This document shows positions 1 to 64,000 of a stretch of 64,000 bases of DNA, piece after piece. A program made the position numbers and the translations under genes. The stretch is from Xanthomonas hortorum pv. cynarae (GTDB taxonomy: Bacteria; Pseudomonadota; Gammaproteobacteria; Xanthomonadales; Xanthomonadaceae): assembly GCF_002939985.1 (NCBI RefSeq), contig NZ_MDFM01000014.1:30026-94025 (forward strand), given 5' to 3'. The stretch's first letter is position 1, and every line of letters starts with the position of its first letter. The notes below the pieces were generated by a model, which saw only the letters and a list, made by a program, of their open reading frames with translations, ran no database searches and had not been told where the DNA came from.

Positions 1-88
1 TCGAAAGATTGATTGGCTTTGAGTAGTTGGACAGTGCGGATAGATCGCTTGTAGAGCCGACGATCTCCGGCTTGACGGCAGGGCCCTC

Positions 89-182
89 GCCCGCCTACCG
101 TCGCGGGACACGCCGCAAGTACGTCCGTGTAGGCTCTTACGCGGCATCCATGCCGCGTAAGGTCCCGCGGCGGTAGGCGGGC
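89..182 (+). repeat. Structured dispersed repeat, copy 1
   Basis: The outer arms 89-109 and 162-182 pair over 21 positions with one G-U type mismatch. Inside are a 27-base unpaired strand (110-136, containing AAGTACGTCCGTGTAGGCTC) and a second hairpin at 137-160 (11-bp stem, core GCGGCATCCATGCCGC). The junctions GGGAC/GTCCC and the inner core recur in the other four copies, whereas the outer arms differ in sequence. That pattern implies selection on folding. The family is not associated with any transposase in this window. Confidence 0.85.
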
Positions 183-324
183 AAGGACCGGTCGAGAGTG
201 TCGGTGTGCATGGTGCAAGCAATGCATGACGTGCGTTGCCTAGATAACGGCGTGTCCGATCATCTTCTCAATGCAGTCAAAACTAATGGGCAGGCTTTCA
301 ACAAAGCAACCTACAAACTTTCTG

Positions 325-433
325 GTGCGGTGTCCTCACCGCTTGCGGGACCGTGTGGCGGCATGGATGCCGCCACCGAGCCTCCAGGGACGGATTCACG
401 GCGTGTCCCGCGAGCGGTGAGGGCACCGCGCAC
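325..433 (-). repeat. Structured dispersed repeat, copy 2 (inverted)
   Basis: This is the reverse complement of the same architecture. The outer arms 334-351 and 405-422 pair over 18 positions with one wobble, and weaker pairing continues out to 325 and 433. The inner hairpin at 355-376 has a 10-bp stem (GTGGCGGCAT / ATGCCGCCAC) instead of the TTACGCGGCAT stem of copy 1, with both sides changed together. The asymmetric strand is degenerate here compared with the other copies. Confidence 0.8.
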
Positions 434-469
434 TCGACCGACTCGGTTTTTGACTGCATCTAAACGCCA

Positions 470-1837
470 CTAACTCCGTTTGATCGATATCGCCGCCGGC
501 TCAGGCGGCCGCTTGCTGCCGGCCAGCGGCCACTGATCTTCCACCACATTCTCCTCGCGCCTGGCGTATTGACGCAGTTGCATGCTCAAGCCATCGGCGC
601 CGGGCTGGAGTGGTCGCGCTTGTCCGCGCAGCGCTGGCGGCAAGCCGGCAAGGCGCTGCTCCAGTGCCTGCACATCATTGGAATGATCGCGTAACCACAG
701 CACTGCCGACAGCGCGCGCAATGCGGCCGCGGTGTCCTGGAGCTTGTGCTGATAATGCGCATAGTCAGGGCGTGCCATACCCGCCAACAGACACCCCACC
801 GCATTGGCAATACAGCCCATCGATACCGTGTCCGGCACTGGAATCATTGCCTGCGGCACCGCTTGATCCTGCGCCAGCAGGGTCCGCACCGGCGCGCTAC
901 ACGCCCAGGTATAGGTCGGCGCCATCAGCGCACGGGTGCGCTCGTGGTCAAGCAGACGCAGCGACAACAGATCGTCCCAGGACAGGTCGGTTGCCGGGTC
1001 CTTGCGAACCTCTGTCTCGAGCATCGACAGCAGCATTCGCGATTCGCCGTGCAATGCGTTGCACAGCGAGACCTCATCGACCGCAAGCGGCGCGAATGCA
1101 GTGAGGCATTGCGCGGGCAATGGATGCTTTGTAGGCAGCTCGGCCAGCATGTCAGCAAACAGATGCGCGTTGGCACGCAGCATCGCCGCGCCAACCATCG
1201 GCATGATGAGGTTGTCGCCGCTGCGCAGCAGTACCCGCGCAATCCGTGCATCGGCGCAGACGCCCGCCAGCGCCTGCTCGGTGCGTCCTTGGACGAAGTC
1301 CAGCGCGTTGCTGGTCATCGACAGCTTGAAGTGCGGCGGTGTGGGTAGCGGGGCGGTGGCGCTGGGCGGGAACGGGCTGCGGTAATCCGCATAGCCCGCA
1401 AGATCGCGCGACTTGATCAACTGCGGACTATGCGCGGCCAGCGCGTCGGCATAGGCTTGCGGCCGTTGACGCACGCGGTCCAGGCACCCGTCATAGCGCG
1501 TACACAGTTCCGGGGCCGACGCAGGCCAATCCGGCCGGCGTGGATAGCGTGTGGCGGCGCTTTGCAACGGCATGCCGGCAGGCAGGCGTTCGAACCGCTG
1601 CACGTCCTGCGCAAGCAGCGCCTCACGCTGTGCATCCGGCACCGCGTACGGCAACGACCATAGCGCGACAAACATGTTGGGCCCACGCAGCGGCAGCGGC
1701 GGTTGACGCAGTTGCGCCAACGCCTGCCGTTGTGCCTCAGGAATCGGCCAGCGTGCGGAGATCGCGTACAGGGCAACCAGTAGGGCAACCAGAATGCAGA
1801 GCCCCAGCAAGGCCGACTTGAGGAATTTGGCAAGCAT
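470..1837 (-). CDS. Membrane-anchored hypothetical protein
   Basis: I do not recognise a family. The start at 1837 is preferred over an upstream ATG at 1942 because the protein then begins MLAKFLK followed by one hydrophobic helix (about residues 6-25, LKSALLGLCILVALLVALYA), and a GGAAGG ribosome site lies just upstream. The remaining ~430 residues are predicted periplasmic, helical and Leu/Ala-rich, with several cysteines and no catalytic motif that I can name. The topology fits a type II anchored periplasmic protein. The gene is divergent from the DUF502 gene at 1993. Probably a lineage-restricted conserved hypothetical. Confidence 0.75.
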   Translation of the reverse strand: MLAKFLKSALLGLCILVALLVALYAISARWPIPEAQRQALAQLRQPPLPLRGPNMFVALWSLPYAVPDAQREALLAQDVQRFERLPAGMPLQSAATRYPRRPDWPASAPELCTRYDGCLDRVRQRPQAYADALAAHSPQLIKSRDLAGYADYRSPFPPSATAPLPTPPHFKLSMTSNALDFVQGRTEQALAGVCADARIARVLLRSGDNLIMPMVGAAMLRANAHLFADMLAELPTKHPLPAQCLTAFAPLAVDEVSLCNALHGESRMLLSMLETEVRKDPATDLSWDDLLSLRLLDHERTRALMAPTYTWACSAPVRTLLAQDQAVPQAMIPVPDTVSMGCIANAVGCLLAGMARPDYAHYQHKLQDTAAALRALSAVLWLRDHSNDVQALEQRLAGLPPALRGQARPLQPGADGLSMQLRQYARREENVVEDQWPLAGSKRPPEPAAISIKRS

Positions 1838-1992
1838 GCGTCTGCAACCTTCCGTGGATGAGCTGCGCCATCTTAGAGCGGCCGACACAGCCTCGCGAGT
1901 GGCATGGCGCCGATGCGCACTTGCCGTCTCCCCGGCGAACAAGGCGCGCCATTGGCCTGCACCGGACCCGGCCGAGTGCCTACAATGCGCGG

Positions 1993-2667
1993 ATGTCCGA
2001 ATTCCCCACTCCGCATCCCCGCCCTTCCCTGCAACGGGTCTTTCTGACCGGTTTGCTCACCCTGCTGCCGGTCTGGTTGACCTGGGTGGTGGTGAAGTTC
2101 GTGTTCTCGCTGCTCTCTGGCATCAGCAGCCCGTGGGTGGTGCCGTTGTCCGAACGCATCGCCGCCTCGTTCCCCGACTATCTGGGCTGGATCAAGGCGC
2201 TGTGGGTGCAGAACACCATCGCGCTGATCGCCACCGTGGGCGTGATCCTGTTCGTCGGCATCCTGAGCCGGCGCGTGATCGGCCAACGCCTGTTGCGCTG
2301 GTTCGAAGCGATCATGCGGCGCATCCCGCTGGCGAGCGTGGTCTACGACAGCGCGCGCAAGTTGCTCGACATCCTGCAGACCCAGCCCGGCAGCACCCAA
2401 CGCGTGGTGCTGATCGACTTCCCGCATCGCGACATGAAGTCGGTGGGCCTGGTCACGCGCGTGATCAAGGAACAAGGCACCGGCCGCGAGCTGGCGGCGG
2501 TGTACGTGCCGACCACGCCCAACCCGACCTCCGGCTATCTGGAGATCGTGCCGGTGGAGTTGCTCACACCAACCGACTGGACCGTGGATCAGGCGATGAG
2601 CTTCATCATTTCCGGCGGCGCGGTGGCGCCGGAGTCGGTGCCCTTCACCCGTACCGCGGATCGCTAA
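1993..2667 (+). CDS. DUF502 family membrane protein
   Basis: This 224-residue protein has two transmembrane segments (about residues 15-40, FLTGLLTLLPVWLTWVVVKF, and 75-95, IALIATVGVILFVGILSR). They are followed by the DUF502 domain with the signature PLASVVYDSARKLLDIL and a conserved GLVTRVIKE stretch. The start is the ATG preceding SEFPTPHPRPSLQ, where family resemblance begins; an upstream ATG at 1858 would add a non-hydrophobic, low-quality leader. Function of the family is unknown; these are inner-membrane proteins. The next gene begins four bases after the stop, so the two are probably co-transcribed. Confidence 0.9.
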   Translation: MSEFPTPHPRPSLQRVFLTGLLTLLPVWLTWVVVKFVFSLLSGISSPWVVPLSERIAASFPDYLGWIKALWVQNTIALIATVGVILFVGILSRRVIGQRLLRWFEAIMRRIPLASVVYDSARKLLDILQTQPGSTQRVVLIDFPHRDMKSVGLVTRVIKEQGTGRELAAVYVPTTPNPTSGYLEIVPVELLTPTDWTVDQAMSFIISGGAVAPESVPFTRTADR

Positions 2668-2671
2668 CGCC

Positions 2672-3448
2672 ATGACACAGGTGCGTACCCTCGACGATCG
2701 TGCGGTCCGCCTGTTCATTGCGCTGGCCGCGTTCTTCTGCGTCAACGCGGCGCTGGCCGAGTTCATCGGCGTCAAGATCTTTGCGCTGGAAGACACGCTC
2801 GGCATCGCGCCGTTGAACTGGAATCTGTTCGGCCAGACCGGCTCGCTCAGCTTCACCGCCGGCACCTTGCTGTGGCCGGTGGTGTTCATCATGACCGACA
2901 CCATCAACGAGTTCTTCGGCAGCCGCGGGGTGCGCTTCATCTCATGGGTGGCGGTGGCGCTGATCGGCTACGGCTTCGTGTTTGCGTTCGCCGCGATCGC
3001 GCTGGCGCCGGCCGGGTGGTGGGTCACTGCGGCGCAAAGCCAGGGCGTGCCCGATTATCAGGCGGCGTTCGCGGCGGTGTTCGGGCAAGGGCTGTGGACG
3101 ATCGGTGGGTCGCTGGTGGCGTTTCTGTTCGGCCAATTGATCGATGTCTCGGTGTTCCACCGCATCCGCCGCGCCACCGGCGAAAAGCACGTGTGGCTGC
3201 GCGCCACCGGCTCCACGGCGGTGTCGCAGTTGGTGGACAGCTTTGTGGTGATCTACATTGCCTTCGTGCTTGGCCCGCAGCATTGGTCCACCGACCAGTT
3301 CCTGGCGGTGAGCACGCTCAACTACGTCTACAAGATGGGTTTTGCGGTCGCGCTGATCCCGCTGCTGTATCTGGCCCGGCGCGCCATCGGCGCGTATCTG
3401 GGCGCTGCACGCGCCGAGCAGTTGCGTGAGGAAGCCGCTGCCGACTGA
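2672..3448 (+). CDS. yhhQ: Queuosine precursor transporter (VUT/YhhQ family)
   Basis: At 258 residues this is an integral membrane protein with about six helices and the family signature FIMTDTINEFFGSRGVRF near residue 75. A second conserved segment follows at about residues 150-200 (FGQLIDVSVFHRIRR, TAVSQLVDSFVVIYIAF). YhhQ-type proteins import queuosine precursors (preQ0/preQ1 or queuine) for tRNA modification at position 34. It follows the DUF502 gene directly. The physiological substrate in this organism is inferred from the family. Confidence 0.9.
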   Translation: MTQVRTLDDRAVRLFIALAAFFCVNAALAEFIGVKIFALEDTLGIAPLNWNLFGQTGSLSFTAGTLLWPVVFIMTDTINEFFGSRGVRFISWVAVALIGYGFVFAFAAIALAPAGWWVTAAQSQGVPDYQAAFAAVFGQGLWTIGGSLVAFLFGQLIDVSVFHRIRRATGEKHVWLRATGSTAVSQLVDSFVVIYIAFVLGPQHWSTDQFLAVSTLNYVYKMGFAVALIPLLYLARRAIGAYLGAARAEQLREEAAAD

Positions 3449-3676
3449 ACGCGGCCGGCAAGACGAACGCGCTCACCGCCAGGTACGCGCAGCGCCCGCA
3501 ACGGCGTGTCGCACTCGACCGCCGTGTTTCCGAGAACACGCTCCCGCGCACATCACGACTGCCAGCTCCGTTTTGTCAGCCACTTCTAGCGGACCAAAGT
3601 CGCCCGTCGAAATTTTGTTCAATCCGTCATCGCCCTCGCTGGCCATGCTGTTGCGCCCCGCTATGGACGTCGCGCA

Positions 3677-4267
3677 ATGGATCATCTTGTAGCAATGGCG
3701 AGCTTCGCGCTGGTGTGCTCGATTTCGCCCGGCCCGGTCAACCTGGTCGCGCTGAGCACCGGCGCAAGCGCCGGCGCGCGTGCCGGGCATACCCATGTGA
3801 TCGGGGCCACCGTGGGCTTCGTGGCGCTGCTGTTGTTGGTCGGCATGGGGCTGCAGCAGGTATTGGTGCGCTGGCCGCTGCTCGGACGCGCATTGCATCT
3901 GGCCGGGGTGGCGTTTCTGCTCTACATGGCGTGGCGCCTGCTGCGCGACGATGGCGTCATCGACGCTGCCAGGCCGCGCCCGGCCGCCTCGTTCTGGAAC
4001 GGCGCGGCGATGCAATGGCTCAACCCCAAAGCCTGGCTGGCGGCGACCTCCGGCGTGGCGCTGTATGCAACGGCAGGCACCACGCAACTGGCCGGCTTTG
4101 CGGCGGTGTATGCGCTGATCTGCTATCCCTCGCTGGCGTGCTGGTTGCTGGCCGGTGCAGTGCTGCGGCGGCATGTGCAGGCGCCGAAACAGCTACGCCG
4201 GTTGAACCGGGTATTGGCCGCGCTGCTGGTGCTCAGCGCCGTCTATCTGCTGATGGACTTCTGCTGA
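3677..4267 (+). CDS. LysE family translocator
   Basis: A 196-residue membrane protein with the LysE/RhtB opening: an N-terminal helix carrying CSISPGPVNLVALSTGASAG, then about five further hydrophobic helices and the WLNPKAWLAATSGVALY segment near residues 112-128. The family exports amino acids or small metabolites. The substrate cannot be told from sequence. The last 35 bases overlap, on opposite strands, the end of the AraC-type regulator gene at 4233-5129. This convergent pairing suggests the regulator controls the exporter, which is inference. Confidence 0.88.
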   Translation: MDHLVAMASFALVCSISPGPVNLVALSTGASAGARAGHTHVIGATVGFVALLLLVGMGLQQVLVRWPLLGRALHLAGVAFLLYMAWRLLRDDGVIDAARPRPAASFWNGAAMQWLNPKAWLAATSGVALYATAGTTQLAGFAAVYALICYPSLACWLLAGAVLRRHVQAPKQLRRLNRVLAALLVLSAVYLLMDFC

Positions 4268-5129
4268 GGGCATGGGGTCCGGCACTGCGATAGTGCCCGG
4301 GTGTCACTGCCCAGGCGCGTTTGAAGCTGCGCTGCAGATGCGCCTGGTCGGCATACCCGTGTGCATAGGCGACCTCGGCAATGCCGCCACCGCGACGCAA
4401 AGCCTCACGCGCACGCTGAAACCGGCAATCCAGCAGATACGCGTGCGGGGTCAGACCATGGGCCTGACGAAAACCCCGAATCAGGCGCGGCGCGGGCATC
4501 CCGGCCAGCGTGCACAGTTCGCGCAGCGACACCGCACGCGCGTGATGGGTCTGCAGATACTCGGCCACCTGCCGCATCGGCCCGGTATCGACCGCAACCG
4601 CACGGCTCATCGGCTCCACGTGCAGATGCAGGCGCGCCACGAACGCGATCAACGCGCTCTCGCGTGCAAGCGCATCGGCGTTGTCGTCGATCAGCAGCGC
4701 ATGCATGCGGTCGAAAGCGGCGTAGGCAGCCGGCGTCTGGCACAACGGCGCTGCCAGCATGTGCACATCCGCATTGCCGGCCAAACCGAGTGCGCGTTGT
4801 TGTTCGCGCAGCCACGCCACGTCCAGATACAGCATGCGGAACGACCAGTCCTGCTGCGGATCCGGATTGCAGGCATGCACATCGCCGGGGTTGATCAAGG
4901 TCAGCGACTGCGCGCCTACCTGCGCCCGCACCCGTCCATTGCGGTAACGCGCAAGCCCGCGATCCACCGCACCCACCGACCATTGCTCGTGCGTATGCGC
5001 CGCATAACAGAGCGTGCGGCTGTTGATCACCTGGCGCAGTTCGACGAAGGGCAATGCCGCATCGCGCCAGAACCCCTGCCCGCCTTGCAGGGGCAACTGC
5101 GTCCCGCGTGTCGATTCATCCTGTTGCAT
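4233..5129 (-). CDS. AraC family transcriptional regulator
   Basis: The 298-residue protein has an N-terminal cupin-like ligand/dimerisation domain (roughly residues 20-170, including TLINPGDVHACNPD). The C-terminal double helix-turn-helix AraC domain (about 190-285) has SLRELCTLAGMPAPRLIRGF and the second-helix motif GYADQAHLQRSFKRAWAVTPG. The start at 5129 (MQQDESTRG) is chosen; 5156 is an alternative and neither has a strong ribosome site. The gene faces the LysE exporter and overlaps its 3' end by 35 bases. No effector is predictable. It may repress or activate the exporter. Confidence 0.88.
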   Translation of the reverse strand: MQQDESTRGTQLPLQGGQGFWRDAALPFVELRQVINSRTLCYAAHTHEQWSVGAVDRGLARYRNGRVRAQVGAQSLTLINPGDVHACNPDPQQDWSFRMLYLDVAWLREQQRALGLAGNADVHMLAAPLCQTPAAYAAFDRMHALLIDDNADALARESALIAFVARLHLHVEPMSRAVAVDTGPMRQVAEYLQTHHARAVSLRELCTLAGMPAPRLIRGFRQAHGLTPHAYLLDCRFQRAREALRRGGGIAEVAYAHGYADQAHLQRSFKRAWAVTPGHYRSAGPHALSRSPSADRRR

Positions 5130-5280
5130 GCGCGCAAGACTATCGCACTGCAACATGCGTGTGCGCCGCCCATCTTCAGCGCGGGCTTCATGAATTTCAG
5201 GCGGGCCAGGTGTCGCGGGTGGGTGGCTTGAACGGTGCGGATCGGGCAAGCTCCCCGCTCGCTTGTTCCCGGAGCCGGTA

Positions 5281-7221
5281 ATGCCCCTCAGCTTTTCCCG
5301 CCTGCTGTCCCTGGCCATGGCCGCCATCATGAGCCTGTCGCTGGCAGTGCCCGCCGATGCGGCCAAGAAGAAAACCGGCAAGGCACAGACCTCGCAAACG
5401 CGCGCGAAGGCGAGCAAAGGCAAGAAGACCGCCAAGCCGGCGGCCAGGACCACCAAGGCTGCCAAAGGGGGCAAAGCCGCCAAGGCCAAGCCGCGCGTCG
5501 TCGCCGCGCCCGTGGTGCTGACCAAGGCGCAGCAGCTCAACCTGCTTTACGACCAGTACTGGGATGCCTCGCTCAAGCTCAACCCGCTGCAGGCCACCTT
5601 CCAGGGCGAAACCCGCTACAACGACCAGTTGCCCAACTTCCTGTCGCCGGCGTTCCGCCAGCAGTCGCACGATTTCACCGTGCTGTGGCTGGGCAAGGCC
5701 GAAGCGTTGGGGCCGGACGGTTTGAGCGGGCAGGACCTGCTCAGCTACCAGATCTTCGTGCGCGACGCGCGCAGCGCGCTGGCGGCCGAGCAGTTCCCCA
5801 GCTGGATGCTGCCGATCAACCAGTTCTACAACATCGCCAGCATCGCGGTGGTGCTGGGCTCGGGCACCGGCGCGCAGCCGTTCAAGACGGTCAAGGACTA
5901 CGACAACTGGTCGCGGCGTGCGGTCGGCATCCCCGAGTTGTTCGACCAAGCGATCAGCAATATGCGGGCCGGCATGCAGGCCGGCGTGGTGCAGCCGAAG
6001 GTGCTGATGCAAAAAGTGCTGCCGCAGCTGGACGCGATCATCGCGCGCAATGCCGAAGACAGCCTGTTCTGGGGCCCGGTGCGCAACCTGCCGGCAGACA
6101 TGCCCGAGGCCGACAAGCAGCGCATCACCGCCGAATACAAGCGCTTGATCGAAGTGCGCATCATGCCGGCCTACCGGGAGCTGCGCGGCTTCATCGCCAC
6201 CGAATACCTGCCGGCCTGCCGCGATACCGACGGACTGACGGCGCTGCCCAATGGCGCGGCCTGGTATGCCTACGACGTGCGTCAGAGCACCACCTCCGAG
6301 CTGACCCCGGACCAGATCCATCAGATCGGGCTGGACGAGGTGGCGCGCCTGCAGGGCGAGATCGCCGCGCTGGCCAAGCAGGTCAAGTTCCGCGGCAACC
6401 TGCCCAAGTTCTACAAGTTCATGCAGACCGACAGGCGCTTCGCCTTCCGCAGCGACACCGAATTGCTGGGTTATTACCGTGGGTTGCAGGGCCGTGTACA
6501 AACTGCGGTGCCGCGCCTGTTCAACATCCAGGGCATGCCGGCGCTGGAAGTGCGTGTGGTGGAAGCGCAGCGCGCGCAAGCGGCCGCCAGTGGCTCGTAC
6601 ATGCGCCCCAACGGCGACGGCAGCACGCCGGGCATCTTCTACGTCAACACCTCCGACCTGCCCTCGCGCAAGACCTGGGAGGCCGAGAGCCTGTATCTGC
6701 ACGAGGCCATTCCCGGCCACCATTTCCAGCTCGGGCTGCAGCAGCAGCTGACCGATCTGCCCAAGTTCCGCCGCCTGGGCGGCGAGACGGCGTATATCGA
6801 AGGCTGGGGCCTGTATGCGGAGTCGCTGGGGCGCGAGCTGGGGCTGTATCAGGATCCGTACAACACCTACGGCTATCTGCAGAACGCGCTGTGGCGCTCG
6901 ATTCGTTTGGTGGCTGACACCGGCCTGCACAGCAAGGGCTGGAGCCGCACCCAGGCGATCGACTACATGCTCGACAACTCGGGCATGAGCCGCACCGATG
7001 CCGAAGCCGAGGTCGACCGCTACATGGCCATCCCCGGCCAGGCACTGGCCTACAAGGTCGGCGAGATGAAGATCGCGCAGCTGCGCGAGCAGGCGCAACG
7101 CGAGTTGGGCCCACGCTTCGACGTGCGCGCCTTCCACACCGAAGTGCTCAAGGACGGCTCGGTGCCGCTGGAGATCCTGCAGGACAAGATCCAGCGCTGG
7201 ATCGCCACGCAAAAAGGCTGA
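5281..7221 (+). CDS. DUF885 family putative metallopeptidase, exported
   Basis: 646 residues. The start at 5281 gives a clean signal peptide (MPLSFSRLLSLAMAAIMSLSLAVPADA). A lysine/alanine-rich low-complexity linker follows (residues ~24-70), then the DUF885 domain. The zinc-type motif HEAIPGHH is at residues 474-481, in the context LYLHEAIPGHHFQLGLQQ, and GGETAYIEGWGLYAE follows about 25 residues later. DUF885 proteins are thought to be M3-like peptidases but few are characterised. Predicted periplasmic. The gene is convergent with mmuM, with only six bases between stops. Confidence 0.88.
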   Translation: MPLSFSRLLSLAMAAIMSLSLAVPADAAKKKTGKAQTSQTRAKASKGKKTAKPAARTTKAAKGGKAAKAKPRVVAAPVVLTKAQQLNLLYDQYWDASLKLNPLQATFQGETRYNDQLPNFLSPAFRQQSHDFTVLWLGKAEALGPDGLSGQDLLSYQIFVRDARSALAAEQFPSWMLPINQFYNIASIAVVLGSGTGAQPFKTVKDYDNWSRRAVGIPELFDQAISNMRAGMQAGVVQPKVLMQKVLPQLDAIIARNAEDSLFWGPVRNLPADMPEADKQRITAEYKRLIEVRIMPAYRELRGFIATEYLPACRDTDGLTALPNGAAWYAYDVRQSTTSELTPDQIHQIGLDEVARLQGEIAALAKQVKFRGNLPKFYKFMQTDRRFAFRSDTELLGYYRGLQGRVQTAVPRLFNIQGMPALEVRVVEAQRAQAAASGSYMRPNGDGSTPGIFYVNTSDLPSRKTWEAESLYLHEAIPGHHFQLGLQQQLTDLPKFRRLGGETAYIEGWGLYAESLGRELGLYQDPYNTYGYLQNALWRSIRLVADTGLHSKGWSRTQAIDYMLDNSGMSRTDAEAEVDRYMAIPGQALAYKVGEMKIAQLREQAQRELGPRFDVRAFHTEVLKDGSVPLEILQDKIQRWIATQKG

Positions 7222-7227
7222 GGCAGC

Positions 7228-8190
7228 TCAGCACGCCGCGCGCGCAGCCGCCAACGCGGCGATGTCGCGCGGCGTAGTGCGGCAGCAACCGCCGATCAAC
7301 CGCGCGCCGGCCGCCAGCCACTGCGCGTGCTGGTCGGCCAAGCTGCATGCCGTCGTGCTGCCTGCGTGCCAGCGCTTGTCGCCCGCATCGTAGTGCTCGC
7401 CAGAATTGGGATACACCACCAGCGGCAGCGCTGTCAGTGCAGAGAGGGTCTGCAATGCGGCGGTGACGTGTTCCAGCGCGATGCAGTTGATGCCCACTGC
7501 GATCACCTGCTTGCAGGCATCCAGCGCCGGGATGACCTGCGCCAACGGCGTGCCGTCGCTCAGATGCGCGGCATCGCGCAAGGTGAAGGAAAACCATGCA
7601 TGCAGCTGTGGAAATTCTTCCAGCAGCAGGCGCAGCGCGACGATCTCGTTGGCCGATGGCAGCGTTTCGCACGCCAGTAGATCCACCCCGGCGTCGGCCA
7701 ACGCGGCGATGCGCGGACGATGAAAGTCCATCAGCTGTGCCAGCGGCAGAGCGTAGTCGCCACGGTATTCCGAACCATCTGCCAGATACGCGCCGTAGGG
7801 CCCGACCGAGCCGGCCACCCACAACGGCGCCGCCTGTGGTTGCGACTGCAGATGATCGGTGCGCGCCTGCGCGGCCAATGCCACGCTGCGTGCGATCAGT
7901 GCTTGCGACTGCGCCAGGTCCAGCCCGCGCGCGGCAAAGCCCAGTGGTGTGGCCTGGTAACTGGCGGTGATGGCGCACTGGGCGCCCGCGGCGAAGTAGT
8001 CGCGATGCACCTGATAGATCAGCTCCGGCTGCTCCATCAGCACGCGCGCCGACCACAGCGCATCGTTGAGATCGCAGCCGCGTTGTTCCAGTTCGGTAGC
8101 GAGCGCGCCATCGAGCAGCACATAGCCGTCATGCTGCAGAGCCTGGCTGAAAGGCGCGTCGGCACGCGGCCGGCGGGGAAGAATCGTCAT
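7228..8190 (-). CDS. mmuM: Homocysteine S-methyltransferase
   Basis: 320 residues, the normal length for MmuM. It transfers a methyl group from S-methylmethionine (or SAM) to homocysteine, giving methionine. The zinc-binding cysteines are visible at C236 (GINC) and C302-C303 ([11 protein letters not shown]). The substrate-side motifs [10 protein letters not shown] (~residue 173) and [12 protein letters not shown] (~27) are also present. The ATG at 8190 overlaps the stop of the upstream permease by four bases (ATGA), so the two genes form a translationally coupled mmuP-mmuM operon. S-methylmethionine is abundant in plants, which suits a plant-associated host. Confidence 0.93.
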
Positions 8191-9584
8191 GCGTGCTGTC
8201 TCCGGGTCGCAAGCCATTGCGTGAGTGCGTAGGCGCCGTAGCACAGCGCCACAAACGGGATGCCGCACCACAGCGCGATGCGTTGCTGCGGATCGAATGC
8301 CAGCCCGATACAGGCCAGCAGACAGAGCGAAAACCCCAGGATCGGCGTCCACGGATACCACGGCGCGCGATACGCCAGGCTCTCCGGCGCGATGCCGTCG
8401 CGCAGCAACTGGCGCCGAAAAAAGTAATGCGAGGCGCAGATGCTAAGCCACACCACTACCACCGCAAAACCCGATACTGCCGAGATCGCAACGAACACGG
8501 TGTCGGCCGCGTACACGCCGGTGAGGAGCGCCAACAGGCCACCGAGCATGCTCAACGCCAATGCCGGCAACGGGATGCCGCGCCGGGTCAGGCGCGCCAG
8601 CCGCGCCGGCAGCGTGCCTTCGTTGGCCAGCGACCACAGCATGCGCGCGGCTGCGTACAGGCCGGAATTGGCCGCCGACAGGATCGCGGTGAGGATCACT
8701 GCATTCAAGATGTCGGCCGCATACGGAATGCCCAGCAATTCGAAGGCGCGCACGAATGGGCTGGTCTCCACTGCTGCCTGCTCGGCCGGTAACAGTGCAG
8801 CCAGCACCAGCACGGTGCCAACGAACAACACCACCAACCGAACCAGCGTGGTGCGGATCGCCAGCGGAATCGCACGTGCCGGCTGCGCGGTTTCGCCGGC
8901 GGCAACACCGATCAATTCGGTGCCGGAGAAAGCGAAATTCACCGCCACCATCGTCATCAAAATCGGCAAGGTGCCCTGTGCAAACCAGCCATCGGCGCGC
9001 AGGTGGCGCAACCCGGGGGCCGGCGAACCATCTGCCAACGGCAACACGCCGACCACCGCAGCACCACCGAGCACGATGAACACCAGGATGGTGATCACCT
9101 TGATCAACGAAAACCAGAATTCGCCTTCGGCAAACCAGCGCGCCGACACCGTGTTCAAGCCGAAGATCAGTGCGCAGAACAACAGACACCACGGCCATGC
9201 CGGCGTGTGCGGGAACCAGTACTGCATGCAGAACGCAGCAGCGGTCAGGCTCGATCCCAACGCCACCGTCCAGGTCAGCCAGTACAACCACGCCACCACG
9301 TAGCCGGTGGCCGGCCCGAGATAGCGCGCGGCATACACGTGAAAGGCGCCGGTCTGCGGCATCGCCACCGCCAGCTCGCCCAGGCACTGCATCACCAGAT
9401 ACACCACCAGCGCGCCGATCAGATACGCGATCACCGTGCCCAACGCACCGGTGCTGGCGATGATGTAACCGGTGTTGAAGAACAACCCGGTGCCGATCAC
9501 ACCGCCCAGCGACAGCATCACCAGATGGCGCACCTGCATGCTGCGCTGGAATTGCGGTGCGGCGTTGGAGGTGGGTTCGGGCAT
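8187..9584 (-). CDS. mmuP: Amino acid permease, probable S-methylmethionine transporter
   Basis: 465 residues with about twelve transmembrane helices, of the APC superfamily (AAT family). The N-terminal signature is [19 protein letters not shown], followed by [20 protein letters not shown]. Length matches E. coli MmuP. The specific substrate is inferred from translational coupling (four-base overlap) to the S-methylmethionine-dependent methyltransferase gene downstream. The start at 9584 ([17 protein letters not shown]) is where permease resemblance begins. A pentanucleotide tandem repeat lies about 150 bases upstream of the start. Confidence 0.88.
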
Positions 9585-9996
9585 CGGCAGGACGGGTTGG
9601 TGGCCCAGCATCCTGCCATGCGCGCGCAGGCGAGCACAGCCACGCGTTGGCCAGCCGTGACGTGGCACCAACAATCCGCGATGCCGTGCGGCGCGTTTTG
9701 CCTCGATGCGCGCAAGCGCGCGTCGCGCCCGACCTGGTCTGGTCTGGTCTGGTCTGGTCTGCACAACACGCTCCGGGCACCCCGGGGGTATCCTCGCCAC
9801 TGTTCATCCGGACCGCTGACATGCCACACGACTTGCACACACGCACCTACGCGCAGACGCAGCGCTGGAGTGCATCATCGCTGCCTGCAGGTATCGCAGA
9901 TGCCATCGCTCTCGCTGTTGCCGCGTGTCGCGCATCCATGCTGGCCGCTAGCGACGCGGGGCAGCGCCAGCTCCCCCATCGCGTGCGAGGCGCCGC
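9585..9996. other. Divergent intergenic region with short tandem repeat
   Basis: This 412-base gap lies between the mmuP start and the glyoxalase-fold gene. I find no supported gene. It carries a five-copy pentanucleotide repeat at 9736-9760 and must contain the mmuP promoter on the minus strand. I see no SAM-riboswitch-like structure by eye. Confidence 0.6.
9736..9760. repeat. Pentanucleotide tandem repeat (GGTCT)5
   Basis: Five perfect GGTCT units run head to tail, preceded by an imperfect unit (GACCT at 9731-9735). The array is 152-176 bases upstream of the mmuP start on its non-coding strand. Five-base units can change copy number by slippage. At this site any effect would be on promoter spacing rather than on reading frame. 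Confidence 0.9.
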
Positions 9997-10386
9997 ATGA
10001 TGCTCGCCGGCATTCACCACGTGGCAATCATCGCCGGCGACTATGCGCGCTCCAAGCAGTTCTATTGCGACGTCCTGGGTTTGCGCGTGCTCGCTGAGCA
10101 TTACCGGCAGCCGCGCGATTCATGGAAGCTGGATCTGGCGCTGCCCGACGGCGGCCAGATCGAGCTGTTTTCGTTTCCCGACGCACCGCTGCGCCCCAGC
10201 CGCCCGGAAGCGCGCGGGCTGCGTCATCTTGCCTTCCGGGTCGAGGCGCTGGACGCGGCCGTCGCGCATCTCAACGCGCACGGCGTGGCCACCGAAGACA
10301 TCCGCATCGACGAATACACCGGCCGCCGCTTCACCTTCTTCGCCGATCCGGACGACTTGCCGCTGGAGCTCTACGAAGTCGGTTGA
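9997..10386 (+). CDS. VOC (glyoxalase/bleomycin-resistance fold) family protein
   Basis: 129 residues forming one vicinal-oxygen-chelate domain of the GloA2/YaeR type. Candidate metal ligands are His in GIHHVAIIAGD (~residue 8), Glu in GQIELFSFPD (~52), His in LRHLAFRVEAL (~75) and Glu in LPLELYEVG (~125), the usual H/E/H/E pattern. It starts with two consecutive ATGs at 9997. The family includes lactoylglutathione-lyase-like and other small-molecule enzymes. Substrate is not assignable. It stands alone between the mmuPM operon and the ABC system. Confidence 0.87.
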   Translation: MMLAGIHHVAIIAGDYARSKQFYCDVLGLRVLAEHYRQPRDSWKLDLALPDGGQIELFSFPDAPLRPSRPEARGLRHLAFRVEALDAAVAHLNAHGVATEDIRIDEYTGRRFTFFADPDDLPLELYEVG

Positions 10387-10593
10387 ACAGCAGACCCGGC
10401 AGGTTCGGTCACATCTGCCACGGAGGCACGTCGAAGAGTCAGAGCGATCAACAAAGCTACTGCGCGGCCGCCAGGCGGGCGCTCGGTATGTTTTGTTAGC
10501 CGCTGGTAGTCGATGGTCGCTGTGACTTTCGGCGGATGCGGCAATGCGGTAACGCCATGAAGATCGAACCACACCAGGACACAGGAACCGTAC

Positions 10594-11487
10594 ATGCTGC
10601 AGATCCGTGCATTGTCCAAGACCTACGCCAATGGCGTGCATGCGCTGCAAGGCGTCACCCTCGACATTCCTCGCGGCATGTTCGGCTTGCTGGGCCCAAA
10701 CGGCGCCGGCAAGTCGTCGTTGATGCGCACGCTGGCCACGCTGCAGGAGCCCGATTCGGGTAGCGTCAGCTTGACCGGCGCCGACGGCAGCAGCATCGAT
10801 GTGCTCACCGACAAGGACGCCTTACGCCGCCGGCTGGGCTATCTGCCGCAGGATTTCGGTGTGTACCCGAAGGTCAGCGCGCTGGACATGCTCGATCACT
10901 TCGCCGTGCTCAAGGGGCTGAGCCATCGCGGCCAGCGCAAGGAGGTGGTCGAGCGGCTGTTGCAGCAAGTGAATCTGTGGGACGCACGCAAGCGCAAGCT
11001 CGGCACCTATTCCGGCGGCATGCGGCAACGCTTCGGCATTGCGCAGGCGCTGCTGGGCAACCCGCAATTGGTCATCGTCGATGAGCCGACGGCCGGGCTG
11101 GATCCGGAAGAGCGCAATCGCTTTCTCAATCTGCTGGCCGAAATCGGCGAGAACGTGGTGGTGATCCTGTCCACCCACATCGTCGAAGACGTCACCGACC
11201 TGTGCCCGACGATGGCCATCATGAACAAGGGCCAGGTGTTGCTGACCGGGCGGCCCGCCGATGCGATCGACATGCTGCAGCAGCAGGTCTGGCGCAAACA
11301 GGTCGCCAAGCAGGCGCTGCCCGATTACGAGGCACGTTTCACCGTGCTGTCCACGCGCCTGATTGCCGGGCATCCGGTGATCCACGTGTTCAGTGCCGAC
11401 TGCCCGGAGCCGGGTTTCGAACAGGTCGCTCCCGATCTTGAGGATGTCTATTTCCAGCGCCTGCGCAAGCAAGCGCTGGCTGCCTGA
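10594..11487 (+). CDS. ABC transporter ATP-binding protein
   Basis: 297 residues. Walker A is LGPNGAGKS (~33-41), the signature YSGGMRQR is at 139-146, Walker B is LVIVDEPTAGLD (159-170), and the switch histidine is in STHIVEDV (~195). The start is preceded by AGGAACC spacing. The gene is followed 12 bases later by a giant ABC-2 type permease fused to an aminopeptidase domain, so the two almost certainly form one transporter. This resembles gene pairs in other bacteria in which a CcmA-like ATPase accompanies an ABC-2/M1 fusion. Substrate unknown. Confidence 0.93.
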   Translation: MLQIRALSKTYANGVHALQGVTLDIPRGMFGLLGPNGAGKSSLMRTLATLQEPDSGSVSLTGADGSSIDVLTDKDALRRRLGYLPQDFGVYPKVSALDMLDHFAVLKGLSHRGQRKEVVERLLQQVNLWDARKRKLGTYSGGMRQRFGIAQALLGNPQLVIVDEPTAGLDPEERNRFLNLLAEIGENVVVILSTHIVEDVTDLCPTMAIMNKGQVLLTGRPADAIDMLQQQVWRKQVAKQALPDYEARFTVLSTRLIAGHPVIHVFSADCPEPGFEQVAPDLEDVYFQRLRKQALAA

Positions 11488-11499
11488 CGGAGCGCTGCG

Positions 11500-14400
11500 A
11501 TGATCCTGGCGTTCCTGCGCTTCGAGCTGCGCGAACAACTGCGCTCGCCCTTCCTGTGGCTGCTGGCTGCGCTGTATGCCTTGCTGGCATTTGCCGCACT
11601 GTCCAGCGATGCGGTGCAGATCGGTGGCGGCATCGGCAACGTGCTGCGCAATGCGCCGACCGTGATCGCTACGCTGCTGGGGCTTTTCAGCCTGCTCGGT
11701 CTGCTGGTGATCACCCTGTTCGTCAGCAATGCCTTGCTGCGCGACTTCGACCTGGGCACTGCCGAGCTGGTGTTTTCCACACCGGTGCGGCGGCGCGACT
11801 ATCTGCTTGGCCGCATCGGCGCGGCGCTGATCGCCGGCATGGTGATGTACGTGGTGATCGCGCTGGGCATGTTCGCGGCGCAATTCATGCCGTGGATCGA
11901 TCAGGCACGGCTCGGCCCGGTCGCAGTGCTGCCCTATCTGTGGTCGTTGCTGGTGCTGGTGCTGCCCAATCTGCTGTTAACCACCGCGCTGCTGTCGGTG
12001 CTGGCGGTGACCACGCGCAGCATCCTGTGGGTCTATATCGGCGTGATCGTGTTCTTCGTGCTGTATGGCGTGAGCCGTGCGCTGATGGCCGATCTGGACA
12101 ACGTGTGGATCGCCACGCTGTCCGACCCGCTCGGCATCCGCGCGTTGTCGCAGACGCTGCGCTACTGGTCGGTGGACCAGCGCAATCACCAGTTGCCGCC
12201 ACTGACAGGTTATCTGCTCGCCAATCGCGCGGTGTGGTTAGGCATGAGCGGCATGTTGTTCGCCGCCACCTTCGCGCTGTTCCGCACCGAGCGCAGCGGC
12301 ACGCGTCGGCGCCGTGGCGCTGGCGCGATTGCACCTGCCGATACGGCGCCCACCAGCACACGCGTCACCACCACGCGCCTGACGGTCACACCGAGCTTCG
12401 GCGTGGCCACCGCCTGGAAGCAGCTGCTGCGGCAGATCCGCTTCGACACGTTGGGCGTGCTGCGCAGTGCGCCGTTCGTGGTGCTGTTGCTGCTGGGCCT
12501 GGCCAACTTCATCCCGACCGCCTTGTTCAATTCGCGCAATTACGGCACCGCCGTGCTGCCGGTGACCTCGTTGATGCTGGAGGCGCTGCAGAACAGCTAC
12601 AGCTTTCTGCTGATCATCGTGGTGCTGTTCTATGCCGGCGAGCTGGTGTGGAAAGAGCGCAGCAACCGCATCGACGGCATCACCGACGCGATGCCGGTCC
12701 CGGATTGGGTGCCGCTACTCGGCAAATTCGTCGCTTTGCTGGCGGTGATCGCCAGCTTCCAGCTCGCCGGTGCGCTGACCTCGATCGCGCTGCAGCTTGG
12801 CCGTGGCTACACAAGCATCGAACCGCTGCTGTATCTCAAGACCCTGGCACTGGGCTCGGTGCTGTACGTGCTGATGGGCGGCATGGCCTTGGCGCTGCAG
12901 GTACTGAGCAACAACAAGTTCGTCGGCTATGCGCTGCTGATGCTGGTGTTGATCGGGCAATCGGTGCTGTCGATGCTCGACTACACCCAGAACCTCTACA
13001 CCTTCGGCGGCTGGCCCAACGCACCGTATTCGGACATGAACGGCTACGGGCACTTTTTGCCCGGCCAGTTGTGGTTTCAGGGCTACTGGGGCGTGTTCCT
13101 GCTGGCCTTGCTGTTGCTGTCCTCGGCATTCTGGCCGCGCGGCGTGGGCCACGGGTTGCGACAGCGTGTGCGGCTGGCGTTGCGGCGTTTGCGCAGCCCG
13201 ACCGGCGCGGCATTGGCGGCCAGCCTGCTCGGCTTCGCGGCGATCGGCGGCTGGCTGTACTGGAACACCAACGTCTACAACAGCTTCCTGTCGCCGGAAC
13301 AGCGGCTGGACCTGCAGGCGCGCTACGAGCGCGATTACCGCAAGTACAAGGATCTGCCGCAGCCGCGCATCGTCGCGATCGACAACCATGTCGATCTGCA
13401 TCCAGAAACCCAGTCGGTCGTCATCGATGCCACCTGGACAGTGCGCAACACCCACACCGCGCCGATCAGCGAGGTGCACATCGGCATGCAAGGCCGCACT
13501 GGCGACCGCAGCCTGGTAAAGGTGGATCTAGGCGGGCAGACCCTGACCACGCACGACGTCCCGGCCGGCTACCGCATCTATCGCCTGCAAAAGCCGCTGC
13601 AACCTGGCGAAGAGCGCGTGTTCCGCTTCCGCGTGGACCAGCATCCGCACGGCCTCACCGCCGAACAGGCGCAAACCGAACTGGTCGCCAACGGCAGCTT
13701 TTTCAACAATACCCTGCTGCCCTGGTTCGGCTACAACACGCAGACCGAGATCACCGACCGCAACGACCGCCGCAAGCGCGGCCTGGGCGAACCCACGCGC
13801 ATGCCCAAGCTGGAAGATCAGGCCGCGCGTGCCAACAGCTACGTCAGCAACGAGGCCGACTGGCTCGGTTTTGCCAGCACCGTCTGCACCGCACCGGATC
13901 AGATCGCCCTGGCACCGGGCTATCTGCAGAAAGAATTCCAACGCGATGGCAGGCGCTGCTTCCGCTACGTGATGGACCGCCCGATGCTCAACTTCTACGC
14001 CTACCTGTCGGCACGCTGGGAAGTGCGCAAGGCGCGTTACAAGAACATCCCGATCGAAATCTATTACGACCCCAAGCACCCATACAACGTGCAACGCATG
14101 ATCGAGAGCGTGCAGAAATCGCTGGCCTATTACGAAGCCAATTTCAGCCCGTATCAGCACCATCAGGTGCGCATCATCGAGTTCCCCGGCTACGCGCGAT
14201 TTGCACAGTCGTTCGCCAACACCATTCCCTACTCCGAGTCGATCGGCTTCATTGCCGATCTGCGCGACAAGAACGATATCGACTACGTGTTCTATGTCAC
14301 CGCCCACGAAGTGGCGCATCAATGGTGGGCGCATCAGGTGATCGGCGCGAACGTGCAAGGCGCCACCATGCTGTCGGAATCGCTGGCGCAGTATTCGGCG

Positions 14401-15090
14401 TTGATGGTGATGGAACGCGAGTACGGACGCGCCCACATGCGGCGCTTTCTCAAGTACGAACTGGACCGCTATCTGGAAGGCCGTGGCGGCGAAACCATCG
14501 AGGAATTGCCGCTGTATCGCGTGGAAGACCAGCAATACATCCACTACCGCAAGGGCTCGCTGGCGTTTTACCGGCTGCGCGAAGAGATCGGTGAGCAGGC
14601 GCTCAACCGCGCGTTGCAGCGCTTCCTGGCCGCCAAGGCGTTCGAACAACCGCCTTACACCACCTCGGCCGAGCTGCTGCAGACCATTCGGGCCGAGGCA
14701 CGCCCGGACCAGCAAGGGCTGATCACCGACCTGTTCGAGAAGATCACCTTCTACGACAACCGCGTGGTGAGCGCACAGGCACGCAAGCGCCCGGATGGAC
14801 GCTATGAGGTCACCGTGCAGACGCATGCGGCCAAGTTGCAGGCCGACGGCAAGGGCAAGGAGCACGCGGTGCCGTTGGACGACTGGATCGAGGTGGCGAT
14901 CTATGGGAAGGCCGCTGGCAAGGACGCGCAAGCACCGGTGCTGTATCTACAGCGTCAGCACATCACCAGCGTCGCGCCGAGTTTCACGGTCACGGTCGAC
15001 GGCCTGCCTGCGGAAGCCGGCTTCGACCCCGACAACAAACTGATCGACCGCGTGCCGGCGGACAACCGCAAGCAGGTGACGCTGCAATAG
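11500..15090 (+). CDS. ABC-2 permease fused to M1 family aminopeptidase domain
   Basis: 1196 residues. Residues ~1-590 hold two blocks of six or so membrane helices each (MILAFLRFELREQLRSPF start; second block from ~330, RFDTLGVLRSAPFVVLLLLG). Residues ~600-1196 are a predicted periplasmic M1-type peptidase domain with HEVAH at 936-940 and a downstream Glu at ~960 (MLSESLAQYSAL). The spacing from the last motif His to that Glu is 19 residues by my count, against 18 in classic M1 enzymes. A GAMEN exopeptidase motif is not obvious; the equivalent region reads NTIPYSESIGF. It is paired with the ATPase just upstream. The likely job is membrane export or remodelling coupled to peptide processing. 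Function not established. Confidence 0.9.
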   Translation: MILAFLRFELREQLRSPFLWLLAALYALLAFAALSSDAVQIGGGIGNVLRNAPTVIATLLGLFSLLGLLVITLFVSNALLRDFDLGTAELVFSTPVRRRDYLLGRIGAALIAGMVMYVVIALGMFAAQFMPWIDQARLGPVAVLPYLWSLLVLVLPNLLLTTALLSVLAVTTRSILWVYIGVIVFFVLYGVSRALMADLDNVWIATLSDPLGIRALSQTLRYWSVDQRNHQLPPLTGYLLANRAVWLGMSGMLFAATFALFRTERSGTRRRRGAGAIAPADTAPTSTRVTTTRLTVTPSFGVATAWKQLLRQIRFDTLGVLRSAPFVVLLLLGLANFIPTALFNSRNYGTAVLPVTSLMLEALQNSYSFLLIIVVLFYAGELVWKERSNRIDGITDAMPVPDWVPLLGKFVALLAVIASFQLAGALTSIALQLGRGYTSIEPLLYLKTLALGSVLYVLMGGMALALQVLSNNKFVGYALLMLVLIGQSVLSMLDYTQNLYTFGGWPNAPYSDMNGYGHFLPGQLWFQGYWGVFLLALLLLSSAFWPRGVGHGLRQRVRLALRRLRSPTGAALAASLLGFAAIGGWLYWNTNVYNSFLSPEQRLDLQARYERDYRKYKDLPQPRIVAIDNHVDLHPETQSVVIDATWTVRNTHTAPISEVHIGMQGRTGDRSLVKVDLGGQTLTTHDVPAGYRIYRLQKPLQPGEERVFRFRVDQHPHGLTAEQAQTELVANGSFFNNTLLPWFGYNTQTEITDRNDRRKRGLGEPTRMPKLEDQAARANSYVSNEADWLGFASTVCTAPDQIALAPGYLQKEFQRDGRRCFRYVMDRPMLNFYAYLSARWEVRKARYKNIPIEIYYDPKHPYNVQRMIESVQKSLAYYEANFSPYQHHQVRIIEFPGYARFAQSFANTIPYSESIGFIADLRDKNDIDYVFYVTAHEVAHQWWAHQVIGANVQGATMLSESLAQYSALMVMEREYGRAHMRRFLKYELDRYLEGRGGETIEELPLYRVEDQQYIHYRKGSLAFYRLREEIGEQALNRALQRFLAAKAFEQPPYTTSAELLQTIRAEARPDQQGLITDLFEKITFYDNRVVSAQARKRPDGRYEVTVQTHAAKLQADGKGKEHAVPLDDWIEVAIYGKAAGKDAQAPVLYLQRQHITSVAPSFTVTVDGLPAEAGFDPDNKLIDRVPADNRKQVTLQ

Positions 15091-15195
15091 CCGAATGAAC
15101 GCATGCCGCAGCGCGTCTTTCCGCGACCATACTCCACGGTATACATTGCGATCAGGCCGCCGACGGCGGCCACAGCAATCCCTGGGAGGGGACAC

Positions 15196-15645
15196 ATGCG
15201 CAAGACCTTCAAGACCCTGATGCTGGCACTGCCGCTGGCTGCGGCCTCGCTGCTGGCCCAGGCCGCCGACTCGCCGGTAGGCCGCTGGAAGACCATCGAC
15301 GACGAGACCGGCAAGCCCAAGTCGGTGGTGCAGATCGAACAAACCGGCAACGGCACGCTGAGCGGCAAGGTGGTGGACATCCTGCAATCGGACAAGGGCC
15401 CGAACCCGCTCTGCGACAAATGCGATGGCGCCCAGAAAGGCAAGCCGATCAAGGGCATGACCATCCTGTGGGGCCTCAAGCCCGACGGCACCGCGGTGTG
15501 GAGCGGCGGCTCGGTGCTCGACCCGGCCAAGGGCAAGACCTACAAGGCCAAGGTCACCCTGACCGACGGCGGCAAGAAGCTGCAGATGCGCGGCTATGTG
15601 GGTATCGAGGCGCTGGGCCGCACTCAGACCTGGATTCGTGAATAG
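15196..15645 (+). CDS. DUF2147 domain-containing exported protein
   Basis: 149 residues. A GGGAGGGG ribosome site precedes the ATG at 15196, which opens a signal peptide (MRKTFKTLMLALPLAAASLLAQA, cleavage after AQA). The mature part is a single DUF2147 domain beginning SPVGRWKTIDDETGKPKS, with the conserved CDKCDGAQKGKPIKGM segment and GGSVLDPAKGKTY. The family is periplasmic and of unknown role, with a lipocalin-like beta structure suggested. A strong terminator follows at 15677. A small dyad (GGCCGCC/GGCGGCC, 15155-15171) lies in the presumed leader. Confidence 0.9.
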   Translation: MRKTFKTLMLALPLAAASLLAQAADSPVGRWKTIDDETGKPKSVVQIEQTGNGTLSGKVVDILQSDKGPNPLCDKCDGAQKGKPIKGMTILWGLKPDGTAVWSGGSVLDPAKGKTYKAKVTLTDGGKKLQMRGYVGIEALGRTQTWIRE

Positions 15646-15647
15646 CT

Positions 15648-15668
15648 GGATTGGGGATTGGGGATTCG
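15648..15668 (+). repeat. GGGATT-type dispersed repeat
   Basis: Heptamer-like iterations of ATTGGGG ending in GGATTCG. The inverted partner, CGAATCCCCAATC and more, lies at 15818-15848, so the pair brackets the space between the DUF2147 gene and metG. The same arrangement recurs downstream of metG (17989-18010 and 18135-18163). Confidence 0.85.
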
Positions 15669-15676
15669 CAAGAGCG

Positions 15677-15700
15677 GGCGTCCTTCGGGGCGCCTTTTTT
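15677..15700 (+). terminator. Rho-independent terminator after DUF2147 gene
   Basis: The stem GGCGTCC / GGGCGCC has one G-U pair and closes a TTCG tetraloop, followed directly by six T residues. It sits 32 bases after the DUF2147 stop codon. Confidence 0.9.
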
Positions 15701-15817
15701 GTGCGTCGGCGATTTTTTAGGGGGCTTGTTCTATTGGGCGGGATCATCGGCTGCTGGTGCCGCAGCGATGGCTGACGCCGCGCGTCTGGACAGGCAGGCG
15801 ACCTGATCCTGCTTTGA

Positions 15818-15848
15818 CGAATCCCCAATCTCCCAGCCCCAATCCCGG
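15818..15848 (-). repeat. GGGATT-type dispersed repeat, inverted partner
   Basis: CGAATCCCCAATC followed by a degenerate second unit (CCAGCCCCAATCCCGG). It is the inverse of the copy at 15648-15668 and lies 47 bases before the metG start, so it is within or next to the metG promoter region. Confidence 0.75.
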
Positions 15849-15894
15849 CTCACGACTAATGCGATAATCGCCCGTCCCCCGCATTACGCCTGCC

Positions 15895-17985
15895 ATGACC
15901 CGCACCGCACTCGTCACCACCGCCCTGCCCTACGCCAACGGGCCGCTGCATCTTGGCCATCTGGTCGGCTATATCCAGGCCGACATCTGGGTGCGCGCGC
16001 GCCGCTTGCGCGGCGACAAGACCTGGTTCGTCTGCGCCGACGACACCCATGGCACGCCGATCATGCTCGCCGCCGAAAAGGCCGGGGTGACCCCGGAAGC
16101 CTTCATCGCCAACATCCAGGCCAGCCATGAGCGCGATTTCGCCGCGTTCGGGGTGACCTTCGATCATTACGATTCGACCAATTCGCCGGTCAATCGCGAG
16201 CTGACCGAGGCCTTCTACAGCAAGTTGGAAGCGGCCGGTCACATCAGCCGTCGCTCGGTGGCACAGTTTTACGACCCGGCCAAGGGCATGTTCCTGCCGG
16301 ATCGCTATATCAAGGGCATCTGCCCCAACTGCGGCAGCGCCGATCAATACGGCGACAACTGCGAGGTCTGCGGCGCCACTTATGCCCCGACCGAGCTGAA
16401 GGAGCCCAGGTCGGTGATCTCCGGCGCTACACCGGAACTGCGCGATTCGGAGCATTTCTTCTTCGAAGTGGGCCATTTCGACGGTTTCTTACGCGAGTGG
16501 CTGGCTGGCGATGTCGCACTGCCGGGCGTCAAGGCCAAGCTCAAGGAATGGCTGGACACCGAAGGCGGCTTGCGCGCGTGGGACATCTCGCGCGATGCGC
16601 CGTATTTCGGCTTCCAGATTCCCGGCCAGCCGGGCAAGTATTTCTACGTGTGGCTGGACGCGCCGATCGGCTACCTGTGCAGCTTCAAGACGCTGTGCGC
16701 ACAGATGGGCGAGGATTTCCAAGCGCATCTGGTCGCCGGCACGCAGACCGAGCTGCATCACTTCATCGGCAAGGACATCGTCAATTTCCACGGCCTGTTC
16801 TGGCCGGCGGTGCTGCACGGCACCGGCCATCGCGCGCCGACCCGGCTGCACGTCAACGGCTATCTGATGGTGGACGGCGCCAAGATGTCCAAGTCGCGCG
16901 GCACCTTCGTGATGGCGCGGACCTTCCTGGACGTGGGCCTGGAACCGGAAGCGCTGCGCTATTACTTCGCGGCCAAGTCCTCTGGCGGCGTGGATGATCT
17001 GGATCTGAATCTGGGCGATTTCGTCACGCGCGTGAACTCCGATCTGGTCGGCAAGTTCGTCAACCTTGCCAGCCGCTGCGCCGGCTTCATCGGCAAGCGC
17101 TTCGACGGCAAGCTGGCCGACACCCTGCCCGACCTTGCGCAATACGAGCGCTTCGTCGCCGCGTTGGCGCCGATCCGCGAGGCCTATGAGCGCAACGACG
17201 CGGCCAGCGCGATCCGCCAGACCATGGCGCTGGCCGACGAGGCCAACAAGTACATCGACGACACCAAGCCATGGGTGATCGCCAAGCAGGAAGGTGCCGA
17301 TGCGCAGCTGCAATCGGTATGCACGCAGGGTTTGAACCTGTTCCGTATTCTGGTCGCCGCACTCAAGCCGATCCTGCCGCGCACCTGCGCCGAGGCCGAG
17401 GCTTTCCTGTCGGCACCGATGACCAGCTGGGAAGACGTCGCGCGCCCGCTGACCGCACACACGATCCAGCCCTACACCGCCCTGTTCACCCGTATCGACC
17501 CCAAACTGATCGACGCCATGACCGACGCTTCAAAAGACACACTCGCCGCACCCGCAGCAGCACCCGCCGCAACCACCGCCAAACCCGCGCCGTCCAAGGC
17601 CGAGGCAAAGCCGGCAGCGCCTGCGAATCCCGAATCCCCAATCCCCAATCCCAGCCTCATCGGCATCGACGATTTCGCCAAGCTCGACCTGCGCATCGGC
17701 AAGGTGCTGGTGTGCGAATTCGTGGAAGGCTCCGACAAGCTGCTGCGCTTTGAACTGGACGCCGGCGAGCTGGGCAAGCGCCAGATCTTCTCGGGCATCC
17801 GCGCCAGCTACGGCGAACCGGAAACGCTGGTCGGCCGCAGTGTGGTGTTCATCGCCAACCTGGCCCCGCGCAAGATGCGCTTTGGCATCAGCGAAGGCAT
17901 GATTTTGTCGGCCGGCTTCGATGGCGGCGCGTTGGCGTTGCTGGATGCCGATGCGGGCGCGCAGCCGGGGATGCCGGTTCGGTGA
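15895..17985 (+). CDS. metG: Methionine--tRNA ligase
   Basis: 696 residues. The class I synthetase motif HLGH is at 19-22, KMSKS at 330-334, and a zinc site CPNC...CEVC at C143, C146, C156 and C159 marks the MetG1 type. The C-terminal EMAP/Arc1p-like tRNA-binding and dimerisation domain starts near residue 590 (IGIDDFAKLDLRIGKVL). The Ala/Pro/Lys-rich linker before it (~540-588) contains the residues ESPIPNPS, encoded by a copy of the GGGATT repeat on the opposite strand (17624-17652). No clear Shine-Dalgarno precedes the start. Charges tRNA-Met in the cytoplasm; essential. Confidence 0.97.
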   Translation: MTRTALVTTALPYANGPLHLGHLVGYIQADIWVRARRLRGDKTWFVCADDTHGTPIMLAAEKAGVTPEAFIANIQASHERDFAAFGVTFDHYDSTNSPVNRELTEAFYSKLEAAGHISRRSVAQFYDPAKGMFLPDRYIKGICPNCGSADQYGDNCEVCGATYAPTELKEPRSVISGATPELRDSEHFFFEVGHFDGFLREWLAGDVALPGVKAKLKEWLDTEGGLRAWDISRDAPYFGFQIPGQPGKYFYVWLDAPIGYLCSFKTLCAQMGEDFQAHLVAGTQTELHHFIGKDIVNFHGLFWPAVLHGTGHRAPTRLHVNGYLMVDGAKMSKSRGTFVMARTFLDVGLEPEALRYYFAAKSSGGVDDLDLNLGDFVTRVNSDLVGKFVNLASRCAGFIGKRFDGKLADTLPDLAQYERFVAALAPIREAYERNDAASAIRQTMALADEANKYIDDTKPWVIAKQEGADAQLQSVCTQGLNLFRILVAALKPILPRTCAEAEAFLSAPMTSWEDVARPLTAHTIQPYTALFTRIDPKLIDAMTDASKDTLAAPAAAPAATTAKPAPSKAEAKPAAPANPESPIPNPSLIGIDDFAKLDLRIGKVLVCEFVEGSDKLLRFELDAGELGKRQIFSGIRASYGEPETLVGRSVVFIANLAPRKMRFGISEGMILSAGFDGGALALLDADAGAQPGMPVR
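17624..17652 (-). repeat. GGGATT-type repeat inside metG linker
   Basis: CGAATCCC followed by iterations of AATCCCC, on the metG coding strand. It is read in frame as part of the linker between the anticodon-binding domain and the tRNA-binding domain. The copy is close in sequence to the intergenic copies on both sides of metG, so it probably inserted or expanded there without breaking the frame. Confidence 0.85.
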
Positions 17986-17988
17986 GGC

Positions 17989-18010
17989 GGGATTGGGGAT
18001 TGGGGATTCG
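17989..18010 (+). repeat. GGGATT-type dispersed repeat
   Basis: Three iterations of GGGATTG ending in GGATTCG, immediately after the metG stop. The inverted partner is at 18135-18163. The ~125 bases between them hold a partial second repeat, CCGCCCCTGCGGGGCACCTT and a following CTCCCGGTGGGAG dyad (about 18072-18104), of the kind common in intergenic DNA of this group. Confidence 0.85.
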
Positions 18011-18134
18011 TAAAAGCCGGAGCTGATTGTTGAGGAAGACCTGACACGAGTGCCTGGCCCGTACCCTCATCCGCCCCTGCGGGGCACCTTCTCCCGGTGG
18101 GAGAAAGAAAAACACCGCGTCTTTAACCAATCTC

Positions 18135-18163
18135 TAATCCCCAATCCCCAATCCCCAATCCCA
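18135..18163 (-). repeat. GGGATT-type repeat, inverted partner, abutting the HAD gene
   Basis: Four iterations of AATCCCC ending six bases before the ATG at 18169. The repeat therefore occupies the place where the ribosome site of the HAD phosphatase gene should be, and no Shine-Dalgarno sequence is visible. Confidence 0.85.
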
Positions 18164-18168
18164 GCCCC

Positions 18169-18759
18169 ATGCAACTCGCCCTGTTCGACTTCGATCACAC
18201 CATCACTACCTGCGACACCTATGCGCGCTTCCTGCGCAAGGTGGCAACGCCGGCGCAGCTGGCGGCGGCGAAGTGGCAGCTGGGTCCGTGGGTGTTGGGC
18301 TATCGGGTTGGGTTGATCTCCGCGCAGGCCTTGCGCGCACGCGTCACGCGACTGGTCTTCAGCGCTCGTTCGCTGGAAGAAATGACCATGCACGGGGCAG
18401 CGTATGCACGCAACAATCTGCCTGGCATGTTGCGCACGAACGTGATGCAGCGTATCGACTGGCACCAGGCACAAGGGCATGAAGTGGTGTTGGTGTCGGC
18501 GTCGCTGGATCTGTATCTGCAGCCGTGGTGTGCGCAGCATGACCTGTCGTTGATCTGCAATCGGCTGGAACACGATGCCGGCGTGTTGAGCGGGCGCTAT
18601 GCCAATGGCGATTGCGGCCCGCTCAAGGCCACGCAGATCCGCCTGCGCTACGACCTGTCGCAGTACGAGTGCGTGCATGCCTATGGCGATAGCCGCGAAG
18701 ACACGCCGCTGCTGGCACTGGCGCAGCAGCGCTGGTATCGCGGCAATCTGTTGCACTGA
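18169..18759 (+). CDS. HAD-IB family phosphatase
   Basis: 196 residues. The nucleophile motif DFDHT is at residues 7-11 (D7 nucleophile, D9 acid/base). Motif III lysine lies in GPLKATQIRLRYD (~150), and motif IV is YGDSREDTPLL (~170). This is the subfamily IB type that includes phosphoserine phosphatase and PgpC/YfhB. The specific phosphomonoester is unclear. The start sits directly after a GGGATT repeat with no ribosome site. The RnfB-like gene begins one base after the stop, so the two are coupled. Confidence 0.9.
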   Translation: MQLALFDFDHTITTCDTYARFLRKVATPAQLAAAKWQLGPWVLGYRVGLISAQALRARVTRLVFSARSLEEMTMHGAAYARNNLPGMLRTNVMQRIDWHQAQGHEVVLVSASLDLYLQPWCAQHDLSLICNRLEHDAGVLSGRYANGDCGPLKATQIRLRYDLSQYECVHAYGDSREDTPLLALAQQRWYRGNLLH

Positions 18760-18760
18760 C

Positions 18761-19192
18761 ATGTCCATTGCAACGCCCGCACCCACGCACGATCTGGTCG
18801 AACGCCTCGACCGCCTGCTGCCGCAGACCCAATGCGGCCAGTGCGGTTACGACGGCTGTCGCCCTTACGCGCAAGCGATGGCCGATGGGCACGCCGACGT
18901 CGATCATTGCCCGCCCGGTGGCGACGCCGGTGCCCGCGCGCTGGCGCACGCACTACAGGTTCCTGCACGCCCGTACGACCGCACCCGTGGCACCCACACG
19001 CTGCCGCAAGTGGCGTGGATCGTGGAGGCCGACTGCATCGGCTGCACCAAATGCATTCAGGCCTGCCCGGTGGATGCCATCGTCGGCGGCGCCAAACACA
19101 TGCACACGGTGATCGCGCCGCTGTGCACCGGCTGCGAGCTCTGCCTGCCAGCCTGCCCGGTGGATTGCATCGAGCTGCACACAATCGGCTAG
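18761..19192 (+). CDS. rnfB: RnfB-like ferredoxin (soluble, shortened)
   Basis: 143 residues. The N-terminal RnfB Fe-S motif is CGQCGYDGCRPYA with CPPGG about 20 residues later. Two [4Fe-4S] ferredoxin motifs follow, CIGCTKCIQACP (~88-99) and CTGCELCLPACP (~118-129). Typical RnfB/RsxB has an N-terminal membrane helix; here residues 1-20 are polar, so the protein is probably soluble. No other rnf gene is in the window, so it may serve as a free-standing electron carrier. It is coupled to the HAD phosphatase gene one base upstream. Confidence 0.88.
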   Translation: MSIATPAPTHDLVERLDRLLPQTQCGQCGYDGCRPYAQAMADGHADVDHCPPGGDAGARALAHALQVPARPYDRTRGTHTLPQVAWIVEADCIGCTKCIQACPVDAIVGGAKHMHTVIAPLCTGCELCLPACPVDCIELHTIG

Positions 19193-19309
19193 ACGGCTCG
19201 CAAAAGGCCTCCAACTCCTACCTTCCGTCAGGAACGTCCTGACGCATTCGGCGCATCCGTGCTGCGGACGCGCTCGTATTGGTGTGTACTCCCATCGAGG
19301 AATCCGCCG

Positions 19310-20113
19310 ATGCGCCCATTCGCCGCCCTTGCCGCCCTTGCCGCCCTTGCCACACTAGCCGCACGCTGCCGGCCGATCCCGCCGTTGTTGTTGCTGGTGC
19401 TGGGCTGTTCGCCGCTCAGCGCAGCAGCCGTCACCCGTGTGGACGGCGATGCCTTCGATGGCGACAGCGGCGCGCTGCGTTACCGCGAGTCGCACTGGCT
19501 GCTCGACGACGGCGGCCGGGTGGTGCTGTATCGCTGCACGGACGGGCGCCCGTTCGCGCGCAAACTGGTCGATGGCGGCGGCCCCTCGCCCAACTTCAGC
19601 CTGCTCGATGGACGCGACGGCTACCGCGAAGGCGTGCGCCAACGCGATGGCGTGCGCGAGATGTTTCAGCAGGAACCCGGCAAGGCCGAACGCCGCACTG
19701 CGCTGCCCGCCAGCGAAGGCGCGCGCGTGATCGATGCCGGTTTCGATGCCTATCTGCGCACCCAATGGGACGCACTCGCCAGCGCAACGCAGCGCGTCGA
19801 CTTCGTGCTGCCGAGTTTGCAGCGCCAGCTGGCCTTCAAGGTCGAACGGATCGGCGACAGCGCCGGCCAGCGTCGCTATCGGCTCAGCCTGGATGCCTGG
19901 TACGGCGCCGCAGTGCCGTCGCTGGAGGTGCGTTACTCGATCGCCGACAAGCGCCTGCTCGAATTCCGCGGCGTCGGCAATCTGCGCGACGAACGCGGCC
20001 GCTATCCGCACGTGCGCATCGTTTTCCCGGACACCGCTGCGCGTGCCGCCAGTGCGGACGAGTTGCGCCAGGCACGCGAGCAGCCGCTGGCCAAGCGCTG
20101 CAGCGCCCCGTGA
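19310..20113 (+). CDS. Exported hypothetical protein
   Basis: 267 residues, no family recognised. The start at 19310 follows a GAGG ribosome site. The N-terminus is a long Ala/Leu-rich export signal encoded partly by three tandem 9-base units (GCCGCCCTT, 19322-19348). The mature part is charged, with no membrane helix (GALRYRESHWLLDDGGRVVLYRCTDG early on; SLEVRYSIADKRLLEFRGVG late). The overall look is of a periplasmic beta-rich protein. Two Cys remain after processing (about residue 85 and near the C-terminus). Confidence 0.75.
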   Translation: MRPFAALAALAALATLAARCRPIPPLLLLVLGCSPLSAAAVTRVDGDAFDGDSGALRYRESHWLLDDGGRVVLYRCTDGRPFARKLVDGGGPSPNFSLLDGRDGYREGVRQRDGVREMFQQEPGKAERRTALPASEGARVIDAGFDAYLRTQWDALASATQRVDFVLPSLQRQLAFKVERIGDSAGQRRYRLSLDAWYGAAVPSLEVRYSIADKRLLEFRGVGNLRDERGRYPHVRIVFPDTAARAASADELRQAREQPLAKRCSAP

Positions 20114-20198
20114 ACCAGACACGCGCCATCTTCACGTTCGACCACGCGCCGTTGCGTAAAACGGCCCGGGCACCCATTCCACACGCAGGAACATCCTC

Positions 20199-20567
20199 AT
20201 GGCCAAGGCCTATCTCTGGATCAACGCAGTGCTCTATGTCGTCCTGGCGATCTGGTGCACGCTCTCACCGGCCAAGACCGCACATGCGGTCGGTTACACC
20301 CAGCTTTCGCCGGCCGGGCAGTCGGAATACCTGGTCATCTACGGCGGCCTGCAGTTGGGCATGGCGTTTTTGTTCGGTTACTTCGCCTGGATCGATCAAC
20401 CGCGCACCGGGCTGTTGGTGGCACTCGCCTTCTACGTCCCGATCGTGCTGTTCCGCACTGTCGCGCTCTCGCGGCTGTGGCCGGTCTCTGCACCGACGGT
20501 TGCGCTGGCAGGCGTTGAAATCCTGTTGCTGCTCGCCGCTGTGCTGCTGTGGTTCCGGCACAAGTGA
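20199..20567 (+). CDS. Small integral membrane protein, four helices
   Basis: 122 residues, almost entirely hydrophobic, with four predicted helices (about 5-22, 48-66, 72-90 and 98-118) and a short charged tail FRHK. The loop AKTAHAVGYTQLSPAGQSEY between helices 1 and 2 and the YGGLQLGMAFLFGYFA segment resemble DUF4345-like proteins, but I am not certain of that. It stands alone 58 bases before the sigma factor gene. A link to that regulon is possible but unproven. Confidence 0.75.
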   Translation: MAKAYLWINAVLYVVLAIWCTLSPAKTAHAVGYTQLSPAGQSEYLVIYGGLQLGMAFLFGYFAWIDQPRTGLLVALAFYVPIVLFRTVALSRLWPVSAPTVALAGVEILLLLAAVLLWFRHK

Positions 20568-20625
20568 AAGACACGCTGTAGCCAGTCCGGTAGGATCGGC
20601 GCCACCTTACTCAACGCCCGACCGC

Positions 20626-21189
20626 ATGAGTGCCATTCCTGGCCACGACGACGATGAAACCGGACGCCTGCTCACCGCAACTGCGGGCGGCGATCGGCAT
20701 GCTTTCGAAGCGCTGTATCGGCAGACCTCGGCCAAGCTGTTCGGGGTGTGCTTGCGCATGATTCCGCAACGCGCCGAAGCCGAAGAAGTGCTGCAGGACG
20801 TGTTCACGCTGATCTGGCACAAGGCCGGGCAGTTCGATCCGGCGCGTGCACGCGGGCTCACCTGGCTGGCGATGATCGCGCGCAACAAGGCGATCGACCA
20901 TCTGCGCGCCAACGCACCGCAGCGCCGCAACGTGACCCTGGACGATGCCGGCGACCTGCGTGCCAGCGATGCCTCACCGCTGGAGCGCACCGAGCGCGCC
21001 AGCACGCGCCACCGCATCGACCACTGTCTGGCCGAACTTGAACCGCCGCGCAGCGAATTGATCCGCACCGCGTTCTTCGATGGCATCACCTACGAAGAAC
21101 TGGCGGCGCGCACCGACACGCCGATCGGCACGGTCAAGAGCTGGATCCGCCGTGGCCTGGCCAAACTCAAGGCATGTCTGGAACGATGA
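20626..21189 (+). CDS. ECF RNA polymerase sigma factor
   Basis: 187 residues. Region 2 spans ~25-90 (LYRQTSAKLFGVCLRMIPQ, then EEVLQDVFTLIWHKAGQF). Region 4 spans ~130-185 (GITYEELAARTDTPIGTVKS, WIRRGLAKLKACL). It resembles the SigK/RpoE-like group paired with RskA anti-sigma factors. The stop overlaps the anti-sigma start by four bases. The next operon downstream (22249-29073) is the obvious candidate target, as related sigma factors elsewhere control cyclopropane-synthase/DUF1365/oxidoreductase clusters. That link is inference. Confidence 0.92.
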   Translation: MSAIPGHDDDETGRLLTATAGGDRHAFEALYRQTSAKLFGVCLRMIPQRAEAEEVLQDVFTLIWHKAGQFDPARARGLTWLAMIARNKAIDHLRANAPQRRNVTLDDAGDLRASDASPLERTERASTRHRIDHCLAELEPPRSELIRTAFFDGITYEELAARTDTPIGTVKSWIRRGLAKLKACLER

Positions 21190-22025
21190 GCACGCCATTC
21201 CCCATCGACCAGGAACCACCGCGCGACGTGCTTGCCGGCGAGTACGTGCTGGGCCTGCTGAGCGCCGACGAGCGCCTGGCAGCCGAACAACGCATCGCCA
21301 CCGACAGCCAGTTCGATCAGGCCGTCCTGCAATGGCAGCAACATCTGATGCCGCTGCTGGACGAAATCGCGGCGGTGACCCCGTCCGATCAGCTCTGGCC
21401 GCGCATTCGCCAGACGCTGGGCTTCGATACGCCATTGCGCGCAGTGCCCGCAGCACCGACCACCACCACCACCACACCGGCCACGCCACTGTGGAACAGC
21501 GTGCGCTTCTGGCGTTGGGCCAGTGCCGGTGGCCTGGCCACTGCTGCGGTGTGCGTGCTGGCCTTGTTGAACGTGAACACGCCGCCCGCACCAGTGCAGC
21601 CGCCAGCCACTGGCCCGGTGGTACAGGCACCGCCGGTCACGACTCCAGCAACCCCGGCCACCCCGCCTGCCACCGGCATCGCGATGACCGCCACGCTGGC
21701 GACCGAAGACGGCCGGCCGGGCTACGTGGCCTTGATGGATGCTGACAAGCACACCATCACGGTGACGCCGCTGGATCGCACCGCCACCGCCGACAAGGTG
21801 CCCGAACTGTGGTTGATCACCGCAGACGGCAAGCCGTATTCGATGGGCACATTCGACGATCAACGCGCACGCCGCGCGCAGATCCCCGATCAGCTGATGC
21901 CCATGCTCAGCAACGAGGCTCTGTTGGCCGTCACCCTGGAACCACTGGGCGGTGCGCCGGGTGGCATCCCCACCGGTACCGTGGTGGCCAAGGGCGGCAT
22001 CAGCACGCTGGCAATGGCGCCCTGA
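21186..22025 (+). CDS. RskA-type anti-sigma factor
   Basis: 279 residues. The N-terminal cytoplasmic anti-sigma domain (~1-85, including GEYVLGLLSADERLAAEQRI) has no HxxxCxxC zinc motif. One transmembrane helix lies at ~112-133 (FWRWASAGGLATAAVCVLAL), followed by a Pro/Thr-rich stalk. The periplasmic RskA C-terminal domain (~165-279) contains VPELWLITADGKPYSMGTF. The ATG is embedded in the sigma factor stop (ATGA), so expression is coupled. It presumably holds the sigma factor at the membrane until released by regulated proteolysis. The signal is unknown. Confidence 0.9.
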   Translation: MSTPFPIDQEPPRDVLAGEYVLGLLSADERLAAEQRIATDSQFDQAVLQWQQHLMPLLDEIAAVTPSDQLWPRIRQTLGFDTPLRAVPAAPTTTTTTPATPLWNSVRFWRWASAGGLATAAVCVLALLNVNTPPAPVQPPATGPVVQAPPVTTPATPATPPATGIAMTATLATEDGRPGYVALMDADKHTITVTPLDRTATADKVPELWLITADGKPYSMGTFDDQRARRAQIPDQLMPMLSNEALLAVTLEPLGGAPGGIPTGTVVAKGGISTLAMAP

Positions 22026-22034
22026 CCCGGCGGT

Positions 22035-22067
22035 GAGCTTGCCTGCGAGGCTCTCGCAGGCAAGCTC
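22035..22067. terminator. Perfect 15-bp hairpin after anti-sigma gene
   Basis: The arms GAGCTTGCCTGCGAG and CTCGCAGGCAAGCTC pair perfectly around a three-base loop, nine bases after the anti-sigma stop. Only GTTT follows, so it is a weak intrinsic terminator or an mRNA 3'-end stabiliser. It separates the regulator pair from the seven-gene operon. The sequence TGATCA at 22145-22150, in the remaining leader, is a possible ECF -35 element. Confidence 0.65.
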
Positions 22068-22248
22068 GTTTCACGAACGACCTCATGCGCGCCAGCGATA
22101 CGGCGTGTGGTTAATTGTGTGCGCGATTGCGCGAATTATCAGTGTGATCAGACGAACCTTACACACGCATGCGACGATCATGCGCGCTGGTGCATCTGTT
22201 TGCCGGCAGCGTTCGTAAAGGGTCACGACCAACGACGGAGAACCACGC

Positions 22249-23247
22249 GTGCCGAGTACCGGAGTCGACCCCAACGCTGCAACGCCTCAGCCCACCAGCC
22301 CACATCCCCGTGGCTGGTTGGCAATGCGTATCGGCAGCCTGCGCCGCTGGGTGGATTCGCAGACCGACGAACCGCTGGACGAAGCGCGCGCAGACCGCAT
22401 CGACTGGTTGCGCGCCATCCCCTTCATCGCCCTGCACCTGGCCTGCCTGTCGGTGATCTGGGTGGGCGCGTCCTGGTTTGCGGTGGGCATGGCGGTGGCG
22501 CTGTATGCGCTGCGCATGTTCGCGCTGACCGGTTTCTATCATCGCTATTTTTCGCACCGCGCTTTCAAGACCTCGCGCGTGTTGCAGTTCGTGTTCGCCG
22601 CGATCGGCGCTACCTGTGTGCAACGCGGGCCGCTGTGGTGGGCCGCGCATCATCGCAATCATCATCGGCATACCGACACCGGCCGCGACCCGCATTCGCC
22701 GGCGCAACACGGCTTCTGGTGGAGTCATACCGGCTGGTTCCTGACCCCGCGCAATTTCCGCACCGATTGGGAGGTCATCCCGGATCTGCGCCGCTTTGCC
22801 GAGCTGCGCTTCCTGGACCGCTTCGACATCGTGATGCCGGTGGTGCTGGCGCTGGGCCTGTACCTGCTCGGCGACTGGCTGGCCACCGCCGCGCCCGCGC
22901 TGGAGACCAATGGCGCGCAGTTGCTGGTATGGGGCTTTGTGATCTCCACCGTAGCCTTGTTCCATGCCACCTTCACCATCAACTCGCTGGCGCATCGCTT
23001 CGGCAGCCGGCGCTTCGATACCCGCGACGACAGCCGCAATAACTGGCTGCTGGCGCTGCTCACCTTTGGCGAAGGCTGGCACAACAATCACCACTTCTTC
23101 CCCGGCTCGGCGCGCCAAGGCCTGCGCTGGTGGGAGTACGACATGACCTGGTACGGCCTCACGGCGATGTCGTGGGTGGGCCTGGTGTGGGACCTCAAGC
23201 CGATGCCGAAGATGCTCACGCAGCGCGCCGAGCGGGTGCGCCGATGA
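22249..23247 (+). CDS. Fatty acid (acyl-CoA type) desaturase
   Basis: 332 residues with membrane helices and the three histidine boxes of the stearoyl-CoA/delta-9 desaturase family: HRYFSH (~99), HHRNHH (~136) and [14 protein letters not shown] (~282). The GTG start at 22249 is preferred because GGAG lies at a good distance upstream; an ATG at 22324 is the alternative. It introduces a cis double bond into acyl chains using O2 and a di-iron site. It is the first gene of a seven-gene coupled operon, and its stop overlaps the FAD oxidoreductase start by four bases. Confidence 0.9.
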
Positions 23248-24494
23248 GCGAGGGCAGGATTGCCGTGGTCGGCAGTGGCATCGCCGGCCTGGGCGCGGCG
23301 TGGCTGTTGTCGCGGCGCTATGAAGTCACTCTGTTCGAGGCCGCCGATTATCTCGGCGGGCATACGCACACGCACGACATCCAGCTGCAAGGCCAGCGCT
23401 ACGCGGTGGACAGCGGCTTCATCGTGTTCAACCCGCAGCACTATCCGTTGCTCACGCGCATGTTCGCCGAGCTCGACGTGGCCGCGCAGCCGACCACGAT
23501 GGGCTTCTCCGTGCACGATGCGCGCAGCGGGCTCGAATACAACGCCGGCAGCCTGGGCGGGCTGTTCTGCCAGCGCCGCAATCTGCTCAGCCCGCGCTTC
23601 TGGGGCATGTTGTCCGACCTGCGCCGCTTCTATCGCCAGGCACCGGCGGTGCTGCACAGCGACGAGCAGTTCAGCACGCTGGGCGAGTATCTGCAGCGGC
23701 ATGGCTACTCGGCGGCGTTTCGCGACCAGCATCTGGTGCCGATGGCCTCGGCGCTGTGGTCATCGCCCTCGCAGCGCATCCTGGAATTTCCGATGGGCCA
23801 GCTGATCGGCTTCATGGCCAACCACCACATGCTGCAACTCAGCGGGCGGCCGCAGTGGCAGGTGGTGCGTGGCGGATCCAACAGCTATGTGCGCGCGCTG
23901 CGGCGGCGCTGGCAGGTGCTGGAGCGGCTGTCCACCCCGGTGCATGCGATCCGGCGCGTCGGCAATGGCGTGGTGCTCAGCTCGCTGCGCGGCGAAGAAC
24001 ATTTCAACGACGTGGTGCTGGCTTGTCACGCCGACGATGCCTTGGCATTGCTCAGCGACTCCACACCGGCCGAGCAACAGATCCTGGGCGGCATCAGCTA
24101 CCAGAACAACGACACCGTGCTGCATACCGATGCGCGCGTGTTGCCGCGCGATCGCCGCGCCTGGGCGGCATGGAACGCGCATGTGCCGGCCGACCCGCAG
24201 GCGCCGTGCACGGTGAGTTACTGGATGAACGCGCTGCAGTCGATCGATGCACCGCAGCCATTCATCGTCAGCCTCAATCGCGACCACGACATCGACCCGG
24301 ACAAGGTGCTGCGGCGCATGCGCTATCGCCACCCGGTGCAGAACGCGGCCGCACTCGCGGCGCAGACGCGCAAGGCCGATATCCAAGGCGTCCAGCACAC
24401 CTGGTTTGCCGGTGCGGCGTGGGGCTTCGGCTTCCACGAGGACGGCCTGCGCAGCGGTGTGGATGTAGCGCATGGGCTAGGAGTGCCGTGGTGA
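23244..24494 (+). CDS. FAD-dependent oxidoreductase (amine oxidase/desaturase-like)
   Basis: 416 residues. The Rossmann dinucleotide motif is [18 protein letters not shown] at residues ~7-24, followed by [16 protein letters not shown]. The C-terminal FAD segment is [19 protein letters not shown]. It belongs to the NAD(P)/FAD-binding amine-oxidase-like proteins that usually sit beside DUF1365 and cyclopropane synthase genes. The likely substrate is a modified acyl chain, by context only. It overlaps its upstream neighbour by four bases and its downstream neighbour by one. Confidence 0.88.
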
Positions 24495-25372
24495 TGCAGC
24501 TGCTGCGCGAAGCCAGCACCGATGCGGTGCCGTTGCCCCCGACCGAGGGCAGCGGCGCCGGCAGCGTGGCCGCACCGTTGCGCAGCGCGATCTATACCGG
24601 TTGGGTGCGGCATCGCCGGTTTGCGCCAAAACCGCTGGATTTTCGCTACAAGCTGTTTTTGATGTATCTGGATCTGTCCGAACTGGATCGGGTGTTTGCG
24701 CAGCGTTGGCTGTGGTCGGTGGGGCGCGCCAACCTGGCGCAGTTCCGTCGCAGCGATTACCTCGGCGACCCAACTATTCCACTGGATGAAGCGGTGCGCG
24801 ATTGCGTGCAGACCCACACCGGCGAGCGCCCGGACGGCGCAATCCGCCTGCTCACGCATCTGCGCTACTTCGGCCATGTGTTCAATCCGGTCAGCTTCTA
24901 CTACTGTTTCGATCGTCACGACGGCCTGCGCTGGATCGTTGCGGAAATCACCAACACGCCCTGGCAGCAGCGCCACACCTACGTGCTGCCGGTCGCGCAG
25001 GCGCGCACGCATCGCGACGTGCATGCCTGGCGCTTCGACAAGCGCTTCCACGTCTCGCCATTCATGGGCATGCAGCACCAGTACGACTGGCGTTTCAGCG
25101 TGCCGGACGCGCAATTGCGCGTGCATATGGATGTGCTGGATGCGCCTGATGTGGACACCGCAAGCACCAACAGCGGCGCCCGCCGTTTCGACGCCACCCT
25201 GGTGCTGCAGCGCCAGCCGCTGACTGCGCGCACCCTGGCGCGCACGCTGCTGGCCTACCCGTTGATGACCGTGCAGGTGGTGGTCGCCATCCACTGGCAG
25301 GCCTTGCGCCTGTGGCTGCGCGGCAACCCTGTGCACGACACCCCCCATCCGCCTGTGCGAGAACGCCGATGA
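24494..25372 (+). CDS. DUF1365 domain-containing protein
   Basis: 292 residues. The DUF1365 domain starts at ~residue 35 (SAIYTGWVRHRRFAPKPLDF) and contains the conserved THLRYFGHVFNPVSFYYCFD, ITNTPWQQRHTYVLP and KRFHVSPFMGMQHQYDWRF stretches. A hydrophobic segment near the C-terminus (TLLAYPLMTVQVVVAIHWQA) suggests membrane contact. Biochemical role unknown; it is almost always encoded between an FAD oxidoreductase and a cyclopropane synthase, as here. The start ATG shares its first base with the last base of the upstream stop codon. Confidence 0.9.
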   Translation: MQLLREASTDAVPLPPTEGSGAGSVAAPLRSAIYTGWVRHRRFAPKPLDFRYKLFLMYLDLSELDRVFAQRWLWSVGRANLAQFRRSDYLGDPTIPLDEAVRDCVQTHTGERPDGAIRLLTHLRYFGHVFNPVSFYYCFDRHDGLRWIVAEITNTPWQQRHTYVLPVAQARTHRDVHAWRFDKRFHVSPFMGMQHQYDWRFSVPDAQLRVHMDVLDAPDVDTASTNSGARRFDATLVLQRQPLTARTLARTLLAYPLMTVQVVVAIHWQALRLWLRGNPVHDTPHPPVRERR

Positions 25373-26664
25373 ACGCCACGTCCCTGCCCGACACCACTGC
25401 CCCGCGCGCGGCTTCCTGGACGGATCGCCTGTTGCGCAAGCGCCTGCTGGCTACGCTCGGCGACCTGCGCGATGGGCAATTGCAGCTGCACGAGGCCGAT
25501 GGCATCACCACCCTCGGCAATGCCAGCGGCGCGGATGCCTTGCAACTGCAATTGCGCGTCACCGATCCGGGCTTCTATCGGCAGGCCGCGCTCAATGGCA
25601 GCGTCGGTGCCGGCGAGTCGTACATGGATGGGCAATGGCAGTGCGACGATCTGGTCGGCCTGATGCGCCTGCTGTTGCGCAATCGCGACCGCCTGGATGC
25701 GATGGAGACCGGCACCGCACGTTTAGGTGGCTGGGCGATGCGCAGCCTGCACACCTTTGCGCGCAATACCCGCAGCGGCAGCCGGCGCAATATCGCCGCG
25801 CATTACGACCTGGGCAACCCGTTATTCAGCTTGTTTCTCGATGAAAACCTGATGTATTCGTCGGCGATCTTCGTCGATGGCGAAGAGGCGCAAGGCGAAG
25901 CGGCACTGGAACGCGCCGCCACCCGCAAGCTCGAACGCATCTGCCAGAAACTGCGGCTCGGCCCGCAGCACCATGTGGTGGAAATCGGCACCGGCTGGGG
26001 TGGATTCGCGCTGCATGCTGCACGCGAGCATGGCTGCCGCGTCACCACCACCACCATCTCGCGCGAGCAGTTCGATCTGGCAACCCAACGCATCGCTGCA
26101 GCCGGTTTGAACGATCGTGTGACGGTGTTGCTGCGCGACTATCGCGATCTGGACGGCCGCTACGACCGGGTGGTGTCGATCGAGATGATCGAGGCGATCG
26201 GCCATCAGTATCTGGACACCTATTTCGCCAAGGTCGGCAGCCTGCTCGCCGACGATGGCGAGGCGCTGATCCAGGCCATCACCATCGAAGACCATCGCTA
26301 TGCGCAGGCATTGCACTCGGTGGACTTCATCAAGCGGCATATCTTCCCCGGCAGCTTCATTCCCTCGGTGGCGGCGATGACCGGTGCCATCGCGCGCGCC
26401 AGCGATCTGCGCCTGTTCAATCTCGAAGACATCGGGCCGAGCTATGCGTTGACGCTGCGTGCGTGGCGGCAGCGCTTCATGGCGCAGCTGCCGCAGGTGC
26501 GCGCGCTGGGCTACGACGAGCGCTTCATCCGCATGTGGGAGTTCTATCTGGCCTATTGCGAAGCCGGTTTTCTGGAGCGCTCGATCGGCGATGTGCATCT
26601 GTGGCTGAGCAAGCCGGGCGCGCGTCCGCCGCAGTTCGTGCCTGGCCTGCCTGCCGACGCATGA
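25369..26664 (+). CDS. cfa: Cyclopropane-fatty-acyl-phospholipid synthase family methyltransferase
   Basis: 431 residues, the usual length for CFA synthases. The SAM-binding motif is VVEIGTGWGGFALHAAREHG (~204-223). The bicarbonate/active-site region reads SIEMIEAIGHQYLDTYF (~267-283), and the C-terminal part includes KRHIFPGSFIPS. It adds a methylene or methyl group from SAM to an unsaturated acyl chain in membrane phospholipid. A desaturase upstream and a second methyltransferase downstream suggest a modified product rather than plain cyclopropane. The start overlaps the DUF1365 stop (ATGA). Confidence 0.92.
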   Translation: MNATSLPDTTAPRAASWTDRLLRKRLLATLGDLRDGQLQLHEADGITTLGNASGADALQLQLRVTDPGFYRQAALNGSVGAGESYMDGQWQCDDLVGLMRLLLRNRDRLDAMETGTARLGGWAMRSLHTFARNTRSGSRRNIAAHYDLGNPLFSLFLDENLMYSSAIFVDGEEAQGEAALERAATRKLERICQKLRLGPQHHVVEIGTGWGGFALHAAREHGCRVTTTTISREQFDLATQRIAAAGLNDRVTVLLRDYRDLDGRYDRVVSIEMIEAIGHQYLDTYFAKVGSLLADDGEALIQAITIEDHRYAQALHSVDFIKRHIFPGSFIPSVAAMTGAIARASDLRLFNLEDIGPSYALTLRAWRQRFMAQLPQVRALGYDERFIRMWEFYLAYCEAGFLERSIGDVHLWLSKPGARPPQFVPGLPADA

Positions 26665-27206
26665 AGCAGCTCGGCAACTATCTCGGTTTGCAGGTGCTAT
26701 GGGTGGTGGCGGTCAGCGCCGCCGCGCAGGCGCGCATCTGGCCGACACTGCTGGTGTTGGCGCTGTTTGCGCTGTATCAGCTATGGCCGTCGCGGCGCGC
26801 GCCGGGCGATCTGCAATTATTGATCGCCGCGTTGTCGCTGGGCCTGCTGCTGGACACCACGCTGGCTGCCGGCGGTTGGGTGCGTTACGCCGCACCGTGG
26901 CCGGGCACGCCGTTGGCACCGCCGTGGATTCTGGCGTTGTGGCTGGGCTTTGCGCTCACTCTCAATCATTCCTTGGCCACGGTGATGCAACGTCCATGGC
27001 TGGCGGTACTGCTGGGCGCCATCTTCGGGCCGTTCTCGTACTGGTTGGCGCAGCGCAGCTGGCACGCGGTGGAATTCCAGCCGCCACAGCTGCACGCAGT
27101 GGTTGCGGTCGGCATCGGCTGGGGCGTGGCCTGCGGCGTGTTGTCGCTGTATGCACGCCGCCTGGCGCGACCATCGCCTGAGCACATCACTGGAGAACTG
27201 CAATGA
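26661..27206 (+). CDS. DUF2878 family membrane protein
   Basis: 181 residues with about five or six hydrophobic helices (WVVAVSAAAQARIWPTLLVLAL, LLIAALSLGLLLDTTLAAGGWV and others), matching DUF2878 proteins of unknown function. Charged residues are few. It lies between the CFA synthase and the DUF1295 reductase-like gene and overlaps each neighbour by four bases. The family recurs in CFA/DUF1365 clusters, which points to a structural or lipid-presenting role in the membrane, but no direct evidence is visible. Confidence 0.85.
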   Translation: MKQLGNYLGLQVLWVVAVSAAAQARIWPTLLVLALFALYQLWPSRRAPGDLQLLIAALSLGLLLDTTLAAGGWVRYAAPWPGTPLAPPWILALWLGFALTLNHSLATVMQRPWLAVLLGAIFGPFSYWLAQRSWHAVEFQPPQLHAVVAVGIGWGVACGVLSLYARRLARPSPEHITGELQ

Positions 27207-27985
27207 CTGTCTGGCCACTGCTGCATGTAGGCGTGTTTGCGAGTGTGGTGATGGTGATCGGCTGGCTGTGGCAACGCCGCAGCGGCAATGCCGGCCCGGT
27301 GGATGTGCTGTGGGCCGCGTGCCTGGCCGTCGCTGCGCCGTATTGCGCGTGGATGTCCGATGGCGCGCTGCTACCGCGCGTGCTGGTGGCCGTGCTCGGC
27401 GGCGTGTGGGGTGCGCGCCTGGCGCTGCATCTGGGCGTGCGCGTGTTCGGCGACCCGCACGAAGATGGCCGCTATCGCGCACTGCGTGAACACTGGAATG
27501 GCGATCAACGCAAATTCCTGGGCTTTTTCCTGGCGCAAGCGGTGGTGGTGGTGCTGTTTTCGGTGCCGTTTCTGGCCGCTGCCAGCAACCCGAATCCGGC
27601 CTGGAGCGTGTGGAGCAGCCTGGCAATTGCCGTGTGGTTGATCGCGGTCGGCGGCGAAGCGCTGGCGGATCGGCAACTGTCTGCGCACAAGGCCAATCCG
27701 GCCAATCGCGGCGTCACCTGCCGCAGCGGGCTGTGGCGGTATTCGCGCCATCCCAATTATTTCTTCGAGTTCGTGCATTGGTTTGCCTATCTGGCGCTGG
27801 CTGTCGGTGCGGGCCCGTGGCCCGTCGCGCTGTGCGCGCTCGGGCCGGTGGTGATGTTCGTGTTCTTGTATCGCTTCACCGGCATTCCCTACACCGAGCA
27901 GCAGGCGCTGCGCTCGCGTGGTGAGGACTATGCGCAGTACCAACGCAGCACCAGCGCATTTTTCCCGTTTCCCCCTTCGTCCTGA
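27203..27985 (+). CDS. DUF1295 family membrane protein (steroid 5-alpha-reductase/ICMT fold)
   Basis: 260 residues with about six membrane helices. The family C-terminal motif is SGLWRYSRHPNYFFEFVHWF (~176-195), with YTEQQALRSRGEDYAQYQ near the end. DUF1295 proteins share the fold of steroid 5-alpha-reductases and isoprenylcysteine methyltransferases, so a double-bond reduction or membrane methyl transfer on lipid is plausible. The start overlaps the upstream stop (ATGA), and the next gene follows after 17 bases. Confidence 0.88.
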   Translation: MTVWPLLHVGVFASVVMVIGWLWQRRSGNAGPVDVLWAACLAVAAPYCAWMSDGALLPRVLVAVLGGVWGARLALHLGVRVFGDPHEDGRYRALREHWNGDQRKFLGFFLAQAVVVVLFSVPFLAAASNPNPAWSVWSSLAIAVWLIAVGGEALADRQLSAHKANPANRGVTCRSGLWRYSRHPNYFFEFVHWFAYLALAVGAGPWPVALCALGPVVMFVFLYRFTGIPYTEQQALRSRGEDYAQYQRSTSAFFPFPPSS

Positions 27986-28002
27986 GTCGCCTGGAGAGTC
28001 GT

Positions 28003-29073
28003 ATGTCCACCGTTACCATCCCGCCCTCCTCGCTGCCGGAAGAATCCTTCGCCACCCGGCTGGCCGAATCCGGCCTGCTGCCCGATGCCGCATTGCGTTA
28101 CGGCATCCGCCGACTGTGCGCGCAGCGCTTGCGCGATGAGCGCGGCGACGGCGCCGATGCCAGCGGCGAACGTCAACGCGCGTTTATCGACAGCCTGCGT
28201 GCCAGCGCGATCGCGATCGAAACCGATGCCGCCAATCGCCAGCACTACGAGTTGCCGCCGCAGTTCTTCACCCTGTGCCTTGGGCGCCGGCTCAAATACA
28301 GCAGCTGCTATTGGGACACGACCACGCCGGATCTGGATGCCGCCGAAGAACGCATGCTGGCGCTGTACGGCGAGCGTGCCGAGCTGGCCGACGGCCAGCG
28401 CATTCTGGAACTGGGCTGCGGCTGGGGCTCGCTGACCCTGTGGATGGCCGAACGCTATCCCGGCGCCACCATCACCGCGGTGTCCAACTCACGCCCGCAG
28501 CGCGCGCATATTCTGGAACAGTGCCGCGTGCGTGGCTTGAGCAACGTGCAGGTCATCACCGCCGACGTCAACGCGCTGGCGCTGCCGCCGGGCAACTTCG
28601 ACCGTGTGGTGTCGGTGGAAATGTTCGAGCACATGCGCAATTACCGCGAGTTGCTGGCGCGCGTCGGCAGCTGGCTGGCGCCGGGCGGCAAGCTGTTCGT
28701 GCATGTCTTCTGCCATCGCGATCTGGCCTACCCGTTCGAAGTGGCCGGCGAAGACAACTGGATGGGGCGGCACTTTTTCACCGGCGGGCTGATGCCGGCC
28801 ACCGATACCTTGCTGCATTTCCAGCAGGACGTGGTGATCGAACAGCGCTGGGTGCTGTCGGGCGAGCATTACGAAAAGACCGCCAATGCCTGGCTGGAGA
28901 ATCAGGACCGCCACCGCGAGCAGATCATGCCGCTGCTGAAGCAGACCTACGGCGAGGATGCGCAGCGCTGGTGGCAACGCTGGCGGATGTTCTGGCTGGC
29001 CTGCGCGGAGCTGTTCGGTTACGACCAGGGCCGCGAATGGGGCGTGGCGCACTATCGCTTCGTCAAGCGTTGA
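28003..29073 (+). CDS. SAM-dependent methyltransferase (CFA-synthase-like)
   Basis: 356 residues. The class I methyltransferase motif is ILELGCGWGSLTLWMAERYP (~131-150), with SVEMFEHMRNYRELLARVG (~205) as the post-I acid loop. The C-terminal half is like that of CFA synthases and plant coclaurine N-methyltransferase-like proteins (WVLSGEHYEKTANAWLENQD). It is the second CFA-superfamily enzyme in the operon, and the operon's last gene. The likely substrate is the acyl chain or head group modified by the preceding enzymes, which is inference. Confidence 0.88.
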   Translation: MSTVTIPPSSLPEESFATRLAESGLLPDAALRYGIRRLCAQRLRDERGDGADASGERQRAFIDSLRASAIAIETDAANRQHYELPPQFFTLCLGRRLKYSSCYWDTTTPDLDAAEERMLALYGERAELADGQRILELGCGWGSLTLWMAERYPGATITAVSNSRPQRAHILEQCRVRGLSNVQVITADVNALALPPGNFDRVVSVEMFEHMRNYRELLARVGSWLAPGGKLFVHVFCHRDLAYPFEVAGEDNWMGRHFFTGGLMPATDTLLHFQQDVVIEQRWVLSGEHYEKTANAWLENQDRHREQIMPLLKQTYGEDAQRWWQRWRMFWLACAELFGYDQGREWGVAHYRFVKR

Positions 29074-29116
29074 TCGAAGCAAGGCTGATCGACGCAGCAG
29101 CGCGGACCAAAACGAC

Positions 29117-29141
29117 ATCGCGGCCAGCTGATGGCCGCGAT
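29117..29141. terminator. Hairpin after the lipid-modification operon
   Basis: A perfect 10-bp stem (ATCGCGGCCA / TGGCCGCGAT) encloses a five-base loop, 43 bases after the methyltransferase stop. There is no T-tract. It probably marks the 3' end of the operon transcript, or stabilises it. Confidence 0.55.
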
Positions 29142-29318
29142 GTGTCGGCTTCAATTCGGCTCTTCAACAACGCTGGCACGCAGATCAGCGCGTTGGCTGG
29201 CAATGCCAGCTCGGCACGCAAGCAGGTTTTCGTAACTGGCTGCTGAGGCAGCTGCAATGTTGCAGATCATAGGGTCGCAGCGCGCGATCGCTCGGCGATC
29301 CGCGCGCCGCCATGTGAC

Positions 29319-29666
29319 TCAGCCCGCCGCAGCGGTGATCACGATTTCCACCTTCCACTCCGGCCGCGCCAGTTTGGCTTCGACAGTGGCACGTGCGGGC
29401 GTAAAGCCATGCGGCACCCACTCGTCCCAGGCCTTGTTCATGCCGTCGAAATCGGCGATGTCGGCCAGGAAGATTTCCGCACGCAGGATCTTGGTCTTGT
29501 CGCTGGCCGCCTGCGCCAGCAATTTGTCGATTTCGCCCAGCACCTGGCGGGTCTGCCCGGTGATGTCTTCGCTGGTGTCCTCGGCAATCTGGCCGGCCAG
29601 ATAGCACACGCCGCCATGCACGGCCATTTCGGACATCCGCGGACCTGTATCGAATCGCTGCACCAT
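29319..29666 (-). CDS. RidA family protein
   Basis: 115 residues, one YjgF/RidA domain. The start at 29666 has an AGGAAG ribosome site. Landmarks are the conserved Arg in FTPARATVEAKLARPEW (~residue 92) and the C-terminal VEIVITAAAG, where canonical RidA has a catalytic Arg and a carboxylate. RidA enzymes hydrolyse reactive enamine/imine intermediates from PLP enzymes. This may be a divergent subgroup rather than RidA proper. It lies ten bases downstream of the DUF998 gene, likely on one transcript. Confidence 0.87.
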   Translation of the reverse strand: MVQRFDTGPRMSEMAVHGGVCYLAGQIAEDTSEDITGQTRQVLGEIDKLLAQAASDKTKILRAEIFLADIADFDGMNKAWDEWVPHGFTPARATVEAKLARPEWKVEIVITAAAG

Positions 29667-29676
29667 TTCAGACTTC

Positions 29677-30384
29677 CTACGGTTGATTGACCCGGGCATT
29701 GTCCCGCGAATGCGGCAAACATGCAGCCTGCGCATGTACGTCGCGCGCTAGCCACCGCCCAACCAGCACCATCCAGGACACGATCGCCACGATAGCACTC
29801 TTCTGGCTGATACCCGGCGGCGCGCTGGTCACGCTGACGTGGAACAACAACAGCGCAAATGCCACCAAGCCCAGACCGAATGCCGGTACGAAATGCTGGC
29901 GCCACCAACGATCACGACGGAAATACCAGGATTGCAGCAATATCGCTGCAATTACGCACAGAAATGCGGTATTGGCCGACAACAGATGCACCATCGTCGC
30001 CGCGTCGGGTGCGAGCACCGGCATCCAGCTGTCGCCGATCGCCACCGCGCTCAGGCCTACTGCCGCCATGCAGAACAAGCCCACCACCGTGCGACTGCAT
30101 GCGACCGGCGCCAGCGCCACGTACAGACCCAGCACCAGCCACGCCATGGCTGCGGCCAGCAGGCAATAGGCGGTGCGCAGCAGCAAGCCGTAAGCGCCGT
30201 GCAGGTAGGCACTCAGTTGTGCATCGATCCAGTCCAGATCGCCGCGCAGCCATTGCAGCAACACCACCAGAGCGATGAAGGCCACGCCCGTCCCTGCGGT
30301 GATCGCACCGGCGTAACCGCTCCAGCGTGGCGGACATGCCCGCCGGGTTTGCGCAGCAGCGCGGTGATCGCATGCATTCCCCAT
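29677..30384 (-). CDS. DUF998 family membrane protein
   Basis: 235 residues with six hydrophobic helices (AGAITAGTGVAFIALVVLLQ, then LLAAAMAWLVLGLYVALAPV, TVVGLFCMAAVGLSAVAIGD and others). The topology fits DUF998. The start at 30384 (MGNACDHRAAAQ) is chosen because membrane helices begin soon after; the upstream extension is Arg/His-rich and unlikely. Function unknown. It is followed within 10 bases by the RidA-like gene and is divergent from mprF across 258 bases. Confidence 0.8.
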   Translation of the reverse strand: MGNACDHRAAAQTRRACPPRWSGYAGAITAGTGVAFIALVVLLQWLRGDLDWIDAQLSAYLHGAYGLLLRTAYCLLAAAMAWLVLGLYVALAPVACSRTVVGLFCMAAVGLSAVAIGDSWMPVLAPDAATMVHLLSANTAFLCVIAAILLQSWYFRRDRWWRQHFVPAFGLGLVAFALLLFHVSVTSAPPGISQKSAIVAIVSWMVLVGRWLARDVHAQAACLPHSRDNARVNQP

Positions 30385-30642
30385 CAACAGCCTGTCTCCC
30401 CTGCAACTGTCATCTGATCCATCCGGCTCCCCGACGGCACCTACGCGTGGCTTTGCCCTATGATGCGCGCGGCCGCCATGCGCGGACAAATATCGGCATG
30501 GCCGAACCTTAGCGTTCACTTCATTTCTGCATTGACGCGATCACGCTGCACGCACTTCAATCGACCGGCCCATGCAGACCCCCCGCGCGCGGCACATTCC
30601 GTGCATGCACCTTCTTTCCCTCAAGCAGATCCCGTTGCCCTC

Positions 30643-33207
30643 ATGACGGATACCCCCGTGTCTTCCGAAACGCCCGCCAGCGGTTGGCGTCGCGCCCTGC
30701 CGGTGATCATCAGCCTGGCGATCCTGGCGATGGCGCTGCACGCGCTGTCCTCTCAGTTCACTGACCACGGCTATCGGCAGATCCGCCAGGCGTTCCGTGA
30801 ACTGGGGGTCGGCCAGATCGCGCTCACCCTGCTGCTGGGCTTGAGCAGCTACGCCTGCCTGGTGGGCTTTGACTGGGTGGGGCTCAAGCGCACAGGCAAG
30901 CGCTTGCATCCGGCGCGGGTGGGCATCACCGCGTTCATGGCGCACGCGGTCGGGCAGACATTGGGCTTTGCCGCACTGACCGGCGGCGCGGTGCGCTTGC
31001 GCGGTTATGGCAGCGTGGGGCTGACCCTGGCCGAGATCGGCCAGGTGGTGCTGATGAGCACGCTGGGCTTCGTCTTCGGCGCCTGGGTGCTGCTTGGCCT
31101 GGCCTTGATGCTGGAACCGGAAGCGGCCGCACGCGCCCTGCCGATCGCTGCCGAAGGCATCCGCATCGCCGGCATCGCCTTGCTGGTCGGCTATGTGGCG
31201 ATGCTGGTATTGGTCGGCAGACAGGGCCGCGAATTCGGCATCCGCAGCCATCGCTTCTGGCTGCCCGATCGCACCACGGTGCTCGGCGTGACCGCGCTGA
31301 GCGTGGTCGAACTGGGCCTGGCTGCGGCCGCGTTCTACGTGCTGCTGCCGCCGGATCCGGGCACCGGCTATTTCGGTTTTATCGGCATCTGGTTGGTGGC
31401 GGTGGTCGCCGGCCTGATCTCCACCGTGCCGGCTGGCCTGGGCGTGTTCGAGTGGAGCCTGCTCAAGCTGCTGCCGCATGTCACCCCCGCCGCCGTGCTG
31501 GCCGCGGCGCTGGCCTACCGGGTCACCTACTACATCGTGCCGTTGCTGATCTCGGTGGCAATGGCGGCAGCTTCCGGCCTGGGTGCGCCAGTGCGCGCCA
31601 GTGCGAGCACCGCACGCACGGTGTGGAAGGCGTTTCGCCCGTGGCTGCCGCAGATTCTGGCCTTGGCGGTGTTTGCGGTGGGTGCGGCGCTGATGATCGA
31701 CGGCACCTTACCCACGCCCCGCGCGCGTCAGGAAGTGGCGCCGCTGCCGCTGATCGAAACCTCGCATCTGCTGGTCAGCCTGGGCGGCATGTTGTTGTTG
31801 CTGATCGGCCAGGGTCTGCAGCGCCGCAGCCATGCGGCCTGGGCGCTGGCGCTGGGTGTGTGCGTGCTGTTGCCGCCGCTGTCGCTGTTACGCGGCAGCC
31901 ATATTTCGGTGTCGCTGTCGGCGGCATTGGCGGCGGTTGCGCTGTGGGCGGCACGCCGCGAGTTCTATCGCCAGGGCGCGCTGCTGGACGAAGCCTGGTC
32001 GTGGCGCTGGCTGAGCAATCTGGGCCTGGTGCTGGTGGCCACGTTCTGGCTGCTGTTCTTCGTCTACAGCCATGTCGAATACAGCAACGACCTGTGGTGG
32101 CAGTTCGCCACCTCGGCCAATGCGCCGCGTGCGTTGCGCGCCGCGCTGATCCTGTGCGTGGGCGTGATCGTGTTCGGCGTGGCGCGCCTGCTACGTGGCG
32201 GGCGCCGCCTGATGCCGGCCGCCGATGCGCACACGCTGCAGACGCTGGCACCGATTCTGGCCATCAGCACTGACACCCAGGCCTGCCTGGCGTTGACCGG
32301 CGACAAGGCGTTTTTGCTCGATGAGCAGGGGCGTGGGTTTGTGATGATGCAGCGCTACGGCGGCTCGCTGATCTCGATGGGCGATCCGGTCGGCCCGCCG
32401 GAGGTCGCGCGGGCGTTGATCTGGCGCTTCCGCGAAGAAGCCGACCATATGGGTCTGCGCCCGGTGTTCTACCAGGTCGGCGAAAAATACTGGCAGACCT
32501 ATCTCGACATGGGGCTGACCCTGGTCAAGCTGGGCGAAGAGGCGATCGTGCCGCTGGAAGGCTTCACCCTGGAAGGCCGCGACCGTGCCGATCTGCGCCA
32601 GGCCTGGAACCGCGGCAAACGCGGCGGCCTGACCTTCCGCATGCTGCAATCCGAGCAAGTGGAGGCGGTGCTGCCGCAGCTGGCCGAGGTCTCCGAGCAG
32701 TGGCTGGAAGAAAAAGCCGGCGAAGAGAAAGGCTTTTCGTTGGGCAGCTTCGATGCGGAATACCTGCGCCGGTTTCCGGTAGCGGTGGCCGAGGCGGAAG
32801 GGCAGATCATGGCCTTCGCCAACGTGTGGTGGGCGCCGGCCGGCGGCGAGCTGTCGGTGGATCTGATGCGCCACAGCGCGCAGGCGCCCAAGGGCACCAT
32901 GGACTTCCTGTTTATCGAGCTGTTCCTGTGGGGCCAGGCCAATGGCTACACGCGCTTCTCGCTGGGCATGGCGCCACTGTCGGGCATGGCCGAGCATCGC
33001 CTGGCCGGCCGCTGGAACCGCTTCGCCAGCCTGGTCGCGCGGCACGGCGAACGCTTCTACGGGTTCAGCGGCCTGCGCCGCTTCAAGTCGAAGTTCGCGC
33101 CAACCTGGCGCCCGCGCTATCTGGTCGCGCCGGGCGGCATGCATTTGCCGTCGGCGTTACTGGATGTGACCCGCTTGATCTCGGTGGATCCTGGTCGGCA
33201 GGAATAA
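30643..33207 (+). CDS. mprF: Bifunctional lysylphosphatidylglycerol synthase/flippase
   Basis: 854 residues. The N-terminal ~520 residues form a flippase domain with about 13-14 membrane helices (UPF0104/YbhN-like, with GGAVRLRGYGSVGLTLAEIG). The C-terminal ~330 residues are the DUF2156 aminoacyl-transferase domain (MGDPVGPPEVARALIWRF, VFYQVGEKYWQTYLDMG, ending RRFKSKFAPTWRPRYLVAPG). MprF transfers Lys from Lys-tRNA to phosphatidylglycerol and flips the product outward, lowering surface charge and sensitivity to cationic peptides. Amino-acid specificity is not certain. The gene faces an acvB/virJ homologue 682 bases away. Confidence 0.93.
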   Translation: MTDTPVSSETPASGWRRALPVIISLAILAMALHALSSQFTDHGYRQIRQAFRELGVGQIALTLLLGLSSYACLVGFDWVGLKRTGKRLHPARVGITAFMAHAVGQTLGFAALTGGAVRLRGYGSVGLTLAEIGQVVLMSTLGFVFGAWVLLGLALMLEPEAAARALPIAAEGIRIAGIALLVGYVAMLVLVGRQGREFGIRSHRFWLPDRTTVLGVTALSVVELGLAAAAFYVLLPPDPGTGYFGFIGIWLVAVVAGLISTVPAGLGVFEWSLLKLLPHVTPAAVLAAALAYRVTYYIVPLLISVAMAAASGLGAPVRASASTARTVWKAFRPWLPQILALAVFAVGAALMIDGTLPTPRARQEVAPLPLIETSHLLVSLGGMLLLLIGQGLQRRSHAAWALALGVCVLLPPLSLLRGSHISVSLSAALAAVALWAARREFYRQGALLDEAWSWRWLSNLGLVLVATFWLLFFVYSHVEYSNDLWWQFATSANAPRALRAALILCVGVIVFGVARLLRGGRRLMPAADAHTLQTLAPILAISTDTQACLALTGDKAFLLDEQGRGFVMMQRYGGSLISMGDPVGPPEVARALIWRFREEADHMGLRPVFYQVGEKYWQTYLDMGLTLVKLGEEAIVPLEGFTLEGRDRADLRQAWNRGKRGGLTFRMLQSEQVEAVLPQLAEVSEQWLEEKAGEEKGFSLGSFDAEYLRRFPVAVAEAEGQIMAFANVWWAPAGGELSVDLMRHSAQAPKGTMDFLFIELFLWGQANGYTRFSLGMAPLSGMAEHRLAGRWNRFASLVARHGERFYGFSGLRRFKSKFAPTWRPRYLVAPGGMHLPSALLDVTRLISVDPGRQE

Positions 33208-33250
33208 GGCCGCGTGCCTTTGTGCGAAATGCTTCGGTTTACTGAGGGGC

Positions 33251-33352
33251 GCTTGCGCGCGTGCCGGCATGGGACACGCCGCAAGTACGTCCGTGTAGGC
33301 TCTTACGCGGCATCCATGCCGCGTAAGGTCCCACGCCGGCACGCGCGCAAGC
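33251..33352 (+). repeat. Structured dispersed repeat, copy 3
   Basis: The outer arms 33251-33275 and 33328-33352 pair over 24 of 25 positions (GCTTGCGCGCGTGCCGGC side). The inside has the same 27-base asymmetric strand as copy 1, with no differences that I can see, and the same TTACGCGGCAT inner stem. Only the outer arms have a new sequence. Confidence 0.88.
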
Positions 33353-33558
33353 ACCTTCGGTTGGCGTCGGTAGCTGAAGGAACAGCGTTGCCTGGTTGAT
33401 TGATCATGCCTTGAAGCGTGGCCTTCGCTGGCGAAGTCATGACAAAGCGATAGACGAATGCAGCATCGAGTATCGACTGCGGAATCCGCAGGCATGACGC
33501 CTACATAAAGTCATTCATAAAGTCATTGCTTGCCGATCAGCAGTCGCGAAAAGTGGAA

Positions 33559-33665
33559 GCGTGGTGCCGCGTCCAGGGGCGGGACCGTGTGGCGGCATGG
33601 ATGCCGCCACCGAGCCTACATGGACGTACTTGCGGCGTGTCCCGACACTGGATGCGGCACCGCGC
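33559..33665 (-). repeat. Structured dispersed repeat, copy 4 (inverted)
   Basis: In inverse orientation, the outer arm GTGGTGCCGCGTCCAG (33561-33576) pairs with CTGGATGCGGCACCGC (33648-33663) with two wobble-type differences, and GGGAC/GTCCC junctions lie inside. The inner stem is the GTGGCGGCAT type seen in copy 2. The asymmetric strand (reverse complement AAGTACGTCCATGTAGGCTC) differs by one base from copies 1, 3 and 5. Confidence 0.85.
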
Positions 33666-33727
33666 GCAAGCCGAACAAGCAGACGAAGTCAGCTGGTTTC
33701 GTGGGAATGCTTCGGTTTGCTGCGGGC

Positions 33728-33829
33728 GCTTGCACGCGTACCGGCATGGGACACGCCGCAAGTACGTCCGTGTAGGCTCTTACGCGGCATCCATGCCGCG
33801 TAAGGTCCCATGCCGGCACGCGTGCAAGC
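33728..33829 (+). repeat. Structured dispersed repeat, copy 5
   Basis: The outer arms 33728-33752 and 33805-33829 pair over 24 of 25 positions. Compared with copy 3, a G-C pair in the outer stem is replaced by A-T on both sides (GCTTGCACGC with GCGTGCAAGC, against GCTTGCGCGC with GCGCGCAAGC), a compensatory change. The interior is unchanged. Confidence 0.88.
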
Positions 33830-33889
33830 ACCTTCGGATATTGTCGGTGACTGAAGGAAAAGCTGCGGATGGAAAGATGCCACGCTCGC

Positions 33890-35263
33890 TTACGGCTTCG
33901 ACAGCCCGTGCAACTGCTCCATGATCACCTTGGCCAAGGTAGCGTAATCGCCCTTGAAGTGATGATCGCCCGGCAGCGCAACCCGTTTGGCCGCCTGCGC
34001 CGGCAGGCTCGGGCAAAGCGCGTCCTCATCGTCCTGGCCGTAGATGCACACCGTAGTGCCGGCCGGCAGGCGCTGCACTTCTGGTGCGATCGGCAGGCCA
34101 TCGTCGTCCGAACCCAGCCAGTTGCTGACATGGAACTCGTAGTCGGCCAGCTTGCCCACCGACAACAGCGCCGTCATGCGGATGTTTTGCCTGGTCTGCG
34201 CCGGTAGCTTGTTGATCGCTGCCGGCAACACGTCCGCGCCTTGCGAAAAGCCGATCAGCACCACCCGCTGACGCTGCCAACGCTGCGCATAGAAGCGCGC
34301 GATGCGGTCCAGATCGGTCGCGAAGCCCTGCGGCGTGCGTTCTGTCCAGAAGTAACGCAGCGAATCCAGGCCGACCACCGGAATACCCTGCGCGGCCAGC
34401 GCGTCGGCCACTTCTTCGTCCAGACCCGCCCAGCCACCATCACCGGAGACGAAGATCACAAAGGTGTCGTCGTCGCTGTCGCCGTCGGGTTTGGCCGGCA
34501 CTTCCACCACTGGCAGATCGGCCAGACCGCCCGGCGGCGGCGGCAGGGCCACGCCCTTCTGCTCGCCCAACGAGCGAGCGGCAGCGCGCAGGCCCGGCAG
34601 AATATCGCCCTGCGCGGAACGCGTGAACGTGCGCGCCTGCGGCACCTGCTTGAGGAAGGCGTTCTCGGTCGCGGCCGGGCAACGCTTGTCCTGGCTGCCG
34701 GCCAGCACCCAGGGAATCTGCAGCGGCACCGGGAGCAGCGCGTTGCTGCCCGGACGCACGCCCGGCTGGCAGATCGCCTGGTCGGAGACCGCCGCCGGGC
34801 ACAGCCCATCGGTGAGCACGCCGGCCAGCACATGCGGCTTGGCTTGTGCCCCGATCGCATAAGCCAGTGCCGCTCCATCGCCGTCGCCGATCAGCAACGG
34901 CAGACGGTAGGTGGGGATGTGATAGAAGGCCTGCAAATAGCGGGAAAAGTTCTCCACATCGCCGACCGAGAACGTGCAGGTGCCGCCGGCCTTGCGCAGC
35001 ACCGCGTACAGATGTGCGGTGTCCACAATCGCCACCATCGCGCCATCGGCACGCAAGCTTTCTGCCTGGGCCTGGCGCTTGGCGGCATTGCCGGCACCGC
35101 TTAGCCAGATCACTACACGCTGCGGCTCGCCCTTGGGCATCAGCACCGGCACCTGTTCGAAACGGCCATGGCTTACCGGTTGCGGTGCCTGTGCGGCGAC
35201 CGCGCCCGATAGCGCCAACACCGCCGCGCCGCAGAGCGCGCTCCACATCTCAAGTCGTCGCAT
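33890..35263 (-). CDS. AcvB/VirJ family periplasmic hydrolase
   Basis: 457 residues with a signal peptide (MRRLEMWSALCGAAVLALSGAVAAQ). The N-terminal AcvB half contains VIWLSGAGNAAKRQAQAESL. The C-terminal VirJ alpha/beta-hydrolase half has VSGDGGWAGLDEEVADALA, nucleophile elbow GFSQGADVLP (~residue 340) and a terminal His in LPGDHHFKGDYATL. In Agrobacterium, AcvB is reported to hydrolyse lysyl-phosphatidylglycerol and is needed for virulence. The gene lies tail-to-tail with mprF, the lysyl-PG synthase, which strongly supports the same role here. Confidence 0.9.
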   Translation of the reverse strand: MRRLEMWSALCGAAVLALSGAVAAQAPQPVSHGRFEQVPVLMPKGEPQRVVIWLSGAGNAAKRQAQAESLRADGAMVAIVDTAHLYAVLRKAGGTCTFSVGDVENFSRYLQAFYHIPTYRLPLLIGDGDGAALAYAIGAQAKPHVLAGVLTDGLCPAAVSDQAICQPGVRPGSNALLPVPLQIPWVLAGSQDKRCPAATENAFLKQVPQARTFTRSAQGDILPGLRAAARSLGEQKGVALPPPPGGLADLPVVEVPAKPDGDSDDDTFVIFVSGDGGWAGLDEEVADALAAQGIPVVGLDSLRYFWTERTPQGFATDLDRIARFYAQRWQRQRVVLIGFSQGADVLPAAINKLPAQTRQNIRMTALLSVGKLADYEFHVSNWLGSDDDGLPIAPEVQRLPAGTTVCIYGQDDEDALCPSLPAQAAKRVALPGDHHFKGDYATLAKVIMEQLHGLSKP

Positions 35264-35334
35264 GTCGCACCATCGAAAAAAAAGTGGTTCAAAGATAATC
35301 GTTCCAGGCTGCAGCGCGAAGCGCGACGCTTCGC

Positions 35335-35517
35335 TTACGGCGCACTCGCTTGCTGACGCGCTTCCCAGGCTGCCAGTGCCTGCCGGTAGCGCGCCAGTTC
35401 CTCGGCGTACATATCATGCACGCACAACGGGCAACCGCTTTCGCAGCACTCATTGGGCGCAGGCGGCTCGGGGGGTTGCGGGCGTGGATCGGTGGCGGAA
35501 ACGGCGCTGTCGTGCAT
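35335..35517 (-). CDS. Oxidoreductase-like domain small protein
   Basis: 60 residues. A Pro-rich N-terminus is followed by the motif CCESGCPLCVHDMYAEEL and YRQALAAWEAR, which matches the short 'oxidoreductase-like, N-terminal' family of Cys-rich proteins. The four cysteines suggest metal or redox binding. Function unknown. It is separated from the acvB-type gene by 71 bases and transcribed in the same direction. Confidence 0.85.
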   Translation of the reverse strand: MHDSAVSATDPRPQPPEPPAPNECCESGCPLCVHDMYAEELARYRQALAAWEARQQASAP

Positions 35518-35579
35518 GCGCCATTGTAGCGTGCGCTGTTGCTGTGCCTGGATGAACCGCCAGGATCATCGGCACCGGA

Positions 35580-36185
35580 TCAGCGACCCAGCCGCCGGCG
35601 CAGATTGGCCCGCGCAGCCGCATCACAGCGCGCATGGAAGTCATCGCTCAAGAAGATGCGCGGGCGCTTGAGCAGGCCGGCCAGAAAACGCCGGCGGTTG
35701 AGCCGGAACAGCACGCTTGGCACATGTCCGCGGTATTCGGCGGCAATGGCACGGTCGTACGCATCGAACACCGCTGCCGGTGCGGCCAGAATCGCCATAT
35801 CGCAATCCAGGAACAACGCCGCTTCGGCGTCCACATCCTGCGGCTGCAGTTGCCCATGACGTGCGGTCAGCAGAATCAGGTTCTGCACGCGCTCCACATC
35901 CACCTGCGCCTGCGGCCACCAGCGCGGAATGCACTGCGCCGCCCAGTTGGCAGATTCCGCCTCGTTGTCGCTGCGTCCGGGCTGATACACCGCATCGTGA
36001 AACAACACCGCCAGCCAGACCTCGGCCGGCTGCTGCCAGCCCGGCCAGGCGGCGACCTGCGCGTAATGCTGCAGCAGCGCGCGCACATGGCCGAAGTGAT
36101 GGTAGGCGCGCGGTGGCGTGGCATAGGCCTGTTCGAGCGCGGCCAGGTGCTCGGCCTGCAATGGCAGTGGTGTGGTGGCGTCCAT
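35580..36185 (-). CDS. HD superfamily metal-dependent phosphohydrolase
   Basis: 201 residues. The metal-site pattern of a minimal HD domain is visible: YHHFGHVRALLQHY (~28-41), LFHDAVYQPGRSDNEAES (~62-79, the HD pair) and FLDCDMAILA (~128). The C-terminal third is Arg-rich and helical. The family is annotated as predicted metal-dependent hydrolases; some members act on nucleotides, but the substrate is not known. The gene is probably co-transcribed with thpR, which ends 35 bases upstream on the same strand. Confidence 0.9.
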   Translation of the reverse strand: MDATTPLPLQAEHLAALEQAYATPPRAYHHFGHVRALLQHYAQVAAWPGWQQPAEVWLAVLFHDAVYQPGRSDNEAESANWAAQCIPRWWPQAQVDVERVQNLILLTARHGQLQPQDVDAEAALFLDCDMAILAAPAAVFDAYDRAIAAEYRGHVPSVLFRLNRRRFLAGLLKRPRIFLSDDFHARCDAAARANLRRRLGR

Positions 36186-36220
36186 GCACGCAGGCTACCG
36201 CGTGCGCGCCCGCCTGCACA

Positions 36221-36823
36221 TCAGCGCAGCGACCAGCGGCCTTCGATCTGGTAACGCGATTGGCCGAGAAAGCTGCGCACCAGCGCGAACTCGCGCACCG
36301 TCCAGGCGAGCGTATCGCAGCGCCGCTGCGGCAACGCCTGATTGCAATACAGCAGCGTCATATGCGGCGTGTACTGCGCATCGCCGGCAATGCCCACGTG
36401 CGCCAGTTGCCGACCCAGTGCACCTTGCAATTCATACAAGCCGCGCACCTGTTCTTCGCCGCGCAACACGCACGGCAACTGCGAACGTCGTCCACCGAAG
36501 GTGCCAACCCGATCGAACGCCACGTCGAATGCATCCAGCACCACGCGCTCGGCCGCCTGACTGGCGCGGCTCACCAACGACGGCGGCAAACCGCCTGCGT
36601 AATCGCCCAGATGATGCAAGGTCACATGCAGGCGCTCGCGCGCAAGCGGCTTGCCATCGACCTGACCGCTACCAAGCAACCCTTCGGCGATGATGGCCGC
36701 ATGCTCGGCAGTGCGCGCATCGGCCATCACCGCAAAAAACAGACGCTCGGTGGTCTTCTCTTCCCCCAGGCCCAGCGACAACTGCGCCTCGGCCGACGAC
36801 AGGTACAGGAACTGCTGTTTCAT
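36221..36823 (-). CDS. thpR: RNA 2',3'-cyclic phosphodiesterase
   Basis: 200 residues, of the 2H phosphoesterase superfamily. The two HxTx motifs are HVTLHHLG (~65-72) and HMTLLYCN (~153-160). The start at 36823 (MKQQFLYLSS) has an N-terminal extension before the core domain begins at ERLFFAVMADART. ThpR opens 2',3'-cyclic phosphates in RNA and was first seen as a 2'-5' RNA ligase. It sits in a minus-strand run with the HD hydrolase. Confidence 0.92.
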   Translation of the reverse strand: MKQQFLYLSSAEAQLSLGLGEEKTTERLFFAVMADARTAEHAAIIAEGLLGSGQVDGKPLARERLHVTLHHLGDYAGGLPPSLVSRASQAAERVVLDAFDVAFDRVGTFGGRRSQLPCVLRGEEQVRGLYELQGALGRQLAHVGIAGDAQYTPHMTLLYCNQALPQRRCDTLAWTVREFALVRSFLGQSRYQIEGRWSLR

Positions 36824-37091
36824 GGGGTGAGTCCACGACCGCGCATGCGGGCCTGCCGGAGGAAGGGCGGCGGATACTAGCAGACCGGGCGGGTGTCCGA
36901 CACACGCAAAAACATGGCTGGCAACGTGGAACGCGCACGGTTGCGTGGAACAGAACACGTGCGCCGTATCTGCATGTGCGCCTGCATGCGCCACACAAAA
37001 AGAAACGGGCAACTTGCGCTACCCGTTTCCGCCTTTATCGGTTTACTCCGCGAGCTGCATCACCTGAATGCGCCGCGGTCACGCACGCAAC

Positions 37092-37547
37092 TTATGCGGC
37101 GCTTTTCATCGCGTGCTTGCGGTTACGCATTACGTCGTGACATGCGCGCACTTCCGGCAGCAGGCGCAGTGCGGCGTCGCGTGCAGCAGCCGGAGTATCC
37201 TGATCAGCGATGGTTTCATCGAACGCCTTCAACAGACGGTCTTCGGACTCTTCCAGCTCGGCCACGTAGCCATACTTGGTGTCGCCCAGCGTTGCACGGA
37301 CCTTGCCGTAGAACTGCTGCATGCTGCCGACCATAGTGCCGCTGGTCTTCGGCTCGCCGCCGGCGGCTGCGACAACACTGCTCAGATTGCTGACGATGTC
37401 GGACTTGACGCCAGCGATGCGGCGGAACAGCGTCGCAAGTTCCGCATCGTCGACCTTGGCTGCGGCTTCATCGTAGAAGTCCTTGCCGTCGCGGGAAATG
37501 GCGATGAGGTCGTTGAGGCTATGCTCGGTCTTGCTCTGAATGCTCAT
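37092..37547 (-). CDS. PA2169 family four-helix-bundle protein (DUF2383)
   Basis: 151 residues. The start at 37547 has an AAGGAG ribosome site. The sequence is all-helical, with the N-terminal LNDLIAISRDGKDFYDEAAA and the conserved EESEDRLLKAFDETIADQDT segment typical of ferritin-like DUF2383 proteins. Acidic and histidine residues that could bind metal are present but not in a diiron pattern that I can certify. Related proteins are often stress- or stationary-phase-induced. Confidence 0.88.
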   Translation of the reverse strand: MSIQSKTEHSLNDLIAISRDGKDFYDEAAAKVDDAELATLFRRIAGVKSDIVSNLSSVVAAAGGEPKTSGTMVGSMQQFYGKVRATLGDTKYGYVAELEESEDRLLKAFDETIADQDTPAAARDAALRLLPEVRACHDVMRNRKHAMKSAA

Positions 37548-37773
37548 GTGTCGCTCCTTGTTGCGGTGGGCCAGCGCTGCGTCGTCTAGCAGATGCGGTC
37601 GCGCCGGCTTTGGGATGAGGCAATCGATGCGTTGATTGCGCTGCAGTGATGGTGTGTACGGCCCCATAGTGGCGTTGCGCGCATAATCCGCGCGTGAGTT
37701 ATGTGGGCCGCTTCCTCACGCGGTCATGCAGGCAATGAATAGCGATTCATCCATGCCAACGCGAAGTCAAAAC

Positions 37774-37944
37774 TCACTTGGGTTGCCGACTTGCCCACAT
37801 GTTGTCGACCAAATTGGGATACGGCCGCCCTGCTTCTTCCGCACGTTGTCTGGCCGCGGCTTTCTGCGCATCGCTTAGTGGCGTGGAAGCAGATTTACGC
37901 TTGGGATTGGGGCGCTTCCACGGCGGTGGAGTGAACTCGGTCAT
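37774..37944 (-). CDS. Small basic hypothetical protein (56 residues)
   Basis: The reading frame starts at ATG 37944 and ends at TGA 37774. It encodes a hydrophilic protein that begins MTEFTPPPWKRPNPKRKS and contains TPLSDAQKAAARQRAEEAGR and YPNLVDNMWASRQPK. The order is a Pro/Lys-rich head, one predicted helix, then a short motif ending in NMWA. I recall similar small proteins in other proteobacteria, but I do not know a named family. No clear ribosome site is visible. The amphipathic helix and conserved-looking tail make chance unlikely. Confidence 0.65.
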   Translation of the reverse strand: MTEFTPPPWKRPNPKRKSASTPLSDAQKAAARQRAEEAGRPYPNLVDNMWASRQPK

Positions 37945-38093
37945 GGCACTGTTCGGTCCGCTTGTATTCGAGCCTGCAGTCTCGGTGCGATGCCGTGAGT
38001 TGGCTGTGGATACGCGATGCGTCTGTGCTGCATCGCGTTACCGATTGCCGTTGAAGCCCCAGAAAAACGCGCTACCGAACGCGGCAATGCGGA

Positions 38094-39299
38094 TCAGCTC
38101 GCCACCAACACACGTTGCCGACGCTCCTGCCACACCGCCAGCGCGTACACCAGCAACCCGCCCAGCGCGGTTGCTGCGCCCACATATCCGGTGGACGTCC
38201 AGCCCCAGCCTGCGGTGATCGCCATGCCCCCCAGCCACGGGCCCAAAGCATTGGCGGTATTGAACGCCGCATGGTTGGACGCCGCCGCCAGGGTCTGCGC
38301 TTCGGCTGCCACATCCATCAAACGGGTCTGCAATGCCGGTGCCAATGCGCCCATGGTGCCCACGGCCACGATGGAGACGAACACCCACAGGCCCGATTGC
38401 GCGGCCAACGGAAACGTCAGCATCACCACCACCGACCACACCAACAGCACCGGCACCGCGCGGAACTGCATGCGATCGAACAACCAGCCGCCCAGGATGC
38501 TGCCGAGCACGCCGCCAACACCGAACGCCACCATGGCCAAGGGAATCCGCGCCGGCTCCACGCCGGTGACCGCAGTCAAGGTCGGTGCCAGATAACTGAA
38601 GACGCAGAACATGCCGGAAAAACCCACCGCACCGATCGCCAATGCCAGCCACACCTGCGGCTGATTGAACGCACGCAACTCTCGCAGCGGCTGCTGCCGT
38701 GGCTCGTCCGGCGCAGGCGGCAAACGTGACGCCACTGCGGCAACCGTGCACAGCGCAAGCACCGACACCGCCGCGTACGCCCACCGCCAGCTCACGATCT
38801 GGCCCAGCCAGGTCGCCAGCGGATTGCCTATCAGCAAGGCAATGCTCAGGCCCATCAACACGCGGCCCACCGCAGTGGCGCGCTGATTGGGCGGGCTGAT
38901 CGATGCGGCCACCAACGAGGCCACGCCGAAGTACGCACCATGCGGCAAACCGGCGATAAAGCGGCACAGCAACATCGTGTGATAGCTCGGCGCCAACGCA
39001 CTGGCCAGATTGCCCAACGCGTAAAACACCATCAACAGCAGCAACAAGGTGCGCCGTGGCCAGCGCGCGCCAAGAATCGCCAGCAACGGCGCACCGACCA
39101 CCACACCTAACGCATAGGCACTGATGATGTGACCGACCTGCGGCTCGCTGATCTGCAGCCCCTGCGCGATCTGCGTCATCAACCCCATGGTCGAGAATTC
39201 GCTGATGCCGATCGCAAAGCCGCCCATCGCCAATGCAAACAGGATCAGCACGTAATCGCGCCGCGAGACGGGCGGCGGTGAGAGATCAGTATCGGACAT
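38094..39299 (-). CDS. MFS transporter (DHA1-like efflux)
   Basis: 401 residues with twelve predicted helices. The motif A-like loop is GARWPRRTLLLLLMVFYALG after helix 2, and GFAIGISEFSTMGLMTQIAQ is in helix 1. It resembles AraJ/YdhP-type sugar- or drug-efflux transporters. The start at 39299 (MSDTDLSPPP) precedes the first helix. The gene is divergent from the Old Yellow Enzyme gene with 245 bases between, and no regulator gene is adjacent. Substrate unknown. Confidence 0.9.
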   Translation of the reverse strand: MSDTDLSPPPVSRRDYVLILFALAMGGFAIGISEFSTMGLMTQIAQGLQISEPQVGHIISAYALGVVVGAPLLAILGARWPRRTLLLLLMVFYALGNLASALAPSYHTMLLCRFIAGLPHGAYFGVASLVAASISPPNQRATAVGRVLMGLSIALLIGNPLATWLGQIVSWRWAYAAVSVLALCTVAAVASRLPPAPDEPRQQPLRELRAFNQPQVWLALAIGAVGFSGMFCVFSYLAPTLTAVTGVEPARIPLAMVAFGVGGVLGSILGGWLFDRMQFRAVPVLLVWSVVVMLTFPLAAQSGLWVFVSIVAVGTMGALAPALQTRLMDVAAEAQTLAAASNHAAFNTANALGPWLGGMAITAGWGWTSTGYVGAATALGGLLVYALAVWQERRQRVLVAS

Positions 39300-39544
39300 G
39301 CCCGACTCCAGAATGACGGGGCGGCTTATTATTGTGCAATGCAGCATCGAGCGAAAGGATGCCGCCTGCAGCGATTCAGCGCCAAGCCCCAACACGTCAC
39401 AGTTCAGCGCCTTCCACTGCAATGAAAGACGCTGTGTCCTATCGGCATCGCTCGAATCCGCTTGGGTCCGCCACCATCGCTAGGGGGCACTCGCGATCGG
39501 CGCGGTGTCGCGCCTGGCGCGTGATCAACTTCAACTGGTTGCTG

Positions 39545-40639
39545 ATGTCCAAATCCACTGAATCTCCGTTGTTCTCCCCGGTGCGCCTGGGCGCGCTGGA
39601 TCTTGCCAACCGCGTGATCATGGCGCCGCTGACGCGCAACCGCGCCGTCGCCGGTCAGGTGCCCTCGCCGCTCGCCGCCGAGTATTACGGCCAGCGTGCC
39701 AGCGCCGGATTGATCGTGGCCGAAGGCACCCAGATCAGCCCGCTCGGCCAGGGCTATCTCGACACACCCGGCATCCACAGCAAAGAACAAGTCGAAGGCT
39801 GGCGGGCGGTCACCGATGAAGTGCATCGCCGCGGCGGCAAGATCGTGCTGCAGCTGTGGCACGTGGGCCGCGTGTCGCATACCAGCGTGCTGCCGCCGGG
39901 CGAATCGCCGGTTGCGCCCAGTGCCATCCGTGCCGAAGGCAAGACCTTCACCAAGAACGGCTTTGAAGATGTGTCCGAGCCGCGCGCACTGGCGCTGGAC
40001 GAAATCCCCGCCCTGATCGAGGACTACCGCATCGCCGCGCGCAACGCCATCGATGCGGGCTTTGACGGCGTGGAAGTGCATGCAGCCAACGGCTACCTGC
40101 TCGACCAGTTCCTGCGTGACGGTTCCAACAAGCGCACCGACGCGTACGGCGGCGATATCGAAAACCGCACCCGTCTGCTGGCCGAAGTGGTGCAGGCCAT
40201 TGCCGACGAGATTGGCGCCGAGCGCACCGGTGTGCGCCTGTCGCCGGTCACACCGGTGTACGGCATGCACGACTCCGATCCGCAGCCGTTGTTCGAGCGT
40301 GCGGTCGAGCGCCTCAACCTGATCGGCGGGCTGGCCTTCGTGCACGTGATCGAAGGCGCAACCGGCGGTCCGCGCGACAACGTGGCCTTCGACTACGCCA
40401 CACTGCGCGCAAAGTTCGACGGTGCCTGGATCGCCAACAACAGCTACGACAAGGCGCTGTCCGAAAAGGCCATCGGCAGCGGCTATGCCGATGCGATCGC
40501 CTATGGCCGCCCCTACATCGCCAACCCGGATCTGGTGCGTCGCCTGCGCGAAAACGCCCCGCTGGCCGACTTCAACCAGGCCACCATGTACGGCGGCGGT
40601 GCCGAAGGCTATATCGACTACCCCGCATTGCCGAACTAG
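39545..40639 (+). CDS. nemA: Alkene reductase (Old Yellow Enzyme family)
   Basis: 364 residues, a TIM-barrel flavoprotein of the NemA/OYE type. FMN-site segments are VIMAPLTRNRA (~25), IVLQLWHVGRVSH (~100) and FDGVEVHAANGYLLDQFLRD (~175-194, the HxxN pair at H181/N184 approx.). A segment contacting FMN phosphate is near AYGRPYIANPDLVRR (~320). It reduces activated C=C bonds (enones, nitro compounds, N-ethylmaleimide) with NAD(P)H. Start at 39545 is the first good ATG before SKSTESPLFSPVRLG. The divergent MFS exporter could share its inducer. Confidence 0.92.
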   Translation: MSKSTESPLFSPVRLGALDLANRVIMAPLTRNRAVAGQVPSPLAAEYYGQRASAGLIVAEGTQISPLGQGYLDTPGIHSKEQVEGWRAVTDEVHRRGGKIVLQLWHVGRVSHTSVLPPGESPVAPSAIRAEGKTFTKNGFEDVSEPRALALDEIPALIEDYRIAARNAIDAGFDGVEVHAANGYLLDQFLRDGSNKRTDAYGGDIENRTRLLAEVVQAIADEIGAERTGVRLSPVTPVYGMHDSDPQPLFERAVERLNLIGGLAFVHVIEGATGGPRDNVAFDYATLRAKFDGAWIANNSYDKALSEKAIGSGYADAIAYGRPYIANPDLVRRLRENAPLADFNQATMYGGGAEGYIDYPALPN

Positions 40640-41011
40640 GCCCGGCTGGCACACCGGCTGCGCTCAGCATCAAGCGAGCGCAGTCGATGCTTCAGATCAG
40701 CCTGTACATGCGCGCACTGCGGTTCTGAGCAGATCGCCTGCCGACTGTTTCAGGTGAGCACAACACGCACCTCTCCCCCGATTGCCATCGCGATTGGGCG
40801 ACCATCTTGCGTCTGCAAGTCAATCGTTGACCCAGCGCGCAAGGCCGAACGCTTATGCGTTGGTTGCGCAACAGGCTCGTTGGATAGCCAACCGCAGACA
40901 CATCGCGCCCGTCGCAACGCCGGCACCTTCGCATCGCGCGCCGACACCAGTAGCAACCACATGACGCGCACACCCTGCCCCGCTAGGATCGTGCCGACAC
41001 TGCTTTCTGGA
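40640..41011. other. Intergenic region with one doubtful small frame
   Basis: 372 bases between the OYE and L,D-transpeptidase genes. I see no repeat, terminator or promoter that I can support. The only coding candidate is the minus-strand frame at 40750-40962. Confidence 0.5.
40750..40962 (-). CDS. Doubtful small hypothetical protein
   Basis: A 70-codon frame with ATG at 40962, a GCAGGG-like site upstream, and a C-terminus reading STIDLQTQDGRPIAMAIGGE then VRVVLT, which looks like a real beta-strand-rich segment. The N-terminal half (ARDAKVPALRRARCVCGWLS) is unconvincing. It could be a genuine small gene divergent from the transpeptidase, a remnant, or chance. Confidence 0.25.
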   Translation of the reverse strand: MWLLLVSARDAKVPALRRARCVCGWLSNEPVAQPTHKRSALRAGSTIDLQTQDGRPIAMAIGGEVRVVLT

Positions 41012-42067
41012 ATGCCGATGCGGCCCCTGCTCACTTCCGTTCTTTTGTGCACGCTGCTGATCTGCGGGCACGCGCTTGCCGTGCCGTTCTGGGGCGCGCG
41101 CCAATCCAGCCCCGCCGAAACCGCGCCTGCACAGCTCAAACCGGGCGAATGGATCTGGGGCGGCGTCAGCAAGGGCTGGGGGCCGATGGCGGTGATCGTC
41201 AGCCTCACCGAGCAACGCGCCTATGCGTATCGCAACGGCATCCTGATCGGTGTCTCCACCATCAGTTCCGGCAAGCCCGGGCACGAAACGCCTACCGGTG
41301 TGTTCACCATCCTGCAGAAGGACAAGGACCACCGCTCCAACATCTACAACGCCGCGCCGATGCCGTATCAGCAACGACTGACCTGGGATGGCGTGGCCTT
41401 GCATGCCGGCGGCTTGCCGGGTTACCCGGAATCGCATGGCTGCGTGCATCTGCCATCGGAATTCGCGCGGCTGCTGTTCGACAACTCCAACATGGGCATG
41501 GTGGTGGTGGTCGCGCAGGCTGGCATGGATGCCGACGCAGTGGTGCATCCACGCGCGCTCAGCCCGATCGACCCGACCACCGGCGCGCAGCGCGCATTGC
41601 TGCCGCTGCCCAATGGCCAGGCATTTGCATGGCAACCGGAACTGGCGCCCACCGGCCCGATCTCGATGCTGGTCAGCAGCAGCGACCAGCAGCTGGTGGT
41701 GTATCGCAATGGCGTGGAAATCGGACGTGCGCAAGTCGCCCTGCACGCGCAACCGGGCGCCGCACCGCTGGGCACGCAGGCCTTTATCGTCGGCCAGGGA
41801 TTTTTGCCCGGCGAGGTGCCCGGCCTGCCCGGTCAACGCATGCCCAACTGGATGCGCATCGGCATCCCCGGCAGCAGCGCTGCGGCAGGACAGGCGCTGG
41901 ACGCCGACACCATCGCGCGGCTGCAGGTTCCGCCGGCATTTCTGGCTGGATTGCTGCCGCTGCTGACGCCTGGCGTGGTGTTGGTGGCCACCGATCAACG
42001 CATTCTTCCCGAGACCACCGGCGGCAAGTTGCAGGTGCTGAATTCGGATCCGCCCGAAGCGCCTTGA
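41012..42067 (+). CDS. L,D-transpeptidase family protein (YkuD domain)
   Basis: 351 residues with a signal peptide (MRPLLTSVLLCTLLICGHALA after the second Met). The YkuD domain lies at ~45-180 with the catalytic motif HAGGLPGYPESHGCVHL, where Cys is the nucleophile. The usual Arg of SHGCxR is His here. A second, unassigned domain of ~170 residues follows (SMLVSSSDQQLVVYRNGVEI onward), itself resembling a partial YkuD-like beta repeat. The role is peptidoglycan cross-linking or anchoring in the periplasm, by family. Starts at 41012 and 41018 are equally possible. Confidence 0.87.
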   Translation: MPMRPLLTSVLLCTLLICGHALAVPFWGARQSSPAETAPAQLKPGEWIWGGVSKGWGPMAVIVSLTEQRAYAYRNGILIGVSTISSGKPGHETPTGVFTILQKDKDHRSNIYNAAPMPYQQRLTWDGVALHAGGLPGYPESHGCVHLPSEFARLLFDNSNMGMVVVVAQAGMDADAVVHPRALSPIDPTTGAQRALLPLPNGQAFAWQPELAPTGPISMLVSSSDQQLVVYRNGVEIGRAQVALHAQPGAAPLGTQAFIVGQGFLPGEVPGLPGQRMPNWMRIGIPGSSAAAGQALDADTIARLQVPPAFLAGLLPLLTPGVVLVATDQRILPETTGGKLQVLNSDPPEAP

Positions 42068-42286
42068 GTGCAAGCTGCGCAGCGATCGCAGCAGCAAGGT
42101 GCGCGTGAGGTTGCGCGCGCACATGTCGCTGATCAGCATCGGCAATGCGCTCATGTGCGCTGGCGATGCCCAGCGCAGGCCGCCCTTCCGGTTTTGTTGA
42201 ACGCTAGACGCGTCGCACGTTGCGATTGTCAGCGCAGCCTGCCTGGCAGATGATGCAGCCATACCTCATTGCCAAGGATGTGCGTG

Positions 42287-43078
42287 ATGCGTGTACTTAC
42301 TGCGGTTCTGCTCGGCAGCACGTTTTTCAGTTGCGCGTTATCCACTGCAGCGGCAGAGCCGGTGCGCCCGGCCGCACCAAACGCCGAGTGTCTGGATGCA
42401 CGCCAGCTGGCCGAACTGCATCAAGTCGATGCACGCACGCTGGCCGTGGCCGAACACGGCGGACGATTGTTCCGCCTCACCTTGACTCAGGACTGCCCGC
42501 AACTTGCCGCGCAAGCGGATGCGAGCCTGCTGGCGGCGCATGGTTGGGTCTGCAATGGTGCGCAAGCGTACGTGAGCACCGCTCAGCAGCGATGCGCGAT
42601 CAGCCAGGTCGCCACGTTCAGTGCGCGCGAGTACGCCAGCGCAGCCAGGCAACGCGACCATAACGGCATACCCACCCTGGAAGGCATCAGCGTGCGCGAG
42701 TCGCGTCGGCGCAATTTCGCCGGCTCATCCAGCTATTGCTTCAATCCCAGCATGCTGCGCTCCTGGTCGGAAGATGGCCAAGGGTTGGTGGTGGAAGTCT
42801 CGCCACGTCATCCCGGCACGCACCGCCATTACCGTGTGGAACTGATGGACAGCTGCCGCGAACTCAGCGGCGCGCCGCCGATCCGCTTCGTGTCCGGCAT
42901 GGGCTTGAATGCCATCTGCGGCAATCCCGGCGACAAGGTCGACGTGCTCGACGAGATGGCGCTTGCCGGCGCGGCTGCCGGATCCGGCCAGCAGGGCGAC
43001 CTGAGCGCCACGCGCGGTGGCCTGGCTGCGCGGATGCGCCAGAGCTGCACGGTTGCAGCGGTGTATCCGCGCGATTGA
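42287..43078 (+). CDS. Exported hypothetical protein, Cys-rich
   Basis: 263 residues, family not recognised. The start at 42287 is supported by AAGGA eight bases upstream and gives a signal peptide (MRVLTAVLLGSTFFSCALST, then AAAEP). Mature features are about ten cysteines in pairs (for example CLDARQLAEL, DCPQLAAQ, WVCNGAQAYV, RCAISQVATF) and a PRHPGTHRHYRVELMDSC stretch, consistent with a disulfide-bonded periplasmic protein. It ends just before a perfect 31-bp hairpin. Confidence 0.75.
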   Translation: MRVLTAVLLGSTFFSCALSTAAAEPVRPAAPNAECLDARQLAELHQVDARTLAVAEHGGRLFRLTLTQDCPQLAAQADASLLAAHGWVCNGAQAYVSTAQQRCAISQVATFSAREYASAARQRDHNGIPTLEGISVRESRRRNFAGSSSYCFNPSMLRSWSEDGQGLVVEVSPRHPGTHRHYRVELMDSCRELSGAPPIRFVSGMGLNAICGNPGDKVDVLDEMALAGAAAGSGQQGDLSATRGGLAARMRQSCTVAAVYPRD

Positions 43079-43090
43079 GAGTGCCGCTTG

Positions 43091-43158
43091 GTAGGAGCGC
43101 GCTTGCGCGCGATGAGGCGTTATCGACAACGCCTCATCGCGCGCAAGCGCGCTCCTAC
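43091..43158. repeat. Perfect 31-bp inverted repeat between convergent genes
   Basis: The arms 43091-43121 and 43128-43158 are perfect complements around a six-base loop (ATCGAC). The ends read GTAGGAGCGCGCTTGCGCGC, a REP-like unit widespread in Xanthomonas and relatives. It lies 13 bases after the stop of the 42287 gene and 38 bases from the yjdM stop. There is no T-tract. It may end or stabilise both transcripts. Confidence 0.92.
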
Positions 43159-43195
43159 ACACGCCGTACGCGGCGTTGCCATCGCCGCAATCGCC

Positions 43196-43531
43196 TCACG
43201 CCTTGCGCAGAAAACAGGTCTTCAACACCAGGCCCTTGATCCTTTCCGAATTGCCTTCGATGTGCTCGGCATCGTCCTCGACCAGGCGGATATTGCGGAT
43301 CAGCGTGCCCTGCTTGAGCGGAATCGAAGAGCCCTTGACCTTCAGATCCTTGATCACGCTCACCGTGTCGCCGGCCTGCAGCACATTGCCGTTGCTGTCG
43401 CGTACCACCGTCGCGGTCGCGACGGCGTCGCCCGCACTCCATTCGAAGCCGCAGTCTGCGCAGATCGACAAGGCGCCGTCGACATAGGTGTTGTCCAGGC
43501 CACATTGCGGACAGGCGGGAACGGTGGACAT
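43196..43531 (-). CDS. yjdM: Zinc-ribbon protein YjdM (PhnA family)
   Basis: 111 residues, matching YjdM length. An N-terminal zinc ribbon has CPQC at ~8-11 and CADC at ~24-27, then FEWSAGDAVA. The C-terminal SH3-like domain contains LQAGDTVSVIKDLKVKGSS and IKQ-type strands. It was once called phosphonoacetate-hydrolase-associated PhnA; its actual role is unclear. It is convergent with the hypothetical gene at 42287 across the 31-bp hairpin. Confidence 0.93.
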   Translation of the reverse strand: MSTVPACPQCGLDNTYVDGALSICADCGFEWSAGDAVATATVVRDSNGNVLQAGDTVSVIKDLKVKGSSIPLKQGTLIRNIRLVEDDAEHIEGNSERIKGLVLKTCFLRKA

Positions 43532-43628
43532 GCGATTCCTAAGCTCAAAACGGGCGTGGATTGTAGCGCCCCGGCCGCGCGATCACGTCTCCGGCACGGC
43601 GGTGGCGCGATAGTGCGGCGCTTGTCGA

Positions 43629-44711
43629 ATGCCTTGCAGGTCGCGCGTGTCCAATCAATCGGTCTCCAATCCGCCCAACGGCGCGCCCGAATCTGCACAG
43701 CATCGGGCTGCCGGGCCTGGGTCCACCGGACCTGGCGCGGCAAAGGCCAATGCCGCAAAGAAGACCGGCTCGCACCTGGTCGTCTACGTGGCCCTGGCCG
43801 GCAATCTGGCCATCGCCATCGCCAAGTTCATCGCCGCCGGCATTTCCGGCAGCTCGGCGATGCTCAGCGAAGGCGTGCATTCGCTGGTAGACACCATCAA
43901 CGAAGTGCTGCTGCTGTACGGCCTGCGGCGCGCAACGCAGGCGCCGACGCCTACCCATCCGTACGGCTACGGACGCGAGCTGTATTTCTGGAGCTTCATC
44001 GTCGCGTTACTGGTGTTTGCGATGGGCGCAGGTGTGTCGCTCTACGAAGGCATCGTGCATCTGCGCAATCCGGAGCCGGCCAAGAGCCATCTGATCGCCT
44101 ACATCGTGCTCGGCGTGTCGATCGTGTTCGAAGGCATTTCCTGGGTGGTGGCCTTGCGCGAGTTCCGCGCGAAGAAGGGCCGCATGGGCTATTTCCAGGC
44201 GTTTCGGCAAAGCAAGGATCCCAGCACGTTCACCGTGCTGCTCGAAGACAGCGCCGCATTGATCGGGTTGTTCATGGCCGTGCTGGGGTTGGCCGGCGCG
44301 CAACTGCTGGACATGCCCGAACTTGATGGCATCGCCTCGATCGGCATCGCCGGCGTACTGGCGGTCACCGCGTTCCTGCTGGCGCGCGAAACCAAGGGCT
44401 TGCTGATCGGCGAGCCCGCACATGCGCACGTCACCGAATCGCTGCTGCGCATTGCCGCCAGCGACCCGGACGTGCGCGCCGCCAACGGCGTATTGACCAT
44501 GCAGATGGGCCCGAATCAAGTGGTGGCTGCGTTGAGCGCCGAGTTCGAAGACAGCCGCACCACGCCGCAGATCGAAGCCTGCGTCGGGCGCATCGAGGCC
44601 GCCGCCAAACGCCAGCACCCCGAGCTCACCGCACTGTTCATCAAGCCGCAAACGCCTGAAACCTGGCATGCACGGCGTACCGAGATCGAACGCGACGCAC
44701 AACCCGACTAG
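43629..44711 (+). CDS. Cation diffusion facilitator family transporter
   Basis: 360 residues. After a ~50-residue Pro/Ala-rich cytoplasmic tail there are six helices and a C-terminal cytoplasmic domain (~255-350). Helix 2 keeps the metal-site pair in SEGVHSLVDTINE (HxxxD). In helix 5 the usual His of HxxxD is replaced: the segment reads TVLLEDSAALIG, with Glu-Asp adjacent. It should export a divalent metal (Zn, Mn, Fe or Co) by proton antiport; specificity unclear. A GTG at 43647 is an alternative start. Confidence 0.88.
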   Translation: MPCRSRVSNQSVSNPPNGAPESAQHRAAGPGSTGPGAAKANAAKKTGSHLVVYVALAGNLAIAIAKFIAAGISGSSAMLSEGVHSLVDTINEVLLLYGLRRATQAPTPTHPYGYGRELYFWSFIVALLVFAMGAGVSLYEGIVHLRNPEPAKSHLIAYIVLGVSIVFEGISWVVALREFRAKKGRMGYFQAFRQSKDPSTFTVLLEDSAALIGLFMAVLGLAGAQLLDMPELDGIASIGIAGVLAVTAFLLARETKGLLIGEPAHAHVTESLLRIAASDPDVRAANGVLTMQMGPNQVVAALSAEFEDSRTTPQIEACVGRIEAAAKRQHPELTALFIKPQTPETWHARRTEIERDAQPD

Positions 44712-45004
44712 TGCGCAGCACGTGCGTTGGGGTGCACGTTGAAACATGCGTAACACCTGCTGAAGTGCGATGCAAAACATCCGCCGCGTCGCAGTTCCAG
44801 TGCAGCCAGACAGTCGACGCATGACCTTCGGCTGCAGGCATGACCCAATCTGACACCACCACGACCAAGCTGATCCTCGCCCTAACCGCCGGATCGGCTG
44901 CGGTTGCATGATCGAAGGCGATTGCCTACGGTGGGCGTGCAGCATCTCTTCGCATCGTGAATCAGCCGATGCATTCCACTCGATCACCGTCATGGAGGTT
45001 TCCA

Positions 45005-45478
45005 ATGGAAATCAGCCAGGGTCGCGTTGCGACCATTCACTACACTCTTTCCGACGACACCGGCCAGGTGCTGGACCGTTCCACGCCGGACACGCCGCTG
45101 AGCTATCTGCACGGCGCCGGCAATATCGTGCCGGGCCTGGAGCAGGCGCTGGATGGCAAGCGCCTGGGCGAAACGCTCACCGCCGATGTGGCGCCCGAGC
45201 AAGGCTATGGCCCGCGCCATGCGCAATTGATCCAGCAGGTGCCGCGCGATGCCTTTCCCACCGATATCGAAGTGGTGCCGGGCGTGCAGTTCGAGGCCCG
45301 CACCCAGCAAGGACCGGTGCTGGTGACGGTCACCGACGTCGGCCCGGAGCATGTCACCGTCGACGGCAATCACCCGCTGGCTGGGAAGTCCCTGCATTTC
45401 GCGGTCGAAGTCATCGAAGTGCGCGAAGCCACCACCGAAGAACTGAACGAAGGTCACGTCGCCAACCTTGCGGCATGA
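45005..45478 (+). CDS. slyD: FKBP-type peptidyl-prolyl cis-trans isomerase (SlyD-like)
   Basis: 157 residues with a GGAGG ribosome site upstream. The FKBP domain is split by an insert-in-flap domain as in SlyD: TIHYTLSDDTGQVLDRSTPD and PLSYLHGAGNIVPGLEQALD come first, then the IF domain, ending in HPLAGKSLHFAVEVIEVREA. The His/Cys-rich metal-binding tail of E. coli SlyD is missing; the protein ends NEGHVANLAA, so it is the short SlpA/SlyD-like form. Cytoplasmic folding helper. It is not obviously in an operon. Confidence 0.92.
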   Translation: MEISQGRVATIHYTLSDDTGQVLDRSTPDTPLSYLHGAGNIVPGLEQALDGKRLGETLTADVAPEQGYGPRHAQLIQQVPRDAFPTDIEVVPGVQFEARTQQGPVLVTVTDVGPEHVTVDGNHPLAGKSLHFAVEVIEVREATTEELNEGHVANLAA

Positions 45479-45602
45479 GTCATCGCGCCGTGCGCCTGCG
45501 GGTGCACGGCGCTTCGGCTGCTGCGACCTGCGCGCGGACCCTTGCCCACGACGCAAACGGCAGAAGTAGTAAAGTGCGCGGCCCGCTCATAGGCCCGCCT
45601 GC

Positions 45603-46958
45603 ATGAAACTCGGCATCGACTTCGGTACCAGCAATTCCGCCGCTGCGGCGATCGTCGATGGCCAGGTGGTGCCGGTGCGGTTCGGGCAGGACCTGCAGTT
45701 CCGCACCACGGTGTATTTCCCCGAGACCATGCGCGACCCGGACGATTTCAGCCTCACCCCGGCGCTGGAATACGAGGTGGAACGGCTGATCGATTCGGGC
45801 CGCCGCGACGCGCTTGCCGCCGGCCGCGCGCCCGCCAACGACAGCCTGCGCCGCGATGCGATCCGCATCGTGCGCCGCCAATGGATGGAAGAACAGGTAC
45901 GCGAGCCGCGCAGCTCTGCCGCCCTGCTGCAGAACGCGGTCTATGGCGACGAGGCGCTGGATGCGTATTTCCTCGAAGGCGAAGGCAGCCTGGTGCAGAG
46001 CCCCAAGTCGATGCTCGGCTACAACCTGCATCCGCGTGCGCGCCAGACCATCACCGGCATCGCCACGCATGTGCTGGAACACATTCGGCTCACCGCCTCG
46101 CGCCAGTTCGACATCAACATCCGCAGCGCCACGTTGGGTCGCCCGGTGCAGTTCCGCAGCTCGATCGGCGAGGCCGGCAATGCACAGGCACTGGAGATCC
46201 TGCAAACCGCCGCAATCGCTGCGGGCTTCGACACGGTGGATTTCCTCGAAGAACCTGCAGCGGCCGCCATGCACTACCACGTCAGCCACGACACCCGGCA
46301 CGACACCGTGGTGGTGGACATCGGCGGCGGTACCACCGACATCGCGCATGCCAGCGTCGGCGGCAGCGACGCGCCGCAGGTGCACCGCGCCTGGGGCATC
46401 GCACGCGGCGGTACCGATATCGATCTTGCGCTGAGCCTGGCCGCCTACATGCCGCTGTTCGGCCGCGGTATCACCCGCGTGCCTACGCACCACTACGTGG
46501 AAGCGGCGATGGTGCAGGACATGACGCGCCAGCGCGAATTCCGCTTGCACAAGTACCAGGACGTGCCCGCCCCGTTCGACAAGCGTCTGCAGGCGCTGCA
46601 GGACACCGGCAACACCGCGCGCCTGTATCGCGGCGTGGAAGCCTGCAAGATCGCGCTCAGCGAGCGCGACCAGCACCAGGCGGCGCTGGACTTCATCGAG
46701 CGCGGGCTGGGCGTGGACGTGCAGGCCAGCGCACTGGTGGCGTCCGCTTCCAACTATCTGGGCGAACTGGAAGGCCTGCTCGCGCAGGTGCGTGCCGACC
46801 TGGCCGCGCCGCCGGCCACGCTGTTCCTCACCGGCGGCATGTCGCGCGCAGGCTATATCCGTGACACGGTCGCGGCCGCCTTTCCGGAATCGCGCCTGGT
46901 GCAAGGCGATCCGTCCTTTGGTGTGGTCCAGGGCCTGGCCTGGGCTGCCGCGCGGTGA
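45603..46958 (+). CDS. yegD: Hsp70 family protein (YegD-like)
   Basis: 451 residues, the length of YegD, so it has only an actin-like ATPase domain and lacks the DnaK substrate-binding domain. ATP-site motifs are GIDFGTSNSAAAAIVDG (~4-20), VVVDIGGGTTDIAHASVGG (~237-255), and LTGGMSRAGYI near 410. The family is described as an Hsp70-like chaperone relative of uncertain function. It is a single gene, 124 bases after slyD. Confidence 0.93.
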   Translation: MKLGIDFGTSNSAAAAIVDGQVVPVRFGQDLQFRTTVYFPETMRDPDDFSLTPALEYEVERLIDSGRRDALAAGRAPANDSLRRDAIRIVRRQWMEEQVREPRSSAALLQNAVYGDEALDAYFLEGEGSLVQSPKSMLGYNLHPRARQTITGIATHVLEHIRLTASRQFDINIRSATLGRPVQFRSSIGEAGNAQALEILQTAAIAAGFDTVDFLEEPAAAAMHYHVSHDTRHDTVVVDIGGGTTDIAHASVGGSDAPQVHRAWGIARGGTDIDLALSLAAYMPLFGRGITRVPTHHYVEAAMVQDMTRQREFRLHKYQDVPAPFDKRLQALQDTGNTARLYRGVEACKIALSERDQHQAALDFIERGLGVDVQASALVASASNYLGELEGLLAQVRADLAAPPATLFLTGGMSRAGYIRDTVAAAFPESRLVQGDPSFGVVQGLAWAAAR

Positions 46959-47023
46959 GCGGCAGCTAGATGGTCGGTTAGCTGTGCACAGCACGCGTTA
47001 ACGCAATCCGGCGCGACTTCCCA

Positions 47024-47029
47024 TATAAT
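47024..47029 (+). promoter_or_regulatory. Candidate -10 element upstream of the 61-residue gene
   Basis: A perfect TATAAT. A -35 match is poor (ACGCAA at the 17-base spacing; TTAACG slightly farther). If used, it would give a leader of about 160 bases before the ATG at 47191. Confidence 0.4.
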
Positions 47030-47190
47030 GCACGGTTGCTGCCGGACGCCCCGCCGTCTTGTCTGCAAGGCACGCTCGCCGTGCCGCCGCGATTGCGCAC
47101 CGAACGCGATCGCACCTCTCGACATCGCTTCTGCGCGCGCCACCCTAGCCGCACGCGATGTCCTTGCACTTCCCCGCTACAGGAGGCCAC

Positions 47191-47376
47191 ATGGCACGTC
47201 CCGCGACCAAGCAGAAATCCCAGCCCAGCATCGCTCGCAGCGAAGGCAAGTCGCAGCCGCTCAGTCGTGAGCGCATCGCTGCCGACATCGCCGCGTTCCG
47301 CAAGACCGGCGGCAGGATTGAAGTGCTCACCACCAACTTCGGCCCAGCTCGCAACGATGGCGACAAGATCGCCTAA
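47191..47376 (+). CDS. Small conserved hypothetical protein (61 residues)
   Basis: A near-perfect AGGAGG lies seven bases before ATG 47191, which decides this start over an in-frame ATG at 47158. The protein is hydrophilic and basic: MARPATKQKSQPSIARSEGK, then a helix SRERIAADIAAFRKTGGRIE and VLTTNFGPARNDGD. The tail resembles small proteins that are common in this bacterial group. No known domain. The strong ribosome site, upstream TATAAT and downstream terminator suggest an abundant product. Confidence 0.8.
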   Translation: MARPATKQKSQPSIARSEGKSQPLSRERIAADIAAFRKTGGRIEVLTTNFGPARNDGDKIA

Positions 47377-47401
47377 GCGTTGCACCGAAGTGTTTGCTCA
47401 A

Positions 47402-47430
47402 CGTGCCACCGCAAGGTGGCACGCTTGTTT
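47402..47430. terminator. Intrinsic terminator between convergent genes
   Basis: The stem CGTGCCACC / GGTGGCACG has a GCAA tetraloop and is followed by CTTGTTT. It lies 26 bases after the 61-residue gene and 21 bases from the DUF4097 stop, so it may serve both strands. Confidence 0.75.
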
Positions 47431-47450
47431 CAGGCGTCAGGTTACGGGTA

Positions 47451-48335
47451 TCAGTTGTTGTAATCGATGCGCACCGAGCCCGAGTGCGATTCCAGTTTGA
47501 CGTCACCATTGCCCGCACCCAGCCTGGTTTTCAGGCTCTTGCCCGGGCCGTACTCCGGCCGCTGCACCTGCCCGGCCACCGAGCGGATGTCGCCACTGAA
47601 CACCTCCACCTGCAGCGCTGCCGAGACATTGCGCGGCACGCCCAGGGTGATCGAGCCGCTGACACTCTCCGCCGCGATGCTGCCGCCAGGCGCCAGCCCG
47701 GTCACCGTCAGCGCCGTTCCCCCGGACACACTCTCCGCGCGCAGCTGCGACACCTGCCCCGCGCCAACCCGGATCTGGCCGGAGACGGACTCGACCGAGA
47801 TCACCCCACTGGCGCCCGATGGCGCATCGATCTGCCCGCTCACCGTGCCCAGCGTCAGCCGCCCGCTGGCCACCGAGCTACGCAGCGAGCCACTGACGGT
47901 TTCCAGTTGCGCCTCCTTGGCGCGCCCACCGGCGACCACATCGCCGCTGACCGACTTGAGCTGCAACCGCGCCAGATCGACCTGATCGACATCGACCGAG
48001 GCACTCACCGCCTCCACGTCCAGCAACGCCGCACGCGGGACCCGCAACTCCAGTTGAGCGCCCTTGCTGTTGCGGCCGTTGCGCGGGTAGATCACCTCCA
48101 GCTGCAGCAAGTCCGGGCTTGCGTCGACATCCAGCCGCTGCCCCTCGCCCAAGCTGCCGGTCAGCGCCACCTCGTCCCGGTCCCAGCCGCGCACGCGAAT
48201 CTGCCCGGCAATGTTTTCCACCTCCACGCGCCCACCGCGCGCCAGCGGATGGGTCTGCTTGAGCGCGGTCTGCGCCGCTGCCGGCGCGGCGCATACCGCA
48301 GCCAGCAGTAACAGGGAAAGATGGATGTAACGCAT
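47451..48335 (-). CDS. DUF4097 family exported protein
   Basis: 294 residues with a signal peptide (MRYIHLSLLLLAAVCAAPAAAQ). The mature part is a regular beta-solenoid-like series of strands with recurring VSG motifs (LKSVSGDVVAGG, LETVSGSLRSS, LGTVSGQIDAP, VESVSGQIRVG, AESVSGSITLG), typical of DUF4097/putative auto-transporter adhesin head GIN proteins. It is the third gene of a sigma/anti-sigma operon (13-base gap after the anti-sigma gene), so it is probably part of an envelope-stress output. Function unknown. Confidence 0.88.
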   Translation of the reverse strand: MRYIHLSLLLLAAVCAAPAAAQTALKQTHPLARGGRVEVENIAGQIRVRGWDRDEVALTGSLGEGQRLDVDASPDLLQLEVIYPRNGRNSKGAQLELRVPRAALLDVEAVSASVDVDQVDLARLQLKSVSGDVVAGGRAKEAQLETVSGSLRSSVASGRLTLGTVSGQIDAPSGASGVISVESVSGQIRVGAGQVSQLRAESVSGGTALTVTGLAPGGSIAAESVSGSITLGVPRNVSAALQVEVFSGDIRSVAGQVQRPEYGPGKSLKTRLGAGNGDVKLESHSGSVRIDYNN

Positions 48336-48347
48336 TGGGCATGCTCC

Positions 48348-48884
48348 TCAGCTAGGGAAGGACGCCTCGCCCTGTGCGGCGAGACGGGTCAATTGCAGCC
48401 GCTTCGCATAGGTGCGCTGCAGCTGCGACAACAAAAACGCCGAGCGCGGGCTCTGCGCGATCGCCGCGTGGATGGCCTGCACGCTCTGATCGAGCTCATC
48501 CAACGCAGGACGCAGATCGGCCGGCACCTGCTGCACGGGGAACGCAGCAATCGCCTGCTGGTACTGCCCGGCCATCGCCTGCGCCTGCGCCACCAGCGCG
48601 GGCTGCACGGGCACGGGCGTGCGTGCCTGCCGATCGAGCCCGGGCACGATAACCACCAACGCCAGCGCAGCGGCGAGCGCCACACCCAGTGCAGGCCACG
48701 CCCATGCGCGATGACGGCGCGGCGGCAATGCGACCACGCTGGAGTGCGCCGTCAATGCGGGCGCAATGCGCTCCCACATCTGCGCCGGTGGCTGGCGGTG
48801 TTGCGGCAATGCCCGCAAACGCGCGCACAACGCAGCGTCGTCGGTCTCGCGTGGATCGTGTGAATCATGGTGATCGTGGTTCAT
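48348..48884 (-). CDS. Probable anti-sigma factor (membrane-anchored)
   Basis: 178 residues. A short His/Asp-rich N-terminus (MNHDHHDSHDPRETDDAALC) leads into an N-terminal cytoplasmic segment with LRALPQHRQPPAQMWERIAP. One membrane helix follows at ~62-84 (ALGVALAAALALVVIVPGL), then a helical periplasmic part ending SQLQRTYAKRLQLTRLAAQG. Size, topology and the four-base overlap with the sigma factor gene identify it as the cognate anti-sigma factor. No known zinc or RskA signature is visible, so that role is contextual. Confidence 0.8.
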   Translation of the reverse strand: MNHDHHDSHDPRETDDAALCARLRALPQHRQPPAQMWERIAPALTAHSSVVALPPRRHRAWAWPALGVALAAALALVVIVPGLDRQARTPVPVQPALVAQAQAMAGQYQQAIAAFPVQQVPADLRPALDELDQSVQAIHAAIAQSPRSAFLLSQLQRTYAKRLQLTRLAAQGEASFPS

Positions 48885-49468
48885 ACGGTTTCTCCCAGCC
48901 GCGCACGCAGCAAGCCGCGCGCGCGATGTAGTTGCGCATTGGAACTGCCGACCGCCATGTGCAGTTGGTCGGCAATCTCCTGATGTTTCCAGCCCTCGAT
49001 GTCGTGCAGTACCAGCACCGCGCGTGCACGCGGCGGCAATGTTTCCAGCGCGCGCTCCAGATCCATCCGGGTCGATTGGCAATGCGCTGCGCCAGGAATC
49101 GCCGCGAGAATCTCGCCGTCGGCATCGTCCACCATGTGATCGCTCGCAGCCGAGCGCGCACGCAACTCCATCAAGGCGGTGTTGACCGCCAGGCGATGCA
49201 GCCAGGTGCCCAGCGCACTCTGAAAACGGAATTGCGGCAAGGCCTTCCATGCCGCGATGAAGGTTTCCTGCAGCACATCGTCGGCGCGCGCCGCGTTGCC
49301 ACCGCACAAGCGCCAGACCACCGCATACAACCGCGGCGAATGACGGCGATAGATGGTCTCGTAGGCAGCGCGATTTCCGCGCGCAGCAGCACGCGCCAAG
49401 CCGGCGTCGTCGCGGTCGGCGGGGCTGTCGCACGCTGAGGCATCGATGGGCATGGCGGTGTCGAGCAT
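48881..49468 (-). CDS. ECF RNA polymerase sigma factor
   Basis: 195 residues from ATG 49468; a start at 49453 is also possible and neither has a clear ribosome site. Region 2 is IYRRHSPRLYAVVWRLCGGN with ADDVLQETFIAAWKALPQFR (~45-100). Region 4 is LPPRARAVLVLHDIEGWKHQ then EIADQLHMAVGSSNAQLHRA (~140-185). It belongs to the RpoE-like ECF group. It heads a coupled operon with the anti-sigma gene and the DUF4097 gene, which suggests an envelope-sensing circuit independent of the one at 20626. Confidence 0.9.
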   Translation of the reverse strand: MLDTAMPIDASACDSPADRDDAGLARAAARGNRAAYETIYRRHSPRLYAVVWRLCGGNAARADDVLQETFIAAWKALPQFRFQSALGTWLHRLAVNTALMELRARSAASDHMVDDADGEILAAIPGAAHCQSTRMDLERALETLPPRARAVLVLHDIEGWKHQEIADQLHMAVGSSNAQLHRARGLLRARLGETV

Positions 49469-49655
49469 ATCCAGTTCGATGCAGCAGACAGCGCAAAGGT
49501 TTAAACCCGGCAAACTCTTTTTCTTCGAACGCGGCGTAAACCTTTTCGCCTGCCGGCGCATCCAATCCTTTCGATAGCGCACTCCTGCGTCGCATTGCCC
49601 GCCTGGGCACGGTCATCGGCCGCTCCAAGCGCAGGCATTTTGATCGTAAGCCCAC

Positions 49656-49904
49656 ATGCCGCATGTTCTTGGATTGCTCCTGAGCCTGTGCTCCACCCAC
49701 TGCCCGGCCCCGCTGCCGATGGATGCGCTGCAGCTCACGCTGATCCCGGCGCGCCTGGAGCTGTGCCTGCTGCGTTTACCGCTCAAGCAGGTGTCTTGCG
49801 TCGCGATGAGCACACCATGGGAATGGACACTGGTGCGTCACCTGGAACAGCGCTGGCAGCGCTTGGTCGCGCTCTCCGCATCCGGTGCGCGTGTCACGCG
49901 CTAG
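49656..49904 (+). CDS. Doubtful small hypothetical protein
   Basis: 82 codons. The segment MDALQLTLIPARLELCLLRL (from about residue 22) loosely resembles the first strand and helix of ACT-type small regulatory proteins, but later residues do not continue the pattern and the N-terminus is Cys/Leu-rich. It could be a degraded or diverged gene, or chance. It is followed by mscS after 72 bases. Confidence 0.3.
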   Translation: MPHVLGLLLSLCSTHCPAPLPMDALQLTLIPARLELCLLRLPLKQVSCVAMSTPWEWTLVRHLEQRWQRLVALSASGARVTR

Positions 49905-49976
49905 CCACCTGCAACTGCATGCTGTCTTCCCCGAGCGCCCCGTTACAATGGGCATCCGCCCAACCTGCATGATGTA

Positions 49977-50570
49977 ATGTCCACGCCCGATGCGTTGCCC
50001 ACCATGATCCGTAGCCTGCTGCCGCACTGGAATCCGCAGTGGCTGGCTGTCGCAGTGCCAACGGTGCAGATCGTGTTGATCGTCGCCGTTGCCGCGCTGG
50101 TACGGCTGCTGCTGCGGCAACTGCTGCGGCGCTTGTGCACGCGCTACAGCCTGCCGGCAGAAATGATGATCGGTATCCGGCGTGTGGGCAGCTTCGTCAT
50201 CTCGGTCACCGCCGTGCTGACGGTGCTGAACGTGCTTGGCGTCTCCAGCGGCACCTTGTGGACCGCGTTCACCGGGTTCGCGGCGGTCGGTGCGGTGGCG
50301 TTTTTCGCGGCATGGAGCGTGCTGTCCAATATCTTCTGCACGTTCCTGATCATCACCACGCGCCCGTTCCGCCTGCACGACCATATCGAATTGCTCGAAG
50401 GCGGCGACAAGCCGGGCCTGAAAGGCCGCGTGATCGACATCAACGTGATTTACACGACACTGGAAGAAACCGGCGATCACGCCGGCAGCGTGCTGCAGGT
50501 CCCCAACAGCCTGTTCTTCCAGCGCACCACGCGGCGCTGGCGCGAGACCAGCCACTTCAACGCCAACTAA
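49977..50570 (+). CDS. Small mechanosensitive channel (MscS family)
   Basis: 197 residues, a short MscS. Membrane helices lie at about 25-45 (VPTVQIVLIVAVAALVRLLL) and 66-88. The pore-lining helix 3 carries FTGFAAVGAVAFFAAWSVLS (~92-111), followed by the beta-domain start TTRPFRLHDHIELLEG. The long C-terminal alpha/beta vestibule of E. coli MscS is truncated: the protein ends soon after VPNSLFFQRTTRRW. It should open under membrane tension to release solutes. Single gene. Confidence 0.88.
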   Translation: MSTPDALPTMIRSLLPHWNPQWLAVAVPTVQIVLIVAVAALVRLLLRQLLRRLCTRYSLPAEMMIGIRRVGSFVISVTAVLTVLNVLGVSSGTLWTAFTGFAAVGAVAFFAAWSVLSNIFCTFLIITTRPFRLHDHIELLEGGDKPGLKGRVIDINVIYTTLEETGDHAGSVLQVPNSLFFQRTTRRWRETSHFNAN

Positions 50571-50585
50571 GACACCCACTAGCTC

Positions 50586-50852
50586 TCAACGCAGTTGACT
50601 GTCCTTGCTGCCGCGACGGTTGTAGCCGCCCTGCGCCGCCTGATCTAGATCGTGCGCTTCCTGGCAATTCACGCACAGGTGCACGCCCGGCACTGCCTTG
50701 CGGCGCGCTTCGGGAATCGCTGCATCGCACTCTTCGCAATGCGTCAGGCTCGGGCCCTGATGCAGCTGGCTCCGCGCGCGCTTGATCGCATCCTCGACGG
50801 TTGCATCGATCTGGTCCTGCACCGCCCCATCACCCGCCCATCCGGTCGCCAT
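50586..50852 (-). CDS. DksA/TraR family C4 zinc-finger protein
   Basis: 88 residues from ATG 50852. It is a short DksA-like protein of the YbiI type. A central helix (VQDQIDATVEDAIKRARSQL) precedes the C4 zinc finger CEEC (~49-52) and CVNC (~70-73) in the frame PEARRKAVPGVHLCVNCQEA. It lacks the long coiled-coil of true DksA, so it may not act in the RNA polymerase secondary channel in the same way. It is convergent with mscS. Confidence 0.9.
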   Translation of the reverse strand: MATGWAGDGAVQDQIDATVEDAIKRARSQLHQGPSLTHCEECDAAIPEARRKAVPGVHLCVNCQEAHDLDQAAQGGYNRRGSKDSQLR

Positions 50853-50983
50853 GATCGCCTCGGCTTGTTGGCTCAGGAGTGGAATATGGGCATGCCCGCA
50901 GGCACATCCAAGCCGGACGTGCACAGTGCGCTCAAATCGGGTGTTCTAGCATCGGGGTATTCGCACTCTTCGAGGAATCTGCA

Positions 50984-51238
50984 ATGGAACAACCTGTCCA
51001 CCCGTTCTCCGAATTATTCGCCCAGTTGGGTCTGCCATCGGACGAAGTCAGCATTCGCGACTTTATCGATGAGCACTCTCCATTGCCGGGCGATGTGCGT
51101 CTGGAAGAGGCGCCCTTCTGGACCCCGGCACAGGCCCAGTTGCTGCGTGAAGAACGCCTCGACGATGCCGACTGGATCGTGACCATCGATCAACTCAACA
51201 TCGCCCTGCACACCACAGCCGAAGACACCGGCGTCTGA
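50984..51238 (+). CDS. DUF2789 family protein
   Basis: 84 residues from ATG 50984, with a GAGGAA ribosome site. The whole protein matches the DUF2789 layout: HPFSELFAQLGLPSDEVSIR, DFIDEHSPLPGDVRLEEAPF, and WTPAQAQLLREERLDDADWI. It is acidic, with no membrane segment. Function unknown. A bidirectional terminator follows at 51350. Confidence 0.9.
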   Translation: MEQPVHPFSELFAQLGLPSDEVSIRDFIDEHSPLPGDVRLEEAPFWTPAQAQLLREERLDDADWIVTIDQLNIALHTTAEDTGV

Positions 51239-51349
51239 TCTACACAAGAGCGCAGCGAAGGCATTGCGGTAGAACTCGCCTGTAGTCTTTTACTTGTGCC
51301 GGCCGAATACTTGCCCCGGCCGATTCGATTGATCAGATTGCAGTAACAA

Positions 51350-51376
51350 AAAAGAGCGGCCAGTGGCCGCTCTTTT
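51350..51376. terminator. Bidirectional intrinsic terminator
   Basis: The arms AAAAGAGCGGCC and GGCCGCTCTTTT are perfect complements with a three-base loop. The A and T tracts make it work in both directions, serving DUF2789 (plus strand) and the DUF1328 gene (minus strand). Confidence 0.92.
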
Positions 51377-51434
51377 GCATTCCGGGTAACGCGGCTGGCG
51401 TGCGAAGCGCGCGCCGACGCCAGGCACTCGGACG

Positions 51435-51608
51435 TCAGGTCACCTTCTTGGCGATCGTCACACCCAGCACGAACAGCACGATGGCGATGATGATGCCGGC
51501 CCAGAACAGGAACTTGGCAATGCCCATCGCAGCGCCCGCCATACCGCCAAACCCGAGCGCACCGGCGATCAGTCCGATGATGGCGAAAATAATGGCCCAC
51601 TTGATCAT
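51435..51608 (-). CDS. DUF1328 small membrane protein (YtjA-like)
   Basis: 57 residues, ATG at 51608 and stop at 51435, with GGAGACAACA just upstream. The sequence is two hydrophobic helices with glycines, starting [20 protein letters not shown], then [20 protein letters not shown] and a basic end TIAKKVT. This is the standard DUF1328 pattern. These proteins are often induced by stress. Function unknown. The terminator at 51350 lies downstream. Confidence 0.92.
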
Positions 51609-51811
51609 GTTGTTGTCTCCTCATTCGGCACGGTGCCGTGTTTTTAGTCGTGTGCCTGCGGCAATACACCGCAAAACATGCGCTGCACGCTACGCATCCA
51701 GGTGTGCCGCATTCGTGAATACGCCTGACACACACCGCCACATTCGCGCGCGCAGATTCGCCACTGGCACCTGCATCGGTGATCATGTGCACTTCGCAGC
51801 ACTCGATCGGC

Positions 51812-52312
51812 ATGGACACTCTCCGCTATCTCACCGGTTACCCGCCCGCCGTCCTGGATCAGGTGCGCGAGTTGATCGCGCAGGACAAACTCGCAGCGGT
51901 GCTGGCGCGGCGCTACCCGGACCGCCATGAGATCCGCACCGACCGCCATCTGTACGAGTACGTCAAAGCGATGAAGGAGCGCTACATGCGCTCATCGCCC
52001 ACCTTGCACAAGGCGATGTACGACAACCATCTGCAGGTGGTGAAGCATGCGCTGGGCACGCACACCTCCATCTCGCGCGTGCACGGCAGCCGGCTCAAGG
52101 CCAGCCGCGAAATCCGCATCGCCTCGCTGTTCCGCGACGCTCCAGAGCCATTTCTGCAGATGATCGTGGCCCACGAGCTGGCGCATCTGAAGGAGGCCGA
52201 TCACAACAAGGCCTTCTACCAGCTGTGCAACCACATGACGCGCGACTACCACCAACTGGAGTTCGATCTGCGCCTGTATCTGACCCAGCTGGCGCTGTCG
52301 GCGAACCGCTGA
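51812..52312 (+). CDS. YgjP-like metallopeptidase (DUF45)
   Basis: 166 residues from ATG 51812. Zinc-site motif VAHELAHLKEADHNKAFYQL contains HELAH (~112-116) plus the third ligand His a few residues on (HNKAFY), as in YgjP/WLM-type M48-related peptidases. The N-terminus (YPPAVLDQVRELIAQDKLAA) and RDAPEPFLQMIVAHE fit the family. Substrate unknown. Cytoplasmic, since there is no signal. It precedes the prolyl-hydroxylase-like gene by 35 bases. Confidence 0.88.
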   Translation: MDTLRYLTGYPPAVLDQVRELIAQDKLAAVLARRYPDRHEIRTDRHLYEYVKAMKERYMRSSPTLHKAMYDNHLQVVKHALGTHTSISRVHGSRLKASREIRIASLFRDAPEPFLQMIVAHELAHLKEADHNKAFYQLCNHMTRDYHQLEFDLRLYLTQLALSANR

Positions 52313-52347
52313 TCGCGCATCGCGCGGGCAAGGCTTAGGATGCCGCG

Positions 52348-53616
52348 ATGGAACAGACGCATGCACTCGCCGCCCTGACGCAGGCTGCCAACGGGCAACA
52401 GCCCGCCGCAATGAATGCCTTGGCGCAGGCGCTGGTGCGCGCCGGGCAGACCGAGCAGGCCTTGGTCTGGTACACACGGGGCGCGGCCGCCGGCGATCCC
52501 ACGGCACTGATCGAAGCCGGGCGCATGCTGGCCTACGGTGTCGGTTGCGATGTGGACATTGCCCAGGCGCGGGCGCACTGGCAGCAGGCCGAGCGCCAGG
52601 ACTCCGCAGCGGCGCGTTATCTGCTGGCAACGCTGGCGGTCACTGACACTCCATTGGCGCTGGCGCCGCAGGCATACGCGCAACTGCACGCCGCAGCCTC
52701 GGCCGACTACCCACTCGCACTCCGCGCACTGGCCATCCAGCACGGCCGCATCGATGACCCGCAACAACAACGCCGCTGCGTTGCCCTGCTGGAGCGCGCC
52801 GCCGCAGGCGGCGATGCGCTGGCGGCCGCACTGCTGGCAGAGCGCCTGCTGCGTGGCGAAGGCGTCCCGCCGCAGCCTGAGGCCGCGGCGCAGCTGTTGC
52901 GGCAATTGCAACCCTTGGGCATCGCCGTACTGCCCGATGTGCGGATCTCGCCACCCGATCCCGGTCGCGACCCCGTTGGCAACGAGGACCACATCAGTTT
53001 CGCGCCCCAAAGAAACGCGACGACGCGGCGCCACGACGCGCCCATGATCGAGGAAGTCTCCGCTGTGCTGTCTGCCGACGAATGCCGCTTGCTGATGCTG
53101 CTGGCACGGCCGCATCTGCGTGCTTCGCAGGTGGTGGACCCCAACGATGCGAGCACGCACCGAACGCCGATCCGCACCAGCCGCGGCGCCACGCTGGATC
53201 CGATCCTCGAAGACTTCGCCGCGCGTGCAGCGCAGGCGCGCGTGGCGGCCTGCGCGCAGCTGCCGTTGACCCACGCCGAAGCGCTGTCGGTGCTGTGCTA
53301 CGCGCCGGGCGAGCACTACCGCGCCCATCGCGACTACCTGCCGCCCGGCACGATCGCCGCAGACCGCCCTGGCGCCGGCAATCGCCTGCGCACCGCATGC
53401 GTCTATCTCAACGATGTCGACGCAGGCGGCGAAACCGAGTTCCCTGTTGCTGGCATCCGGGTACAACCGCGTGCCGGGTCGGTGGTGTGCTTCGACAACC
53501 TGCAGGCCGATGGCTGCCCCGATCCCGATTCGTTGCACGCCGGCCTGCCGGTCACCACGGGCAGCAAATGGCTGGGAACCTTGTGGTTTCGGCAGCAGCG
53601 CTATCGGCATTGGTGA
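52348..53616 (+). CDS. Sel1-repeat / prolyl 4-hydroxylase-like 2OG-Fe(II) oxygenase
   Basis: 422 residues. Residues ~1-190 are Sel1/TPR-like helical repeats (QALVWYTRGAAAGDPTALIE, AARYLLATLAV, LLERAAAGGDALAAALLAER). Residues ~225-422 form a P4Hc-type dioxygenase with iron ligands HxD at H327/D329 (EHYRAHRDYLPPG) and H397 (DSLHAGLPV), and a candidate 2-oxoglutarate Lys at K407 (GSKWLGTLWF). It hydroxylates proline or another residue in a protein partner, probably recruited through the repeats, which is inference. Single gene. Confidence 0.88.
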   Translation: MEQTHALAALTQAANGQQPAAMNALAQALVRAGQTEQALVWYTRGAAAGDPTALIEAGRMLAYGVGCDVDIAQARAHWQQAERQDSAAARYLLATLAVTDTPLALAPQAYAQLHAAASADYPLALRALAIQHGRIDDPQQQRRCVALLERAAAGGDALAAALLAERLLRGEGVPPQPEAAAQLLRQLQPLGIAVLPDVRISPPDPGRDPVGNEDHISFAPQRNATTRRHDAPMIEEVSAVLSADECRLLMLLARPHLRASQVVDPNDASTHRTPIRTSRGATLDPILEDFAARAAQARVAACAQLPLTHAEALSVLCYAPGEHYRAHRDYLPPGTIAADRPGAGNRLRTACVYLNDVDAGGETEFPVAGIRVQPRAGSVVCFDNLQADGCPDPDSLHAGLPVTTGSKWLGTLWFRQQRYRHW

Positions 53617-53663
53617 ACAGATTCATACACAAGCCCCTGCCGACGTGGTTTAAAATGTTGCAG

Positions 53664-53704
53664 CGCGACGTGATCGGACAGGGTCTGCAGACGTCGCGTT
53701 TTTT
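53664..53704 (+). terminator. Terminator or attenuator before leucine dehydrogenase
   Basis: The stem CGCGACGT / ACGTCGCG closes a 19-base loop that can itself form a short stem, followed by six T residues. TAAAAT at 53651-53656 could be a -10 element just upstream. If so, this hairpin would be in the leader of the gene at 53773 (an attenuator). Otherwise it terminates the oxygenase transcript. Confidence 0.7.
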
Positions 53705-53772
53705 GTTTCCCATTGCACGGGTCCAGACCCGGCCTCAGGGAAGGCACATCACGCAGCCCCGCGGAGCCTTCG

Positions 53773-54873
53773 ATGCTTTTCGAAACCCTCGATACCACCG
53801 GCCACGAGCAGGTGATTTTCTGTCACAACCGCGACGCCGGCCTCAAAGCGATCATCGCCTTGCACAGCACCCGCCTCGGGCCGGCACTGGGCGGCGTGCG
53901 CATGCGCCCGTACCCCACTAGCGAAGCGGCACTCGACGACGCGCTGCGGCTCAGCCGCACCATGACCTACAAGAACGCGCTGGCCGGGCTGAATGTCGGC
54001 GGCGGCAAGGCGGTGATCATCGGCGACCCCAAGACCGACAAGAGCGAGGCGCTGTTTCGCGCGTTCGGCCGTTTTGTCGACACCCTGGGCGGGCGCTACA
54101 TCACCTCCGAGGACGTGGGCACCGACGTCAACGACATGGAAAAGATCTACCTGGAGAGCGAGTACGTCACCGGCGTGCATCAGGTGCATCGCGGCTCCGG
54201 CGACCCGGCGCCGTTCACCGCCTACGGCGCGCTGCAGGCGCTGATGGCCTCGCTCAATCGCAGGCTCGGCCATGAAGAAGTCGGCAAGTCCAGCATCGCG
54301 ATCCAGGGCCTGGGCCATATCGGCATGGAGCTGGTCAAGCTGCTCAAGGAACGCGGCGCCAAGCTCTATGTAACCGATCTGAACCCGGCGCTGATGGACC
54401 GCGCAGTGGCCGAATATGGCGCCGAAGCCGTGCGTGTGGACGAGATCTACGAAGTGCCGGCCGATGTGTTCGCGCCGTGCGCGCTGGAAGGCGCGATCAA
54501 CGAACAGACCCTGCCAAGGCTCAAGGCCAAGATCATCTGCGGCACTGCCAACAACCAGCTCGCCAGCGCCGCCATCGGGCAAGAGTTGCACAAGCGCGGC
54601 ATCTTGTACGCACCCGATTACGTGGTCAATGCCGGTGGCGTGATGAATGTGTCGCTGGAGATCGACGGCTACAACCGCGAGCGCGCGATGCGGCTGATCC
54701 GCAGCATCTATCACAATCTGGAAAAGGTGTTCGATCTGTCCACGCAGCTGGGCGTACCGCCGCAGCAGGCGGCCGATCAGATTGCCGAAACGCGCATCGA
54801 GGCCATCAGCAAGCTCAAACTGCCGCTGGGCCGCACCGCACCGCGTTTTTTGCACAAGCTGCGCGGCGAGTGA
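53773..54873 (+). CDS. Leucine/branched-chain amino acid dehydrogenase
   Basis: 366 residues, of the Glu/Leu/Phe/Val dehydrogenase family at leucine-dehydrogenase length. The catalytic region is TMTYKNALAGLNVGGGKAVI (~70-89, substrate and catalytic lysines). The NAD-binding glycine motif is IQGLGHIGMELVKLLKERGA (~177-196). It oxidatively deaminates leucine, valine or isoleucine to the 2-oxo acid with NAD+, feeding branched fatty-acid primers or degradation. Convergent with the autotransporter gene. Confidence 0.92.
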   Translation: MLFETLDTTGHEQVIFCHNRDAGLKAIIALHSTRLGPALGGVRMRPYPTSEAALDDALRLSRTMTYKNALAGLNVGGGKAVIIGDPKTDKSEALFRAFGRFVDTLGGRYITSEDVGTDVNDMEKIYLESEYVTGVHQVHRGSGDPAPFTAYGALQALMASLNRRLGHEEVGKSSIAIQGLGHIGMELVKLLKERGAKLYVTDLNPALMDRAVAEYGAEAVRVDEIYEVPADVFAPCALEGAINEQTLPRLKAKIICGTANNQLASAAIGQELHKRGILYAPDYVVNAGGVMNVSLEIDGYNRERAMRLIRSIYHNLEKVFDLSTQLGVPPQQAADQIAETRIEAISKLKLPLGRTAPRFLHKLRGE

Positions 54874-54876
54874 TCC

Positions 54877-54906
54877 GCATGCCCAGGCAGCAGTGCCTGG
54901 GCATGC
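54877..54906. terminator. Perfect 13-bp hairpin between convergent genes
   Basis: The arms GCATGCCCAGGCA and TGCCTGGGCATGC with a GCAG loop fill most of the 43-base gap between the leucine dehydrogenase and autotransporter stop codons. There is no T-tract. Probable two-way transcript end. Confidence 0.65.
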
Positions 54907-54916
54907 AAGACGCCGA

Positions 54917-57766
54917 TCAGAAATCGGCGCTGTAACGCAGGCTCAGCGCGCGATCGTCGCCGCGCTCGCCCACCCGCTGGTCGTAACCGAAACGCAGCTG
55001 GCTCCGATTGCCGAACGGCGCCGAGGCCGCGATGCCGAACAGGCCACCCGAGCGCGCCGGCTGCATGCCACGCAACGGCGCCCACGCATCCACACCGATG
55101 AAGCTGGCATCCAGCATCAAGCCGTCGCTGCTCAATGCCTGCTGCCACTCGGCATAACCGCCCAACTGGATGCCGCGCCAGCGATATGCCGAACGCACAC
55201 CGGCCAGCACCTGGGTGCGTGAGGAGGTGCTGGCATCGGCACGCAACCCGAAACCGTCGCCACCGCTTTCGCGGAAGCCCTCGCTACGCAGCCGCACATA
55301 ATCCAGACCCATGTACGGCGTCAGCGATGCGCGTGCACCGCCCCAGCGGTAGCCGGTTTCCAGGTTGCCGCTGAGGTAACTGCCGCTGTAGTCGCTGAAG
55401 GCGCTGCTGCGGTCTTCGCCGAACTGCAGGCTGCGCTCGATCTGCCGATCGACATTGCCAAAACCCAGTTGGCCCAGCGTGTAAGCCGAGCCCAGCGTGG
55501 TGCCCCAGTACAGCTGACCTTGCACCTGACGATCGCGCCCACGTGCACCATCCAGATCGCCCAGGCTGTTGGAGCGCGTTTCGCCGAAAGCAAAACCCGC
55601 GACCGCGCCGGAGGCCAGGCGCAGATCATTGCCCATCATCCAGCCGGAGGTAGCGAATCCGGACGTGGTCACCCCACCCTCGCCCGGCCCGCCGAGCGCG
55701 CGTTGCCAGACGCCGAGCATGCGGGGCTGCTGCGACAAGCCATCGAAATGCGTGGCCAACGCACGCCGGCCCAGATCGATGGTGTCGAAGGTCATCGCTG
55801 CCGAGGCCGCATGCGCACGACCGGACAGACTGCGCAACGAATCGGCTGCTGCCTTGGCGGTGGACGATTGCTGCAACGCCGCTGCGGCGCGAATGAAGCC
55901 GTTACTGATCGCGCCGCTGCCTTGCAGTTGTTGCGCATCCACCTGCTGGAACGCCTGCTCGACACGCACCGCCGAATCCATCGACGCAGTGCCGATGACG
56001 CCCAGCGTTGCCGCCACTGCAGTGACATCCATGCGCCGCAACGTCAGATACGCGCTATTGCTGTCGTAGCTCAGATTGGCATCGAGGAAGGTCACTGCCG
56101 GCCCGTTGCTGAGCGAATCGAACCGGCCCTGCAGCCCGTTGGTGGCTTGCAGCAAGGTGTAGGTGTTGTTGTCGATCACGTAATCGCGCCGGCCGAGCAC
56201 TTGCAGATCACCCGCAATCGTCGCGGTGCCCGCAACGTTCAAACGATCGCCGACGTTCAAGGCCAGACGGCCGTCACCCGCCTGGGTGTAATTGCCGGTG
56301 ACAGACAGCGCCGCACTGTTGACCTGCAGCGTGCCGGCATTGTTCACCGTTCCACCGATCCTGCCGGCACCGACCAGCCTGGCGCCATTGGCGATGCCCA
56401 CGCGCACACTCTGCAGACTGGCCGTCTGCAAGGTGCCACCGAGCACCTGGGTGTCGCCGGCAAAGGTGTTGGCATCGCTACTCAATACCAAGGTACCGGT
56501 CCCACGCTTGGTCAGCCCACCGGTGCCGCTGATGTCGTTGGCCCAGGTCGAACGCAAGGTATTGACGGTGACATCCACCGTCCCCCAATCGAAACGTGCC
56601 GGTCCCAGCACCGCCTTGCCGACATTGAGCAAGCCGTAGCCGAACGTCGGATCGACGCCCGCTGCGCCCAGATCGGTGGCAGTTCCCAGCAACGTCTGGC
56701 GCACCAGATCATTGTTGAAATACGGAAACGCCTCCCACACCAGTGCGGCTGCACCGGACACCAGCGGCGCGGCAAACGAGGTGCCGCTGCCATAGAAATA
56801 ACGGATGTTGCTGGCGGTGGCATTGGGGTCGAGAAACATCGAGGTGCCCGGCGCCACCAGGCAATAACGCATCGCAACGCCGCAGGCATTGGAGTACGAG
56901 GCCAGCTGCGTGGGATTGGCGGTATCCAGCGCGGCGACCACCAACCAGCCGCGTTCCAGATCGGCGGCCGGCAGCGTCCCGTTCGGGCCCGGCTGGCTGG
57001 GCAGCGCCGCCGTATCGGAGGGCTGCGCCCGCGATTCGTTGCCCGACGCAAACACCACCAGCCCATCGTTGCCGATGATGAAAGGCCGGTATTCCTGCGC
57101 AATCTGATTGGTCACCGCCGGGTCGTTCCAATACAGCCCGCCCCACGAATTATTCATGATGCGCACGCCTGCGCTGATCAGGTCGGCATGCACGCCGGCC
57201 AGTCCAAGCGGGCCATCGACCTCGTTGCCTTCGCCGCTACCGTCATCGTCCGGCGCTTCATCGCTGATGATGCGCGCAGACACCAGGCCTGCGCCGCTGG
57301 CGATGCCGCCCGGCCACTGCCCCACGGCACGCCCGGCCGCCAGTTGCGCCACCACGGTGCCGTGGCCAACCACATCGCCCGCAGCGACATTGTTGGTGCG
57401 CGGATCGACATAGATGAAGCTGTCGCTGACCCGCCCCTGCAAGGCCGGATGATTGGTATTGATGCCGGTATCGATCACGCCGATGCGATACCCCGCACCG
57501 GTGAACCCCAACGCCTGCGCGGCGCGCGCATTGGTCAGCGTCAGATGCGCGTCGAATGCGGGTTCCGGTGTCGTCGGCGGTGCCACCACCGGCGGTGGCG
57601 GAGGCGGCGGTGAGGTTGGCGGCGGTGGTGGCGGTGGCGAGGTGGGTGGCGGTGCAGTCGGTGTGGTCGGACGAATGCCGCCGCCACCTCCACCGCCGCC
57701 ACACGCGGTCAACGCCACAGCCAACGCCGAGGCCAGGACAGTCCTGGCGACGTCTATCTTCTTCAT
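54917..57766 (-). CDS. Lipidated subtilisin-like (S8) autotransporter protease
   Basis: 949 residues. The signal sequence ends in a lipobox (LTAC, Cys22), followed by a Gly tract and a Pro-rich linker (~31-68). The S8 domain has Asp99 (GVIDTGINTNHPALQG), His135 (VGHGTVVAQL), oxyanion Asn ~243 (FASGNES) and Ser330 (GSGTSFAAPLVSG). Autotransporter-associated beta repeats follow (GTGTLVLSSDANTFAGDTQV, ~430). A C-terminal ~270-residue beta-barrel ends in Phe (LSLRYSADF). The layout resembles NalP/SphB1, lipid-anchored surface maturases of other autotransporters. The protease is presumably tethered outside the cell; its targets are unknown. Confidence 0.9.
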   Translation of the reverse strand: MKKIDVARTVLASALAVALTACGGGGGGGGIRPTTPTAPPPTSPPPPPPPTSPPPPPPPVVAPPTTPEPAFDAHLTLTNARAAQALGFTGAGYRIGVIDTGINTNHPALQGRVSDSFIYVDPRTNNVAAGDVVGHGTVVAQLAAGRAVGQWPGGIASGAGLVSARIISDEAPDDDGSGEGNEVDGPLGLAGVHADLISAGVRIMNNSWGGLYWNDPAVTNQIAQEYRPFIIGNDGLVVFASGNESRAQPSDTAALPSQPGPNGTLPAADLERGWLVVAALDTANPTQLASYSNACGVAMRYCLVAPGTSMFLDPNATASNIRYFYGSGTSFAAPLVSGAAALVWEAFPYFNNDLVRQTLLGTATDLGAAGVDPTFGYGLLNVGKAVLGPARFDWGTVDVTVNTLRSTWANDISGTGGLTKRGTGTLVLSSDANTFAGDTQVLGGTLQTASLQSVRVGIANGARLVGAGRIGGTVNNAGTLQVNSAALSVTGNYTQAGDGRLALNVGDRLNVAGTATIAGDLQVLGRRDYVIDNNTYTLLQATNGLQGRFDSLSNGPAVTFLDANLSYDSNSAYLTLRRMDVTAVAATLGVIGTASMDSAVRVEQAFQQVDAQQLQGSGAISNGFIRAAAALQQSSTAKAAADSLRSLSGRAHAASAAMTFDTIDLGRRALATHFDGLSQQPRMLGVWQRALGGPGEGGVTTSGFATSGWMMGNDLRLASGAVAGFAFGETRSNSLGDLDGARGRDRQVQGQLYWGTTLGSAYTLGQLGFGNVDRQIERSLQFGEDRSSAFSDYSGSYLSGNLETGYRWGGARASLTPYMGLDYVRLRSEGFRESGGDGFGLRADASTSSRTQVLAGVRSAYRWRGIQLGGYAEWQQALSSDGLMLDASFIGVDAWAPLRGMQPARSGGLFGIAASAPFGNRSQLRFGYDQRVGERGDDRALSLRYSADF

Positions 57767-57939
57767 CTGAGTTGTTCTCCCCGAACCCATTCAATGGATA
57801 GGGCCCGATCCGGACCCGAACGACGTCTTTATAACGCATCGTCACGCCACTGTCGCAGCAAACTGCGTAGCGCATGTCGCGGCTGGCGCGAACGGAGCAT
57901 GAGGCAGATAATCGTTTCACTTTAAACGGTATCTCCTTT

Positions 57940-59115
57940 ATGTCCGACATCGTCATCGTTGCTGCCAAACGCACTGCCATCGGCTCGTTCCTTGGCCAAT
58001 TCAATGGCCTGCCGGCGCCCAAGCTCGCCGCCGCCGCGATCGAGGGTGCGCTGGCGCAATCAGGGATCGCACCAGCCGACATTTCAGAAGTCATCGTCGG
58101 CTGCGTGCTGCCGGCCAACCTCGGCCAGGCGCCTGCACGTCAGGCCGCGATTGCGGCAGGCATTCCCACCTCCACCGGCGCCACCACCATCAATAAGGTG
58201 TGCGGCTCGGGCATGAAGGCGATCATGTTCGGACACGATCTGATCAAGGCCGGCTCGGCCAGCATCGTGGTCGCCGGCGGCATGGAGTCGATGAGCAACG
58301 CGCCGCATCTGCTGCCCAACTCGCGCACCGGCAACCGCTACGGCAACTTCCAGGCAGTCGACCACATGGCCTGGGATGGTCTGACCAATCCATACGACGG
58401 CCAGGCGATGGGCGTGTTCGGCGAAGCCACGGCGGAGAAGTTCGATTTCAGTCGCGCCGATCAGGATGCCTTCGCGATCGCCTCGGTCGAGCGTGCGCAG
58501 GCTGCGCAGCGTAGCGGCGCGTTCGTCGATGAAATCGTTCCGGTCACGGTGGCAACACGCAAGGGCGAGGTCGTCGTGGACAGCGACGAGCAGCCCGGCA
58601 AATCCGATGTGGCCAAGATTCCGACCCTGAAGCCGGCCTTCAAGAAGGACGGCACCGTCACCGCCGCCAGTTCGTCGAGCATCTCCGACGGCGCGGCAAT
58701 CACCATCCTGATGCACGCAGACGATGCGCAACGTCGTGGCATCACGCCGTTGGCGCGCATCGTCGGGCATGTCACCCACTCGCAGGAACCTGAGTGGTTC
58801 ACCACCGCGCCGGTGGCCGCGATCCAGACCCTGGTCGGCAAGATCGGCTGGCATCTGGACGAGGTGGATCTGTTCGAAATCAACGAAGCGTTCGCGGTGG
58901 TACCGATGGTGCCGATCAAGGAACTGGGCATCGCGCACGACAAGGTCAACGTGCATGGCGGCGCCTGCGCACTCGGTCATCCGATCGGCGCATCCGGTGC
59001 GCGCCTGGTGGTGACATTGGTGAACGCGTTGCGCACGCGCGGCGGCAAGCGCGGAATCGCGACGCTGTGCATTGGCGGCGGCGAAGCGACTGCCATCGCT
59101 ATCGAATTGATTTAA
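57940..59115 (+). CDS. Acetyl-CoA C-acyltransferase (thiolase)
   Basis: 391 residues from ATG 57940, standard thiolase size. The nucleophile Cys is in INKVCGSGMKAIMFGHD (~88-92). The second active-site motifs are FEINEAFAVVPMV and the C-terminal GGACALGHPIGASGARLVV, where Cys acts as base. It condenses or cleaves acetoacetyl-CoA/3-ketoacyl-CoA, either biosynthetic (AtoB/PhaA type) or in fatty-acid breakdown; the opening MSDIVIVAAKRTAIGSFLGQ favours the acetyl-CoA acetyltransferase type. No partner genes are adjacent. Confidence 0.92.
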   Translation: MSDIVIVAAKRTAIGSFLGQFNGLPAPKLAAAAIEGALAQSGIAPADISEVIVGCVLPANLGQAPARQAAIAAGIPTSTGATTINKVCGSGMKAIMFGHDLIKAGSASIVVAGGMESMSNAPHLLPNSRTGNRYGNFQAVDHMAWDGLTNPYDGQAMGVFGEATAEKFDFSRADQDAFAIASVERAQAAQRSGAFVDEIVPVTVATRKGEVVVDSDEQPGKSDVAKIPTLKPAFKKDGTVTAASSSSISDGAAITILMHADDAQRRGITPLARIVGHVTHSQEPEWFTTAPVAAIQTLVGKIGWHLDEVDLFEINEAFAVVPMVPIKELGIAHDKVNVHGGACALGHPIGASGARLVVTLVNALRTRGGKRGIATLCIGGGEATAIAIELI

Positions 59116-59157
59116 TTGTTTTTAACGGCGATTTTGCAAAACTGAATGCGCGCACGC

Positions 59158-59163
59158 TTGACA
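59158..59163 (+). promoter_or_regulatory. Candidate -35 element of the alanine-rich lipoprotein gene
   Basis: A consensus TTGACA, 75 bases before the lipoprotein ATG. The matching -10 at 17 bases is weak (ATCATG). The spacing to the start and the strong codon bias of the gene suggest real promoter activity here. Confidence 0.45.
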
Positions 59164-59237
59164 CTAGTCTTGTGGCCGTCATCATGTCGCTGGCGCGCAA
59201 TAGCGCGTTGCCTAATCTAACGACGAGGATTGAAACA

Positions 59238-59579
59238 ATGACCATTAACAAGCTGCTGATCGCAATGGCTCTGGGCCTGGCCCTGACCGCTTGCTCGAAG
59301 CCGGAACAGGCTCAGGACGCTGCTGCTTCGGCTAACGAAGCCGCTGCCGACGCTCAGACCGCTGCTGACCAGGCTGCTGCCTCGGGCTCGCAGTCGGCTG
59401 ACGCCGCTCAGGCTGCTGCCAACACCGCTGCTGCTTCGGCTGACACCGCTGCTGACGCTGCCCAGGCTGCTTCCGGCGCCGCGACCGACGCTGCTGCTGA
59501 TCAGGCTGCCGACGCTGCCAAGACGGCTGAAAACACCGCCGAAGCTGCTAAGGACACCGCCGAAGAAGCCAAGAAGTAA
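59238..59579 (+). CDS. Alanine-rich small lipoprotein, probably abundant
   Basis: 113 residues. A lipoprotein signal has lipobox LTAC (Cys19) in MTINKLLIAMALGLALTACS. The rest is almost pure Ala with Asp, Glu, Gln, Ser and Lys in a regular heptad-like helix (EAAADAQTAADQAAASGSQS), like Lpp-type or coiled-coil envelope lipoproteins. Alanine is encoded mostly by GCT, unlike its neighbours, which favour GCC/GCG. That is a sign of very high expression. A TTGACA element lies upstream and a strong terminator downstream. It has a paralogue-like neighbour at 59837. Confidence 0.85.
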   Translation: MTINKLLIAMALGLALTACSKPEQAQDAAASANEAAADAQTAADQAAASGSQSADAAQAAANTAAASADTAADAAQAASGAATDAAADQAADAAKTAENTAEAAKDTAEEAKK

Positions 59580-59606
59580 TCACTTCTTAGCTCCAAGCGA
59601 GTTCGG

Positions 59607-59636
59607 AAAAAGCCGCTGGTTTCCAGCGGCTTTTTC
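59607..59636 (+). terminator. Intrinsic terminator of the lipoprotein gene
   Basis: The arms AAAAAGCCGCTGG and CCAGCGGCTTTTT are perfect complements around a TTT loop, followed by CTTTG. It lies 28 bases after the stop. Confidence 0.92.
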
Positions 59637-59836
59637 TTTGCCTGAAATTTCTCCCGGAATCCGCCCCTGATCCGCCTGCACTGGATGCATCACGCGTCGC
59701 CCTTAGACAAATGACTCGCCATCGCGTAGCGGCATGCCCGCCCGCGGCTGAATGGCCAGTGCGGCATTGACGCGCACTGCATTGGCTCCTGCATAAGCTC
59801 CGCCTTCCAACACCGGAACAGGAACAGGACCCACCC

Positions 59837-60163
59837 ATGAAGACGATCCGCATGCTGTCGTTGAGCGCCATTGCCGCCCTCTCGCTTGCCGCCTGCCAAG
59901 GCCCTGATGCAGAGCAGGCGCGCCGCGATGCCGCATCCGCCGCCAAGCACGCTGCTGCTGCCACCGAGCAGGCCGCCGATCGCGCTGCCGTGCAGGCCAA
60001 GGCTGCCACTGCCGACGCACGCGTTGCCGCTCGCGAACTGGCGGCCGATGCCAGCCGCGCAACCGCCAACGCCGCCGACGCCACCGCCGACAAGACCCGC
60101 GAGATGGCCAACAAGGCCGAGCAGAGTGCCGACAAGCACGACGCAGAGCATCCGGAACACTAA
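59837..60163 (+). CDS. Alanine-rich small lipoprotein (second)
   Basis: 108 residues. Lipobox LAAC (Cys20) in MKTIRMLSLSAIAALSLAAC is followed by an Ala-rich coiled helix (AEQARRDAASAAKHAAAATE) and a charged tail ADKHDAEHPEH. It has the same architecture as the gene at 59238 but uses the normal GCC/GCG alanine codons of the window, so it is presumably less expressed. A GGAACAGGA ribosome site is present. Function unknown, likely an envelope-spacing or structural lipoprotein. Confidence 0.82.
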   Translation: MKTIRMLSLSAIAALSLAACQGPDAEQARRDAASAAKHAAAATEQAADRAAVQAKAATADARVAARELAADASRATANAADATADKTREMANKAEQSADKHDAEHPEH

Positions 60164-60332
60164 GAGCGACTGTCACAACGACTGCGCTCACCGCTAGGCG
60201 GGCACGGTCGGTGCTCGGAAAGCGCCATGTATCACGTACACGTCGGCTCTTCTGCGCCGTTCGTACCACCAAGGGCCGCTCGCCGCGCTTGTCAGCCACT
60301 CTGAAACACCGCGTGACCCCGTTGGCACTTTG

Positions 60333-60370
60333 CGCACGCGCCGGCTTTATCGAGCCGGCGCGTGCGTTTG
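60333..60370. terminator. Perfect 14-bp hairpin between lipoprotein and GGDEF genes
   Basis: The arms CGCACGCGCCGGCT and AGCCGGCGCGTGCG surround a six-base loop and are followed by TTTG. It lies 170 bases after the lipoprotein gene, so it is a terminator or part of the GGDEF gene's leader. Confidence 0.55.
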
Positions 60371-60420
60371 TCGGCGGCAGAAAGCGCATGTTGTCGAGCA
60401 CGGCAGGCTAGCATCAGCGC

Positions 60421-62130
60421 ATGCCCTCTTCTTTTACCTCGCGCCGCAGCAATCAGCTTGCACTGGCTTTTTCTGCGCTGATTTTTATCGCCATCGGCAT
60501 CGGCATCTTCGTCGGTGCGCGCCGCTCGCTGGCCGATGCCGCGTGGGTGGCACACACGCATGAAGTGATCGGCCGGATCGACGAGATCCAGGCGCGCATG
60601 CTGGATGCCGAATCGGCGCAGCGCGGCTTTTTGCTCACCGGTAACGATGGATATTTGCTCGACTATCAGACCAGCGTCGGACGCCTGCCGATTCTGCTCG
60701 GCAACCTGCGAAGGCTGATTACCGACAACACCACCCAGGAACAGCATCTGGACCGCTTGCAGCAGTTGGTGGAGACGCGCCTGCAACAGATCCAGCATAC
60801 GCTCGACCTCTATACGCAAAGCGGTCTGGAGCCGGCGCGCGCAAGCATCCGGCAAAGCGCCTTCCGCACCACCAGTGCGATCCGCGAGCAGTCGCTGAGC
60901 ATGGTGCAGCGCGAACAGGAGCTACTGGTGGAGCGCGCCGAAAGCAGCCGGCAAAGTGCGACCTTGCTGCTGGTGCTGGCGCTGGCCGGCATTCCATTCG
61001 GGCTGGTCGTCGTCGGCACCGTCTACGGGTTGTTGATGCGCGAACTGAGCAATCGCGCGCAGGCCGAGCGGCTGGCAGCGCAGGCCAATCGCGAGCTGGG
61101 CGAGAGTGTCGGCGCGTTGCAACGCAGTACCGCCGATCTCAATCTGCTCAGCCGTTATACCGGCCTGCTGCAGAGTTGCATCAGCGCCGAAGAGGCGCTG
61201 GTGGTGACCAGCCGCACCCTGGCCGGCCTGCTGCCCGGCGTGGCCGGAAGCGTGTATCTGCTGCGCGCGTCGCAGGATCGCGCCGAAGCGATCAGCCACT
61301 GGGGCGAGCCGCTGCTGCAAAGCGCGCCGCATCTGCTGCCGGAAGAGTGCTGGGCGCTGCGCCGGGGCCAGCCGCACATCATCGAAGACCTGCACCGGGA
61401 TGCGCTGTGTGCGCATATCGCCGTGCCCGATACCACCGCACCGATCACTACCGCTTGCCTGCCGATGTCGGCGCAAGGCACCCAGCTCGGCTTTCTGTTT
61501 CTGTCCTCGCCCGGCCCTGGCCCGATGCCGCGCCTGGAAATCGCCGAGGCCGCGGCCGAGCAGTTGTCGTTGGCGCTTAGCAATCTGCGTCTGCGCGAAT
61601 CGCTGCGGCGGCAATCCATTCGCGATGCGCTGACCGGGCTGTACAACCGCCGCTATCTGGAAGAATCGCTCAGCCACGAGCTGGCGCGCTGCGCACGCCG
61701 CGACCTGCCGTTGTCGGTGCTGATGCTGGATGTGGACCACTTCAAACAGTTCAACGACAGCCAGGGCCATGCCGGCGGCGATCTGCTGCTGGCAGCGGTG
61801 GGCGAGCTGCTGCTGACCCGCCTGCGCGCCGAAGATGTGGCCTGCCGCTACGGCGGCGAAGAATTCACCGTGATCCTGCCCGAGACCGATGGCGCCGAAG
61901 CCATGCGCGTGGCCGAGCAGATCCGTGGCTTTATCGCCGCATTGGCGGTCACCGATGGTCAGCGCTCGTTGCCGCGCGTGACCGCGTCGATCGGCGTGGC
62001 CAGCTTCCCGATCGATGGCGAATTGGGATCGAGCCTGATCCAGAAAGCGGATGCGGCGCTGTATATCGCCAAACACCGCGGACGTAACCGGGTCGAGCAG
62101 CACGGCGCCGCCACGGCCCCACTGGATTGA
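60421..62130 (+). CDS. Diguanylate cyclase with CHASE3 and GAF domains
   Basis: 569 residues. A membrane helix (~12-30) precedes a CHASE3-like periplasmic sensor (~35-170, with MLDAESAQRGFLLTGNDGYL), then a second helix (~180-203) and a helical linker. Next come a GAF domain (~240-390) and a GGDEF domain (~400-560). The active site GGEEF is at 478-482 and an intact inhibitory RxxD at R469-D472. It should make cyclic di-GMP from GTP in response to an envelope signal, with product feedback, affecting biofilm and motility. Confidence 0.93.
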   Translation: MPSSFTSRRSNQLALAFSALIFIAIGIGIFVGARRSLADAAWVAHTHEVIGRIDEIQARMLDAESAQRGFLLTGNDGYLLDYQTSVGRLPILLGNLRRLITDNTTQEQHLDRLQQLVETRLQQIQHTLDLYTQSGLEPARASIRQSAFRTTSAIREQSLSMVQREQELLVERAESSRQSATLLLVLALAGIPFGLVVVGTVYGLLMRELSNRAQAERLAAQANRELGESVGALQRSTADLNLLSRYTGLLQSCISAEEALVVTSRTLAGLLPGVAGSVYLLRASQDRAEAISHWGEPLLQSAPHLLPEECWALRRGQPHIIEDLHRDALCAHIAVPDTTAPITTACLPMSAQGTQLGFLFLSSPGPGPMPRLEIAEAAAEQLSLALSNLRLRESLRRQSIRDALTGLYNRRYLEESLSHELARCARRDLPLSVLMLDVDHFKQFNDSQGHAGGDLLLAAVGELLLTRLRAEDVACRYGGEEFTVILPETDGAEAMRVAEQIRGFIAALAVTDGQRSLPRVTASIGVASFPIDGELGSSLIQKADAALYIAKHRGRNRVEQHGAATAPLD

Positions 62131-62226
62131 GCACGCACGCCGTCGACGTTGGATTGCGCAATTCGTCACACAAAAGATCCATCGACGCAGCGATAGTCGG
62201 CCTTGACCCCCAAGCGAGGCAATCCG

Positions 62227-62802
62227 ATGTCGATGTGGCGCGATCAAGGTCCCAACAAGAAAGACGGCGTTCCGGCCGCCCCCGAAGTTCCTCCCGCCGC
62301 CGATGGCCGGTTGTTCACTGCCGAGGCCAGCCCCGCTCCACCGGTGCCTGCCGCCGCCCCGCCCGGTGTTGCGCCGGTGACGCCGGCATCCAGCACTGCG
62401 GCCCCGCAGCGCCAAAGTGATGCAAAAGAATCGCTGATCGCCGCCGACATCAGCATCGAAGGCAAGATCGAAGGCGCCGGTCACGTGCGTCTGGCCGGCC
62501 GCTTCAAGGGCGACGTCAACGTCAAGGGCGATCTCACCATCGAACGCGGCGCCAAGCTCAACGGCGGCGTGCGCGCCAACAAGGTGATCATCGCCGGCGA
62601 ACTGGAGGGCAATATCGAATCGGCCGCGCAAGTGGAATTGCAGACCTCCGGCGTGCTGGTTGGCGACGTCAAAGCCGGTAGCCTCACCGTTGCTTCGGGC
62701 GCCCGCATGCGCGGCCAGGCCGATTTCGGCTGGGGCGAAGACACCGGCAAACCGGTTGGTACGAGCAAGGCAATCGTGAGCGGAGACAGCGACGCCACAT
62801 GA
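62227..62802 (+). CDS. Bactofilin (polymer-forming cytoskeletal protein)
   Basis: 191 residues from ATG 62227, with GCGAGG upstream. A Pro/Ala-rich N-terminal tail (~1-70) precedes the bactofilin beta-helix (~78-175): AADISIEGKIEGAGHVRLAG, FKGDVNVKGDLTIERGAKLN, VIIAGELEGNIESAAQVELQ, repeating every ~17-18 residues. A short charged tail follows. Bactofilins polymerise into filaments that position envelope enzymes. The stop overlaps the start of the zinc-ribbon gene by four bases, so the two are expressed together. Confidence 0.92.
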   Translation: MSMWRDQGPNKKDGVPAAPEVPPAADGRLFTAEASPAPPVPAAAPPGVAPVTPASSTAAPQRQSDAKESLIAADISIEGKIEGAGHVRLAGRFKGDVNVKGDLTIERGAKLNGGVRANKVIIAGELEGNIESAAQVELQTSGVLVGDVKAGSLTVASGARMRGQADFGWGEDTGKPVGTSKAIVSGDSDAT

Positions 62803-63164
62803 GTGCACCTCGCCCGGGCACGCCCGGTGCCACGCGCAGCTGTCCGCACTGCAAGGCGACGATTCTGGAAAGCGCCAGCGTCTGCCCTGCGTGCAAGCAT
62901 CACCTGCGCTTCGACTCGGCAGCTGTGCAACATGCGCAGCCCGCCCCGATCGTGCCGCTCAAGGTCGACGGCACCATCCGTCATCCTGCCGATGGCGATC
63001 CATGGGAATACACCGTGGTGGTGTCGGTGCGTAACGGCAAGGGCGAAGAGATTCGCCGCCAGGTCGTGGATGTCGGCGCAATGCAGGGCGGCGAAGAGCG
63101 TGGATTTACGCTGGCCGTGGAAGCGACCGCGGTGCGCTCACCTGGCCGGCGTACGCGGCATTAG
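62799..63164 (+). CDS. Zinc-ribbon hypothetical protein coupled to bactofilin
   Basis: 121 residues. An N-terminal zinc ribbon CPHC (~15-18) and CPAC (~29-32) is followed by a beta-rich domain (IVPLKVDGTIRHPADGDPWE, then YTVVVSVRNGKGEEIRRQVV). It ends in a basic tail. The start is embedded in the bactofilin stop (ATGA), so it is likely a partner or regulator of the bactofilin. I do not recognise a named family. Confidence 0.85.
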   Translation: MSAPRPGTPGATRSCPHCKATILESASVCPACKHHLRFDSAAVQHAQPAPIVPLKVDGTIRHPADGDPWEYTVVVSVRNGKGEEIRRQVVDVGAMQGGEERGFTLAVEATAVRSPGRRTRH

Positions 63165-63518
63165 GGTGTAAGACGGCAAGCGCCAGATGGAAGACATGCG
63201 GGAGATCGGGCGTGCGGGAGATGAGGATCGGCGCGGGATCAACGCGGATAACGCCGACCACTCCTCGCTTTTGATGTTCGCTTGTCAGGCTTTATTTGCG
63301 TTCTCGATGCAGCAAAAGGCAACGTCCTAGCGTCCCAGCGACGTTGAATGCGCACGTCTCGCCACGCGAAACGCTCGACCGCGTCGCGCTAGACGCTTTC
63401 GCGTAAGCACGCACGCGTCCACCCGAACCTCGCCGTGCAAGCACGTGTCGGGCCGCTACGCCGATGCATGCCATTCCCATTCTCAGGATCTGCACACCGG
63501 CTTGGCCAGAGTTGCCGC
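63165..63518. other. Intergenic region, no recognised element
   Basis: 354 bases. I see no convincing gene, repeat, terminator or promoter motif. The long frames crossing it have the codon pattern of shadows. Confidence 0.5.
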
Positions 63519-64000
63519 ATGCGCAACGGCAACGACAAACCTGGCGATCTGGTGGTGCTTGGCCCCGAGGGTCTGTATTGCCCGCAGGGCGACTTCCATA
63601 TCGATCCCTGGCGGCCGGTGCCGCGTGCGGTGATCACCCACGGGCATGGCGACCACGCGCGCAGCGGCATGGGCGAATACCACTGCACGCACGAGAGCCT
63701 GCCGATCCTGCAGTGGCGCCTCGGCGAGCAGGCCTATCACACGCATGCCGATGGTGAAGCGTTTCGCCTGGGACGCGCGCAGGTGTCGCTGCATCCGGCC
63801 GGCCACGTGCTCGGCTCGGCGCAGGTGCGCATCGAAGTGGATGGCGAGGTCTGGGTCGCCTCGGGTGACTACAAACGCCAGCACGACCCCACCTGCAAGC
63901 CGTTCGAAGTGGTGCCGTGCGACACCTTCATCACCGAAGCGACCTTCGGGCTGCCGGTGTATCGCTGGCCGGATACTTCAGACGTCGCAGCCGATATCGT
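63519..64000 (+). CDS. Ligase-associated DNA exonuclease, partial (runs off window)
   Basis: Only the first ~160 residues are present. The metallo-beta-lactamase motif HGHGDHARSG is near residue 41, with DIDPWRP-like context preceding it, and DYKRQHDPTCKPFE near 117. This matches the Exo/Mbl family paired with ATP-dependent DNA ligase and LigD-type helicase genes, probably encoded just beyond the window. It acts as a metal-dependent nuclease in DNA repair. The start at ATG 63519 has no strong ribosome site; other starts cannot be excluded. Confidence 0.85.
   Translation, partial: MRNGNDKPGDLVVLGPEGLYCPQGDFHIDPWRPVPRAVITHGHGDHARSGMGEYHCTHESLPILQWRLGEQAYHTHADGEAFRLGRAQVSLHPAGHVLGSAQVRIEVDGEVWVASGDYKRQHDPTCKPFEVVPCDTFITEATFGLPVYRWPDTSDVAADI

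Follow-up and report, generated by a model that had tools for sequence, protein, structure and literature searches.

The five repeats in the window, the 64 kb stretch of DNA analysed here, are probably members of a dispersed family of RNA elements to which a dimer of CsrA/RsmA binds, a judgement that applies to this explanation as a whole. A transcript of each copy in the GGA orientation would fold into a long outer stem, P1, bearing a small hairpin, P3, followed by a second, P2, and the two ANGGAX hexaloops, about 20 nt apart, would hold one CsrA/RsmA dimer. In the window's genome the element would have spread to over 250 copies, mostly arranged in unlike pairs (a + b) whose GGA strands point outward, and the collective effect would be titration of RsmA/CsrA by a distributed sponge and/or retention on 3′ ends. 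The structure, its covariation, the selected strand, the loop motif, the copy number and the distribution are taken directly from sequence comparison.

Structure of the five copies

The window was scanned with a covariance model (R2), which revealed exactly five strong matches of 86.6 to 106.1 bits, the next best match reaching 17.3 bits. All five copies located by an earlier sequence-only reading of this DNA were recovered. Copy 1 (type A, 100.4 bits, fold z −9.1) occupied 85..186, previously given as 89–182, with the GGA strand on the minus strand; its P2 hairpin TACACGGACGTA at 120..131 (minus) forms a covarying helix with the hexaloop ACGGAC, and the loop end of P3, GGCATGGATGCC, with the hexaloop ATGGAT, lay at 143..154 (minus). 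Copy 2 (type B, 96.7 bits, fold z −9.5) occupied 327..429, previously 325–433, with the GGA strand on the plus strand, the P3 loop end GGCATGGATGCC at 360..371 (plus) and P2 at 383..394 (plus) as TCCAGGGACGGA, in which TACANGGACGTA appears in its compensated version. Copies 1 and 2 are inverted partners. Copy 3 (type C, 106.1 bits, fold z −10.7) lay at 33251..33352 with the GGA strand on minus, P2 TACACGGACGTA at 33286..33297 (minus) and the P3 loop end GGCATGGATGCC at 33309..33320 (minus). Copy 4 (type D, 86.6 bits) lay at 33561..33663, previously 33559–33665, with the GGA strand on plus, the P3 loop end GGCATGGATGCC at 33594..33605 (plus) and P2 TACATGGACGTA at 33617..33628 (plus). Copy 5 (type C, 104.6 bits) lay at 33728..33829 with the GGA strand on minus, P2 TACACGGACGTA at 33763..33774 (minus) and the P3 loop end GGCATGGATGCC at 33786..33797 (minus). 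Relative to shuffled sequences the five copies gave fold stabilities of z −5.0 to −10.7 on either strand. A check of 33200–33900 for promoter- or terminator-like sites found none.

On the GGA strand the core of the element forms a three-way junction in which P1 carries P3 and then P2. One strand of the repeat had been described as asymmetric; this strand is itself the covarying hairpin P2, whose stem reads TAC/GTA in some copies and CCC/GGG or TCC/GGA in others, and these two-sided changes identify the element as a three-way junction. Folding of single sequences gave P2 of the model in just one of the five window copies, which counts against the RNA-element reading.

Covariation of the stems

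The compensatory stem changes proposed by the sequence-only reading were confirmed, with covariation far above chance, and the alignments indicate that base pairing of the five copies is under selection. In a 25-row alignment 92.8% of cells were paired, compared to 62.5% after shuffling, with scores of 0.708 and 0.162 respectively, and 25 of 25 P1 pairs had changed on both sides. A 38-row alignment gave 94.7% compared to 60.0% and scores of 0.840 and 0.184; changes on both sides occurred in 34 of its 38 pairs, a count that is weak alone since the shuffle mean was 30.5. The rows of both alignments were hand-picked among copies with good arms, so that the pairing of the outer stem was partly selected; the choice of rows did not favour pairing in the two inner hairpins.

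Compensation was also observed in place. When copy 4 was compared across 11 species of the genus, both partners had changed in four pairs, compared to a mean of 1.1 in shuffles, none of 500 of which reached four. Most of the remaining changes read as G·U on the GGA strand. Three pairs were each disrupted in a single row, and one pair was mismatched in 10 of the 11. This alignment (A5) used 11 of the 14 distinct type-D rows (15 were listed, including one repeat), leaving out L273, the second L284 row and L291, and orthologues were presumed for the two genomes with two type-D copies in the spacer. In genus g9 two species share a site containing a copy, a terminator-like hairpin recognised by eye and a second, inverted copy; the arms of the two species are largely different, yet self-complementary.

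The arms had been described as unrelated between copies. This holds in other genera, where most copies have their own outer stem of 25–35 bp around a conserved core and 113 of 169 non-genus copies remained after merging arms at least 70% alike. It does not hold throughout the window's genome, as the copies at 33251 and 33728 share arm type C, and types A, B and D (copies 1, 2 and 4) recur elsewhere in the genome. If P1 need only be a stem, its sequence would be free to drift with compensatory changes while the core stays fixed.

Strand bias of arm mismatches

Arm mismatches were strongly biased between the strands. Outside the genus the 169 copies contained 140 G·U and 29 A·C mismatches when read on the GGA strand; counted per copy, 79 favoured G·U, 17 favoured A·C and 73 were ties (p 1e-10). 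After merging similar arms the bias persisted at 94 G·U to 18 A·C in 113 copies (p 1e-13), and inside the genus there were 296 G·U to 17 A·C in 175 copies, which represent just 8 arm groups. As G·U is tolerated and A·C is not, the folded strand is the opposite of that described in the sequence-only reading. The bias further indicates that selection acts on just one of the two strands, in its single-stranded form, and so speaks against a cruciform; of the earlier proposal of selection on RNA or cruciform structure, the selection on structure is retained, for one strand, and the cruciform is disfavoured. The same mismatch bias would be expected from a strand-specific single-stranded DNA structure.

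GGA loops and CsrA/RsmA

The hairpin search gave 323 detections corresponding to 283 distinct hairpins. Of these, 253 have two ANGGAX hexaloops, each with a Watson-Crick closing pair, 25 have one such loop and 5 have none; at least three of the last group look like chance hits. The loops were 20 nt apart in 227 of the 253 copies having both, and both lie inside the outer stem. According to the available text of PMC4005645, the high-affinity class of CsrA sites is an ANGGAX hexaloop sitting directly on a stem, which is the arrangement found in the element. The SELEX consensus is RUACARGGAUGU and CsrA bridges sites separated by 10–63 nt, with an optimum above 18 nt, in the accessible part of PMC7652899; the 20 nt spacing of the element falls within this range. 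With hexaloops directly on their stems and about 20 nt apart, both loops could hold one dimer. The same source allows that very stable hairpins are possibly unfavourable to CsrA, and the P3 stem of 8–9 pairs counts against CsrA binding in this respect. Transcription of the element in this genome, binding of the protein and its titration are predictions drawn from these features.

A strict hexaloop search of E. coli CsrB found one such site only, indicating that known sponges also rely on loops of other kinds. All 40 element-bearing genomes tested (40 of 40) have a csrA gene, which says little since csrA is, to our knowledge, near-universal in the class. The patchy distribution of the element, which was found in 20 of 213 genera with at most 10 places scored per genome, is unexplained by CsrA alone.

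Related RNAs

CsrB/CsrC and RsmX/Y/Z also carry GGA sites, by which they sequester CsrA/RsmA. These RNAs pack many sites into the product of a single dedicated gene, or of a few such genes, unlike the element, which is spread over many loci with two sites apiece. In the available part of PMC7694677 no homologue of the CsrB/RsmX/Y/Z type is reported by BLAST from any sequenced Xanthomonas. The same text describes RsmU of X. campestris, an RNA that binds RsmA and is cut free from a 3′ UTR; it differs from this repeat in being a single locus, reported as more than 90% conserved in the genus and as found in no other bacteria (PMC7694677).

The best Rfam match within 33200–33900 was between copy 5 and TwoAYGGAY (RF01731), with 41.1 bits and an E value of 4.3e-5 at 33717–33840 on the minus strand; the whole window gave no match to RF01731 at the gathering score of 43. 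Among 16 element-bearing genomes, RF01731 exceeded gathering at nine places in three genomes, eight of them in G052 and G042 away from element places and one, in G198 (43.3 bits), that reads as an element copy. In G052 and G042 together 8 of 23 RF01731 places coincided with element places, all below threshold. TwoAYGGAY belongs to the same Rfam clan as CsrB (CL00106) and, in the accessible text of PMC4333381, is predicted to bind CsrA. Like the element it has a poorly conserved outer stem and two adjacent hairpins with A-N-GGA-Y loops. The differences are that the second hairpin of the element has, in place of a long stem, a stem of 3 bp that bears a side bulge and sits on a short base, and that in this genus the element is present in hundreds of copies, dispersed and paired. 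Alignment of copy 5 to TwoAYGGAY left several non-pairs in the second hairpin.

The core of the element was also found within the consensus of Ysr224 (RF02770), a Yersinia sRNA, on the TCC strand. The window copies scored 18.2–22.5 bits against RF02770, below its gathering score of 70, and a Pectobacterium copy found by the core pattern scored 73.3 bits and has a visible outer stem. The Ysr224 model lies on the TCC strand and stops inside the 3′ arm, so that it lacks both the outer stem and the GGA-loop reading. This orientation counts against the RNA-element reading proposed here, whereas the reported transcripts of Ysr224 copies in Yersinia count in its favour. On these comparisons the element is a mostly sub-threshold relative of TwoAYGGAY that overlaps Ysr224, and the earlier suggestion of an undescribed structured RNA is reduced accordingly; it stands in so far as the descriptions available present neither family as a repeat scattered through genomes, with an outer stem that differs from copy to copy. 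A literature text search for core strings returned unrelated papers only.

Copy number, mobility and genomic setting

The inner-hairpin pattern had 257 exact matches in the window's genome and the reversed control had none. In a sample of the phylum it matched 32 of 398 genomes, all within the window's class. Neighbouring copies were in +− arrangement in 85 of 108 pairs, and among 100 listed of the 257 places in the window's own genome the +− neighbours were unlike a/b pairs in 41 of 41 cases. Since the GGA strands point outward, a transcript crossing a pair in either direction would carry one GGA-form copy.

High copy number and inverted pairing would also be expected if the element were a non-autonomous DNA transposon or REPIN-like unit, whose hairpins serve as single-stranded transposase sites and whose mismatch bias reflects folding of single-stranded DNA. 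The patchy distribution, the division of copies in the window's genus into subfamilies that share flanks and into two main spacer classes, and the presence and absence of the element at the same site in relatives agree with this account. However, it leaves the two CsrA-type loops unexplained. No transposase was recognised by eye among the 25 largest clusters of 478 predicted neighbour proteins from 96 loci, which appeared to be ordinary metabolic, regulatory and transport genes. Of 36 genomes with the element, 8 gave no match to a Y1-type transposase (E 1e-5), two one-contig assemblies and one two-contig assembly among them, compared to 6 of 24 element-free genomes. A 131-base query from the window matched none of 72,556 plasmid or 50,697 phage records, though a Pectobacterium copy matched 15 plasmids (about 82%) and 5 of 5,426 E. 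coli genomes, one such match that was inspected lying near IS26 and broken transposase genes. Type A and B copies share sequence beyond their arms, but no target duplication or clean empty site, as for a MITE of a known transposon, could be defined among relatives, whose intergenic spacers were too diverged to align. We consider mobility of this kind an unlikely origin of the observed features.

The sequence-only reading had offered a REP-like element linked to a RAYT. REP, BIME and REPIN sequences are likewise high-copy extragenic palindromes of alternating orientation, but published Xanthomonas REPs (GTAGGAGCGC...) differ in sequence from the element. No GT(A/G)G head directly precedes P1 or P3 in the alignments; GTAG occurs within TGTAGGCTC of many copies, with GTAC or GGAG in others, apart from the inner stem. 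Together with the Y1 pattern, this led to rejection of RAYT/REP as a requirement.

Among 140 classified clusters, 56 lay between convergent genes, compared to 121 of 579 neighbouring gene pairs at the same loci, and 9 lay between divergent genes, compared to 77 of 579; genes were predicted with a home-made caller, and the counts exclude 38 clusters lying at the edges of loci and 34 that fall within predicted ORFs. Between tandem genes, single copies had the GGA strand in the neighbours' direction in 20 cases and opposed to it in 27, showing no preference. A simple cis-acting mRNA element, which should follow gene direction, is disfavoured by this lack of orientation bias. A role as a barrier at mRNA 3′ ends has been proposed for some REPs, and the preference for convergent settings, together with the terminator-like hairpin between the two copies at the g9 locus, could indicate a bidirectional barrier whose stem blocks exonucleases or antisense read-through and whose loops bind some other factor. 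A pure barrier would need neither the conserved core nor the loops, and the GGA strand is favoured regardless of the neighbours' direction, which makes this rather improbable. For the CsrA/RsmA-binding element, the mainly intergenic copies and the excess of convergent settings point to 3′ read-through as the likely source of RNA.

The active form might instead be the TCC-form RNA, with UCC loops pairing with GGA/Shine-Dalgarno sites of mRNAs or with GGA-form copies. Rfam annotates Ysr224 on the TCC strand, and the available description has it as multi-copy and expressed, with transcripts reported in Yersinia, including multi-copy transcripts in Y. ruckeri; the arm mismatches nonetheless point to the GGA strand, by about 5:1 in copies from outside the genus and 17:1 in those from within it, and we consider activity of the TCC form very unlikely. 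Quasipalindrome correction, a template-switch repair mechanism, could keep arms identical in the absence of selection and would suit arms that are near-perfect even where copy-specific, but it predicts neither the G·U/A·C asymmetry nor compensation in the short P2 and P3 and is the least credible account, although such repair may add to arm identity.

Possible implications for CsrA/RsmA regulation

The window's Xanthomonas-like genome carries no fewer than 257 elements, each offering two predicted high-affinity sites for RsmA, despite the lack of a reported CsrB/RsmY/Z homologue in Xanthomonas in the accessible text of PMC7694677. The family may thus represent a large hidden store of CsrA/RsmA binding sites, and if even part of it is transcribed, RsmA titration in these bacteria would need rethinking and repeat number would be a heritable dial on a global regulator. 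A broader and tentative extension, which we hold to be possible but doubtful, is that many gammaproteobacteria adjust their level of free CsrA/RsmA also by a decentralised sponge, beside their few CsrB/RsmY/Z genes. Such a sponge would consist of tens to hundreds of dispersed dual-site elements, whose RNA comes from read-through past the ends of genes and whose number evolves by copying; the outward unlike pair would make it independent of direction, and the UCC-form from the opposite strand could kiss and silence the GGA-form. The element links two little-understood Rfam entries, TwoAYGGAY and Ysr224, and suggests that the boundary of Ysr224, perhaps also its strand, needs revision. With more than 100 independent stems, the family allows selection on RNA to be gauged by the ratio of G·U to A·C.

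Alignment A1, which preceded those described above, used 24 of 72 distinct copies. Up to 65 places per genome were scored in another survey and at most 150 places in a further scoring. At least 120 matched stretches entered the later counts.

Structure and base pairing of the repeat

A covariance model of the element family was built and then searched in the window and in other genomes. The five structured repeats proposed in the sequence-only reading were borne out: R2, one of two such models (R1 and R2), matched strongly at five places in the window, and any other match there scored far lower. Copies 1 to 5 lie at 85-186 (-), 327-429 (+), 33251-33352 (-), 33561-33663 (+) and 33728-33829 (-), with outer arms of types A, B, C, D and C, respectively. 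Each consists of an outer stem, P1, and two small hairpins, P3 and P2. The fold z-scores were -5.8 to -10.7 on the strand carrying the GGA loops (the GGA strand) and -5.0 to -10.3 on its complement (the TCC strand). Rfam at the gathering threshold gave no match in the whole window. A lone GGCATGGATGCC at 41522-41533, within a long ORF and with the rest of the element absent, is probably due to chance.

Base pairing was examined in an alignment of 25 diverse copies picked by hand, in which 92.8% of the cells were paired compared to 62.5% after shuffling, with a covariation of 0.708 compared to 0.162; sliding the partner by one column reduced pairing to about 40%. For 38 copies aligned on the GGA strand, 94.7% were paired and covariation was 0.840 versus 0.184. 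As the outer stem was used as a criterion for selecting copies, the inner hairpins give the cleaner test of pairing. In the 38-copy alignment the TAC/GTA pairs of P2 were replaced by CCC/GGG, and seven of the eight P3 pairs showed changes on both sides. Copy 4, traced across 11 genomes in a single intergenic region, had four pairs with both sides changed, which none of 500 shuffles reached; the remaining changes were mostly G·U, besides three pairs broken in one row each and one persistent mismatch. In two species of genus g9, copies at the same site have largely different arms, yet the two arms of any one copy remain complementary, a few mismatches at most aside. The copy is followed there by a terminator-like hairpin and then an inverted second copy, which a contig end truncates in one of the species. 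The g9 species G458 is without this pair, and G456, G457 and G458 are without a further nearby copy.

Loops and functional strand

The GGA-strand consensus contains CANGGATG in P3 and TACANGGAYGTA in P2. In 253 of 283 copies both loops are hexaloops of the ANGGAX form with a closing Watson-Crick pair, and in 227 of those 253 the spacing is 20 nt. The high-affinity CsrA site has been described as an ANGGAX hexaloop placed directly on a stem, N and X being free (PMC4005645). PMC7652899 reports the SELEX consensus RUACARGGAUGU, a loop of six bases, and bridging between two sites that are 10-63 nt apart. The element matches the ANGGAX rule in fixed and free positions alike. The window contained six stemmed ANGGAX pairs 10-40 nt apart, five of them being the five copies; simulated first-order windows averaged 0.4, with a maximum of 2. 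Applied to E. coli CsrB, this strict search recovered a single stemmed hexaloop, so it cannot serve to detect CsrA sites in general. csrA was present in all 40 element-bearing genomes tested, as is expected in this class. Two CsrA-family matches were observed in the window's genome (C16:72177 and C39:31902) and one in each of the five other genomes of the genus covered by this search. For Xanthomonas, PMC7694677 reports no CsrB or RsmY/Z homologue and one 3'-UTR-derived RsmA sponge, RsmU.

A function residing in a single strand would tolerate G·U but not A·C. Arm mismatches on the GGA strand of 169 copies outside the genus were 140 G·U against 29 A·C (79 copies with a G·U excess, 17 with an A·C excess, 73 ties), or 94 against 18 with similar arms reduced to one, and 175 related copies inside the genus gave 296 against 17. 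Between tandem genes the G·U:A·C counts were 16:2 outside and 35:5 inside the genus with the GGA strand parallel to the genes, and 27:11 and 31:1 with it opposite, the bias thus appearing in both orientations. It marks the GGA strand as the functional one, which is the complement of the strand originally written out for the repeat.

Relation to known RNA families

At a relaxed threshold copy 5 scored 41.1 bits against TwoAYGGAY (RF01731; gathering threshold 43), which belongs to the same Rfam clan as CsrB. TwoAYGGAY gave no match in 20 further loci at E 0.01 or in 18 loci at gathering. Gardner and Eldai (PMC4333381) predicted CsrA binding by TwoAYGGAY, and the family is listed for human gut, gammaproteobacteria and Clostridiales (Weinberg 2010, PMC2864571). 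A search of 16 element-bearing genomes at E up to 1 gave RF01731 matches in 11, with up to 45 places per genome, and above-threshold matches in three. Eight of 23 places in genomes G052 and G042 were element copies but the eight above threshold were not, and in G198 the above-threshold place reads as an element copy. On this evidence the element grades into TwoAYGGAY. The above-threshold places of G052 and G042 (loci L389 and L390, for example) lie off the element places found by R1. L390 shares the long outer stem but differs in having a long second hairpin, and the two architectures occur side by side in one genus.

Ysr224 has the same core as the element, but on the TCC strand. A Pectobacterium copy reaches the Ysr224 threshold and has paired outer arms, which the Rfam model cuts off. 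Ysr224 appears, as a temperature-responsive RNA, in a table of the top 20 sRNA families by prevalence (PMC9029176), and in Y. ruckeri its copies reportedly give transcripts with differing profiles (PMC12112432). No paper presenting the element as a dispersed, paired repeat in Xanthomonas was found in the open-licence literature.

Distribution and arrangement

An exact pattern of the inner hairpin and junction occurred at 257 places in the window's 5.06 Mb genome (128 and 129 by strand), and a separate pattern from the other side of the core at 144; both reversed controls gave 0. R2 matched at each of the 150 places that were scored, giving at least 150 copies. At E 0.01, R1 matched all 35 genomes of the genus, with 1 to 6 matches in three of them; neither of the two further genera drawn from the family gave a match. 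In one other family of the order, three genomes had 38, 44 and 6 R1 matches; another gave 3, and yet another one weak match. R2 at E 0.001 matched 32 of 398 genomes of the phylum, the window's included, spanning 20 of 213 genera, every one in the window's class; a second genus of the family was positive in 3 of 4 genomes. A pattern scan of named genomes gave at least 80 stretches, with Marinobacter, Microbulbifer, Methylotuvimicrobium, Stenotrophomonas, Halopseudomonas and Pectobacterium among those listed. Eight contigs of draft G042 (C2, C5, C7, C8, C10, C11, C13 and C14) carry a copy no more than 200 bases from their start. Assemblies therefore seem to be interrupted at the element, and draft copy numbers may be underestimated.

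Within the genus the copies form subfamilies: the outer arms of types A, B, C and D are unlike, and the inner stem is of type a in A and C and of type b in B and D. Among the 100 places listed for the window's genome, all 41 +- neighbouring pairs combined one a and one b, with cores mostly 118-124 or 201-206 bases apart; three -+ pairs were unlike as well and two ++ pairs were alike. With all groups pooled, 85 of 108 neighbouring pairs were +-, the GGA strands facing outwards. Outside the genus copies mostly have their own arms, typically 25-35 bp, and reducing similar arms to one left 113 of 169 copies compared to 8 of 175 inside. At L205 4725-5141, L211 2153-2513 and L156 3106-3755, three or four copies follow one another head to tail in a single orientation, with a period of ~145-185 bases, unlike the usual inverted pairs.

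Gene context and spread

Counted with a home-made gene caller after excluding 38 edge and 34 in-ORF clusters, convergent settings were enriched (56 of 140 copy clusters versus 121 of 579 gene pairs) and divergent settings depleted (9 of 140 versus 77 of 579). Single copies in tandem settings had no orientation preference (20 with, 27 against), which does not support a simple cis role. An outward-facing pair would guarantee one GGA copy whichever direction is transcribed. The surroundings of copies 3-5 gave no promoter- or terminator-like site.

The element has multiplied in the window's genus, and the account of its spread is the weakest part of the analysis. Types A and B have flanks in common beyond the arms. 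A linked RAYT-type transposase, also suggested from the sequence, was not upheld: no enzyme could be tied to the element, a search for Y1 transposases came back empty for 8 of 36 element-bearing genomes and for 6 of 24 others, and no transposase stood out among the neighbouring genes. A search for a clean empty site found none. At locus L304 (G031), which matches window 1-460, a relative without copies was observed, and the same intergenic space holds a GTAGGAGCG start like published Xanthomonas REPs. Locus L193 of a Chromatiales contig that also has an element copy contains a group II intron domain match (RF02001) at 7394-7560. A copy resembling the Pectobacterium one was seen on plasmid NZ_CP058883.1 of a wastewater E. 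coli (L418), next to IS26 and the broken transposase genes of ISKpn26 and Tn5403, and 14 of the 15 plasmids found to carry such a copy were predicted to be conjugative.
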